From Nereocystis luetkeana (taxonomy: Eukaryota; Sar; Phaeophyceae; Laminariales; Laminariaceae): DNA of 64,000 nt. The position numbers were made by a program, and so were the translations under genes. Where the stretch lies: positions 3,281,586 to 3,345,585 of the forward strand of contig JARUPZ010000007.1 of the NCBI GenBank assembly GCA_031213475.1. Direction: 5' to 3'. Of the stretch, positions 1 through 64,000 are shown piece by piece. Position 1 is the first letter of the stretch. Every line of letters starts with the position of its first letter. The notes under the pieces were generated by a model. It was not told the DNA's origin and searched no databases. It saw nothing but the letters and a program-made list of their open reading frames with translations.

Positions 1-385
1 GTGTGGTACAGACCGAAGACAAACGCTCTTACGTCGCTATAGCTCTTCTCTCTTATGCACGGTGGGAAATGCATAGCTTTGTCGTGTAGGCGAGTCCAGT
101 CGATTTTGTGCCTCTCTCTTAACAACCGTGTACCATTCTCGTACGTAGCGTGCCCCTTCTTTTGAGTCGGGGTATCCAATGCATTTTAGAAGGTCAACAA
201 CGCCTGCTGCTGTCTACTGCAACAGGCAAATGTGCGTCGCTCATGATGCAAGGCGTAAATCGCAGAGGACATGACCTGTGTGACAAAAACTATTCGTGGG
301 CAGCATTAGGGTGTACGCCGATGCAGGTACCCTCCTGTTGTACATACCGAATTTTGTTCGTTTTTTTTCGTGTTCTTCGCCGCAG

Positions 386-1766
386 AAATCGTGGAGATCG
401 AGCTCGATGTCCTGCGAAACAACATCCTGCGGTTTGAGCTGCTGCTGAGCATCAGCGCCTTCACCGTCACTCTCGGAGCCCTCGTAACCGGTACGAAGAA
501 GGGTGCTTGTGTGATTGTCATTGGCCAAACAAGGAGGGTTGGGTGCTTGTGATTGATAAAAAAAAGAGAAGACGCTTGTGATTGGTCGGTGAGGGAGAGC
601 CTTCGTGATTGGCGCTTGTGATTGGTCGAAGAGGGGGCGTTCGTGATTGGTTGAAGAAAGAACGCTTGTGATTGGTCAAAGGAGGAGTTGCCGAGTTTTT
701 CGGTAAAACAAGGGTGAGCGCTTACGATTGGTCGAAGACGGAGGGCGCTTGTGACTGGGCGAACAGGGGGAGAAGTTGTGATTGGACGTCGCAGATGGAG
801 AGCGTTCGTGATTGGTCGAAGAGATTGGGCGCTTGTGAGTAGTCGAAACTGAAGTCGGAGGAAACACAAGGTCTTGGAGATTTCTTCAAGGGAGTTATGT
901 CATCTACAACAACATACAGCAATAGCAGTAGATGCTCCGTCGCGCTTTTCTCTCTGTTTTTTTCGAAGATAATGGGTTCACCCTCCCTCAAGTTTGCTTG
1001 TTTTTCGACGGGGGTGGTCGGCGACGAAAAAGAGCTTTTGCCGTTACTGGTAGGTATTTGCTTTGCCCCGCAATTCAACCTAAGGTGCGGGGTTGGCAAC
1101 CCTGAGGTTTCGAAGGGTTGGATGAGACAGCGTCCGCTGTTTGTGTCACGCGAACCGCAACCTGTATCCGTACACGACGTCGGCAGCCACCACTGTACGA
1201 AGTGATGGTGGCATTCCTTCCGCAAGTATCGTACGTCTGTGCCGTCGGGGGGTCAGCGGCGCTGTCTCTGAGCTCCCGGCTGCGGTAAGGACATCGAAAA
1301 ATGTGGAACACACTCTCGCGAGGTGCACTTTCAGTGGGTGTGCGTCGACCGTGAGGTGACGGCCTTGCGTTTGGGAAATGCCTACTATTGCTGTACAATA
1401 TCAAAGGCTCAAAGGTATCCCCGCTTCCTCCCCACTCCATCCCACTCCGCCCCGCCCCACCCCACCCCACCCCACCCCATAAACAGATGCCTTGTTGGAC
1501 TTGGTTGTTAATTAGTACCAGGTATCAGTTTCTCTTCTTTTTTTCAAAAGAGCACCTGGAATATTATGGTATTTGGTATTTCTTATTTTTGCCGCTTCTT
1601 TCTGCACCTCCGACTGTCGCTGGCAGGCGTGTTCGGTATGAACCTCCTCAGCGGATGGGAAGAGCAGCCGAGCGCCTTCTGGCGGGTCACCGGCGGCATC
1701 TACGTCTGCATCGCGCTGTCCATCGCGGGGACAGTGGCCTGGTGTCGCCGCCTAAGCCTCTTGTAG
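386..1766 (+). CDS. CorA/MRS2-family Mg2+ transporter, C-terminal part (5' exons not resolved)
   Basis: Two exons are seen: 386-490 and 1627-1766, with the stop codon TAG at 1764-1766. The first follows an acceptor at 384-385 and ends at a GTACGA donor in phase 1. The second starts after GGCAG and restores the phase. The joined product has a helix (EIVEIELDVLRNNILRF), a first membrane segment (LLLSISAFTVTLGALVTG) and then VFGMNLL. This carries the GMN motif that forms the selectivity loop of CorA/Mrs2/Alr1 channels. A short acidic loop (GWEEQ) follows, then a second membrane segment (GGIYVCIALSIAGTVAW) and a basic tail RRLSLL. This is the family's normal C-terminus. These proteins form pentameric Mg2+ channels in mitochondrial, plastid or plasma membranes; the location cannot be told here. 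The N-terminal domain lies upstream, at the window edge or in unresolved exons before 386. The intron (491-1626) holds a CCAAT-type minisatellite. Confidence 0.85.
505..845. repeat. Degenerate minisatellite of GCTTGTGATTGGTCGAAG units
   Basis: About ten to twelve imperfect units of roughly 25-35 bp, each built around CTTGTGATTGG or TTCGTGATTGG followed by TCGAAGA. About eight units keep an exact GATTGG, which is an inverted CCAAT box. The array lies wholly inside the intron between the two visible exons of the Mg2+ transporter. Open reading frames crossing it on the minus strand are only by-products of the repeat. Confidence 0.75.
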
Positions 1767-2825
1767 CCTCTACCCGTATGTATCGAGGGTCGACAAAACG
1801 AACCACTGTATCACACGTAATAGAACGCCCTCCGAATTGAATGAAGCTCAGACTGAAAAAACAACAGGAGCCCCTTCGGAGTTGCTTGAAGCGTCCGACG
1901 TACATACCCGTTGGTCAGTTTTGTTGATGTTGCTGGAGAATTTGATTTGCAGGTTGAAGGACGAGGGGCCATGGTTGGCGGGAGGGTTGGTGGCGGTTGC
2001 GCGTCGTCGTCGCATTTTGGCTTTTGCTTCCTTCCTCAAGTCAGGACAGGAAACACGCCTCTCCGCGGTGGAAACCCGGGCCGTATTCACCGGTAACACC
2101 TTTTTTGTGTATGGTACGTTTTTCCTTCGTGGTTGATGTCTGGTGGATTGGGTGCAAGCAGCTCTACAGCTTGGTTCGGTCATTCTATTCCTTATAGTTC
2201 GTTCTCCTAGGGGCTCTATAATCAAAACTCCGAATATGTCTAGTCTGTTTGTCTGTCTGTCTGTCTGCCTCGCCTAAAATTGGCTGACTACAATCAATGA
2301 TAGCTGGGTAGCTTTGTTGTGACGTAGATGAGAATGATATGGCCGCCGCCAACGTTTCTGGGAGTATGTATTTTCCTGTCTGAGCTAGGGCGGCATATAT
2401 TGTTGACGGTTTTCCAGGCGGAGGCCGGATACACCGCCAAGTACACTGATCGGTGGAGACAAAGTTGTTGATGAATCGACGAAGCATCGATAGAAAAACG
2501 TACGTGACATGAAATACAAGACACGTATTACATACACATGTGGTAGGTTTTCGCCGGCATCGGCCAAGATTTCAAGGGTCGCAGGTGGCTCAAATAATTT
2601 TCCTGGCTTCCTGCACAGCAGGGGGCGCAGGATACATCAGGCATACACAGCCGCAAGACGTCGTAGACGTTTAGGCTGGCTGGATGTTTTGACTCGTGTG
2701 GCTACGTATAGACCGCGGCACACGCCATGAGGCGGTGAGGTAGTAGGTACGTCGAGCCTGTCCAGCCTGATCCAAAACATTTCACAACGAGATATGGCGA
2801 TGAGCGCGTTTTCGAGCGTTCATAC

Positions 2826-2934
2826 TATTACGGGGGACCATAGTTAATAGGACCTATGGTACACATAAAAACCTATATGTTTACCCATTTTTACTGACAA
2901 TATTTGGTCCTATTTACTATGGTCCCTCGTAATA
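2826..2934 (+). mobile_element. MITE family A (TA target, TTACGGGGGACCATAG inverted ends), copy 1
   Basis: A 109-bp element with near-perfect terminal inverted repeats TTACGGGGGACCATAGTT, flanked by TA on both sides. The core reads CCTATGGTACACATAAAAACC and then an AT-rich stretch. Eleven copies of this family are found in the window in both orientations (this one plus 12374, 12906, 23749, 29899 outer, 29944 inner, 32636, 33331, 36579, 59456, 60344). TA duplication and length fit a non-autonomous Tc1/mariner-type element. No transposase is encoded in any copy. Confidence 0.85.
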
Positions 2935-5135
2935 CACATTTTGTGCGTACATACCTAGCCACAGCGAGTGGTTGTTCTGCTCGATTGCACAGTTGGAGGG
3001 GAAGTGTTATTCTAGACGGTGCAGACAGTATGTGGCAAACTGCCAAGATCAGTCCGCGGCAGTCGAACCGCACGCCGTCCACAGGTCATAAGTTACATAC
3101 GATGAAATACCAGGTACCAGATAATGTAATTATTAATACGTGCTTTACCACCATTCGTCGGCGGGGAGAAAACCACGGAGGACACTCGGGGCCTACGACA
3201 GCCTAGCAGATGTATATATGGGTATCATCCGGGGGAAGTGCTGTATGCCTAGAGGGTCACTTTTTTTCGTCAGGCGGGGCAATGTCCTTGGTTTAATATT
3301 CGCCGATCATAAGCGAAACGCCTCCGGAAGAGAGAACAAAGCACGGCAATATTTTAGCATGGTGTATTCCAGGTTCGAGAGGAACATGACGGGAAGGTAC
3401 CAAATCCATTTTCTTGCGGTTGGGCATTTGCCACGTAATATGCACATAAAAGGTGTACCAGGTCCAAAAGTGGTATACCAGGTATATACCGTTGATGACC
3501 TTTGCCTTGTGGGAAAACAAATCAAAACGGTGTATCACCTCATTGGGCGATGGATTATCCCTTCATGTGCAATTAGCTTGTTGTGGACGATCGATGTTGA
3601 TCGCTCTCGCCCAGGTCATCCAAGCCTGCGCCCCGCGTGCTTTTTCTTCCAACGACGAAGGGAGTAGACTATGCTCGAGAGCTATTTCATGTATACTACC
3701 CCGTCCGGTCTAAAGGAACAAAAAGGGTGCGTTATGTTACCTGCAATACGACACTAGGCTGAATGTGGGCGCGCAAATCGTATACCTGGTATTAAGTTGT
3801 GAGAGCAGGGCCAACGACATGCATTACATTGCTGTTCCATAGCTGTTCCCAAGTACCTGGTACCGTTTGAGGTAGATGAAACGACAAGAACGAAGGGAAT
3901 GAGGAGCGTGACAAACTCCTTGAAGTGATCGATTTCCTACTGCAACTGCATTTTAGCTACTGCGTTCGAGGTTTCCTCTATTTTCACTGTAAAGCATCCC
4001 AAACGGGGTGACGGGACTAGCAGCATCAACCGCTCGCCCGAGGCCAGCGGGGAAATTGTTTGTCAGCTCTATTTTCAAGTGGAATAGGTTGGATGAGATT
4101 CATTTTTGTACTCGTACGAGCGACCAGCGGCACAGCAGTGGCAAGGCCTTTCCTCCATCCCTCCCTCCCTTTCTTTCAAAACGGCTACGCCCATGCCCCA
4201 CGCATCAGGTCAAAGCCTCGTACCCAGCGAATAATGTGGTGCCCCGTGCCCGGAACACGTCGTCGCGATTGTGCTATACCGGCAATCCCTGAGAACGAGA
4301 GCTCCGCGCGAGACAAAACACAGTTTTTGGCATCCCGTATTTTCCCTGCCACTCTCGCTTCCTGTCTCTCACTGGGTGCGAGTGACGCCTCTCGAAAACA
4401 CAGCCCCACCTTTGTTTCGAAATAAGCATAGCATCAAGAAAACCCCCGGCGTATAGCCAATCAACTAAATACCTCACGCTTGTTTCTCAGCCGATCGTTT
4501 CGTCTCGTCGTATTTTTTCTTCCCCAGGTTTTGAGTCGCGCAGCAGTGCAGCACAACAAGGAGACGCGTGACAAAAAAAAAACAGGCTTGAAAGGTTAAG
4601 GTTGCCGAGCCCCCCCCCCCCCCCCCCCCCCCCTCAAGTTGTGGCTTCACTTAAAAGACTACCTCGGCCGGGCGCCACATCATCCGCGACCATGTTTCAA
4701 CCGTAACGAACACGTGGTCAACGGTTAAAATCGCCACCGTGCTCCGCAGGGAAAGCCCTGCAACAACGTCCCGGGCGGGCAGCGCCTCGCGCGGCTGCAC
4801 GCTTGACCCCCACCCCACCCCGCGCCTTCGGCTTCGAGATGCCACAAAAGGGAAACCGTCGATACTTAGGGTTACCCGCCAATTCTACAATTAAATAGCA
4901 ACACCCGTCTCTTGTTTTCATTCGAACAGCAGTTTTCGGCAAGGTCTCCCTGCTGCCAAAGTCGCGAGCCGGAGTCGTGAGCACAACACGCGTGTCGGGC
5001 GGGGCCGTGTGGCAAAGCTACACACGGTCCGAGCGGGAATTTTCAGACACCGCGAGGAATCTACACGCCCCTGCGACCTCGCTTTCGCTACGAAAGGCGA
5101 AAAAACGTGAGTAGAAACGGCACAACCATTAGAGC

Positions 5136-5218
5136 TACCACTCTGTCCCAAAATATAGACACATTTTGTATATAAATATTCAATAAAAATGGTGATTATA
5201 TTTCGGTACAGAGTAGTA
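5136..5218. mobile_element. Stowaway-like MITE, copy 1
   Basis: A short element with inverted ends CTCTGTCCCAAAATATA and TATATTTCGGTACAGAG, flanked by TA. A related copy lies at 16683-16767. The termini resemble plant Stowaway elements (ends rich in CTCCGTCCCAAAATATA), a Tc1/mariner-derived type. The two copies share the ACATTTTGT core but differ at many positions, so both look old. Confidence 0.6.
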
Positions 5219-5483
5219 TGCATTAAAACAAAATGTTGTGGGTGTGCGGGGTATATCTTGCTCACAGTTTCTGTCCACGAGCGCAACAAACGTTTAGAAA
5301 ACAAATCCTGAAATGAAAACGTTTGATACCGCAAGCGAAACCTGGTTACCCTACCGCTGGCGCTTAGCACCTCAAACACACACAACCAGAAAAACACAGC
5401 GGACCGGCAATTGATCGTCCATCGCAAACTGAAGGAGATATCTCCATGATACCAAAACTACAAAAACAAAACTAAACGGAATG

Positions 5484-8400
5484 CTATCGCGGCAGAAAAT
5501 TCTCCATGGCGGTCCGGAAATCGGACAGGGGGACAACGCCCCCCGTCCCCTCAAATAGGCGTGATTGAAGGGGCTCCTCGTCAATCGTGATCGCCAAGAC
5601 GAGGCCTTCTTCTCCCTGCCCCGGTCGCAACGCCTGCCGGGATCTCGAAACCGCGAACGCTATCGTGGACCCGTACGGGGGCCAGTAGTCCGGATCATCC
5701 TGCCAGAGTGGTACGCGGTCGCGATTGGGTCGGTCGGTCGGGTCTTTTCATTAGAAACGGTCTGCATATTTTTTTGTCCATAGTCGGGATAAATAGGGGG
5801 AGCGGCAACGGATCTTCAGTACCTTCTTTTGACTCTGTGGAGGATTCCAAGTCCGAGCAAAATCATGACTCCGATACGGGTTTACGATTGGGATCCCGCC
5901 TACGGTTCCGATCAGGATTCCGATCCGGGTTCCCGTGAGGAATCCGATTCGGGTTCCCATTAGGATCCGAACCGGGTTCCGACTAGGATGCCGACGGGTT
6001 CCAATTAGGATTCCGATTCGGGTTCCCAGTAGGATTCCAATTCGGGATCGCGCTACGATTTCCGGCTGAAAGTTTGGGTCGCTTTCGGCTGCAGGATCCA
6101 GTGGGCTCCTTGCGAGCGCCGACAGCGGTGATTGCAACTTTTTCGTTTTACCCCCCTGCTACAAACAGCAGTGCGGCTGCAAGAAACTCACCAGGAGGTG
6201 CGCCTCCATGGCATAAAGGAGTGCCAGGATTGTCACATCGTGGCAGCTAGAGGACACCACGCGCGGCAACGATCCGCCTCCCTCGACGGACAAACTACTA
6301 CCCGTCCCGGTCCCGCCGCCGACGTCGACACCACTCTCCGCTGCGCATTCTAGTATGTGCGCAAGCAGCGGACTGACGTGAGGCGGGAGGCGGAAGGGGG
6401 GAGGAGACGTTCGGGAGGGGGGGGGGGGGGTGGAGGTCAGCAAGGTTGGACGATTTGACGTGCGTGATTGTGTCGTAAAAACGATCCGCGTAGCTTGTCC
6501 TGACGTATGTTCGTCTTTCAAACCAACTACAGTGTTCTGTCTGCATCGCGGAGGGCGTTTCGGGGTTCTAATACTTTGCCCCTTTCCATGTGGGCGGTTG
6601 CTGCGACTGAAGCGATTGTCCTGCGTGTTTGAAACACGCAGGCAAACAGACTCAAGAAGGAAGACAAACAGGCAGGTACTTTCAACAGACATACGGCAAC
6701 AACCAGACATTCCGGCTCCAACAAAACAAGGGTGCTTGCACACACGCACGCAAGCACCCGCGCACGCACGCTACCAGTCGACCAATTAACCACATATCGC
6801 ACTACCTCAACATTCAACAGCGCAGCGCACACAAGCCGACCCCAACAAACAAAAGAGCGTGCCACGAGTCACGCGCAATCACGAAACAAAATCAAAGTGT
6901 TTGAAATACGAGTTTGAGATTCAGCGATATTCTCGATCTCTCAGCTGAGTCAGCTGAGTCAGGTGTCGTGCCGTGTCGTGCCATGTCGTGCCGTGTCGTT
7001 TATTTTTCAACGTGACAAAAAAAAACACAAGACGTACGTACCCAACCATAATCCTCATCATCCTCTCGTCACGGTAGAAACAGCCGAAGCGCCACGTAAG
7101 GTGTCGAATCGTGGCCGTGCCCAGACTGTCCAGCCCCGGGGGGGGTTGGAGGCCGCGCGCGCGTGCGCTCATGAAGTAGTCGGCCGCCAACATCCACCTG
7201 ATGGTGTGTCAGCGGAAAACGACAGCGAGGGACGGCACAACGTCGAACAAAAACTCGTTGGCCCGCCCGGGGTGGAAACGCTGCCGCGCCTATATCCGTC
7301 GTGTAGGACGGACGAACGCCTACTTGGTGATCGACCACGATTCGGTGATGGCATCGTTAGTGCAGAGAAGCTACAGAGCCACAGCAACAAGGCGGTAGCA
7401 GGGAGGGGGGGGGGTCTCGTCTCGGCCCATTCGACATGTGTAACCTTCCGGTGCGACAGAGGCTGGTTTGTTGCCTTCGGTGCCGAGGTGTGACAAACCT
7501 CTTGATACATGGTCTCAGCAGAAATCGTGTCATTATCTGTTCGACCTCTTCTAGGAGCTCTAGCTATATATACCCAAATTTGCTGCCGAAACAGTTTGGT
7601 CAGGACCCGACCTTGGGCGGGCGCCGTGTATGAGGGGTGGGGTTGGCACGTGGGCGAGGAGCCTCGGACGGACGACACGGGGTGCACGACTATACCTAAC
7701 ATAATCAACAGAAGAAAAATATAACATTGACACCAAAATAGCAGGGAAGCTGGAGACTGAGATGGATGCTCGGCGCCCACACCAGTGGAGCGCTGTCATA
7801 TGCCAAGCGGCGCAACCTCGTCACCCGCGGCTTGAAAACTCACGGCTCATACAAAGCCGACGAGCACCGGCCAACTCTTGTTGCGTTCCGACGGCCACGA
7901 GTACCACCAGCAAGCGAGTACAACAACATTTTGACAAACTGAAAACCAGCACCGCCGACAATACCACACCGGAAAAGAAAACAACGCGAAAAACAAAAAA
8001 AAAAAACGTCGCGGAAATAAACAGCGTGGGCATCTTGACCCCCTTTCGGAATGCGACTCAACAATTTTATATACGTACGTACTGCTGCAGGAATCATCCT
8101 ACTTTAATCCCAAGTATTTTTTCCCCGAACCAAAGGTGGATACAAATATAAATGCGTTGAAACCCAACCACATACCGTTCCATCGTCCCTTCGAAATCTC
8201 GGGCCATCTCTTACACGACCCCGCCAAGGAACTGACCTGAACCTGCCCCCGAGAGGCAACGGAAACAGCGCCGGGTCCAGCGCGTGAAGCCGCCGTTTCA
8301 ACGGTCCTCCAACGGCTTCGTCCGTTTCCCGGAAAGAAGAGCCGGACTCAACGGACATCATGAGCTGGTGGTACGATGCACGGCGAGTGCCGCAGAGCCA

Positions 8401-11400
8401 CGGCGAATGGTGTCCCCGGAAAGGAACGGGAGTTGGGGGAAGAAACGGTTTTTACATGTGTCAGACGGCTGGGGCTGGGGCCGGGGGGGGGGGGGGGGCG
8501 GGGGGCGGTGCAAGGGGCAGCAAGCACCTGTTCCAAGGTTTCCGCAGTACTATGGACACCGATTTTCTGAAGGAATATGCTGTGTTTCGTCGCGCACATA
8601 GGTAGAGAGATGGCGCGTTGTGGTGGTCGTTCCTTCCAGGAGAGTCTGCTGGTTCGATTGGCGGTTGGAGGCGCTTGCAGTCATATCAATGTCTAGCATA
8701 GTGCCCTTCCTTGCGTTCGGTATGACTACGGATGGTGCAGGCGTGAGTCACCAGACGGCGCGGCGTGCTCTGGAGAGCTCGGCAGACGGGCATTCAGCAC
8801 CATGCAGCCTGCGTCGGGGTTCCCAACACTAGGAAAACGCAAAGCCTTCCTGGTCTTCATGGTCGTGTCACAGCGGCGAGACAGCACCCGGCGTTCCGAA
8901 AGCCACGATCACGTACCCCATCTGAGTGAAGCCTCATATTCTCCAGCAAACCCAACCCAAAACATGCCGATTACACGGCAGAGAATCGTCGCCATTCCGC
9001 CTACTGACCCATCATTACGCAACGCACTGGGGGTATAAGTGGAAGGGGGGGGGGGGGGGGGGTACGGGTGCTGCTGATGTGTGCGAAACACCAACACCAA
9101 GCCCAGTGGGCGTGGCCGCCACAAGGGATAGCACCCACCATATAAGCGCGTGCACACATGAATACATGCACACACAAAACACAAACCTGGTAAGCAAACA
9201 CAAGTGAAGCGGGCGAGCTCGAGCGGTACCGTCATCAGGCGACAGCGAAATGGACACGTGTGAGCGGAGAACGCAGGACCCTAAACGCCCCTTCCTAATC
9301 GGCCGCAGCAGTACAACCTTTGCCTCTTACATGTCCTTACTGTACCTCGTGCACGTCCTTACCTCGTACATGTCGGCTCCTTGGCTCTCCCACTGGTTGA
9401 GAAAGTCCTCGCTTCGAGGCCTGACCACGACGGGAACGCCGCCTACTCCATCTCGAAACCCGTCCAGGAAACCCTGCGCGGACAGCTGGGTCCGTCGGTA
9501 ATTGGTCGAAAATACCTCCATCCTGACGGAATCAGTGGGCCGAGGAGCGCGGCGCCGCCGTTACAATATTAGGCTACAATCCATTGAGGGACATGGGCAA
9601 AAACGGGTATATGGTATACCTGTTCTGTTTGGAGCCAAAAAAAAGTACGAAGGTACAGCCTAAAATCGAGTTAAAAATACACCCTGTGAGCCACGTGATT
9701 GGCCAACAACACATCGCACTTGCTTTAAAGGGTCATTCATCCACGGGCTCCATCCTTTTACTACAGTACCACGAGCCACATGGTTGGCCAAAAACGCATC
9801 GTGCCTGTTTTATGGAGGATGATGACCCTGGTTCCATCAAATTTAACTTTTTTTACAATATCAACATTCTGAGTACGAACGAATACTGAAAAAAAAGTGT
9901 CCCAACTTTTAAAGTCCATACAATAGCGACCAAACGGAGCGAGAGGGCGCGAACGACGAACGGACGGGTGATCGACGGTCGACCGACCGACGGCGATGTT
10001 TCCGAAAGGTGGGAGGTGAGATAAGTACGCGTCGAGCAGATCACAAGGTACAGATCCTCTAGAATTTATCCTGCCGTCATGACATATTGTGCAGCATCTT
10101 GTAGACACCGCGGATCTAACCCAGGAAGCATGTCATTTGTAGATCACATGCGGGTTACGAGCGGCTGCCACCCGGTGACATGATGAGCTAGATCATACAG
10201 ATGCAGTTTAATCTAACGTTGCCCTGATATATCTAGCATCATGGAGTAGGAATGATCTGTAGACGATCTGTTCCGAGTTGGGTGAAGGTTGAGAAGGGAA
10301 CACGCGTTGTAAAGACTAAAAAATTAACCACGTGAAGGATCGCCGTTCGAACAGAAACGCGCCCCGTGGGATTTGACGACATCGAAAGCGTGCGTGCAGT
10401 CTCTCGCATTCAAGCCAAAGACTCGCGCGCGCTCATACAAGAGATGAAAAAAAGGAGAAAGAAAGTGACAATAGACGGGGCGGGGGGGGGGGTAAGCAAT
10501 CGGGAACGGCTTGTTCATGACTGCACGCACGCAGCAGAGGTGGGTGCTGCTGATCCCGATGCACCCCATCGATAGAAGAGCGAGCAAAGCGTGTTATAGT
10601 TTTAGTTTTTTTCTGGTAAAATACAACAACGAAAATATGCTAAGAAACGACAACAGAAGAAAAAAAAAAATACAGAAATAAAAACAAAACAAAACAAAAC
10701 AACAGCAACAGCAATAGCAACAACAACAGCAATATCAACAGCAACACCAACAACAGCGATATCAACAATCCAAAAATCTAACCAAAATGAAACACAACAC
10801 AAGAAACGAAATAACACATTTTTAACGCGAGAATGAAGCCGCGGGCCTATGGCAAGAATGGGCGAATCGGTGGGCATAAAAACGCCCCCCCCAGCGCCTC
10901 AAGGGTCCCAACTCACCGAGTTCTCGTGACGTCATCGACGGAGTACCGTTGGCGGAACCGCCTGCCTCGGTCCCGAAGCTGCTGCAGCCCCAGAGATGTC
11001 AGGCACCCGAACGGTGCCGACACCTATTCTTCACGACAGCGAGACAGACAACAAGCGAGCGAACGGACCGACCAATCCGAGAAAGTAAGCGGCGGCCGTG
11101 ACGGTGGCGGACCAACAGGGAAATCAAATGGAGCGACAAATCCGGGAAAGTGAGTGGCGGTAACGGCGGTGTGGCAGTGGTGGCGACAGTGGTGGCGGTG
11201 GTCGTCGCGGCGGCGGCGGTGTGGCAAAAGGCCCTTACGCGGCCGTGCGCTCTGCTCTGTGCACAGCGAAGCGCGCCGAAAGGAACAAAAGGGGCAAGAG
11301 GCCGCGGAGAGTGCGGGGAGAGAGCAAGGCACCGGTAGCCGCGGAATTATGTTTTAATGTACGGATCCACGCGAGGGCGTATTTGGAAACCGCCAAAACG

Positions 11401-13395
11401 CGAAAAAAAAAAGAGGTCTAACGCAGGCCTAACGCGGAAAAGAAGTAAGAGGCCCAACGCAGGTCAGGCACAGGCGCAGACGCGCAGAGACACAGGCACG
11501 CACACAAGACACACGCAAGGAACATCCACACAAAATGAACACATAAACACAACACCGAAAGTTACAAACTCATACAGTATCAGGGTACCTGGTACATGCA
11601 CGCACACACGCGCGGTCGTACACAAAAAACACGTACGAGGCAAGTCAGACACGCAACACAAGCGCGCACATACAGACGCGCACATACATACACCCCACGC
11701 ACGCGCACATACGCGGCGCAGGCACAGATGAAGGCAGAGGGAAACAACAGGCACCGACACACACACACAAAATATTTCTCGCGGAGCCTTAAAGCAGCAG
11801 CACGAAAACTGCACAAAACAAAAGGGTTCGAGAGCATATTCCTCATCTCCTGACAAACCACGATTTTCCGCTATGTGCGACACCAGTGCAATGGCGTAGG
11901 ACAGTCACGATAACGGAGAAGTAACGTCTGGGTCGATTTAACACCAGCAAGTGACGGTTACGCGTCTGTGAGGGGGAACACACGGATTAGCCGTTACAAC
12001 TGCACCAACGTTTCGAGGACAAGCTGCTCAATTCAAGACTCAGGGCCTTTCTTGGTCGCTCCTGCTGTGGTGGTGATGAGGATGTTGCTAGAAAAACCCT
12101 CAGCAGAGTTGCGACGCTTGCATCGCCCGCAAGACCCGCGAGCGAGCACGTCCCAATTGCTACACTCCTACTGGCTCCCGATCTGATACTATTTCAGCAT
12201 ATTCCCGAAAAGCGCGGGTTACGACGCAGCGGCAGTCACGCCGCACGTAAACCAGACTACAACATCACTGTTAACCCTGGGACTGAGCCTCGTTGTGGCC
12301 ACAAGCGTGTGGCAGATTTTAACAGATATTTTCTTGTCCACCAAACGTAACCCTTTAATAGACTGAAAACATCTATTACGGGGGACCCTAGTTAACAGGA
12401 CCTATGGTATACATAAAAACCTATATATTTAACCATTTTTACTAACAATATTTGGTCCTGTTAACTATGGCCCCCCGTAATAATAATAAGCCACTCATGC
12501 TGTCTCTTGTCCGAAAACAACTTGGAACATATTGCAGTATACCAGACCTACTGCGCGGCGCATCTGTAACAACGTTTGACACGTCCAGGATTGAGAAATT
12601 AGTGCTGCGTGGAATCACGTGAAACCACCGATATTAACTCCGATTTGCTACGTACCGGACTGTTTTCCCGTGTTGAAGGGCCGCGAAATCGACCGAAATG
12701 AGTGATGCTGAGGTAATTCGGAATGTTTGGAGGCCGTAGCAGCGCCAGTCAACAATACTCAACTGACCCTCAAAAGTGCAGCTACAGAAAAAGTACGTCT
12801 CGTTCTACCGCACGCCACACAAACGACCGCATCGCAGTCGCACACGCATGTGACTAATGACACTGCTGCACCTAACATCACTCGCTTTGCGACAACGATA
12901 CTCTCTATTACGGGGGACCATAGTTAATAGGACCTATGGTATACATAAACACCTATATACTTAATCATTTTTACTGACAATATTTGGTCCTATTAACTAT
13001 ATGGTCCACCGTAATAGCCTCAACATGAAAAAAAAAAAAAAAAAACGAAAAAGCGAAAGGGGCGGCGAATTTTTTGGTTCGCCACGGAAGAACGATTTGT
13101 AAGTGCTGGAGGGGAGAAGCGCGCCGCGAACGCCGGGGGAGCGACGCGACTATCACTGCCCTCCGGAGCGACGGCACGACGATGGGACGTAGCCGCGGCT
13201 TCGAACGCTGATGAGGAAGAAGCCTGCACCGATTGTAGTCTGGACGGGCGGGAGGGCAACTTCTACACTCAGCAGGAGGATCAGGGGATGCAGCTCCGCG
13301 AGCGGCTCAGTCCCGAGCAGCTGGAGCTCAAGAAAACATACGAGCCCATCGATCACTTCACTGCCACCATCCGTCTGCTGCTGCTGCTGCTGCTG

Positions 13396-13434
<39 letters not shown>

Positions 13435-14380
13435 TGTTCCTGCTGGTTTAGCTGCAGAGTACCAGCAGTGTTTTATCTCAATATTTTCGGTGTTTTCAAT
13501 TTCTCCCTTCATTATTTATCTGCTGAATGCTTCAGGTTTTTGGCTTTTCGCCTCTGCATACAAAAAAGAGGGACGGCTGCTGTCAACTTGCTTGTTTTGT
13601 GGTTGGTCGAAAAAAGTGAATTCGTGATCGCGTGGGACGAATACCGGACACCCATATAGCCGGTAACGTCTATATTAGGCACCTTAGTCCCAGGGCTAAC
13701 TGTAACAGCAATGGTTCCGCATTTTTTGGGCAGGGGGGGCTTCCCCCGGCGGGCTAGCCGCTCGCTCGGCCAAGACCCGACCCGAATCGGGCGATTACGA
13801 ACGGATATCAAACCTTCCGGCGCAGACGCATTCGCCCTTCGCCGAAACCAAATTTACAAAACCGAAGCATCACGAGCAACTGTTTTCTACGAGCCTATAG
13901 GAGTAGCAGCAGAAGCAGCAACAGCAGACAACAACAACAACAGCGACAAAAGCAACAACAACAGCCAACGAAAAACAAATACAACAACGACTCTCAGCTC
14001 TTCACAGAACAAATGGCACATAATACCTACAGCAGTACCGCAGTAGAGTTACTGCTCAAACCTATACGCTCCGTGTACATGGTGGTGGCTCACTTCATCG
14101 GGCGGCAAAACCACCTCCTCGTCGTCCCCAGCAGGCGAGCTCCACACGGGAAACAGCACATCCAGTCTTCGGGTATCTTCGAGTGGCACCAGCTCCCGCT
14201 TCCAAAACGCCTCCGCCGTTGCCCTTGCCCCTGCCGCCACCACAGAATCCCCCCGCCCTCCCCTGCCGGCGTCGCTACTGTCGCCGTCACCACCATCTTC
14301 AGACAGTGTCAGCACCTCGTCAGGGGTGTGACCCTTCAGGGGAGACCTGTCACCGTGACGGTGGAATATAATCAAGGATA
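5484..14380 (-). CDS. Histidine acid phosphatase (histidine phosphatase branch 2)
   Basis: Eight phase-consistent exons on the minus strand: 14380-14094, 11023-10917, 9522-9363, 8566-8528, 8364-8237 (or to 8243), 7197-7042, 6372-6192 and 5699-5484 (stop TAG). They give about 423 residues. Seen in order: the catalytic FHRHGDRSP, GCLTSLGLQQLRDRG, VFSTNYRRTQLSAQG (the xSTNxxRT motif), RGLQPPPGL, RIMVGPLLAHILE, SSCHDVTILALL with the proton-donor HD, and WPPYGSTIAFAV near the C-terminus. This is the full motif series of lysosomal/secreted acid phosphatases, which release phosphate from monoesters through a phosphohistidine. The length matches the family (about 390-430). The signal-peptide exon is not resolved. 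The first exon may start after an acceptor at 14382-14381, or the frame may run up to an ATG at 14549 through a proline-rich stretch read from a long C/T tract. The exon 8566-8528 (13 codons) is the least certain. Confidence 0.9.
5865..6060. repeat. Minisatellite of GGATTCCGATTCGGGTTCCC units
   Basis: Roughly ten imperfect units of 18-20 bp made of GGATTCCGAT and CGGGTTCCCA halves. It lies in the last intron (5700-6191) of the acid phosphatase. The long minus-strand frame through it (repeats of GTRIGIL) is a by-product of the repeat period and not a gene. Confidence 0.7.
9680..9850. repeat. Imperfect tandem duplication of about 85 bp in a phosphatase intron
   Basis: The block starting GAGCCACGTGATTGGCCAA (about 9690) is repeated as GAGCCACATGGTTGGCCAA (about 9773). 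The following sequence is also alike (ACATCGCACTTG against GCATCGTGCCTG). It lies in the intron between phosphatase exons 11023-10917 and 9522-9363. No coding potential is recognised. Confidence 0.5.
10075..10285 (+). repeat. Dispersed repeat family C (AGATC-rich), copy 1
   Basis: Shares a series of blocks with 31320-31605 and 42890-43250: CCCAGGAAGCATGTC, CTGCCACCCGG, GAGCTAGATCATACAGAT and GCCCTGATATATCTAG, in the same order. A reverse-oriented relative lies at 30280-30560. It is a non-coding dispersed element of about 200-300 bp with many AGATCT-like words. No clear termini or target duplication could be fixed by eye. Confidence 0.5.
12374..12483 (+). mobile_element. MITE family A, copy 2
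   Basis: Full-length copy with TTACGGGGGACC and GGCCCCCCGTAA ends, flanked by TA, in the forward orientation. It lies in the first resolved intron of the acid phosphatase (14093-11024). Its intact core AAAACCTATATATTTAACC serves as the reference for the extra 7 bp seen in the copy at 29944. Confidence 0.85.
12906..13016 (+). mobile_element. MITE family A, copy 3
   Basis: Second copy in the same phosphatase intron, forward orientation, TA flanks. A small AT duplication (ACTATATGG instead of ACTATGG) disturbs the right arm. A poly-A stretch of about 18 bases follows at 13027-13045. Confidence 0.85.
13063..13659 (+). CDS. Unrecognised open frame with a leucine (CTG) run, nested in phosphatase intron
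   Basis: A frame open for about 200 codons, with the first good ATG at 13288. The part at 13200-13380 reads like real protein, with an acidic start (NADEEEACTDC), then LDGREGNFYTQQEDQG, QLRERLSPEQLELKK and TYEPIDHFTATIR. It runs into (CTG)n at 13376-13430, read as about 19 leucines. I recognise no family. It lies opposite to the acid phosphatase, in its largest intron, directly after a MITE and a poly-A stretch. It could be a nested gene, a captured gene fragment, or a chance open frame in GC-rich DNA. Minus-strand frames here are also open. Confidence 0.25.
13374..13432. repeat. (CTG)n microsatellite
   Basis: About 19 CTG/CTA triplets, interrupted twice by CTA, in the phosphatase intron. 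It is the longest of several CTG/CAG tracts in the window; others are near 26466-26515, 41720-41745 and 46713-46738. Confidence 0.9.
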
Positions 14381-15514
14381 CTGGGCTGCGGGGGGAGGGA
14401 GGGAGGGAGGAGCTAGGGGGGGGGATGGAGGGTGGGTGGGGAGGGAGGAGGGAGGGGGGGGGGGAGGAGGGGGGTAGTGCAGGAATGGGAGGGGAGGGAT
14501 AGGTGGGGTGAGATGGCGTGCGATGTGCGGTATCAAAGACGGCGGTCAATTGCTTTTGCGCTTTTTTAGAAAGCTATCTTGTGCATTGGGAGGGCGTCAC
14601 TTTGGGACAGACCCATAAAATGTTGGCGTCAGTGTGCAGACGGCAAAATAAGGCAGTCCTGCAAGAACGAGGCCCGAAGTTCTCGGGGCGTGCCCATCCT
14701 GCACCCGCCGAGTACAAACCGTCTTGCATATCACGAAGGACGCCTGACACTGGTACACTTGTTGTACTCCGTACAACTACGACCTACACAGCAACACGCC
14801 CTAACGACCCCCCGAACCAAAACGTGCGGACAGTTTTTGCTCGGCGATTTGACCTTCAAGGTCCACTTTGCTCGGCCGACCTCTAGGCATACGCCCTTAT
14901 GAAAGTCATTTTTGTCCGGCGCGCGGGGGCAACGCACGGCGCCTCGTCGTCACCGCCTGGCCTCACCGTACTCTTCCGATTGGCCGAAGGGTAAAACACC
15001 GAGAGCTGTAGCAGTTGCGACAGTGGATTGCTTGTGTAGCGAGGGGGGGGGGGGGGGGGGGGGCGGTGCCTTAGGGTGTCTCGGTACTCTTTCTCTGTAT
15101 CGAAATCGTCTGAATAAAGCGACTCGACTGATATACAGTAGTATGTACAGTACTACTTCGTATAGCAGCTATCGTGAGGCGGCAGCTCCTACGATATAAA
15201 TAGTTTGTGTCGAGCCATTTCAGGTCGCCTCAAAGCAGTGCCGTATCTGACGAAAGAAACCGCCCCGAGTGATGCGTAGCCAATCGCGTTTTACTTTTTT
15301 GATCACCTGGGGTGGTTTCCCGCTGTGGGGTGGTGCCTATATCTAACGTACCCCGGTGAAAACGGACATGTTTTATTCGAGTTTTGCAAATATGTACCAC
15401 TGGGGGGAGGTTTCTAATGGGGGGTGACAACGGCCGGGGGTGATAGAAGTGCAGTGGGTAATATTTTGGCACACGTGGCACACCCACCCCAGCCGCACGG
15501 GGGGGGGGGGTGCA

Positions 15515-15690
15515 CTCGATAGGAGGGATGCACCCGATATCATGCATGGCCGTAGTCGTATGACCATAGACCCTCGCATCCTTACAATGCCGGGACGGAG
15601 CATGTCGGGTTTTCCCCGACCAGGCAGACATTGCTTGCACCAAGCGCGAATCGCCGCGAGGTGTCCGGCGAGTCGCATGGAGGGTGAGTT
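15515..15690 (-). repeat. Dispersed repeat family D (contains GTCATACGACTACGGCC), copy 1
   Basis: In reverse orientation it matches 37745-37905 over about 160 bp: the block CGCTTGGTGCAAGCAATG, then GAAAACCCGAC, CCCGGCATTG, GATGCGAGGGTCTATGGTCA and ATGATATCGAGTAC. Shorter copies occur at 32375-32445 and 37640-37712. It is non-coding and often followed by C-rich runs. It may be a SINE or other non-autonomous element; no tRNA-type promoter boxes are seen. Confidence 0.6.
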
Positions 15691-16682
15691 GCGTCCTACT
15701 ATTCATAAGCACCGCGTGTGAGGCGGATACGCATATGGATGACAGCATAAATGAATTGATGTAATTTCCGGTCGAGCCACTTCCAGAGATAGCAATGGGA
15801 GTACTATGTAACTGCCTCTTGGGTGCCCTACCATGAACAAACACTACCAGGGTACGTGATACGGTCAATCCCCTTGTGCGGAGTAAAGGCTCTTCACCTC
15901 GCACAAATCATCCAACTAGACCACCAGCTGTGATCGACCGCCAAAAACGCAGGGGGGTGACAACAAAGGGGGGTGATCCCGCAAGCCACGACAATTGGCA
16001 TAATTTGACGCTTTCAGGCAGCTACCGGGGGCGAGTTACCAAGGGCGTGATAACGCACGCCGCGTTAATTGGCACCGCCGGGGTTTGCGGCGCGACGAGC
16101 TGGGGCGGGACCGCTGACACTGCTGCGGCTGGCGCCGCACTTGCTGCTGTGGTTTGGCACGGCACGCGTTGCCGTGGCTAGCTCGTCTAGCGCGGCTGCC
16201 GGAGCTTGAGGCGCGGGTGCAGCAGGGGTGGTTTGCGGACGGACTACGAACGAAGTGATCGTGCCCCCCCGCTCGTGGCAAAAAAAGCGCACCAGCAGAC
16301 CGGGTCGGGGCAGCTGGCTTCTCCGCGGCTACAGCCGCGTTCTGCCCACGGTGATGGGCCGCCCGTGCGGAAGGTTTCTGCGCCTGTTCGATGTTGTCGT
16401 TATTCTCCCTGATGCGCGCTGCCGCTGCCAAACGATAACGGTACCACGCTCGTACAGTCCTTTCGTGTAGGCCCCCCCGGGGGTGATACTCGTATTTTTT
16501 TATGTTGATTGGAAGGCGTATAGGCCCAGGGGGGTGGTAACTAACGTGCTCCGGTGATGAACTCGCCTTTTTATTTTTGTTTTGTTTTGATGATCGCGAG
16601 TGGTTCCCTGTCATGGGGTATCGAAGAGCAGGGTGGCATCTTATTACGTCATACCTGGTATTCGGTAGTCGCCTTGTAATAT

Positions 16683-16767
16683 ATACCACTTTGCCCCTAA
16701 ATATAAGCACATTTTGTGTATTAATTTCCAATGAATATGGTCATTATATTTCGAGACAGATCAAGTG
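16683..16767. mobile_element. Stowaway-like MITE, copy 2
   Basis: Related to 5136-5218: CCTAAATATAAGCACATTTTG at the left (shared core ACATTTTGT) and CATTATATTTCGAGACAG at the right. The ends are less well matched than in copy 1, so this copy is more decayed. Confidence 0.5.
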
Positions 16768-16849
16768 TCGCCTTTTATCGGGACCCTTACTACTGCTTGC
16801 AGTGTGATAGAAGGTTGTGTTCCTAGGCTTTGTGTTCGTATTCCGGGTA

Positions 16850-17215
16850 GGGTCTTGAAAGTGTTACAGAACTCACAAAAGTTCCGGCTGTACGAGTAGG
16901 GTTTGGGAAATCTTACAGTACTCACAGAAGTTCCGGGTAGGTATTTACATGGATGTTGTACCCGTACCCGTACCCCCACCCCGGTGTTTTACAAAGGGTC
17001 GGGTACCCGGGTATATACGTCGGTTTTGTGGGTATTTGAGCAACTCGAAGGCCGGATACGGGTATGGGATGCTATACCTGTACCCTGGGTATGGTGCCGC
17101 GGGCTTACAGAACTTACAGAAGTACCGGGTACGGGTATGGATGTCGCATACAACAGAAGTTCTGTGTACGGGTAGTATTGCCGTAAATAACTCACAGATG
17201 TTCCGGGTGGGGGTA
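16850..17215. repeat. Degenerate repeat with TTACAGAACTCACAGAAGTTCC and GGGTACGGGTA blocks
   Basis: Four or five diverged units alternate an ACTCACAGAAGTTCCGGG block with runs of GTACCCGTACCC or its complement. Spacing is irregular (about 45-120 bp). No gene is recognised in it. The GGGTA-rich parts resemble the GGGTY tracts elsewhere in the window but not a telomeric repeat. Confidence 0.5.
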
Positions 17216-17904
17216 ATAATACCCGGGAAAGCCCGGCGGGTACGGTTTTGTACGTACCCTACAGAACATAACCTTCAGTTAGTTTACGTGGGAGGCTGTA
17301 GTTATGCTTGCTTCATAACAACGGTGATCTGATTTCTGTCCTCGCGGTACGGGCTTCCACCAAGAGGCCAGTCCAGAACAGTATCAGCGCTCATGTATTC
17401 ACTCACTGAGTAACGCTACGAGGTACAGCAGAGACTACGCAACACAGAGTCTACCACTGCGCCATTGCGGACCTGCTTCTGCCGTTGGGTTGCTTTCGCA
17501 TGCTGCATCGAAACTGACCTGGCGCCTCCTTGGTCCACCCCGCTGGCGGCCGAGGTAGATCCGAAGTGCCGCACCGCGAGTGTTGCGAGGGAGAGACGCA
17601 TATGGCGTGTTCTGCTTGGTCCAAGCATGGGACCTGTGCAGCCTAGAGGTGCTAGATATCCACAAAGAGCGAGCGGCACGGGTCCTGACGGTCCCATCCG
17701 CCGCTGCGTAGAAGGCAGCTACGAGAACAAGTACTCTTGAGGTACTGGTACGCCTGAGGGAGAGGCCTGGAGACCTTTGATGAGATGTCCGCCTGTGTCT
17801 GTATCCGAGGGTTTCTCAAGACAACGGGCGGCGTTGACGAAAGGGGAGATCCGGGTAAAAAGCAGCGCAAATTTCATGTTCTGTGCACCTTTGTTGCACT
17901 TAGG

Positions 17905-18010
17905 CAAAATCTTAGACACGTCTTGGCACGTCTTAGATTCGTCTTGGCACGTCTCAGGTTCGTCTTGGCGCGTCTTAGGTTCGTCTAGGCACGTCTAAGC
18001 TTCGTCTTGG
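17905..18010 (-). repeat. 21-bp tandem array (AAGACGAATCTAAGACGTGCC), left, inverted copy
   Basis: About five units that on the plus strand read TTCGTCTTGGCACGTCTTAGA. Each unit is two related 10-bp halves (TTCGTCTTGG and CACGTCTTAG). The same unit occurs in the opposite orientation at 24630-24735, so the two arrays form a pair of inverted arrays around the LTR element. Confidence 0.75.
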
Positions 18011-18264
18011 CAGTGATAAAATAAGACTTATGTCGAAAAATAACAGTTACTTCAACAAGGTACGGGTACAGCAATACAACAGCAACCACGCGAAACAACG
18101 TAGAGCGGCAGTAAATACGGCAATAATAGTATCAAGCTACCGATAAGTAAGTGCGATTACTACGTGTAAAGGGATGGACACACAGTAATATCACGTACTT
18201 GTAGTATTAGTAGTTTCTTGTTTGTTGGCATTTGACGTCACACACAGCAGCAGTACATAATTGA

Positions 18265-18287
18265 TACCTGGTACCTGGTACCAGGTA
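18265..18287. repeat. Three stacked TACCWGGTA units next to the LTR element
   Basis: Two TACCTGGTA units and one TACCAGGTA share their TA ends and form a 23-bp stack immediately left of the 5' LTR. A further unit lies just right of the 3' LTR (23525-23533). The LTR element has therefore landed inside or beside a cluster of this motif. Confidence 0.85.
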
Positions 18288-18288
18288 G

Positions 18289-18733
18289 TGTCGCGGCGGA
18301 TTGACGCACGTAACGTCAAATACGTAGCGGAACGCTTCCTAGAATTGTACAACTCCCTGTCAATCTAAAGAAAGCACCGCTCTTGGTCAGCCCAAAAACA
18401 ATCCAAAAACACACGATACCATTGAGGGAAAAACTGAAGAGAACTTGAGTGTGAGTGACAGCGAACCGAGGTACTGCGATCGTTACCGAAAAGGTAGTGT
18501 TAAAGGTTTCATACGGAGATCTATTGTGTAGCACTGGAGGATCGAAAAGGAGTGCTTGAGACAAGACCTGCAAGTGCTTGAGAGACTTTGCAGGAAGCCA
18601 TCGAGACAGGACACAGGAGGAGTCAACTTGCATACATCCAAGGTGGAAACGAACTAGAAGCGGTGAGAGACTAGGAACAGGGAATTGGAGACCTGAGTGT
18701 TTGCGTCTGTAAGAGCTCTTATCCTTCGTTACA
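18289..18733 (+). repeat. 5' LTR of the Ty3/gypsy element
   Basis: Left long terminal repeat, starting TGTCGCGGCGGATTGACGC and ending CTTCGTTACA, directly followed by TGGGGCTTCAGC, a possible primer-binding site. It is closely similar to the right LTR. Confidence 0.9.
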
Positions 18734-20188
18734 TGGGGCTTCAGCTGGGATCCGATGTTTACAAGTTGACACAGGTTGATAATTCCGGTGGAATCGCAGG
18801 TAGAAAAGTTCAGCAGCAAACACGGTTATTATCCATAATTCAAGTTCGTAAAATAATACCATATGGTACCAGGTACCAGGTACCCACAGCCCAAGGTACC
18901 TGGACTTTAAAATAAACTGAGCAGTCTAAACATGGATGATTTTCAGTCCTGAGATACTCTCGCTTCTGCTTGCTGTGTGCTGGCTTGTTCTTGACTTCCT
19001 TCTTGCTTCTTGAGCCCTTCCTGTGCTCCTGGAGGCTCTATTTTTGTCGCTCTGCATTCTTCGCGCAGAAACTTCACACAGAAACCGTTCGCGCAGACAT
19101 CGTATTCTACTTGTACCTGTGAATAATGCTGTAGTACCTGTGAACAATGCTGTACGTAGCTGCTGTAAATGGTACTGCCTTTGCTCGAGGATGTCGTCAA
19201 CGTTACTGCCTTTGCTCAGGGTTGTCGCTCTTGTCGCTCCATTGTTCTTACCCGAAAATGGCTCTCATATTGTACTTGAAAATAGAGTTCAAGACACCCG
19301 TACAGAACCACGCAGCAAGCTACGTAGTCTAAATTTGGTATCATTGGCATACTACCGGTACTGTAGGTCTGAAGACAGGATCCTTTTTCATTTTTTATAA
19401 TCGTAGCTGTTACAAATAGACTTGCTGTATTCCTTGTGCTACTCATAGCTGTTTGCTTAGCGTGAGGCACACGTACACAGGACACAACAACAACCGTCAC
19501 AAAGGCAAAAATGGTACACGTAAAAATACAGCAACAGCAGTAATACTGCTGTACCAAAATACTCGACTGGAACAGGTCCATGCACTTCAAGAAAGCCCCA
19601 AGTAGACACCATAGAAACAAAAACGCAATCCGTGCTATGATATACGTACAACAATGCAGAGAGCAAACGAGATTGAGATTCTCCCCACTTTAAGTTCGTA
19701 CGTCACTGCTGTTTTTTTGTTTGTGTACGCGACAATTTTTTGTGTTTACTGCCAAGCTAAGGGGGTGTATGTATGGTAAACCTGCTCGTAATTTGTAGGT
19801 ACCATACCAGTGCTGCCAACCATGACGAAGACTCCTCGAAACCAACGCCTGCCGAAGACTCATTTCACCATGACAATACACGTCAATCAATACGAAGACT
19901 CCTCGAAACCAACGCCTGCCGAAGACTCATTTCACCATGACAAGGCGGAGATATTGGCGAGCCAAGTAGGGATTCGGTGGAGGAGAAAACGGACGTTCGT
20001 GGTAGGAATCAAGGGAGGCCTTGCCACGAAGGGGAAGTTAACCGTTTGGAAGCGGAGATTGGAGAAGATAAAGCAACCAGTTCAGGAACTGGGAGAATTT
20101 CTGGGACGAAGAGGCGCATACTTCCTGAAGAGAGGTATCGGAGAGCGAGCGGTTTATTCGTTCAGCGAACCCATCATCTCTTTGAACC

Positions 20189-22672
20189 GTGTTCACATCA
20201 TGGGGGAAAAGCCAACCGAAGGGTATGTCGCACACTCGGCGGATACGGCACGTCTTGAAGAAGCTGAGGAGTTGCACTTCAAACGACTACGCCAAGATCG
20301 CCACAGGACAGGAACACTACGTGATCCCGCAGACGGTCAGCCAAAACGCAGCAGCGAACGTCATCGCAGATTTCACGTCTCCTCCAATGCTACGAGCAGT
20401 GTTAGTTGAACTAGCTGTTCAAGGCTTACTGGGAAAACCAGTGCCAAAAGTCGTGGAACTTGAAGGGCTGGCCTGCATGGTGTTTGAGGATTACCTCGCA
20501 GCAGTAGAAGCCTTGGGGGTGACGAGAGCGGTCACGAGATCGCAGGCGAAGGCCACTTCCCAGGAACCTGAGGTTGTCTGGGAGGCAGAACCACCGTTAC
20601 CTGAGGAGGAGGAGATGGATAATGCACCAGCGCAGGCAATCACTACTACTGAGCTACCAGTGGAAGTTGATCGTCCACGCAAACGCAGGGGACAGAGAGA
20701 GCACATCCCGAAACCGAAATGGCAACGAGATCCTTTGGAGGAACCACCGAGGGACACCAGCAGCCGTTCAAGCGGGTCAGGGAAAGAGGCCAAGGAGTCC
20801 CAGCGGTCGGAGTCGTCCATGCTGGAAAAGGTGGCAGCTATTCTCCGAGATACGCTACAACTGATGCAGAGGCAGTGCGAAGATATGGTACATGGCAGGA
20901 TTCGGAAAGAACTCCAGGAAGTGGGAAACCGAGGAGCAGGAGGTGGCGAATATGTTGATGGACGACAACGACCTCTTGTGGGTAGCACCTCTGGGAAAAG
21001 TCCCACGACTTGCAGTTCCCCAATCTCTCGTTCCAGGGACTATGGCGCTGGCACACAGCACCTATGGGCATCCAGGGACGGCAAGAACTACAGCCCTGGT
21101 TAGTCGTCAGTATTACTGGTCCACCCTCTTCAGGGACGTGAGAGACTATGTCCTCTCGTGTGGGTGCAGGCGTCGCAAGCGATCAGCGAGTCAACGGGTT
21201 GCCATGCTACCGGCGAGGTTTCTGCGACCCGGGGAGGTACTCGAAGTCGACATCCAGGACATGGGGGTGAAGTCGGACGCAGGCAACAAAGTTCTACTGG
21301 TGGCAGTCGACGAAGCCAGCAAGTTCCTGTTCACCTTCCCGCCCCCCACGAAAGAAGCACTCGGAGCAGCGAGGAAACTACTCGAGGTGATGCTTACTTT
21401 TGGGCTACCGCTGTATGTTCGCAGTGATCCGGGATCCGAGTTCACGGCAGAGGTGATGCAACACTTATGCAAGTGGTTGAACGTGGCCATCGCCTATGGG
21501 CCTGACGACCATCCACGTGCACAGGGGACGGTGGAGAGACTGGGGGGGTGGCTACACGAAGCACTAGGAGAACTGTGCAAGACCTGGCCTCGCAGATGGG
21601 ACGAGTACGTACAGCCGGCACTGTGGATCCATCGTACCACGCCGGACCTGCGCTTGCCGGGGAAGCCAACTCCCTTCCGTCTTTTCTTCGGTCGTGATGC
21701 ACGCACGTAACTTGATGCTACACACCCCGAGATCGATGGTCGTGATTTCAGGGGCGGAATGCACAGTTACGTGGCCGACAAACGTCAAGCGTACAAGGAG
21801 GTACGGGATGTACGGGAGGCTCTATTGAAAAGACATGATGACAGGAAGAAAACTCGTGAGAGTCGGAGTGCTGAAATCGGTCGGACCTCGGTAGGAACCC
21901 GTGTTGTTGTCGGAGACAAGGTGCTGGTGAAGGAGGCGGAGTCTGTGATGGCAAGGGAGGGGATACATCATAAACTAGCCCACGAGCACTGGACCGGACC
22001 TTGGGAGGTGACTGAAGCTGTCTTACCAGGACTCAGTTACATCGTCACGATGAATGGGCGAGGGATTCGCCGACGGAGGGCGTCAGCAGCGAACATGCAA
22101 GATGTTCCACTCACGTCCGGACAACCTCCGTCACGACCTCGAGGACGAGTTTTGCTCACCTGGCATGGGGAGTTGACTTCGGACTTGCGGAGCCGTCGAT
22201 TGTAGCGTCGCCTATATATACCCTAATAGACAGAGATGCTGTGATGGGCCAGGGCAACGCTTGGAAGTGGCGATACAAGGGACGATTCGTGGATGGCACG
22301 GAGTCGCAGTGGCTGTCCGAAGAGGAGGCGCGAGACAGTTTAGCCCCCTTACAGATGGACGTTTTCCACGCACTGCTGTGGGGGACGTATCACGGAGCGG
22401 AGTGCCGGGCAAGGCCGACTTCGATGCTAACACGGAAGGAGAGAGATGGGATCGACCGTGAGCATGCGTTGAAACAACACCCCGTGGGAACCGTGATCTG
22501 GAGGGAATTCGCGGACGCTGGAGGAAACAAGAAGCGTCACCTTTCAAAGATCTTCGACTACAAGTCACCGTACTGGCGGGTTCGGTACGCAGACGGAGAT
22601 TGGGAGGAGCTCAACAAAGGTGAGATCCTGAAAGCTAGGAAAACCGGAAATTCGCAATCCGGTTCCCCGTAA
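20189..22672 (+). pseudogene. Ty3/gypsy pol remnant: integrase and C-terminal domains
   Basis: Fossil coding region of the LTR element. The best part (about 20905-21710) shows an integrase zinc finger (HSTYGHPGT.. and CGCRRRK), catalytic-core blocks (VLEVDIQDMG, YVRSDPGSEFT, HPRAQGTVERL) and WIHRTTPDLRLPG. Downstream come GDKVLVKEAES and HEHWTGPWEV (GPY/F-like), and a separate frame at 22241-22672 with WKWRYKGRFVDGTESQW, chromodomain-like, and YWRVRYADGDWEELN. A short direct duplication lies near 19821-19935. Treated as a broken relic. Confidence 0.8.
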
Positions 22673-23062
22673 ACACGAGGAAGTGAAGTGGAGTTCGATG
22701 GAGAACGAGAGAAGGCGTTAGCCGAAGATCGACTAGCAAGCAGGATCAAGACTTCATCAGCCTACCCGAGTTAACGGGAAAAGCCGGGAAGTGGTGGATA
22801 AGAGGCTTTCAGCTGGTGCGCTTGATGAGAAATTCTAGCAAGTCCAGCAGTACCGATCTGGGACCTAATAATGCGGAAAAAAACGCAAGGCCCAGGGTCC
22901 CTACCCCCGGGGTGACGCCTTTCCATGAAAACGGTAGACGCCACTCATTCGAGCCTTACGGCAATCGAAACACGACTAAGTGTGGGAAAAGGCCCTCACT
23001 CTTACTCCAGTGTGTCCGCAGCCCGGTCAGCACGGTATTCTTGGGAAACCGTGCTGGGGGGG

Positions 23063-23520
23063 TGTTGCGACGGATTGACGCACGTAACGTCAAATACGTA
23101 GCGGAATGCTTCCTAGAATTGTACAACTCCCTGTCAATCTAAAGAAAGCACCGCTCTTGGTCAGCCCAAAAACAATCCAAAAACACACGATACCATTGAG
23201 GGAAAAACTGAAGAGAACTTGAGTGTGAGTGACAGCGAACCGAGGTACTGCGATCGTTACCGAAAAGGTAGTGTTGAAGGTTTCATACGGAGATCTATTG
23301 TGTAGCACTGGAGGATCGAAAAGGAGTGCTTGAGACAAGACCTGCATGTGCTTGAGAGAAGATTGGTCTTTGCAGGAAGCCATCGAGACAGGACACAGGA
23401 GGAGTCAACTTGCATACATCCAAGGTGGAACGAACTATTAATAGAAGCGGCGAGAGACTGGGAACAGGGAATTGGAGACCTGAGTGTTTGCGTCTGTAAG
23501 AGGTCTTGTCCTTCGTTACA
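23063..23520 (+). repeat. 3' LTR of the Ty3/gypsy element
   Basis: Right long terminal repeat, starting TGTTGCGACGGATTGACGC and ending CTTCGTTACA, preceded by a G run that may serve as the polypurine tract. GTAG follows, matching the GTAG before the left LTR. Confidence 0.9.
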
Positions 23521-23748
23521 GTAGTACCTGGTATTTTTGTGCTTGTTTGTACATTCATTCGTACATATTTATACGTACGTACCCATATTTGAAGTGAAAG
23601 CTCCGAAATCGCATTGCGAATAAAAGGCACCAGGCACCTGGTTCTTTTGCGTCGTTTGTTTTCTACATACGAGTACGAATATCATACCGTCAGCAGCCGT
23701 GAATACCAACGAACTCAAATATTTGTATAATTCTTCACGTAGTGTTAA

Positions 23749-23866
23749 TATTACGGGGGGCCATATCATATCATAGTAAATAGGACCAAATATTTTTAGT
23801 AAAAATAGCGAAATATATAGGTTTTTGTGTGTACCGTAGGTCCTATTTAATATGGTCCCCCGTGAT
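23749..23866 (-). mobile_element. MITE family A, copy 4
   Basis: Reverse-oriented copy just right of the LTR element. The left arm carries an inserted CATAT/ATCAT stutter (CCATATCATATCATAGT in place of CCATAGT), the same ATATC-type slippage seen in satellites near 44.57 and 45.6 kb. The right end is GTCCCCCGTGATG, slightly changed. Confidence 0.8.
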
Positions 23867-24629
23867 GCAGTAGTATTAGTAACAACCTACGAAGCCGCGC
23901 CCTACGGAGAACAGAAAGAGATAACTGCAATATAGTAATAGTAGTTGTCCTAAACTATGTCGTTTAAAGAACGACACGTTGCTACCGGTGGCATTGGTGC
24001 ATCCGCGAATAAGAGTAACTGCCCTGCCCACGGAACACAGAAAGAGAACAGTTACTACTGTAGTAGTAGCTGTTGTCCTATATTGGGCGTCCCAAATAAC
24101 GCATTATTATGTTATACCTATATTAAATATACTGATGATGTACCACGGTATACATAGCAACAATAATAGCAAAAAAAACAGAGAAAACAAAACAGCAGTA
24201 CCTGGTATAGACTAGTCGCCCTAAAGCATGCAACATTTGTTTTGCAATACATATTACGGCGTTAACAACCAACACAACTTGAAACAAAACAGAAGTAGTA
24301 GCAGTAATCCTAAGGTAGTAGTATGTCGAAAGAAATTGGAGTGGACCTTCACCACCACACACCCAACTGCCAAGTGGCGAGAGAGGATAGAGATCATGTT
24401 TTATTTTTCGTTTTTGTTTAAAATAATAATGCCATCCTCGAAAATACGGAGCACCGGGTGCGAGGTCCCCGGTGCCAGAAAAAAAACGCATGGAGGCCCG
24501 AGAAAAGAAGGTTCGAAAGAAGCAAGTTGGCGTAGTCGATCCATTTGTCGTCCCCGCTTTGTTTCCACTCATTTCACACCTCGCTGTGGTCGTGTCGACT
24601 CCCTAAGACGACTCGACCGGCGCCTGGTG

Positions 24630-24735
24630 CATTCTAAGACGAATCTGAGACGTGCTAAGACAAATCTAAGACGTGCCAAGACGAATCTAAGACGTGCTAA
24701 GACGAATCTGAGACGTGCCAAGACGCGACGTAGCG
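24630..24735 (+). repeat. 21-bp tandem array (AAGACGAATCTAAGACGTGCC), right copy
   Basis: About four and a half units. On this strand the frame reads repeats of TNLRRAK, which is only a by-product. It is inverted relative to the array at 17905-18010, 6.7 kb to the left. Confidence 0.75.
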
Positions 24736-24846
24736 AGTAAGACGGGCCTCTCTCTGAGAAACGGATTAAGACGTATTTTAAGACACGTTTTTTTAGAAGA
24801 TTGGGCCTAGTTGCACTGCCCACGAAAAAAAAGCGGATATTATTGC

Positions 24847-25454
24847 CAAAAGTCCCGACAACAAAGCAAATGGAAGCACGTCTGCCGCCGTTTTTTTTTC
24901 GAGGACATTTCGCTTTTCTGCTCTAGCTCGACCGTTCCTTGCGAGCAAAAAATTGGCAGACCGGATATGAGCTCCTTGGTGCACTCCCGTGAGTGTGCCA
25001 AAGCGACAGCACTTTTCGTGTCCTCCTTCATATCAGACCTTGTCGCTGAAGGTTGAAAATGTGGTTCCAGGTGCTTGATTTTTCGGTTTCTTGTACTGTA
25101 GTCGAGTATTTTTTTCTGCTGTAGAACGAGAAGGAGGAACGTACTCGTTACGACTTCTGGGTTCCTCCAGCTCTCGTTCTACAGCAGAAAAAAATACTTG
25201 GCTACAGTACAAGAAACCAAAAATTCAAGCGCGTGGAACCACATTTTCAACCTTCAGCGACAAGGTCCGGTATGAAGGAGGACACGAAAAGGGCTGTCGC
25301 TTTGGCACTCACGGGAGTGCACCAAGTAGCTCATATCCGGTCTGTCAAATGTTTGCTCGCAAGGAACGGTCGAGCTAGAGCAGAAAAACGAAATGCCCTC
25401 AGAATAAAAACGGCGGCAGACGTGCTTCCATTGGCTTTGTTGTCGGGACTTTTT
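24847..25454. repeat. Near-perfect 608-bp foldback (inverted repeat with 20-bp loop)
   Basis: The left arm 24847-25140 and right arm 25161-25454, each 294 bp, are reverse complements with only scattered differences. The loop is 25141-25160. The outer ends are AAAAGTCCCGACAACAAAGC and its complement; the inner ends are CTGCTGTAGAACGAGA and its complement. The arms contain no recognised gene. A transcript would fold into a hairpin of nearly 300 bp. It could be a foldback transposon, a recent inverted duplication, or a small-RNA source. No target duplication is evident. Confidence 0.85.
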
Positions 25455-25631
25455 TTTGTGTTTTGTGTTTTGTGGAACACAGGTGTGTGTGCTGTTCCCC
25501 AGGGTACCGTTTGTTTATTGAGGTTGGACGGTCGGACGCGGAAGTTATCTAAATCTAAATATCAGCTATCAGCAACAACCTAACTCGTATTATACGTGCT
25601 CGTGCCTGTGAAGGAGCGTTTCTGCATAAGA

Positions 25632-25707
25632 AACGTTCGAAGTGAGGTTCGAACCCGTGACCTGGACGATACCAAATGTGAAGGAGTTACCTACTGAGCT
25701 ATTCGAG
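25632..25707 (-). tRNA. tRNA-like sequence, probably a pseudogene or SINE head
   Basis: On the minus strand there is an A-box-like TAGCTCAGTAGG and, about 38 bases on, a perfect B-box-like GGTTCGAACC. Flanking blocks TCGAA and TTCGA pair as five of seven acceptor-stem positions. The D stem and anticodon stem do not pair properly and no normal anticodon loop can be drawn, so a working tRNA is unlikely. It may be a decayed tRNA gene or a tRNA-derived SINE start; no tail or further copy was found in the window. Confidence 0.4.
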
Positions 25708-25715
25708 TGTAGGGG

Positions 25716-28700
25716 TAAAAGGTCAATCGATTACTAAGCCCAGGGTAATCCTTGTAACATATCATACCTGGTACCTGGTACATGATTACCTACGTACTGC
25801 TTGTACGCAATAATACGTGTTTTATCCCACTGCATTGGTACGTACGTGTCGATTTATTACTTGCTGCAGCTTTCTGAGATACTTGCTTGTTCCCACGAGC
25901 ATGGGGCGGGAGTTTCTTCGATGTCCGCATACAAAACCTCTGGCCGGCGCAAGACAGACAGCACAGCAGAGTCGTGGGTTTCGGACCGTTCGCCTACCAC
26001 AACAATCAAGACAACAATGACAATTTTAATCCTTTAAAACTATTTTTTTAAAATTGCAAGAGTTGAGTACCGATCGATCTGCCGATCGGTTGAACTCACA
26101 GCTGACGTACTTTTTAGTTTTCATTAAATGACGAAATGTTCATGAGCAACAGAGTCAGCGGCGGGAATGCATAATCAGTTTGGCTGACTTCAATTCGGCG
26201 GCTGACGTTGCGATGCTTCCACGCAACTACAGCAAACAATTAATTTATTTGATGATGTCATTCTCTCCAGGAGTATAGTTTTCCAGTCTTTGGACAGCAG
26301 AAATAGTAGTAGATTTACTAGTAGTTCCCATCGATGATGTCCCTGTCCGCACCGGCGTAGCGAAGCCTCCACCTCTACACGTACACCGCACACAGAAAAT
26401 GAGCAGCTCCAAGGACACGCGCGAGGTGCCTTGCTCGCTTGCCCGCGACAACCATACTCTACTAACGCTGCTGCTGCTGCTGCTGCTGCTACTTCTCCTA
26501 CTGCTGCTGCTACCGCTGAAACTTTGAAAACAACACCCCCCTCCCCTCTCCCCGCCTAGGAAAAATCTACAGATGAGATAGGAAAACCGCCCCAGCGTCT
26601 AGAGCGCGAGAAAATCGAACCGAACAACATGATAATCCGTGTACGATACGCGTACGGCACGGGCCATGCACGATGGATAGCGTCGTGGTGGAAAGATCGG
26701 TTCCAGACCACAAGGTCAAGCGCGCAACGTCACGAGTCCCAACGCGCATCCGACCGGAACCCGGCCGATCCCTTACAGTCAACGGACCCAAAAAAAAGAA
26801 GCAAGCAGAAGTGCGCCCGATACCCAGCGCCGACGGTACCGCCACCATCCATCGCGGTTTTCCGACTGCTAATCGCTGCTCTCCCTCCCTCGCGCCCCCC
26901 CCCCCGCCTCGAATCTTCGGTTTCCTCGGTGCTTCTCGCACGCCTTCTTTGACAGATACATGAGGAAAACACACACACGCACACATACGAGGAATCTGAC
27001 AGCACCGAGCCTACCTACCGAGCTTCCGAGCCTATTCCTAACCCTCTATTTCCCCTCGGACCCCAACTAGCACGGAGACCGCCGACTTGCCGGCCCGCGC
27101 GGGGTTCCTTGCAAAAACTGCACAGTCCCCCCCCACCCCCCCCCCCCAACCCCCCAACCACCCTACCCCCCCCCCCGCCCCCAACTCCAACCCAATCCCC
27201 TCCCCCCCCCCCCCCCTCCCCGCCTACCGCCACCGCCAGAAGTAGAGTTGAGAGGGATATATAGCGCCGAAAATGAAGCACAGCAAATTTCCCGCCCGTG
27301 CTACAACCGTAGTATATGTATGTATGGCCAGTTCCGCCCTTGGTAGACCTGTTCACGAGGTGCTGTCGCTACCAAAAGCGCTAGCCGAATCCGCAGCCCT
27401 CCCGGCGTTAACCAGAGGGTGGACATCTGGTGGGCACAGCTCCTCATCGCTTCTCCCTGAGGATACGGATTGGAGGGGGCGGAGGGGGGGCGGGCGGTAA
27501 CGTCATGGGGAGGGGCGAGGTGACGTCAGAAGGGGGTAGTGGAGGGGGTGTGACCTCATGGGGGAGTGTTGTTGACGTCAAAGGCTTACGGCAAGGCTTC
27601 CGTCTGCCGTTGTATCATTTTCAGTCAGTCTCGAGGTAGTCGTAGATCAGCCTCAGAGGGTCGCCGAGCGCAAATAACAACTAGAAGATACTGATACTTG
27701 ATAGTAAACAGCTTTCGCCAAAACTTATATAGCAGGATCCTTCTAACTGTCGTCAACTCATGTGCTTTGGTGGATCCCGGTTGGTCAACCAGTCGCTCCC
27801 GCCATCTCGAAAGGGGTCTCTAGTTTTCGGCGCCATGCAGCTTAGAAACTCGCATTCGCGCTCGTAACACGCCAGTCTCAACAAAAACAAATTCAAGGCG
27901 GGGCACGGCACGTACTACTATAGAACTGCTACGAGTACCTACCGGCTTCAGAGCTAACGCCAACTAGCGGTGATGCAGGCAGCGGACACATTAATCGTGG
28001 CGACGGCGGCGGCGACTGCGGCGACAACAACAGCAACAACACGAACGGCCAACGCCAAGAACGACCACCAACAATTGCGACAAGGCCGAGCCCGCCGCGT
28101 CGATCGGGAGATGTCACCGGGGTACCTCTGCTACAAAACACGGCGGACAGCGAAACAAAACGCAGCCGTCACCGACGTCGCCCGGCAAACAAAAAAAGCG
28201 TACCAGTACACGTGACCCTCTTTGTCACGCGGAGCGATGTTTGTTGCCCCCCCCCTCCCTACCCCCCTCTCTTCTCCCTCTGTACCCGCCCACTCTACCT
28301 ACCTATCAGGAGAAGCGGCGCTCGAGGGAGGCGTCTGGGTGGTGTGCCGTAGCTTGGCCCAGTCCCTGCCCTTCCCTTCTTCGCTGTCAACGGTTGGAGC
28401 AGAGCGACGGACCAGGCGAGCGACAGGGAGAACGGAATGCCGAGAGAGAGAGGATTGCTGGGCCCTAATCATCAGGGGCAGGGGAAGGCTCGAGTATAAA
28501 ACGCCGCACGAAAATGCGCGACTTTTCTCCTTCATCTCATAGGTCGCTGTCCGAGCGGCTAGACCAGTCGGCGGGGACGCTAGAGGGTGCTGCCGCCCTG
28601 GCGGGTACAAGCTACAGACGCTCCGACTATCACGCGCCAGCATGAGACATGAAGCACAGTAAAATGAAGAGGGCAGAAAATACACAGCAAGTACACGCAC

Positions 28701-28890
28701 ACTATGGCACACGCTGACACCCCTCACCCTATTCCCAACTCCCCTCCCGAAGCCTCTACCCTACCCCCCCACACGCTGCCGCCGCCCCAACGTAAAAACA
28801 AGCCACCAGCGCTAGCTATGATATAATAGCTAACTCGGCTTCCATCACGTCCACATCCCTCCTCCCGCCCTTCCGAGCAGTCCGCCCCAC
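25716..28890. other. Spacer left of the eIF4E gene
   Basis: No gene is recognised. It holds two stacked TACCTGGTA units (25765-25780), a CTG tract (26466-26515), extreme C runs at 27125-27220 and pyrimidine-rich DNA. The true 3' end of the eIF4E-type gene could fall here if its last seen exon is spliced further (see that entry). The Arg/Gly-rich minus-strand frames near 26730-27005 are candidates but have no support. Confidence 0.5.
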
Positions 28891-31800
28891 TCACCCGGGC
28901 GCCGCGGACGCGCGCTCAAGCGCGGCAAGGCTTCCCGGCGGCCTCCTATGCTCCCCCCCGTCCCCTCCCCCCCCTCTCATACCGCTTCCCCCTCCTAGGC
29001 CTCCCGGGGGCGGGCCCGTGCGGCGCAGCCTTCCCCAGTCTCGTTCCGTCTCTCTCTCCCGGAACTCGCGATCGCGGAAGTTCGCGTCCCGTTCTCTGTC
29101 TCTGACGGTAGTGTCTTTCCGCACCTGGCAACCAGCATAGCCGCGTTTCGTCAACAGGGGAGGGGGGACGTGGGGCGGGGACAAGGGAGAGGTGGAGCGG
29201 GGGAGGGGCAAAGGGGATAGGTGGAAGGGGGAGGAGGGAAAGGGGAGGTCGGAGGTGGGGCGGCGGAGGGCGCAGGGGAGGGGAGGAGAAAGAGGATGCG
29301 TGAGCTTTGGTTCACACCAACAAGTAAAACATTCACACCAACTCGTAAAACAAGCATGCACGCAAGCACGCGAGGCGGGGTGTCGTGCCGATCGCACCGG
29401 AAGTGACAGGCCCGCGTGCTCGGAGTGCCATAGGCGGCCCCGTACCAGCGCCGCCCACATGCCCCCACCCTTCCCCTTCCAAGCACGAACCACACCAATC
29501 AACAGCAACAACAATGGACACGACGACGGCAACAGCGGCAATACTAACGATGACAATTCCAACAGCAACACACAACGACCAATGCAGAAAACAAACACAG
29601 CAACCAAGGACACACACGAAGAAATGGAACACGACGGATGCACAACCAAGCGGAGCCGAAACCCGGCCCAACCCAACCGAACAAACCAAGCCGAAACCAG
29701 CCCCAACCCATCCCAAACCAACTCAACTCAACCCTAACCTGTACAGACGCAACCCACCCTTCACATTCGAGCAAATAACCTTACCCTCCTTCTCCAGACC
29801 TTTCTCACGGTCTCCGAGGCTACGCCAACTCAACCCAACCCAACCCCACCCGACCAAAAGCGTCCTAAAGTAGGCTGGCTCTGGTTAGGGACTCGCGCTA
29901 TTTACGGGGGGCGTTTGTAAATAGGACCAGATATTGTTATTAATATTACGGGGGACCATAGTTAATAGGACCTATGGTATACATAAAAACCTACCTGGTA
30001 TATATTCAACCATTTTTACTGACAATATTTGGTCCTGTTAACTATGGTCCCCCGTAATAGTAAAAATAGCGAAACATACAGGTTTTTGTCTGTACCGTAG
30101 GTTCTATTTAATATGGCCCCCCGTAATAGTGGGTACTCTACAGTAGCGACGGTCGCAAACTTAGTGCGCTCGCGAAAGGCGAAAAAAAAAAAAGGAAACA
30201 AACACAAAAATCGGTCGGGCGCCGATCGATCTTCGCGGCTTCGAACAGCTTGTTCTGTAGTAGTTAATAGTATCTCCGGCTACATCTAGGTCAAAACATT
30301 CAATCACGCCTCGGACAGTAACATCGATCTCCACTTCATCTAGATATTTCAAGGCAGAGATGTGTTCGCGATAATGAATACTCTAGCTCATGTCGCCGGG
30401 TGGGGCCTGTACAATCGGCATTCTCTAGCACTCTGGGTCGGATCTGTGCTTTGCAGATCCTCGTGCACAACCTCTCACAACTGCAGGTGACGGACTAGAT
30501 GATCTATCTGCAGATGGATAGATCATGAACTGTCCGAGATTTGATTTCAATGAGGTGTACATGCCTCATTTCAAAAATAAAGGGCATGCCTTAACTGGTA
30601 CCTGGTACCTGGTAACTTTTAGACGGCCGTGTAAAAAGAGAAACTTCTTCCGCACTAACCTTCCCCCACTTCTCTAGATCCTTCTCGCGGTCCCCGCGGT
30701 CGCGCCCGAAGTCCTTCATCCCCCCGCCCCCGTAATCCTTCCCGCCTCCCTCATCCGCGCGCCGCTCCGCCCACCTCCCGGGGGGGGGACGGAACCCCCC
30801 CATCCCCCCCGCCCCTCCCCCGCGGAAACCCCCCGTGTCGCGCTCTCGTTCCCTTGCCTCGGGCGGCCCCTTGGCCCAGGTTTCGGCCGGCATGTTGCCC
30901 GACGCCAGCGCCGCGCGATCCCCGTCCTAATGTCGTGGGCAAAACGTTGTTGTTGATGTTGCTGTTGTTGTCACATTATCATCTCCGAAAAATCAAGTCG
31001 GTTGTCATAGGAAGGGCTCCACCTCTGGAGTGGAAGAATACCTCGCGCGGAGGAAAATAGATGAATAATCCTGTGGTATATATACATGCCTGGTAGTACA
31101 TGAACTAACCGAAGCAAATCGTACACCTCAGACAACGCAAATCAAAGATAGAAATCAGCAAGTGAAACAAGGGGATTTTGTCAAAAGCGCGAGGGTTACA
31201 TAGGGTGTGTGCGTAGCCTCTCGACCCGAAATAAACATTGTTTTCTTGTCAGCTGTCACCGAAAGGCGTGCAGCACAACTAGGGTCCGAACTGGCGGCAG
31301 CCGCGTCTCGGGGAAGGACTATGTAACACATGAGACTAATCCCAATCTACAGCAGATCCATGTACTGTAGATCCTAACCTGATACTGACCTGCCCTTCTG
31401 GGAGCTTGTGCAGGATCTGTACAGCATAATTTATCCAACCCAGGACGCATGTCCTACTGTTGATCATGATGTAGGTTGTACGGCTCCCACCCATCAACAT
31501 GAGCTAGATCATACAAACCATACAGATCAGGAATAGATTATATATCTGCCCTGATAGATCTAGATCACGCAGGGGAAATCGATGATCACGATGTGTGATT
31601 GACTCGAAATTAGAGTAGGAAAAAATTGTACAATATCGTGGCAACAAAAAAAGAAGGCAAAACTAAAGCTCGTCTTGTGATGGTCATCATCGCTTCCCCC
31701 CCCCCCCCCTCCCCCTCAGTGCTGCAGCAGAAATATTACCACTCGAGATCCACTAGTTAGTACCCAAAATACTAGGGTACATGCATGCAGTACTTCTAGA

Positions 31801-34800
31801 CGGGTTAACCCATTTAGGACCCCAGTCTCGTTTTGGGGGCAACGCACTTGGATTAGAATGGTTTGTCCCCAAATCGAGACTGCAGTACTAAAGGGGTTAA
31901 AGAGTACCAGTACCGGGTGTATATTATACGATACCGAAAAAAGGATCCCACTTTTTTTCCGAGTGGTTTCGTGGTTTCCGCCCCAAAAAAAAAGAGCGGG
32001 TTTGTATGTATGCCGCACAAAAGTCCTGAGCAGGTTAAAGTTCACCTTGTGATGATCGTCGCCCCCCCCCCCTCCACCGCTCGGGCCAAGCCCGCGAGGG
32101 CCACCCCGGTTGCGTGTCCAGGCGCCCCCCGCGCCAGGCGGGCCTCCCCGAGGGCCGAAACCCGGGGATTGGGCGGGAAATCCCCCTCCCCCCTCCCCCC
32201 TCCCGTTCACCGCGCCGAGGTTGTCCTGATGGCGCCTGTACTCTACCTGCCATCCAAAGGAAGCAACAGCCGTCAGGGTGGGATGGGGTGGGGAGGGGTC
32301 GTTGCACGTATCAGCACCTCTACTCTCTCATTGGGCCTGCGCAAAAGCAAACGTTGTGCCTGAGGCCCCGGAGCGGCACTGTTGTGCGAGGGTCTGTGGT
32401 CATACGACTACGGCCCTGCATGATATCGAGTACCCCTCCCCGTTCCCCCCGACCCCGGACTCCAACACGCCTTCTAGCCCAGCGGTCATCGAATCCCAAA
32501 CGAAAACATCTGCGAGGGCTTATCACTGTTGGTTGCCGCCGTCTGCACCAGTAAGAAAAGCTAAGAAGGTGACGCTACCCCAAAAGGAAAAGTGCAAGGG
32601 TCGCGTGTCGGGGTCGCACCCCAACAAAACTACACTATTTTACGGGGGACCATAGTTAACAGGACCAAATATTGTTAGTAAAAATGGTTAAATATGTAGG
32701 TTTTTATGTATACCATAGGTCCTACTAACTATGGTCCCCCGTGATAGTACACTACCTAAGTAAGTGTGTGGAGAGTTGTGTACCAGGTAGCCTCTCTGGA
32801 CGACAAAAATAAGTACCAGGTAGCAAATAGCCGATAACGCGGAGACCGAACGGTCTTTATATTTTCGTCTAGATTATATTTTTTGAGGTTTGGACCAATC
32901 ACGAGGTTGCCCTGCAGAGCTCGGCATGACAATTAGCACCCCCCCCCCCTTCCCCTCCCCCCCTCCCCCCCTCCCCCCCTCCCCCCCTACCTGCCCCCCA
33001 CACCCCACCACTACTCCCACTTACCATACCACCAAGCCCAACCTTGACCTACGTAGACCATCCCGAACGCTCCCCACCCCCGCCCCGCAAAGCATGCCAA
33101 CCACTCGGAAGGAAAGAGGTGCAGCACATGAAAGGGCGCTGAATACCGTACGCTGCTGCTGTCCCGCATACCACTCGACCATTTCAGGGCAAAAAATGAG
33201 CTCCCGTTTTCGGGGGCAAACCAGTCTAATTCCAAGAAGTTTGTCCCCAAAACGAGACTGCAGTCCTACAGGGTGGGGGGGAACCTGGCGCCCCGAGGCA
33301 CTAGAAAAGCGCGAGAGCGTGACTTATTAATATTACGGGGGACCATAGTTAATAGGACCAAATATTGTTGGTAAAAATAGGGAAATATTAAAGGGTTTCG
33401 TGTCTACCGTAGGTCCAATATAATACGGTCCCCCGTAATAGCAACATTCGATGAAAATCGACGAGCAGTGGGAATGCTGCACCCTATGTATGCGCGACAA
33501 CAACAAAAATGAAGGCAGGCACCCGGGGGGGGGGGAGAGAAAGGGACAACACCTGTGACCACGGCTTGTCCACAAGGTCGCTGAGGGAAAAACTTCCCCT
33601 ACGAGTTGAGCTGGAAAGTAAAGGTGATTCATCAAAAAATAAAAATAAATATACATATATATATAGGGCTCCTTCAAGGGGGCCACGTACTGAAACAGCT
33701 GCTACATCTGGTAAACCATGCGTGTGAAGGAAAGGAGGACAAGCAGATGAAGCGCGCTCTCCGGCCGCCCACCTGAACGAAGGGCGGGATCTTGAGGATC
33801 CGCTTCACGGACTCGCGTATCTTCTCGATCCCCTCGGTGTTCGACGCGGACTTATTCCACACGGAAATCACGTCCTCACTGTTGCAGCACCCCGAGCCCC
33901 CGCCACCGTCACCGCCGCCGGACCCAAAACCAAAAACCGAAGGGGGGGCGGGGGGGGGGGGAAAGCGGGAAAGAAAAAAAAAGAGCGGGAAACGCGGGAA
34001 ACGCAAGAAGGAAGCCGGCAAGACAGGCAGACAGAATAAGAAAAGAAGCGAACACAGGAGGGGGGAGAAGAGAGGCGGAAGGAACAAAGAAACCAGAGGA
34101 CCACGATAGTAGTCCTGGCCTCCAGGTCTGCCAACAGCAGCAAGCAGTGTCGTGCCACCCGCTCGCCGAGTACCTCTGCTCTACTAGCGTAGCTGTGCGC
34201 GTGAGGTTGGGAACAAACGCATGAGCACTACGTACTGCCCTTTCTCTTCTTCTGCTGGAACCCAAAACTACAAAGGTACTTTAGTACGTAGAGAGGAATA
34301 AGGAATTTCGCGGGTCGCGAAATAAAAAACCTATAATCACAAATAATCACACTCTTTTTTTCTCTTTTGGTGGAAACCAAACCACAGGCACCTCTCAGAG
34401 TGCATGCCCACCAGTCTAACGCAAATATAAGGTACATCTATATGGCCAAAAAAAGGTCCATGCGTGTACCTTCCATTTGCGGTCAGAGTGATATACCCCT
34501 ACTAAAACACAACCTTGGAAAGCTCAACCAGTACCGGGTGGGCTATAGTAAGAAGAAGCGCCACGATGGACCCCAAAAAAACATGTATCCCCCCATGTTT
34601 ACAACCCTATATTGGGTTCTCATTACTACTGTATGCTCTCCCGCAACAATATCGTGCGAGAGGCGGGATCGTGGTTTTTTTCCTCCTTGCTCCGGACAGG
34701 TCGGAGACTGGCTGACTGACTGATCAATCGCGGACGGAAGAGTCCGCCAGGCAACGAAAACAACCCACTTCGGAGGACTGCACCTAGCATTTGGAGACAA

Positions 34801-37800
34801 AAAAAACTGCAAACAACCTGGAAATGACGTGGAAATATTTTCGCCAGGGCTGTTCACGGGACGGGTCACACATCGCGCGCCAGGTCGGGTCAGGTCAGGT
34901 CAGGTCGGGTCGGGTCGGGTCGGGTCGGGTCGAGTAAAGGGCGACCCGACGCGATCCGTGAGAGTGTTAAAAACCTCCAGGCTCGACCTGACCCGAACCA
35001 ATCCGACCCATAGGAGTTCAACAAAAACCCTCGCCGTAGCCCCGTAGCGGGGGTCCAGGTCATATGACCCACCCGCGAAGAGCCCCAATTCTCGCGAAAA
35101 GAGTATTGAGTTAAATGGAAAGCGCGTAACAGATGGCGCGTGCAGCTATGACAGGACGTGCCTTGTAGCCCTCCTTGGCTGAAACCTGTCTGCCTGGCAA
35201 TTAACAGGGCACGCCTCATAGCAATCACAAGTAGCCACCATCGTGGGGGTCCTCCCGTCACATGTGTGTCTCAGACCAGGTACCATGTATGTTTACCATA
35301 TTTTTTCGTTTGTAGGACCAGGTACCATGCATTTTTACCATATTTTTTCGTTTGCAGGACCAGGTACCATGTATTTTTACCATATTTTTTCGTTTGTAGG
35401 ACATACCTTGAGCCAGTCGGATTGTTAATCGGGTTTCCGGCGTACATACATGCGGTACATATTTGTTCTCACTCAAATTTAGTTTTAGGGTGAGAGAGGT
35501 ATGGAGCTTCTCGCAAGACGACCATCCGCAAAAAACGGTGCCACCGCAACAATAATTTTTCGATGTCACAAAATCGTGTTTTTTTTGTTCTTCGTTTCCT
35601 GCATATACTGTAGCGTGCGTCAGCAGTGGCCGTCCACCACCGTCGCGGCGGCGGCGGCGGCGGAAACATTGGCGGCGACCCGTGAACGTTGAGAGCAAGA
35701 CTTGCATGCCTCTGGGCCGCACTGCACGCCGCCTCTGGGCCGCACTGCACGCCGCCCCGCAACCTAAAAAGTCTACCTCGTAGATAGCAACGTGTACCAG
35801 ACACTGCGTGTCAGAGCGTGGCCACGTAGAACCATGCGTGTGCCACAATGGTTGACGGTTTCCTACCTGCAGGCGTCCCTGGAAATAAAGCAGCACGCTG
35901 GTTGGGCCCGAGACAAAACAATCGGGTACAGAAATGGGCGGGTTTCCAAATACTCAGCAGTAGTTGAAGGTGATTTTTTAGCCGGGGGGGGGGGGGGGGG
36001 GAGTCACCTGTACCGAACAGACACCACCGCGCCGCAGATCTCGTTTCCGACGTCGAACTGCTCTCCAATGATCGCCAGCACCAGGTTCTCCCACGCACGG
36101 CTCGCCAGTCCTTTCTTGAGGCGCACCAGCAGCTGGCCGCCTCTCTGCCAAGGTAGACACGCAGACAGGCAGGCGCGTATTGCGGGGCGGGGGTCTTTCA
36201 GACTGGCCTGCAGTACCACCATACAAACCCACAGAAACCCGCAGTCCGCTTGCTACGTAGCACCCCTGGCACCAGGTACTATTTGCACCCAGACGGGACT
36301 ATCCCCCACCGATCGAAGACAGGGGTGACGTAAAGAGCTCTGAGTTCGCACAGAGGTGCGATTTTTCAGCGCTCGATTTTTTCAGAACGGGGAGGTTAAG
36401 GTCGCGAATACCGAACAACACTAACCCCTCTTAAAACCGCAATCCCGTTTTCGGGGGACAAACCGCTCAAATTTCAAGTACTTTGCCCCCAAAACGGGAC
36501 TGCAGCCCTCGAAGGGTTAAGGCGTTTTTCGGAAAATATCTGGTTGAGAGCACTCCGAAAACATCATTTTCGACGTTTCTTACGGGGGACCAAAGTAAAC
36601 AGGGCCTACGGTACGAACAAAAACCTCTATATTTCTCTATTTTTACTAACAATATTAGGTCCTATTAACTATGCCCCCCCCCTAAAAGCACCCTATGCTA
36701 CCGTTGTCGAGCGCTAAAAAACGATTGTACCCCCTGCCGTGGGAGCTCAACGCTCCTCACGGTAGTGCGGCGCAATCGACAAAACGCGGCGCAATAAATA
36801 ACCTCTGGTGGCGGGGGGTCGTCGCGGCGGGCGTTGGGCCGGCTGCTGCAAAAGCGGTGGTTGTCGACGGTACCGCTCTCACTCACCGCGTTGGAGGCGT
36901 CTTCCCACGTCGGCTTGATCCCGTCACGAAACAGATGGACGTCCGTGGCATTCGGCACCTGACCCGACGAAGGAAGCAAGCATTGGCAAAACCACGTACT
37001 GGTACCAGGTAAAACAGTGAAACATACAGGCTTCATGGCTAACTTAGTGGCAGAAAAGGTTGGCAAACGGTATGAGCAAACAGCTTCAAGGCTACCTATG
37101 AACAGCCGCAACAATAGTAAGCACACCAAAGGATCGGTAACAGTAACACACACACATTCAAGGTTTCCTATCGGCAGGAGGGGGGGGGGGGGGGGTGGCA
37201 TACTCATTTGTTGCTTGCCTCAATCATTTGACCATTGACCACGCGCTTCTTTCGAGACAGAGCGCCGTTCCTACTCCTACAACAGATACCTCCAACATGG
37301 GCGCTCAATACGTTGCTTCCATATATTGTGCAAATGAACAGTTTGCTGACCATACACCCTACCTGTTTCGCCGCCTGTGCCCACCATCTATCTCCTAGGA
37401 GGAGCGGGGGGGTGTACTCGATATCACTCAAGAAGGCGTCACCCGCCTCCCGCCTTATTCAGGGAATGTCAACACCTCAATAGGGCAGTTACCGCCTTGT
37501 AAGCGCATAAAAGGCTGTATTTTTCATTATCCGACACCTTCTGCTCGTCGGCTCCTCCTCGGTCATCCCTTGTGTTACGCTCCTCGCCGCCGCCCTCATT
37601 TTGTCCCGGCCCGCCTTATTCAGTGATATCGAGTACGCCCCCCCCGGCCCGGCATTGTAGGAATGCGAGGGTGTATGATCATACGACTACGGCCATGCAT
37701 TATATCGAGTACATCCCTCCCCTCGCCCCCCTCCCTCCTCCCTTATGCGACTCGCTCAACACCTCACGGCGCTTCGCGCTTGGTGCAAGCAATGCCTGCC

Positions 37801-40008
37801 TGTTAGGTGAAAACCCGACGCGATCCGTCCCGGCATTGCAAGGATGCGAGGGTCTATGGTCATATGACTACGGCCATATCATGATATCGAGTACCTCTCC
37901 CCCCCCTCCCTTCCGGTGCTCCGTCTCGAAAGGGATGGCGTGGTCAATGGTCAAATCACTATGGCAAGCAACAAATGAGTGTGTGCCCCCCCCCCCCTCC
38001 CTTCCCCCTTCCTGCCCATAAAATTCCTAGAATGTGTTCAATTTACTGTTCCGGAGGGAGAAGGGCGGGGCGGGGGGGATCCCAATATATCAGGCTTGTA
38101 CAGGACACGCACTGTCAAGGAGTGTGTCACGGCGAGCGCCCCCCCCCCCCCCCGCCCCCCAACGCCCGTCCTCCCTCTTCCGGGCGGGTGGGATTATTGT
38201 CCCGACCGGTAAACGCCCGTTTTAGACGAATGTCGGCCTACTCAGTCGCGCACTGTGTGAGATTGTATGACAGACTGGACAGGGCTGCGAAAACACTCGA
38301 TCTCAAGCACAGCACGCTCGCCATCTCTGTCCAATGCGGAACTCCGTCGTCTCCGGCATAAGCTCGCATGCGGAAAAAACAAGCAAGCAAACGAATCAAC
38401 AACGCACGCAAGCTACATAGCACGAACATAAAAAGCGATCAAACGAACAAACAAAAACAAGACAAGCAAGCAAACAAACAGACAAAACAAGAAAACGCAA
38501 AAAAACAAGCAAGCAAACAAGCAAGCAAACAAGCAAAATAACGACCGACCAACCGACCACACAGACAAACCCAACCCCCAACATACCAACACAAACAAAA
38601 ACAAAAATACAACAAACCACCTGGTCAGCCCGAAGAATGTGGTTGTAGATGCGCCAGAAGTGCTCCACCGTCTGGAAGCTCTCCACCACCTTGATACCAC
38701 TCTCATACGCCTCGCTGGGATCCCTGCTCTCCTTTTGCGCGCCCTTGCGATAGTACCAGAAGCAGTACCGATTCTGACCGGCCACAATACGCATACGCAC
38801 GCAGGGGACAGGGGTCGCGATGGCAGCAGGCACATTCGGCGAAAAGCGCGCGGCTGAGTGAGGCTTGCCGGTACCCATGTGACCACGGACCGCGTTGTGG
38901 CGGCAACAATAACAAACATGATGTTATAGAAATACATACCAGGTATATTTTTTCCCATTCGGGCGTTGGCCGACGGGAGAAAAGCGCCAACCCCTCCTCC
39001 TCCCATCCCCCGCCCCCGTCCGTGCCATCTGAACATCCACAAAAACCCAAGACTCGCGTGAAGCCACTGTTACGAACGGGACACCCCCGGTTCACACCAG
39101 TCCATCGAGGGGACGTAGGGCGGCGGCCCCTCCCGTCCGACGGACGCCAAGGAAAGTATTGACCCAAACAACAACACCAACAAAACAGCCGCGCACGATC
39201 GTGCATACACCAACACTGACATCTGCACCAAACAGCAATACAGCCAACCCAAAAACCTCACCAACAGAACCAAACCGCTTCGGCGCCAATACCCCCAAAT
39301 CATTACAACCATCACCACCACCACTACCCACCACAACAAGCCGTCGTGGCCAACCCCGGGGAATGAAGACATTCCTCCCCCATTTGAGATGAGGCGTTTT
39401 CCTGCTTGGGCCCTCCCGCGGTTGCAGAGGGGTCTAACTGAGGGTCTTACGCGAAAGGGCTATCCTGTGATTACCCGCACAAGAGGTGATACCTGTGGCA
39501 TACCTGGTCCAGTAGTGCGCCTTTATTTCGCGGCGACGCTCACCAAGTATGAGTTTCTCGTATGTACGTATGCCGGTTTCAGTGCCTGACTCACGAAACC
39601 ACAGCGTGGATCCACGGCCAGAGCCACCACGGCCATCAACACAAACACCATCAACACAGCATATTGCAGCAACCATCTAATACCACCATCACAACCACCA
39701 CCACAACCACCACCACTACGGCCACCACTACCTCCACCATCACCACCACCACCACCACCACCACCACCACCATCACCACAGCCCCCACCACCACCACCAC
39801 CACGACCGCCATGCCAAGCAAAAGGGCCTGCGTAAATCAGGCCAGCACAAACCTGTATGAGGGTCTGGTGCTCCCCCGTGGTGTCCTCTGGTTCGTTGTA
39901 GAGAGACTCGAAAGCAGGACCGCTTGTATCGTTACCGCCACCGCCGTCGACGGGAGAAACAACAGAGCCGTTGTTGTTCGAGTGTAACGGGTCTACAGAC
40001 GAGTGCAT
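28891..40008 (-). CDS. Class II eIF4E (4EHP/eIF4E2-like) cap-binding protein with Arg/Gly-rich tail
   Basis: Eight exons: 40008-39853, 38773-38621, 36958-36887, 36144-36008, 33878-33773, 32225-32046, 30926-30660 and 29124-28891 (stop TGA), about 434 residues. The core (about 53-208) shows NRYCFWYYRKG, FQTVEHFWRIYNHI (eIF4G/4E-BP-binding FW), VHLFRDGIKPTWED, LKKGLASRAWENLVLAIIG and NEICGAVVSV then SEDVISVWNKSAS. The second cap-stacking position is Tyr (AYESG, about 75) and the other is Trp (PTWED, about 121), as in 4EHP. The family binds the mRNA cap and usually represses translation. After LKIPPF the reading continues in phase into three exons rich in Gly, Arg, Asp and Pro (about 226 residues: DREKDLEKWGK, RDRERDANFRDRE). 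This tail is not usual for 4EHP. Just before the stop there is a perfect GTGAGT (28894), so a further exon is possible. Confidence 0.88.
29780..29822 (-). pseudogene. Exon-like duplicate of the end of eIF4E exon 7
   Basis: On the minus strand it reads SLGDREKGLEKEGK followed by AAG and GTTATT. The end of exon 30926-30660 reads RGDREKDLEKWGK followed by AAG and GTTAGT. The similarity continues through the donor, so an exon end was duplicated into the next intron. No acceptor in the right phase is found upstream (stops lie in the needed frame), so it is taken as an unused relic. Confidence 0.55.
29899..30127 (-). mobile_element. MITE family A, copy 5 (outer, split by another copy)
   Basis: The left part 29899-29943 (TTTACGGGGGG..TAAATAGGACC) and right part 30060-30127 (TAAAAATAGCG..GGCCCCCCGTAA) together make one reverse-oriented copy. 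A second, forward copy (29944-30059) sits in its middle. It lies in the eIF4E intron between exons 30926-30660 and 29124-28891. Confidence 0.85.
29944..30059 (+). mobile_element. MITE family A, copy 6 (inner, carries a TACCTGGTA insertion)
   Basis: Full forward copy nested in copy 5. Its core reads AAAACCTACCTGGTATATA where sister copies (for example 12374-12483 and 60344-60452) read AAAACCTATATAT. The difference is exactly 7 bp, equal to CCTGG plus a second TA, at 29992-30000. The rest aligns without gaps. Confidence 0.9.
30280..30560 (-). repeat. Dispersed repeat family C, copy 2
   Basis: Reverse-oriented relative of 31320-31605. It contains ATCTAGATGAAGTGG-type words on the minus strand, CATGTCGCCGGGTGG and many AGATC/GATCT words. 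It lies in the same eIF4E intron as the nested MITEs. Boundaries are approximate. Confidence 0.4.
31320..31605 (+). repeat. Dispersed repeat family C, copy 3
   Basis: Contains CCAACCCAGGACGCATGTCC, GGCTCCCACCC, GAGCTAGATCATACA, CAGATCAGGAATAGAT and CTGCCCTGATAGATCTAG in the same order as copies at 10075 and 42890. It is non-coding, in the eIF4E intron between exons 32225-32046 and 30926-30660. Confidence 0.5.
31803..31900. mobile_element. piggyBac-like MITE (TTAA ends), copy 1
   Basis: An inverted-repeat element of about 98 bp bounded by TTAACCC and GGGGTTAA. Inner arms are AGTCTCGTTTTGGGGGCAA and TTTGTCCCCAAATCGAGACT. The TTAA target and CCC/GGG ends are the signature of piggyBac-type transposons. 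Related copies are at 33182-33275 and 36422-36521. All three sit in introns of the eIF4E gene. Confidence 0.7.
32375..32445 (+). repeat. Dispersed repeat family D, copy 2 (short)
   Basis: Carries GTGCGAGGGTCTGTGGTCAT, ACGACTACGGCCCTGC and ATGATATCGAGTACC, matching the core of 15515-15690 and 37640-37905. It lies in the eIF4E intron between exons 33878-33773 and 32225-32046. Confidence 0.6.
32636..32746 (-). mobile_element. MITE family A, copy 7
   Basis: Reverse-oriented, TTTTACGGGGGACCATAGTT to GGTCCCCCGTGATA. It lies in the eIF4E intron between exons 33878-33773 and 32225-32046. Two TACCAGGTA motifs follow closely (32781, 32814). Confidence 0.85.
33182..33275. mobile_element. piggyBac-like MITE, copy 2 (ends decayed)
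   Basis: Inner arms CTCCCGTTTTCGGGGGCAAA and TTTGTCCCCAAAACGAGACT match copies 1 and 3. The outer TTAACCC ends are no longer clear. It is in the same eIF4E intron as the MITEs at 32636 and 33331. Confidence 0.6.
33331..33440 (-). mobile_element. MITE family A, copy 8
   Basis: Reverse-oriented full copy with TTACGGGGGACCATAGTT and GGTCCCCCGTAA ends and TA flanks, in the eIF4E intron. The core is more diverged (AAGGGTTTCGTGTCTACCG) than other reverse copies. Confidence 0.85.
34880..34935. repeat. GGGTC/AGGTC pentamer tract
   Basis: About ten units of GGTCA or GGTCG in a row in an eIF4E intron. Similar GGGTY tracts lie at 40068-40180 and 42327-42362. Repeated GGG groups on one strand would allow G-quadruplex formation. 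Confidence 0.75.
35274..35405. repeat. Three tandem copies of a 43-bp unit
   Basis: The unit GACCAGGTACCATGTATTTT, then TACCATATTTTTTCGTTTGT and AG, is repeated three times with few differences. It lies in the eIF4E intron between exons 36144-36008 and 33878-33773. Each unit contains ACCAGGTACC, close to the TACCWGGTA motif but lacking its first T. Confidence 0.8.
36422..36521. mobile_element. piggyBac-like MITE, copy 3
   Basis: About 100 bp, from CTAACCCCTCTTAAAACCG to CCCTCGAAGGGTTAA, with inner arms AATCCCGTTTTCGGGGGACA and TTTGCCCCCAAAACGGGACT. The right end keeps GGGTTAA. It lies in the eIF4E intron between exons 36958-36887 and 36144-36008, 57 bp from a family A MITE. Confidence 0.65.
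36579..36686 (+). mobile_element. MITE family A, copy 9
   Basis: Forward-oriented copy, TTACGGGGGACCAAAGT at the left. The right end has become a run of C (ATGCCCCCCCCCTAA), so it is partly decayed. It is in the eIF4E intron, about 200 bp from exon 36958-36887. Confidence 0.75.
37640..37905 (+). repeat. Dispersed repeat family D, copies 3 and 4 in tandem
   Basis: Two copies of the GGCATTG..GATGCGAGGGTSTATG..ACGGCCAT..ATATCGAGTAC block, at 37645-37712 and 37831-37900. The second keeps the longer upstream part (CTTGGTGCAAGCAATGCC) also seen at 15515-15690. It lies in the eIF4E intron between exons 38773-38621 and 36958-36887. Confidence 0.65.
38400..38600. repeat. AAGC/CAAA low-complexity tract
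   Basis: A-rich tract of CAAGCAAGCAAACAAACAGA type immediately beside the donor of eIF4E exon 38773-38621. On the transcribed (minus) strand it is a long T/G-rich stretch. No coding function. Confidence 0.75.
39665..39815. repeat. (ACC)n microsatellite
   Basis: About 45 ACC-type triplets with ATC, ACG and TCC interruptions in the first intron of the eIF4E gene, ending about 40 bp from the donor of exon 1. The long Thr-repeat or Gly-repeat frames across it are by-products. Confidence 0.85.
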
Positions 40009-40067
40009 ATGACCCTCGTCGGATCTAAGGTCACCAGCGGAAGGCACAGTATAAACGCGGAAGGTGG

Positions 40068-40180
40068 GTTGGGTTGGGTCGGGTCGGGTCGGGTCGGGTC
40101 GGATTGGGTTAGGATGGGCTGAGCTGGGTTGGGGTGGGCTGGGCTGCGCTAGGTCGGGTTGGGTTGGGTCGGGCTACGGC
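40068..40180. repeat. GGGTY pentamer tract upstream of the eIF4E start codon
   Basis: Around twenty GGGTT, GGGTC and GGGCT pentamers, starting about 60 bp upstream of the proposed ATG (40008). On the minus (sense) strand it is a C-rich AACCC/GACCC tract. It may overlap the 5' UTR or core promoter. Confidence 0.75.
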
Positions 40181-42889
40181 GGGCTACGTGAAGTGGTGGG
40201 TTGAGGCGGGGTGGGTTGGATTCATATCAGCGAAATATACAGAGGCGAAAACTATTTAGTAAAACACGGTTGGGAACACCACATGAACACCACCCACGCG
40301 GCGCCGCACGCCTCCAGCATTTCCCCGCTGAGTGGGGGCTAGACGTGTGGTCAAGCGCCCATAAACCACAAAACCGTCGATTGTGCGGGGCTTTCGCGGG
40401 GAAGGGAGCGGGCGAGAGGTGGGGTTCACACCGGATGGGAACCAAGGGTCTTGTGGGCAGGGAACTCGAGCGGTCTTCTTGGCATATTGCCGGGACTTTG
40501 GACACAGCATGAATTACTGCTGAGGTGCCAGGCACACGGTTCCAAAACATGGCACCTATACTTACTACGTAGCTGGTATGAGATAGCCCCTCTGGTACGA
40601 ATACAGCAAAAACATGACGTCACGCCATATAACTTACAAGCATCATGCGGGTCGAGGAAGGCGATACTCTAAAAGGCAGTTTCATAGGCAATTGACACTA
40701 AAAATATCACCACCGCCTCATATGTACCTCATCGATCCAACCATGGAGAAAGTGCCTCACGAAAAAACGAAACAACACAGGTCCGCCGCAACTCGTGTGA
40801 AAACATGTACCGTACAATACAAAGCTGTTACAGCAGAGGCTCCAGAAGGTGTGGGGTATTTCGTCTTGGAAACGTCGCGATGCGATAGGGGGCAGGAGAC
40901 TACGACAGCATCTGTTATCAGGTATCAGTTAATAGTATTAAAAAGACGGGGGAACACAGTAATCAGAACAAAAAATTGCGTGTAACCACAGGAGGATATA
41001 CTCTACGATGCAGCACTAGAATCGATGCATGAGCCACTACCAACTGCTGTAAGCTACTATACTACTGTCGTGGGCCTACGACTGGCTATAGAGTTGTTGT
41101 ACTGTAGAAGCGCATCGAGTATAATACGCGTGTGTAAGAGGGGCTAAGTAAGAGGGTTGGAGGTTGGTTGGGTTGGTGGGGACGCGTTGTAATTAATTAT
41201 TTTCACAAATGAGGGACGCAACATGGTATTTGGGTTCGTCATGGGTTCTGAAGACTATACCTCCCCGTAATAACATGACGATTCAAACTCGTAGCTGTCA
41301 TACGTACCAGTATGTGTTAGGGTTGGTTATGAAGGCTTTATAAAAAGTAGTCAAGTGATATTAGGGCTGGTCTGGGTTGGTTGTATTTTTTTGGTGAGAG
41401 CCCTGTTGCGTTACTTCTGTTTTTATTTACCAGGTATGTTCCTGGCCGCCCGTCCGCCCGTCCGTCCGTGTTTATGTTTCAAGCAAAAAGGAACAAGGGA
41501 TGGACGAGAGGAACGAGAAAGGAGAAGAGCGAAAAGTGACGCAACCAATCGAGTCGACCGCTAAAACACAGAGAAAAAAGACAAAGACGATCACGATCTC
41601 AAATCTCGAATCACACACACCACAACGGCATCGGAGCTCTACAAAAACCGATTGCCAGTGTCAGGATACAAAAAAAGTGCAACTCCGGACAGCAGCAGCA
41701 AATAACTTAACGTTCGCTATGGCTGCTGCTGCTGCTGCTGATGTTGCTGCAATACCGAGGCAATAGCATTGTTCTTGTTGTACTGCTGCTGCTGGGGTGC
41801 TACAATGCAATCAACAGAGGTATTGCTGTTGTTGTAGACTCTACATATCGCTGTTAGTAATGTCGGTGCGCACAAGTAGCTGGCGGCTGCCGCGTTTTTG
41901 CGTTAAAAACTGAAGCATCCACCATGGGGGTCAATCCTACAATATCTCCTCCGATCCTCAACCCATCAAAGGGTCTCATCGTATCTGAATACGAGCACAA
42001 AAATGGGAGTCTCTAACATTGACGTCGCCAAAAAAAAGCAAGACACTTTCGACTTGCCCGCACCGTTCGCCGAACGCGACCCCGAAACGCTCCGTATACA
42101 GTTGTGGTTCCTATATAGTGCCGGAATGTATGCGTCAGCCAACAATACCGGCACTATAGCGCCAACCGGCACTATTCCCTCCGCACACCAGCCACACTGG
42201 TTAATTCCATTTGTGGCAAGTGATTTTACCGGCAGTATAGCGGGCAGGCAAGAACTATTAATAAACCGTCACTATGGAGGGACCACTACTGTAATCAAGC
42301 CAAACAAAAGACAGGCAAAAGTGCATGGGTTGGATTGGGTTGGGTTGGGTTGAGTTGGGTCGGTTCACACCTAGCACCAACGCACACAAGTTGACGACAT
42401 ATGCAAATATCATGCCATACGCGAGTTTCTTTCAATAGCGACAGCTATGATACGTATCATACGATACTTTCCGTTTTTCAATATTGTTTTACCCCCCGCC
42501 CTCCGCACAGAAGAAGTGGCAGCAGCATTCGTACACGCACCGTATGTTTTTGTGCGCTGCTGTAGAACAAACAGACTATACATCCACGTGAAGCTGCAAG
42601 TGACACTTTCAGAGTCCAGAGGCGTGTATGCCAAATACAGAGAGGCAGGTCCGCGTCAATACTATAGTAGTCCAACACACAATACCTGAGTGCACATATA
42701 CAACACCTGCGAGTACTTTGACGTTCCAAGTACCACTCTGCGGGTCTAACAACCTGCTGGCTGCTGGCATTACAGCAGTAACAGCAACAGACTCTATTCC
42801 GACTGACACTTTTGCGAGCCTGGTGAAGCAAGCACCAAAACACTACTCGTACAAGGCGCCCTTTCAACGGTCTAGATACTACAAATAGT

Positions 42890-43250
42890 GCACAAATCAG
42901 GCAGATCGCGATCTATCTACTGTACCTGCAACAGGTTGTCTAGATCCTAAGCTGCCGCCGTCAGATGCTGTGCACGATCTGTAAACAGCAGTACAGGTCC
43001 AAGACGGGAAACCTGTGTTCGACAGTAAATCACGCAGATTTTACGGCTTCCACCCGGCAACAAGAGCTACGAGTATTGCCTACTACCACGTACTGCCGCA
43101 GATCAATACAGATCAGAAATATATCTGCCCTGAAGGATCTAGATCATCAAGTCGGAACCCATGATCTGTCATCATACAGATCAGGAATATACCTGGCCTG
43201 AAAGATCTAGATCATCAAGTCGGAACCGATGACCTGTCCGATGTGTGAAA
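42890..43250 (+). repeat. Dispersed repeat family C, copy 4 with internal duplication
   Basis: Contains GGCTTCCACCCGG and two tandem copies of ACAGATCAGRAATATA, then CTGAARGATCTAGATCATCA and AGTCGGAACC (about 43105-43160 and 43180-43225). Otherwise it resembles copies at 10075 and 31320. Confidence 0.5.
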
Positions 43251-44559
43251 TGGTGGGGGTAAATAAATAGTCCATGTCAGGTATCACTCTGGACGGAAAT
43301 ATAAGGATCGTTTAGAAATCAGTAAGAACACCAATAGTCCTTATAATTCCGACCAAAGCGGTACCCCCTCTAGTATATCACACCCCACAGCAGCATGTAC
43401 CACCCGGGTGGCCGATATTCTGAAAAGAGAAAGCACCACCCGAGTTAGCACCCGGGGCACGGTGTACACCACACCCCCTGAGGAAATGCATCATACCAGG
43501 GTAAACAGTGTGACGCCCCCAAGTCTTCCCCACTCTACGCCTTCCTTGAATTATGTTTAGTGTCTCTACCAACATCTCATTGCATGACGCTTGAAACGTA
43601 TTTGCCTGTTTTCCTGCTTGTTCGTGCGCTCATCATGCCTTTTTCGCCACTTATCGCTTACCGGTACATGCTGCAACTCAACAGCCCGGGCTGCTTCGTA
43701 TGATCTGGATGGCTGTTATGCTCGTTGCTGTAATCGTTAATTTCTCCCTCCATCCCCCTCCCCAGCCGTCGTAGTCCCAAAGGCAGAGCTGTGAGTTGGA
43801 TTACTTCTACAGTAAAAGCCGACAGCTAGGTATTGGTTGGCTAGGTACTACCAGGTGTAGTGTTAGAGCAGCGGTGCCAACCAACCGACCAGTTGGGTGT
43901 GCATGTGTACGGAAGGCTTCCTTGCTACGGGGTGGGCATTAATTTCCCCGTGAGATCACTCGCTCAGAGAGGGAGGGAGAGCTGAGAGGTCTGCCGCAAC
44001 ACATGGCGCATCAGACCCCTCGCCATCGACACGGTGCTTCGCGAGGCAGCTACTGCTGTAGCAAGCAGACGGAAAGTACAGCCAACGCGTAGCCCTACCC
44101 TGAGGGTGTATTGGTACTGTAATTCAACAGGGGTACCATATTGATTAAATGGTAAATAAATCCCTATCCCCCTGGCATGAATGCCATCCATCCGTGGTCC
44201 ATGGGCACACTTACCGGTACAACTCCGCCCGTCTTTTCGCGGTTGCAGCCCGCATTTTTCATGTACGAGGTATGCATAATATGTTGTACCAGGTAGATGA
44301 TAGAGTGACAAAATCCGCGCTCTGTTACTGCGCGCTGCGACTGCTGCCGCTGCTACTTCTTCTGCTGATATTGCTGCTGTTCCTGTTGCTGCCGCCTCTA
44401 TTGCTGTTGTTTCTCTTGTTTTGCAAACTTCGACTACAAGCAGTACGATCGAGTACAGTATATACAAGTACAGCAGTTAGAGGTCGGTATCAGTTTTGAA
44501 AACGCTCTGATATGATATACCAGGTATGAAATATTTGTAAAAAAAACGTGATATAATCA

Positions 44560-44592
44560 TATCATGTATTATATCATATCATATCATATGAC
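44560..44592. repeat. ATATC satellite
   Basis: Five to six ATATC pentamers. A larger relative at 45585-45712 mixes GATAT, ATATC and TCACA words in both orientations and is partly palindromic. Spacer DNA. Confidence 0.7.
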
Positions 44593-45584
44593 AGAAAACC
44601 CTCCCAGGGGCCCGAGAATCTCCCGAGATCCACCTTCTCCGAAGATCGGCATTCTTCTAAATACCTGGTACCTGGTAATAAATAAGCCGACATGGCTCTA
44701 CCAGACAGCAGTAGCTATAGGCTACCAGGTATCTAGCTCGCACACAATGAGAGAGCCATACATGGCTTGTCTGCCGTAATCTACAGCAGTCGTACACCTG
44801 CCGTATCACCATCGCTCTTTACCACCACCCATCACCACCAGCAGCGATCGCCAATGTCTTCCGCGCGGCGGGGGAGTTCCCGTTGATTTCACGGTGAAGA
44901 TTAATGGTGTCGTCAGTGTTATTATGACAGCGTTCATGCTATACTCTATTTCGAGGACAACAAAAGCGGTTGAAATTGTTGCGAGCATTTTTGACTGGTG
45001 ATTGCACACAGTTGCTGTGCATGCCTTGGGCCCGAGGTATTTGTGATTGTTGCGTGCGGAATACTTTATAGCAGTGTGCGCCTTGTTTATTACGTAGAAG
45101 CGAAACATATTATTTATGCTGTACCAGGTACTACGTGCTGGTACATATACCGTACACACCTGGTTGATGGTATTATAATAATAGCCCACTGCTGTACCCA
45201 TGGTATAGTACGAGTAGGTGGAGGCGAGTAGAGCCTGGTAGAAGAGCACCTCAAACACTATATCTCTACCAACTTAAATATTTGTCAAGGTTTTCACCAA
45301 CTCGGCATCATGCGATGAACACATTATTGTTGCCTGCGACTTTACTGCTAGCTCTTCTCGCTGGCTGTGTGCATCATCACCCACCGTTCGTCCCAGCGTG
45401 TGCTCGCGAACGCTAGACGAGTATTACTATATAATACGGTTTGCCCCACGGACGCTGGATACTATGTCTGAGTGTTTGACTATTGGAATATGTGCTGATA
45501 CGAGCAGTGCGAGAGCAGTACACCCCAACCCAAGAACGTCCTTGGCTTCTGGCCGCTAAAAAAGCAGGAATGGTGACGTTTACA

Positions 45585-45712
45585 CCATATCACATCACAT
45601 AATATGATATGATATGATATATCATACTGGTATCACGGGGTTTTTTTGTGATATTGATACGCTTATATCATATCACATATCGTATCATATATCACAATTT
45701 GTGATATGATAC
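45585..45712. repeat. ATATC/GATAT palindromic satellite
   Basis: Runs of TATGATATGATATGATAT followed by TATCATATCACATATCG, self-complementary over much of the length. It lies in the eIF4E/CaM-kinase spacer. Confidence 0.7.
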
Positions 45713-48700
45713 CGACCTCTAACAGCAGTAGACCGCTGCTGTTTGTTGTTCTCTATTTCTTCCTTTTCCAGTTTTTGGTTGAAGGCAGTACGCACAAGCA
45801 CGCTTGCTAAAATCGATACGACAGCACCAGCACCAGCATTCGTCGTGAGGCAGCAACGCGGCAACAGCAGTACGATGTATTCATGTCAATAGTACGAGGG
45901 GATAGTACGAGTAGCAGCAGCAGCAGCATCAGCGTTCGTCGTGAGCCTACCACGCGCAACACCACTACTCGCGAGAAAACAATGGAGCTCCTTCATGAAC
46001 GTGGAAAGGATGGGGGGGAGCTATATACTGGTGTCACCAACCCTTCAGCGATGCCAAGATGGTGTGAGGTAGAGAAACTGACTACATGTACGTACGCCCA
46101 TATCTATTCCACATTCAAATTCACAGCATAACAAAGGCAACACGGAGGCTCTTACACAATCGATTCGTACCTGTTTACGGGTCGAACCTGCCTGTTACGA
46201 GCTGTGCTCGTACACTGCTGTGCGGGCCGAGCAACACACCGACAAGCAGGAACCAAGACAAAAGGAGGTGCTGCAGGGCAACAAAAGACAGCGCAGACTT
46301 CAATCTAAAGGCGCCAAAAAGATAGAAGGGAGCGCCAGACCAAGCAGCGAAGCAATTTTCACAAATATGCCTCCGTGAGACGCCCGGGAGCATTCTCTCT
46401 CTCGCTTAAAGCAGACACCTCGCGCGCAAAGGCAGTGGTCTGTCTCACCTGCTGCGAGAGAGAGCGCGACACTCCTGCCGCTGCATTTTACTTTTCACGT
46501 ATCGAAAGAGACCATCATGAAAAGAGTCCAAAGACAGGAAAAATCGGGTGTGGGAGCAGCGGCGAGTCGCATTTGGAGGCACACAGACCTATAGGCATGC
46601 GCACCGTGAACTGAAATACATGTCGACCTCGTCAGTCGTTAGGCGAAGCTCGAAGGGAAACTTGGCGTTCAAGCTTGGGAAATGCCGGGCCAATCCGAGA
46701 CAAATCTGTTCGTGCTGCTGCTGCTGCCTGCTGCTGCCTGCATCGCAACTCGCAAACACAAACACACAAAAACATCCTCACCCAAGAAGATTGTTTTCGA
46801 CTATGGACGACGCCATGTCCATCCCAAGTTGTAGCCGGGATCCTTCACAGGCTCACGAAACGGAAGGCCCAGTCGTTTTTGAAGAGGCAAGCTGCGAGCC
46901 TTGCGGTGCTGCGTGAGGCGTGAGTCCACTGCTGTGACCCAAACCTTTCGCGAGATCAAATAACAGTGGAGTTCGACACCGTGCGAGGCGACCCTTTTAT
47001 AACTTTTTTCATTTTTCTGGGAATTTCAAAATCATACACTTTTGCCGGTAATATAAGATACGTTTTACCTTCATATAATAATAAAACGTGTACTATATTA
47101 CCGTCCAATGTGGAACATCTCCTCTGCTGACCCAGACTAGACTTTATTTGCGCCCCCATCGCCAGTGCACAGGATGCACCTACAGGAAATCGAAGAGGGG
47201 CAACGCAGGCGGCAACGAAGCACCACTCAGAGCAATAAACAGACCAGCACAGCGGTGGTGCCTTTGCGGTCAACCTTCAGAACTATGCGCAAACGATCGT
47301 GTCCAGCGAACTTCTCAGATGAAAAATCCCCCTGTACTCTTCGCGATACGTACTCGTTGATAGAGGTGGGCACCCCACCCCCCTTAAACCTTGAACCACA
47401 ACCGAGCAAGTCGTATGCACGCACGAACGCACGCACGCACGCAGTGACGGCACGCACGCGACATCATGACGTGAACAACACCCCCCCCCCCCCGAGTGTG
47501 CACGTCCTATTTAGCCTTGAAAATCAAAGTTTACGACCCATTGTTGCTTCAGTTTGGGTGAGTCGAGTACGGTAGTACGCATGATACGTTTTTACGTAAG
47601 AAAAGGCGCGCCGGTGCATGGTGCATCACGACAGAGTATGTATGTGTGTAGAAATAGGCTGATTTGATAATGTGGCATACAACGGAGCGTCTCTCTTCGG
47701 TCTTGCACACACAACGGCGAACGAGTCTGACGTGTTGATTTATCCGGATCCGGAAAAGTGCCTGCCTGTGTTGTACCCACACAAGTTTCTGCCACCCCCC
47801 CCCCCCCTCGAACCCGCACATACAATTTACCGGTATCTGCGTGTGTGTATGCGCCTCGAAGGTAGGGACCCCCCTTGTCAGTGCTCCGCTAATAGTTTCA
47901 TTACGTGGCAGGTAAGAAATCCCTTCCAGCACATTCGAGCCGCCCATTCGTGCTCAAGGCCATAGAGCGAAACGTCGCTTCCAGTAGTAGCACGCACCCT
48001 CATATCGTCCTGTGCGGCACCATCCGTGCACGTACATGCACAGCACACAGCAGTGCGCCTGTGACGTTGTCTCGTGTAGGCCTGGCCATGGGGGGCTGTA
48101 TGGTGGACGACGTACGGCACATGGTCCACCGCGTACAGGAATATATATCAATATCGACGGAGCGAGGGTATTCCGAGGCTTTAGGGCTAGTTATACTGTT
48201 AATACGGCGTGAGCGCGGACGAAAGCAAGGCCATACACAAAGGATGGCATTGCGCTTCACGTTGCTTCGCTGCCAAATCGTCCCAATACTGGAGCAGCAC
48301 TTGTATGTTTAACAGCTAGGCAAGAGGGGGCGATCACCATGTCGTGCGAAAGGTAGATTCACTCTTCAGATGGGAGGCGAGGAAGGAATATGAGACAGAA
48401 AAGGAGGAAGCGTGCGTTCTACTGTCGCAGTTGCGAGGACGGGGGGGTGATGGGTCTGCCGTGGAAGATTTTGGGGGCGACTACAGTAGGAGGGGATCAC
48501 AGGGAGACGAGGAGGGCAGCAACACGTTTGGGGCCCAAACGCCGACGAGCAACGGGCGGTAGCGACTTCAAATAGGAAGGTGACGACGGCTATGCGTTGT
48601 GACCTTGGTAGAAGACGGAGGAGATGTGAGCAACCACTGCAACAATGCACTGTGGCCAACAGTTTCTAGAGGACGACAATAAAAAATTGACCAATCAGAA

Positions 48701-49000
48701 AACTGCGGGCACGAAATCCTTTTCTCTCTCTTTTCTCTCTCTCTAATTATTTGGTTTAAGTGCGAAGTAAGAAAAAAACTAAGCGCACGGAAGAAAGAAA
48801 ATTCTTAGAATGTTGTGAACTTTCACATAAACCAAAAAAAAACTTGTTTTTAGTATAGAACGCATTATTTCAGAGTCTATCGACGATGTCCCCTATATTT
48901 TCTTCAGCCTATATCCGCATTCTTCTATTTTTCCCTCCTTGATAAAAGAAGGACGACACCTACTGCGACCGTAGAGTTATGATGAGCGGGTGCCAAAAAA

Positions 49001-49264
49001 TCACACGCTGACACGGTCAGCAGCGGTGGGGGATGCGCACGCACCAAAATAGGCACTTTCATTTGGTCCAATACCGACGTACTGCTGTAATTCGGACGGA
49101 ACTTCAATAGCTTTGTCTGACCGAAGTGTTTTAAGTAATGTTTTTCGACGATCCCAAACGATTAATGCCTGGTTCGTTCCACATGGGTCCATGCACCAGT
49201 TCTGCAACGGGAGACCGCCCGTAGACGAAGCACTCGAAACATCTCCTGTTTTTACGACAAGCAA
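49001..49264 (-). CDS. Unrecognised open frame, possible gene fragment
   Basis: A frame open from a stop near 49310 down to 49001. Upstream of the first ATG it continues as GGYVRLGRTVPLL, and then comes VVKTGDVSSASSTGG, NWCMDPCGTNQALIVWDR, KTLLKTLRSDKAIEVPSELQ and GIGPNESAYFGACAS. The composition is balanced and protein-like, unlike most shadow frames here. I do not recognise it. It is only about 550 bp beyond the 3' end of the CaM kinase gene on the same strand. It could be a separate small exon, a decayed gene or chance. Confidence 0.25.
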   Translation of the reverse strand: MLVVKTGDVSSASSTGGLPLQNWCMDPCGTNQALIVWDRRKTLLKTLRSDKAIEVPSELQQYVGIGPNESAYFGACASPTAADRVSV

Positions 49265-49817
49265 TGGTACAGTGCGCCCAAGCCGGACATAGCCTCCACG
49301 GAGTGATTAGGTCGACCTCGCGCGCGTGTGCCACAACCCTGCTCAAGACATTTTCGTATGCCTGCCAGAGTCGACAGGAAATGCACCTTGTTGCGGAACG
49401 TTGTGCTTGCCTTCCAATTTGTGGAAACGGAAAACTTCACATTAGATCTGCCCCTCTGAGAGGAACCACAGCTCCACAGCTCAGACGTGATTGGTACTAC
49501 TAATACGAAGGATCGGTATATTATAGGTATTTGGTTCCCATGCACGCAAGACTAGACTCCTTTGTCTCTAGCGGCACCCCTAGCGGTACTCAACGGAATA
49601 CGAACCGCGTCGAGGGTTGACGTGCTGCTGCGGACTGCAGCGCTTCACACCCGATCAAAAAGAACTGACAAACCAGCAGCGTGACAACTGGGACTCAGAT
49701 CGAGCACTATAGAGCCGCCTCAAATCTAAAAACTCAGATCGAGCACAAAGTAGTAGCCTGAAATCTAAGAAACAGATCGAGCTTCATTAGTCCACCCTGC
49801 CGGCTACTCTTATGATG

Positions 49818-55101
<5,284 letters not shown>

Positions 55102-55320
55102 GGTGAGAGCGGCAGCACTGCGCCAATCGATACTGGCCGTGCTCCCCCGGCTTTTGTAGTTGACGCTGATTGCACTCGTACGACTTTTTATTCGTACGTA
55201 TTTTGAACGAGTATCACACCGACACAAATCGCTGTCGAAGCAAGGGACTGGCCCAAGGAGAGATTACACGCAAGGCCAACAGCAGCCCCATCGCATCACT
55301 TCACTGATACGCCCAACCAG
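55102..55320. promoter_or_regulatory. Probable bidirectional promoter region between CaM kinase and CIR1-like genes
   Basis: The kinase starts at 55101 on the minus strand and the CIR1-like gene runs to the right. The CIR1 first exon is unresolved but must lie between about 55200 and 55660, so the two genes share a short upstream region. No TATA box or other defined element could be picked out. This is an inference from gene order. Confidence 0.4.
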
Positions 55321-55662
55321 ATGTCTCTCCTGGCAGGCGCTTTCTTTCAGGGAAATTTGTCGTATCATGATGGCTTTCGTGCACTCCCGGCGACTGAGCA
55401 AGCACAACAACCTCTGTGCGGGGTTGCTACGCGCGTCGTCTACAGCAGTACCGGTAGGCTTTAGGGTGACTGCCGACGCCCCAAACTGTCCCCTATTGAC
55501 ATATTTCATCTCAAGGATCTCCAAGATCAGGGACCAAGGACTGACACGTGATGGCCCACGCTCTCCTCGCATGTGCTGTTGCAGATACCTCAACGCTTTG
55601 CCCTCCCGTTCTTGCCACCCCTACATGACGTTGCCCGCCCCGACCCGCCCCCACGTAACAAG

Positions 55663-58600
55663 GCATCCGGCCACCACCTGGAACCAGAAGAAAATCTGGG
55701 AGGCCGAGCAGAAGGACGCCAAAGATAAGAAGGACGAAGCGGCCGCCAACAAAGAGCTGAAGAGAGACAGTGACAGACGCTTCTACGAGCACCTGGCCGG
55801 AGGCAAGGAGCAGGACCCGTCCTCGACTGCTCTCAACTTTATGTACGCTCCGCCTCCCGGGTTTCAGCAGGTGACTACACCAGCAGTACATATGTAGTGT
55901 GACAGGCAGCAGCAGCAGCGGTGTAGCAGCTATGTCACACCACAGACAGCAGCACACACCTACCTGGTATAGCAGTAGTGATGTGTGTGATTACCGACGT
56001 CGTCCCGACCAAGATGTCGGTTGACGGCATTCTTGCCCCGCGACGGACAGCCGTCAACGATAGCCGCCACGGAAAGCCCTCGGGGTGTGTCTAAACAGAA
56101 TCGAAAAGCGCAATCGAAAATCGAATTCATTTCGATTTCGATAAAAATTCGCCCAGTGTGTCCGAACAGGATCGAAAAGTGAAAATAGAAATCCAGGCGG
56201 AAAGCAACGGAGAGCACAACCTACTTGGGCCGTCCGCAACTGTGCACACATGCCGGCAATCTAGCGCTCGGTAACACAGATCCACCACAGGAGCAGGCAA
56301 ACGCGACGGCATTTCGATTCCGGGAGGTCGTTGGGCCTCCCGTGGAGGTGGTGGCGCGTCGAACGTTGACGCCCCGAGATCAAACTTTTAAATTATACTG
56401 AGAACGAACTTCCGACCTCGTTCTCTGGTGTATCATCCTGAATTGTCCTCAAACTATGTTCGCGTAGGCTCCAACGCCGGAAAACAAAGGCCCGAGAACG
56501 TCGGGGCTGGTGTTGTGGTTCGCCTGCTGGCTGTTTACGGGGGGGGGGGTCTGTGCGGCTGTGTTGCCGTGCTAGCTGTGGGTTGGATGCTGTGTACGGC
56601 GGTCCAGATGTGATATATTTTGACGTGGCTGCGCTGACCAGTAGGGCGCGCTGAATGGTTGCTGTCCGTGCTTTCGATTTCCTGTTCGAATTTCCAGCCG
56701 TCAACTTTTTCATTTTGGCATTGGGTCGTGAATGGTTGGTTTTCTCGGAACCTGAAAAACGAACATGTTTTGAACAGGGACCAATTAGCGCCTTGTTTAT
56801 TTTCATTTCGATTTTCGATTTCGATTCTGTTTAGACAACACCCTCAAGGCGTGTCCAAACATAATCGATAAGCGAAATCGAAGATCGAATGCATTGCGAT
56901 CTCGATAAAAATTAGCCGAGGTGTCGGGAGGTGTCCGAACAGAATCGAAAAGTGAAAAGTAGAAATCCAGGCGAAAAGCAGCGGCGAGCACAACCTACTT
57001 GGGCCATTCCCATCTGTGCACACATGCCGGTAATCTAGCGCTCGGCAGCACAAATCCACCACAGAAGGAGGCAAACGCGACGGCAATTCGATTCCAGGAC
57101 GTCGTTGGGCCTCCCATGGAGATGGTGGTGCGTCCAACGTTGACGCCCCGAGATCGAACTTGAAATTAGACTGAGAACGACTTCGTGTGTAGGCAAAAAC
57201 AAAGCCGTCTCGTACAGATGACGAGTACTGCGGGACATGGCGGGAAAATGGGATGGTTTATGGTCTGTCTAAAAAGTCACGGACGCCGGCGACAATCTCA
57301 ACCTTGCTTCGGCTTGGCAACAAGAAATCTTTCTTCCTCCGGTACGACCCGATGTCTAGCTTATCCACACTCGCACATAACCTAGGCATGGGCTGAGCAA
57401 CTGACCAGATGTTCATCGCATCTCCTCTTTTGACCGCCCCGAACGATATTGAATCGCGATGCCGGCGATGCCTATGGGTCGGACTGCTGCAACAGCCGCA
57501 GGAAGAGGAGCTCAACGATGACGACGAAGCTGTCAAGAAGTTCAAAGCGTGAGTGCGGGGGTTGCTTTTTTTTCTTGTTTTGCGTCCGTGACCAAAACCT
57601 CTTTTTGTGAGAGGAGCCAATCAGAACTCTCGCCACGTTCTTTCGGATGGTAGCGCTGCTGTGCACGTCGTATATACCTCAAGTCAAGAGTCACGCTTAC
57701 AATCGGAAGTAAGACGCCCCCCCCTGTGCCCTGGTTGTTTGAAACTATTCACGTGTAGTATAGCCCCCCCTGTGCCCTGGTTGTTTGAAACTATTCACGT
57801 GTAGTATAGGGACATGTTAGCTACTGGAGGTTATATCCCCTGGAAGCCTTACCGCACATGTCGGGGGCTAAATACTTGGAATTAGAACTGCCCAATGTTT
57901 GCAGTAGTATTCATGGTAGGCTGCCAAACATTCCCCAACCACGTCTTGTATGGTTAGGCAATCGCTCATTACCCGCACCAGCGACGAACCTCGCGAAAAA
58001 TCAGAGGTTTACGATATTCGTTTCAACGTAATCGCGGCCAGTGTTAGAAGGGATAGCGCTTGGTAGTCGTCCCGACGTCTTCTCTTCCACCCGATGCATG
58101 CGCGGTGGCGATCCAGCTCCACTTCAAGTAGCTTTGTTTCCAAAAAGTGGATGTAGTTCCCGAAGCGAGACCCTGCAAAGGTTTGTCATAACTTCGGGGC
58201 AGGCGGAGGGGCAACACCACCACTTTATTGTTAACTCAGACTCCAGAATGTTGATTGCAACGGAGCGCGACGACGAGATGCCTCCCGGAAATCGCGTGAC
58301 GTGAAGTAAGCACGTTGCTTGATCCCCATGCGCGATAAAGTGTACCAGGTACACCTGAAGCAGGCACCGAGGAGGGGGGGGGGGGGGGGTGCAGAGAAAA
58401 TGCGTTTAGTGAATTCGAAAATAACAAAGAGGCATTGATATTACTACATCTACTACACTATGCTACTGCCGATAAAATTGGGTATAGATGGCCATAAAGG
58501 TGAGTATTCGAAGTAACAAACAGAAAGCACCAATCTCCACGTGGCCTTCTCGAAACGAGCTCCTTGTTCGTGCTGCGGGCTCGAGCAAGACCGTGGTAGA

Positions 58601-61600
58601 GCTTAAGGGGCCCGTCCTCTCCCTCTCTGGCCGCTGTGTGCAGGCTGAATTGCCGAGGCTTGCAAATGACGCACTACTATTGGCGAGTATGGCGAGGCGT
58701 CTGCTTTTGGAGTCGTCCATACAATGGGCTATGTCATTCATTAAAATAGTGGCACGCAACCAGTAATACCCGGGGACTGCCGGAGGAATTTGAAGCTTGT
58801 TTTTTTTTCCCGTGCCCATCGCCGCCGGCGTCTGGAATTAATCGTCACTGGATGGGAAGGAGCACAGAGCAAGGCGGAGGAACACTGCTTCGTTATGAAT
58901 TGCGGTGATTTGGGTTGTTGTTCTGATTTTGGACCTGCTCCCCCCCTTCCTCTAGCCTGGAAACCACGTCCGCCCTTCGCCCGATATATGCCGCGGGGCT
59001 CGTCTTACGACGTATCGGCGCCTCACCGGGCTTGAACGACACACCAGCTATACGTTTCATTGCATCAGGGACCGCTTGCAGATACAAAACCCTTCTTTCC
59101 GACCCCTCGCGCGATTGAATTTTTCCTCTGATTTGGGTGTGTGTTTGTTTGTTTGTTTGTTTTTTTTTGTTTTTTTTTTCAGTCTCGCCAAGATGAAAGC
59201 CGACCCTAACTTCTCGGCGGCGACGAGCTGTTCGGAGCTAGAAAAGCTGGTGGGGAGGCGAAAGAACCCGGGCGTTTCCCTGGCGGAACAGCAGGAACGG
59301 TTCCCGTTTCTCAAGGACGCGCCGGTGGAGCACGCGTACGCGGCGGGGGTGAAGGTAGGGGTTCCTGCGCCGGCTTCCTGCAACGGCCGTTGTAGAATGG
59401 TTCGGGTTTTTTTCCTTCCCGCCACCTGGTTGCGCGTAAACCGTTATGGATGAACCATTACGGGGGACCATAGTAAATAGAACCAAATGTTGTTGGTGAA
59501 AAAATTTGATTATATAGGTTTTTGTGTTTACCGTAGGTCCTATTAACTACGGCCCCCCGTAATAGCAGTATGTGTCGAACGGAGTTTAGTGGTGATGGTT
59601 GTGCGTGAGCCGGCGTTGATGAACGGCAAAGCCCCATTGATAACTCGATTGAGCAGGCGGGACATTCCCCTCATCGGTGATTTTGAGCGCTATTCGGCGT
59701 TGGTGGCCTGACTCGGTTGAGCGGGTATATCGGGTTTTTTTTATGCATCGTCTGCCACGCGTCGACGAGCAAGCGCCTGATGCCGCAAGGAAGTATGAAA
59801 TGGTTCAAGGCAAGGCTCGAACTGGTCGGTTGGCCCTCGCCTATTGCCCTACTGTAGATTTCTCTGCTCCGGTACTACATCACGTCGGCCATGTTTCATG
59901 ATGGCAAACTCTATCTATCCTGTAGCGCTGTGCTGACGTTTGTGGGGACGAAGTACTTGGAATTAATGTGGCATTATTTTTTTAGGGGTGTGACGCATTT
60001 GAGTTCACTTGTGTAGGATCGCCAACCTATCACAATCTCGGACGAGTTTTGGTGCGCCGCGGTGTGTGACAAGAGACCGGCGTTTTCTTTCCCGCCGGAC
60101 ACCCGGGAGGCTTTGAGATGCGATCGAAAGTAGGCGTGGGATGAGAGAAACGTGGTTTTGGCACACGGGATAATTATACGCCCGTCCCTTGGTTTCTCCC
60201 GTGGTCCCTGGGTTTCATCCCGGAGAGTTGCTTTTTTATTTGCATTGTTGGTGAGCCGCTTTAAACACGAACATAGCTTCATTCGGTTAGTTACCTTTGT
60301 TTTCTTCGGCGGCCGATGTTTTTTTCCTTTTCTTTTTTGATGCTATTACGGGGGACCATAGTTAATAGGACCTATGGTATACATAAAAACCTATATATTT
60401 CACCATTTTTACTAACAATATTTAGTCCTATTAACTATGGTCCCCCGTAATACACTGTCCCTCAGGGTGTGTCTCAACCCCCCCCAGAGAGCATTGGAGC
60501 GAGCCGAATGGAATATTATTTGCCGCATGAAATGGTGTTGATTGGTTGTGGGAAACGAATAGATTCAGTGCGGCCCGAGAAAAACAGTATACCAGGTATC
60601 TAGGAAGAGGAAGAAGAAGTGTTGCACCCCTTTTTCTTGTTTAGGAGGACCGAACGGCCCGACCGATCGGGAACAAATAGCAGATTATTTGATGTAGATG
60701 GACACCACCGAAGATGGATGTGGACACCAAGTCGCCTTGGCATGTGCAAACGATACCGTTCGTGCCGATTCGGCCGGCGAGGCCCAGGATTCTGCATGGA
60801 ACCAAACACATTGTTTTAGATAGGAACGGAACGAATGACCACGAGCAGCCTTGTTCCATTCCGCTCGCTCCCTTGCTCTTTGGTGGGAGTCAAGACACGC
60901 CCTCACTACGCCCGCCCGTCACCCCTCTCCCTCCGTCTGCCCCCCGCACGCCCGTCCCCCCGCGTTTTGCTCGACGTCATTGATGCCGTATAAACGATAA
61001 TAGGTGAATTTCAAGCCGTTCAACAATGTGGTTCGGCACGTTAGGTGCATGCGGTGCGAGGAGTGGGGACACCGCAGCGGGGACCGAGAGTGCAAGCGCA
61101 TAAACGACAACCCGAACGACTACGAGCGCCGCCTCCGCGAGGACCCGATGTCTCACTTGGTGTCCGCTTCCGATGGAGGGCTTGGGAATGCAGGAGTCGC
61201 GGCGGGGGGCGACGCCCTCGGAGCGAGTTCTGTGGGTGGTAACCCGAACGAGGACGCGGACTCGGCGTTCGTGAACAGTCTTTCGTCGAAAAAGAAGCGC
61301 CGCCTTTTGAGGATGTTGCAGAAATTGGAGGCCGGAGAGGGGCAGGGGGCGGGGAAGGAGGAGGAGGACAAGGGGAAAAGGAGAAAGAAAGAGCGGAAGA
61401 GCAAGAAAAAGAAGAGTGGTAAAGAAGATGGGGGTAGCAAGGTAAGGCCGGGCGGGGATGATGGCGACGGCAAAGGGCGGAACAAGGAACGGGAGAGGGA
61501 GGAGAAAGACGAGGAAGTTCCCAGCGATGGTAGAAATAGCGGCAAGTCGAGAAAAAGGAAGAGGGTAGAACCGCTGCACCCGTCTAGGGTCGTATCCGAA

Positions 61601-61900
61601 ACCGTCGCGAAACCGTCGCCGCCGGAAGACGGGGGGGGGGCTGACGACGAGTTTAGAGAAAAACACGCTGGAGAGAAAAAGAAGACGCGGCGAGGGGATG
61701 ACCACAGGAGCTCCCGTCGGAAGGGCAGTAGTCACCGCCAAGAGAAGGATAAGAATGGTCGTCGTAAAGGGACGGGGAAGGTGGGCGGAAAGAATGGGGA
61801 GGAGAGAGGGACGGAGGGCGTTGACAGGAAGAAGCGCGTGGAGCGCGAGAAAGGGAGAAGGTCAGGGGGTCGTGGGGGAAGCGGGAGTTGTAGCAGTTGA
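55663..61900 (+). CDS. CIR1-like protein (CBF1-interacting corepressor family; 5' exon unresolved)
   Basis: Four exons: 55663-55870, 57496-57548, 59183-59354 and 61004-61900 (stop TGA), with all junctions in phase. Exon 1 seen has the CIR N-terminal motif: HPATTWNQKKIWEAEQK, a charged coiled helix, then LNFMYAPPPGFQQ. Exon 2 is acidic (EEELNDDDEAVKKFK). Exon 3 gives ERFPFLKDAPVEHAYAAG. Exon 4 gives FKPFNNVVRHVRCMRC, EEWGHRSGDREC (a CX2CX4HX6C zinc knuckle) and LREDPM. A tail of about 220 residues follows, very rich in Lys, Arg, Glu and Gly (KKKRRLLRMLQKLE, KSRKRKRVEP). Human CIR1 has the same order of blocks; it binds RBPJ/HDAC and splicing factors in the nucleus. The start codon is not fixed: ATGs at 55321 and 55369 are candidates, and the exon 1 acceptor is at 55661-55662 (phase 2). 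The three introns of about 1.6 kb hold MITEs and duplications. Confidence 0.9.
56074..56846. mobile_element. 770-bp inverted-repeat element in a CIR1-like intron
   Basis: The left end GGGTGTGTCTAAACAGAATCG and right end CGATTCTGTTTAGACAACACC (about 56826-56846) are inverted repeats. Both continue into CGAAA-rich sub-repeats. The interior holds GTGTCCGAACAGGATCGAAA and a shadow frame but no transposase motif I recognise. It looks like a non-autonomous DNA transposon. A second partial copy follows directly (56847-57185). Confidence 0.6.
56847..57185. repeat. Tandem partial copy (about 340 bp) of the preceding element
   Basis: Matches 56074-56410 block by block: GCGTGTCCAAACATAATCGA, AGAAATCCAGGCGAAAAGC, GCACAACCTACTTGGGCC, ATCTAGCGCTCGG, CGTCGTTGGGCCTCCCATGG and ACGTTGACGCCCCGAGATC. 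The divergence is roughly 10-15% by eye, so the duplication is not recent. It lies in the same CIR1-like intron. Confidence 0.7.
57717..57808. repeat. Exact tandem duplication of about 45 bp
   Basis: CCCCCCTGTGCCCTGGTTG, then TTTGAAACTATTCACGTGTA and GTATAG, occurs twice in direct succession with no visible difference. This is a very recent event in a CIR1-like intron. Confidence 0.85.
59456..59564 (-). mobile_element. MITE family A, copy 10
   Basis: Reverse-oriented copy, ATTACGGGGGACCATAGT to GGCCCCCCGTAA, in the third CIR1-like intron about 100 bp after exon 59183-59354. The core is more diverged (GTTGGTGAAAAAATTTG). Confidence 0.85.
60344..60452 (+). mobile_element. MITE family A, copy 11
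   Basis: Forward copy with near-perfect 18-bp ends and TA flanks, in the same CIR1-like intron as copy 10 but in the opposite orientation. The pair could fold together in the pre-mRNA. It is one of the best-preserved copies. Confidence 0.88.
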
Positions 61901-62364
61901 GGGGGGCCGGCGTTGGGGCGAGAACTGCGCGTGAGATCGTGTAGGGAAACAACAGAACAACATGAGCAGTTTTGCTTGAGCTGCGGTTGGATTGAAGTTG
62001 GTGAATTATTGGTACACCCCAACTTGGCAACCGACAGACTCCGGCATCGCAAGGGATACGAGCCCGCAGTATTCCCCGTCGACGCGTGTCGGTTGCATCG
62101 ACAACGGTCGACCTACTGTAGCCCATATGACCAGAACCTAGTCCAGACTCCGTGGGGCAGCAAATGCCGAGTGCGACAAGCAAGTACAACTGCGCCAATA
62201 ACGTACGTACAATATGTACGAGTACGTGCATAGCCTTTTTCTGAACCACATGGTGCCTTTTCTGGCGGCGGCTGTTCACGATTTACATGACGGACTTATC
62301 CATCACCGGAGAGGTTCATGTTTCCTAGTCAAGCGCACAATAAACGCTCATCTGTAGGAAGGTC

Positions 62365-62918
62365 ATGACGATCTACTGTACTATTGTTTTGTTGACGGCC
62401 GCGCTTTCGTCGGCATTGGAAGCCCTGCAAATGCCACTCGCGGCAGAGGCTTTGCCTGGTGAATCGGGGATGACCTTCAGAGTGAGCAGACAGTATGCAG
62501 AACATCAGGTGGCTGTGCAGTCGTCAATGCCATCGAGATTTTCGCGCGTTTGCCAGGGGGCATGCTACGGCAGTGGAGCCATGTGTAGATGTGTCCTCAT
62601 AATCAGTTTTGTGAACAGCACAAAGGTGGAGGGTGTGCTACCTGCTGTGCCCCCGACGAGCTTTCCCGCGACTTTATGCATCCGAAGGATACGAACGCAA
62701 TTTGGAAACTTGGTGAGGAGTGCGAATTGTATGCACCCGAGACTAAATATATCAGGCGGGCCACAATTCTGGCCCGCAATGGTGGTGCAATTTCCGAGCG
62801 GGTGGTCTGGAGAATACTGTTCAGATCAAACGTTATGATGTACGACGCGTGCGGCATGTGCACTGACGCGATATGCTCAAGGGATATTGTTGTTGTTCTC
62901 ACGTTAACTCCTTACTAA
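62365..62918 (+). CDS. Possible small secreted Cys-rich protein
   Basis: Proposed exons are 62365-62481 and 62589-62918 (stop TAA), 148 residues, joined by a 107-bp GTGAGC..AG intron in phase 0. The first exon starts MTIYCTIVLLTAALSSALEA, a good signal peptide. The second has cysteine pairs (CPHNQFCEQHKGGGCATCC), then GEECELYAPETKYIRRA and later ACGMCTDAICSRD. No known family is recognised. Without the intron the first frame alone would give 157 residues ending at 62838, with poorer composition. It lies about 460 bp after the CIR1-like gene on the same strand. Confidence 0.4.
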
Positions 62919-63658
62919 TCAAGGAGTCCGTGGTCACTTAAAAAGGTGCAGGAGCCCTAGGAAAATCCGAAAAACCATGTAAAAAAATATATATATCGGC
63001 TGGGAAGCACTAGCCTTGCCACCTGAAAACACACACGAGACGAAGAAGGCGGACAACATTACATGAAACCAATGTGCAAACTGAATTCACGTGGCCGCGG
63101 GTATCCACGTCACTGCAGCATAGAGCTCCCGACCCGTTCTACGATAGAGGTAACATTTCCGCTATTTTGTTTCTGAAAGACGGGGTTCCTTGACCTGAAG
63201 TCGTCGGAATGCCAATCTTGATTTCGAAAAAAACGTTTTGTAGACTCGGGCCTTGGGACTATTCGCTGCGATGCAATTTGATTTTTTGCTGAAGTCGGTT
63301 TTCGGGTGAGGTATGGAGCTCCTCAAGTGAGGAGCCTCAGAAAATTCAGGGTCAACCTCTATCATCGTAGAACGCCTCTCCCCCCGTTCCCACAACTAAC
63401 CAACTCGTGGCAGCTGACTACTGCGTGTTAACCCGCTGACACTACAAAGATGGTGTTTTCTTGTGCTGGGCGTTTTCTTTCAATCAGCGGTTGGTTTCCT
63501 TTGTCTTGATTATTCCACAATAATTAACTGTAGCATGCTGCCCTTGCAAATTACATCCACCTACTACGGCCGGTGCAGAGCTTCTGAGAACGGAGTGCGC
63601 TTGAGCTACGAGTAAATAAATGTGAAAGTGTTTTGTTTGTTTGTTTTGTCTGTTCCAG
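62919..63658. other. Short spacer, nothing recognised
   Basis: No gene, MITE or array is seen. There is a T/A-rich patch near 62980 and a (TTTG)n tract near 63630-63650. The latter may be the polypyrimidine tract of the acceptor at 63657-63658. Confidence 0.5.
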
Positions 63659-63772
63659 GGGGCTGCAGGAGCAGTGAGCGACGAAGACTGCTTCTGCGAC
63701 GTGTTGCCCCCGAGGAGGATTCACGAGCGCTTTGCTGTCGAGAGGCGAACGCAAATTTGGCCAACATCATGA
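63659..63772 (+). CDS. Candidate isolated 3' exon
   Basis: A long T-rich tract ends in TCTGTTCCAG. The phase-0 reading that follows is GAAGAVSDEDCFCDVLPPRR and then IHERFAVERRTQIWPTS with a stop at 63770-63772. Composition is protein-like, but another frame is also open and no upstream exon could be linked to it. It may belong to the Cys-rich gene at 62365 or to an unseen gene. Confidence 0.25.
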   Translation, partial: GAAGAVSDEDCFCDVLPPRRIHERFAVERRTQIWPTS

Positions 63773-64000
63773 GACTACGTTTTGTTTGGGAAACTACGCG
63801 ATTTTTTCAATCTACACGAACAATAGAATGTACGATGCGCGCACATCTATGAACCCGGTGATGATTTCTACCGTGCACGTTCTTTCACCAGCACGCGCTT
63901 GTTAATACTTCCTGACTTCACCCGGCCGGGCTAGCTGCCCACTCACGGCGAGTGCTCGCGACGTTATCATAGGCAACTGAACCGTTCGCTGCAGACAAAC

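Follow-up and report, generated by a model that had tools for sequence, protein, structure and literature searches.

A 79-bp TA-inserting element as the probable source of the abundant word TACCWGGTA in the genome of the brown alga Nereocystis luetkeana

Results

Organization of the window

The window, i.e., the whole stretch of 64,000 bases analysed here, contains 33 exact copies of the 9-mer TACCWGGTA, in the following referred to as putative footprints or scars. About 32 exact words at 26 loci had been reported in the initial annotation; all 26 named starts are present, and one word, starting at position 1516, had been overlooked. According to the word count, single copies of the form TACCAGGTA are situated at 1516-1524 (the overlooked one), 3108-3116, 3476-3484, 32781-32789, 32814-32822, 38937-38945, 41428-41436, 44287-44295, 44518-44526, 44723-44731, 45122-45130, 58343-58351 and 60590-60598, and those of the form TACCTGGTA at 3783-3791, 3854-3862, 11586-11594, 16652-16660, 23525-23533, 24199-24207, 29992-30000 and 55961-55969. 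The copy at 29992-30000 lies within a host MITE of the TATTACGGGGGACC family (29944-30066, plus strand), and copy alignment reveals that it is absent from the sister copies. The stacking with a common TA described earlier was found again as a triple at 18265-18287, in which neighbours have the TA in common, and as doubles at 18867-18882, 25765-25780, 30599-30614 and 44662-44677. Furthermore, comparison of target signatures indicates minor-type footprints TACCAGGGTA at 15845-15854 and 43494-43503, and at 36997-37011 the minor-type word TACTGGTA is stacked on TACCAGGTA next to a probable eIF4E exon (word count, Pfam and signature).

Four copies of a 79-bp element, the putative source family of the footprints, were detected in the window: one with TA on both sides at 5138-5216 (plus strand; profile, E 1.3e-13), two diverged copies at 16686-16760 (plus strand; profile, E 1.1e-7) and 43285-43361 (minus strand, TA ends; profile, E 3.2e-7), and a weak diverged copy at 34413-34490 (minus strand; E 5e-4 and, in another search, E 0.03). 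Concerning coding regions, Pfam matches comprise an integrase (around 21015-21500), a kinase (around 52931-53122) and pieces of eIF4E (around 36887-36976, under the Pfam cut-off, and 38618-38776). That the words lie outside exons holds for the Pfam-matched stretches of ten window ORFs (intervals derived by hand), in which none of the 33 is found.

Abundance of the word

The over-representation stated in the initial annotation was clearly confirmed: the 33 copies in the window compare with a mean of 0.28 and a maximum of 3 in 100 dinucleotide shuffles, and in the 465-Mb genome TACCWGGTA occurs 182,395 times versus 1,744 times for the reversed word, such that the exact scars alone add up to more than 1 Mb of sequence. 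Tandems of the form TACCWGGTACCWGGTA occur 15,917 times genome-wide, versus 2 for the control. TACCSGGTA is found just once in the window, and thus the centre of the word is nearly always A or T. Single-substitution variants of TACCWGGTA likewise exceed chance.

No clear clustering of scar runs within 100 bp is seen (7 pairs versus a random mean of 3.8 and a largest value of 10 in 1,000 runs). The runs in the sample consist of a single unit in 77 of 88 cases, and among 59 tandem places tallied, 40 are composed of the same unit and 19 are mixed. This excess of same-unit tandems is what would result if a 7-bp microsatellite had started from a few rare seeds and expanded by slippage, and slippage probably adds some stacks; however, single units are the rule and arise by insertion at TA, so that slippage can account for part of the tandems only, and as the general origin of the word it is extremely improbable.

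Seven-bp gains at TA in repeat copies

In well-aligned repeat copies, TA is replaced by TA-CCWGG-TA, which equals a gain of 7 bp. Clean gains of this kind are found in a satellite (L008), in a MITE (L013; position 29992 of the window) and in a dispersed repeat (L011 versus L010). The MITE example put forward earlier is borne out: after removal of CCTGGTA the site reads CCTATATATT, identical to the sister copies. Wherever flanks could be aligned well, the predicted difference of exactly 7 bp at a TA was observed, except in one pair (L007), which differs by 9 bp in a TATA context; several further paralogue alignments are too poor for the 7-bp difference to be judged.

At one TA in a MITE family, 15,770 copies are empty with a single TA, and 705 copies fit a search pattern that allows 1-30 additional bases. 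Among 100 listed inserts, 43 are exact CCWGGTA or its tandems; a scar-like fringe consists of CCGGTA, CCCTGGTA/CCAGGGTA and CCAGTA. At a second, unrelated repeat site, the inserts are CCWGGTA in three of three cases. The full 79-bp element occupies the tested MITE TA in two copies (among 100 listed of 122, which also include the rare scars CCATGG, two copies, and CCACTGG, one copy), both in the same orientation, starting with CCAC, ending with CTGG and bordered by TA on both sides. Such filled sites are few, which weighs against the 79-bp element as the source, and scars far exceed them with a stereotyped junction, as would be expected from programmed or somatic excision, in which the elements, like the internal eliminated sequences of ciliates, are kept in the germ line and removed in the sequenced tissue. 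This explanation is nevertheless highly improbable, given that the scar has been copied along with the L008 satellite, nine units of which carry it, that scars are stacked in tandem, and that single-substitution variants are in excess, as if scars were inherited and decaying.

The 79-bp element

Among 35 copies of the element, 28 start with CCA, 30 end with TGG and 24 have TA on both sides. The inverted ends approximate CCA(C/G)TCTGACCC(R)AAATATA(R)GGA, with terminal inverted repeats of around 20 bp (CCACTCTGACCC..AAATATA at both ends) and ends of the form TA-CCASTCTGACCC. The element profile recovered 11 places in 264 kb and none in the reversed control, and as a rough estimate scars outnumber detectable elements by about 9:1. 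The search for a full TA-bounded element suggested in the initial annotation was successful in that a CCA...TGG element occupies the very TA that is scarred in other copies. The proposal of a TA-inserting element leaving end bases behind is supported as well; its ends, though, are not CCWGG but CCAC... and ...CTGG or, in most fetched copies, ...GTGG, so that CCWGG corresponds to a junction of two ends (CC + TGG, or CCA + GG).

Several features typical of non-autonomous Tc1/mariner (IS630) elements were considered. Duplication of TA on insertion is seen in 24 of 35 copies and in the two nested copies as compared to the 15,770 single-TA sisters, the terminal inverted repeats are present, and the insert spectra at the two repeat sites are consistent with a short terminal-base footprint between two TAs. 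The Stowaway-type terminus CTCCCTC, as given in PMC4423477, is not found in the element, the ends here being CCACTC/CCAGTC and the inverted repeat CCACTCTGACCC.

Target signature

Element sites and scars have one unusual signature in common, namely Y after the TA, T or TA at +7 and W at +8, on either side. In scar flanks (n=176) versus element flanks (n=59), the frequencies are 0.81 versus 0.86 for Y at +2, 0.55 versus 0.64 for T at +7, 0.85 versus 0.86 for A/T at +8, and 0.31 versus 0.34 for TA at +7. TA at +7 also accompanies the minor scars TACCGGTA (0.36; 28 flanks), TACCCTGGTA/TACCAGGGTA (0.42; 12 flanks) and TACCAGTA/TACTGGTA (0.25; 40 flanks). For unrelated TA-N-TA words it amounts to 0.08 (TACAGTA), 0.10 (TACGAGTA), 0.07 (TACATA) and 0.10 (TACGTA); contrary to this pattern, two control-like words do have it, namely TAGGACCTA (0.61), which is part of the host MITE, and TACCGCGGTA (0.38; 8 flanks). 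TACAGTA and TACGAGTA, enriched but devoid of the target signature, were rejected as scars, as was TACCATGGTA, which shows no signature in its two sampled flanks.

The near-palindromic form and extreme frequency of the word could also point to a selected protein-binding site or a methylation-type CCWGG motif. Since satellites and MITEs acquire the word through a gain of 7 bp that duplicates TA, and since the fringe of related lengths has one target signature in common, the probability of such a motif is close to nil; both alternatives raised earlier, this one and some other insertion machinery, fit the data more poorly than excision of the 79-bp element.

Half-sites and searches for an autonomous partner

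An abundant element with literal CCWGG ends was sought and rejected: 94 TACCWGG half-sites on both strands of 276 kb revealed no common inner sequence, except for the L008 satellite and small repeat groups (L015/L022 and L022). Inverted TACC...GGTA pairs number 31 (up to 3 mismatches in 16), several of which are scars or MITE arms; one pair, CCCGTCGACATCCAGC, recurs in two loci (L010 and L022). CCAAAGTG, a further candidate for an element end, turned out to be satellite sequence in L008.

Concerning a linked DDE/D transposase of the Tc1/mariner superfamily, the genome searches yielded no match to PF13358 and none to PF01359, whose controls gave no signal either. PF03184 matched 28 times, and the ends of the 79-bp element were not seen at the six loci read. 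A longer copy with the element's ends was found neither by a TIR profile over 338 kb nor by an end-pattern search. The former yielded 46 hits, 32 in short pairs and 14 single, mostly weak; a distant pair in the window (31223 and 34493) consists of two weak hits and was not believed. The latter, designed to avoid the common MITE interior, gave 12 places: the eight fetched proved to be short elements throughout (L081 carries a nested insert, and L085 is compound), three (C2:9588879, C19:3321503 and C23:5136203) fall in copies already sampled, and C8:5600051 is outside those read.

These results bear on the possibility that the scars stem from another, unseen TA-inserting family, e.g., a longer autonomous one with CCAGGG ends and overhangs of 5-6 nt, with which the 79-bp element would only share the enzyme's target preference. 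Such a family would agree with the failure of the Pfam, TIR-profile and end-pattern searches to find an autonomous element, and CCWGG, CCAGGG/CCCTGG and CCAG/CTGG could be read as annealed overhangs of 5, 6 and 4 nt of a CCAGGG end. Furthermore, TACCWGG half-sites without a following TA show a mild enrichment, with 29 per 10,000 TA versus 11-21 for other dinucleotides, so that an element with CCWGG-type ends might exist at low frequency. An unseen family is nonetheless improbable: apart from the satellite and small repeat families, the 94 half-sites have no inner sequence in common, full 79-bp elements sit in the same TA, and the rare scars CCATGG and CCACTGG suit CCA...TGG and CCAC...TGG ends.

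Discussion

Comparison with known systems

Among the closest known footprints are those of the Tc1/mariner elements Sleeping Beauty and Frog Prince, C(A/T)GTA (PMC3878927), which resemble the present ones in TA target and duplication, terminal-base residue, central A/T ambiguity and end-joining origin, whereas here five bases, CC(A/T)GG, instead of three are left, with 182,395 exact copies in the genome. Passer, of the pogo superfamily, also has a TA target, within the palindromic preference AAGTACTT, and short footprints (0-4 bp; PMC9976928); here, in contrast, scars are predominantly of 5 bp, and the preferred target has Y beside TA and T/TA 7 bp off. Stowaway MITEs of Triticeae are likewise short, TA-flanked and leave short terminal fragments as scars, of which five distinct ones were described in one intron, and insertion beside an old scar is reported for them as well (PMC1925063), whereas the present scar set is genome-wide. 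A genome-scale view of Mariner-type MITE excision exists for rice, where elements with the TIR CTCCCTC show insertions to excisions of about 2.6-2.8 : 1, and 94 DNA-transposon excisions mostly involve deletions or filler, 8 being perfect (PMC4423477); unlike in rice, scars here far exceed elements. In the brown alga Ectocarpus, almost 12,000 Mariner-Tc1 copies, mostly non-autonomous as the element studied here, are reported, e.g., one of 217 bp whose autonomous partner measures 4.4 kb, and the terms "footprint" and "excision" are absent from the available text of that account (PMC12477816). No report of the TACCWGGTA word or scar set was found in our literature searches, most subscription papers lying outside their scope.

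Proposed mechanism

Taken together, TACCWGGTA is very probably the footprint that remains when a cut-and-paste mini-transposon, around 79 bp long and inserting at TA, is excised. Excision by cutting is suggested by insert spectra, element ends and target signature: a transposase acting in trans would cut out the element such that two or three of its terminal bases stay behind at either flank (CC or CCA; TGG or GG), and end joining would then mostly yield CC-TGG or CCA-GG, less often CC-GG, CC-CTGG or CTGG, and rarely CCA-TGG. By analogy with Sleeping Beauty, mismatch repair might also account for the central W, though less well than two unlike ends. At the tested MITE TA, CCTGG:CCAGG (30:11) and CCCTGG:CCAGGG (30:9) are skewed alike (Fisher p 0.80), and this equal skew, together with the single orientation of both filled elements, is expected if the scar derives from two unlike ends.

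Each scar would leave R-TA with a second TA 7 bp off, i.e., half a preferred target, such that re-insertion beside an old scar becomes likely, and many of the stacks would have arisen in this way. The element has apparently jumped far more often than it was retained, hence the excess of scars. New relative to the initial annotation are the scale, this approximately 9:1 excess, the 7-bp-spaced target and the proposed stacking by re-insertion. Somewhat more tentatively, with the chances slightly below even, the element may be an excision-dominated brown-algal transposon that scarcely accumulates and ceaselessly hops, its scars forming a self-seeding TA-N5-TA lattice of 7-bp units. The element would then rank among the major contributors of small insertions to the host genome.

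As a rule, footprints of transposons come to light in small numbers. This genome appears to preserve some 2 x 10^5 of them with a readable repair spectrum, which, if the preferred reading is true, makes it a fossil record of transposon excision of unusual size. Excision versus retention, the outcome of end joining, the choice of target and re-insertion might thereby become statistically measurable in a lineage poor in experimental transposon biology. Annotators of such a genome should bear in mind that an enriched CCWGG-like word can represent scars instead of a regulatory motif, and the scar would be a frame-shifting 7-bp mutator to be sought in genes.

Concerning the minor scar CCCTGG, its derivation as CC + CTGG requires a CTGG end, whereas most fetched copies end with GTGG; either the subfamily with CTGG ends would accordingly have to be the active one, or the additional C would be of other origin.

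Abundance of the word and gain of 7 bp at TA

The word TACCWGGTA is present 33 times in exact form in the window, against 0.28 expected from shuffled sequences, and at 182,395 sites in the whole genome (465,085,209 bases in 1,987 contigs), against 1,744 sites for the reversed word, which confirms the over-representation reported in the initial annotation. All 26 start points listed there are real, whereas one at 1516 had been overlooked. Tandem pairs of the word number 15,917 genome-wide versus 2 in the control.

Self-comparison of 276 kb gave one or more spanning alignments for 25 motif sites. The expectation that repeat copies with and without the motif differ by 7 bp at a TA holds clearly for the satellite of locus L008 (between GTGTA and TATTTT, units occurring both with and without the gain), for a MITE at L013:8077 (between TTAATA and GGACC), for a dispersed repeat (L011:1185 compared to L010), and at window:29992, i.e., in the nested MITE from which the insertion had initially been proposed; it fails at L007:117, where the difference amounts to 9 bp in a TATA context. 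L023:4498 is in agreement with a 7-bp gain, its flank being diverged, and the alignments at L007:4713, L009, L010, L020, and L022 are too diverged for the length of the gain to be judged. In the well-aligned copies, the word is an insertion. The tandem satellite itself (L008:2700-9100) exhibits CCAAAGTG every ~240-280 bp, and its units variously carry TACCAGGTA, TACCAGGGTA, or plain TA.

Spectrum of inserts at one MITE TA

The host MITE family (TATTACGGGGGACC...), with TATTACGGGGGACCATAGTTAATAGGACC ends and TA flanks, is very abundant genome-wide (in the window at 29944-30066, 60344-60452, 12374-12482, and other positions), one arm sequence alone having 15,770 exact occurrences. The internal TA of the family (GTTAATA, followed by GGACC) is empty in these 15,770 exact copies, and 705 copies match a pattern with 1-30 extra bases there, a number that overestimates the inserts, as about eight of 100 matches listed instead run to a second GGACC downstream. 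Among these 100 of the 705, CCWGGTA or exact tandems of it account for 43, CCCTGGTA and CCGGTA for 5 each, and CTCCGGAGTA for 2; CCAGTA, CTGGTA, CCAGGGTA, CCCGGTA, CATGGTA, ATGGTA, and others are single cases, and part of the remaining inserts are short slips. A second pattern, for inserts beginning with CC in which the fourth following base is not T, yielded 122 matches; the 100 listed comprise CCCTGGTA (29), CCGGTA (16), CCAGGGTA (7), CCAGTA (7), CCATGGTA (2, a third such string being a deletion), compound, mutated, or rarer forms with one or two cases each, two long inserts, and about 18 others, mostly deletions. At an unrelated repeat site, between CAATACAAAATA and ATCCGTATGC, CCWGGTA constitutes 3 of 3 inserts. 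Such a fringe of related insert lengths at the MITE TA is not expected if TACCWGGTA were a fixed-length binding site; it fits imperfect end joining after excision.

Words of another type, TACTCCGGAGTA and TACTCCGAGTA, resemble what a Stowaway-like TA element ending in CTCC would leave and were observed in few copies (C2:1545935, C3:1739694, and C3:3616376 among the inserts listed for the MITE TA; L022:7371).

The 79-bp element and its target

Both long inserts at the MITE TA (L025, L026) represent 79-bp elements, located precisely at this TA and flanked by TA on either side; they start with CCACTC and end with GACTGG. Members of this family are also found at window 5138-5216, in L005, L013, L023, and elsewhere. 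A profile of the element (E < 0.01) matched 11 places in 264 kb of sample, two of them resembling a local duplicate in L024, versus none in the reversed control. Elements thus reach ~42 per Mb, very diverged copies not included, versus 392 exact scars per Mb, mutated and minor scars not included, a ratio of roughly 1 to 9. Out of 36 places fetched by DNA search, 35 are distinct (L072 repeats L056); 28 of these start with CCA, 30 end with TGG, and 24 have TA on both sides. Subfamilies are alike at their ends and variable in the middle, with a length of ~79 bp in most copies. Within 80 bp of element copies there are 10 scars, against 2.2 expected. One element of this type (L081, C12:4554960-4555210) is interrupted by another short inverted-repeat insertion.

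In scar flanks (176 flanks of 88 motif runs, L008 excluded), offset 2 is occupied by Y in 0.81, offset 7 by T in 0.55, and offset 8 by A or T in 0.85; in the 59 TA-bearing of 70 element flanks, these frequencies are 0.86, 0.64, and 0.86. TA at offset 7 reaches 0.31 in scar flanks, the highest value of offsets 2-39 (others 0.02-0.19), and 0.34 in element flanks, where TA is also frequent at offset 2 (0.31; other offsets 0.03-0.19). The main minor scars have TA at +7 in 0.36, 0.42, and 0.25, and the signature is lacking at TACAGTA, TACGAGTA, TACATA, and TACGTA (0.07-0.10). The value of 0.61 for TAGGACCTA arises because this word belongs to the host MITE; TACCGCGGTA reaches 0.38 in 8 flanks, and TACCATGGTA, with 2 flanks only, is without the signature. 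Through this common signature, target choice is an independent link, one that makes no use of the end sequence, between the scars (main minor types included) and the 79-bp element.

Proposed mechanism and stacking

Beyond the observed insertion at TA, element ends, scar spectrum, and shared target, the probable mechanism is one in which a transposase acting in trans would excise the element, two or three terminal bases staying on each flank, and joining of the flanks would yield CC+TGG or CCA+GG. Alternatively, by analogy with Sleeping Beauty, the central base might stem from mismatch repair of an A-A pair. Concerning the joining of retained ends, CCTGG and CCAGG occur at the MITE TA in a ratio of 30:11, and CCCTGG and CCAGGG in a ratio of 30:9 (Fisher p 0.80). 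As these skews are equal and both filled elements at this TA lie in the same orientation, the scar seems to record which way round an element whose two ends differ (CCAC, CTGG) had been inserted. The excess of one-substitution variants in the sample (about 45 vs 86 exact) suggests a broad age range of the scars, roughly 5% per site, a rough figure from small counts.

The 15,917 tandem pairs compare to ~1,300 estimated for random TA insertion. A scar presents G-TA with a TA 7 bp off, i.e., half a preferred target, such that re-insertion adjoining a scar should be favoured. The central base is the same in 40 and different in 19 of 59 tandem places tallied, so independent insertion is common; slippage probably adds to the stacks. 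Clustering of motif runs within 100 bp is not clear (7 vs 3.8 expected).

Transposase and published systems

Since no transposase could be linked to the element ends by Pfam searches, a TIR profile, or an end-pattern search, membership of the putative Tc1/mariner element in this group, based on TA, TIR, and footprint, is likely rather than proven. Stowaway proper is ruled out by the end sequence. The genome contains 28 DDE_1 (pogo-type) transposase matches (e.g., C1:8320630, C35:5112140), part of them in open frames of 350-425 aa, which are candidates for the transposase source.

Among published systems, Sleeping Beauty leaves C(A/T)GTA (PMC3878927), and the footprints of Passer, a pogo-type element with a preference for AAGTACTT as target, measure 0-4 bp (PMC9976928). 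Triticeae Stowaway scars are described as short terminal fragments, with one insertion adjoining an old scar (PMC1925063), and most of 94 rice excisions as having deletions or filler (PMC4423477). For Ectocarpus, almost 12,000 Mariner-Tc1 copies, mostly non-autonomous, are reported, and the accessible text of that survey contains neither 'footprint' nor 'excision' (PMC12477816). Our literature searches retrieved no report of the TACCWGGTA word or of scars this numerous.

Other features of the window and sample

On the minus strand, window 36887-36976 and 38618-38776 each match a piece of Pfam IF4E, one of them below Pfam's cut-off, and probably represent exons of an eIF4E gene; just outside one of the two, scars are situated at 36997-37011. 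A retroelement integrase (H2C2 zinc finger and rve core) is located on the plus strand at window 20865-21710. Nested inverted repeats with arms of 148 and 137 nt (93% complementary) are found at window 24848-25453, and several nested inverted pairs at L015:1800-5978 indicate a long inverted-repeat structure of ~4 kb. The EsV-1-7 repeat family, which is expanded in brown algae, points to a brown alga as the very probable host; its Pfam model PF19114 matched 150 of 150 scored candidates (of 1,710) and 0 of 14 controls.
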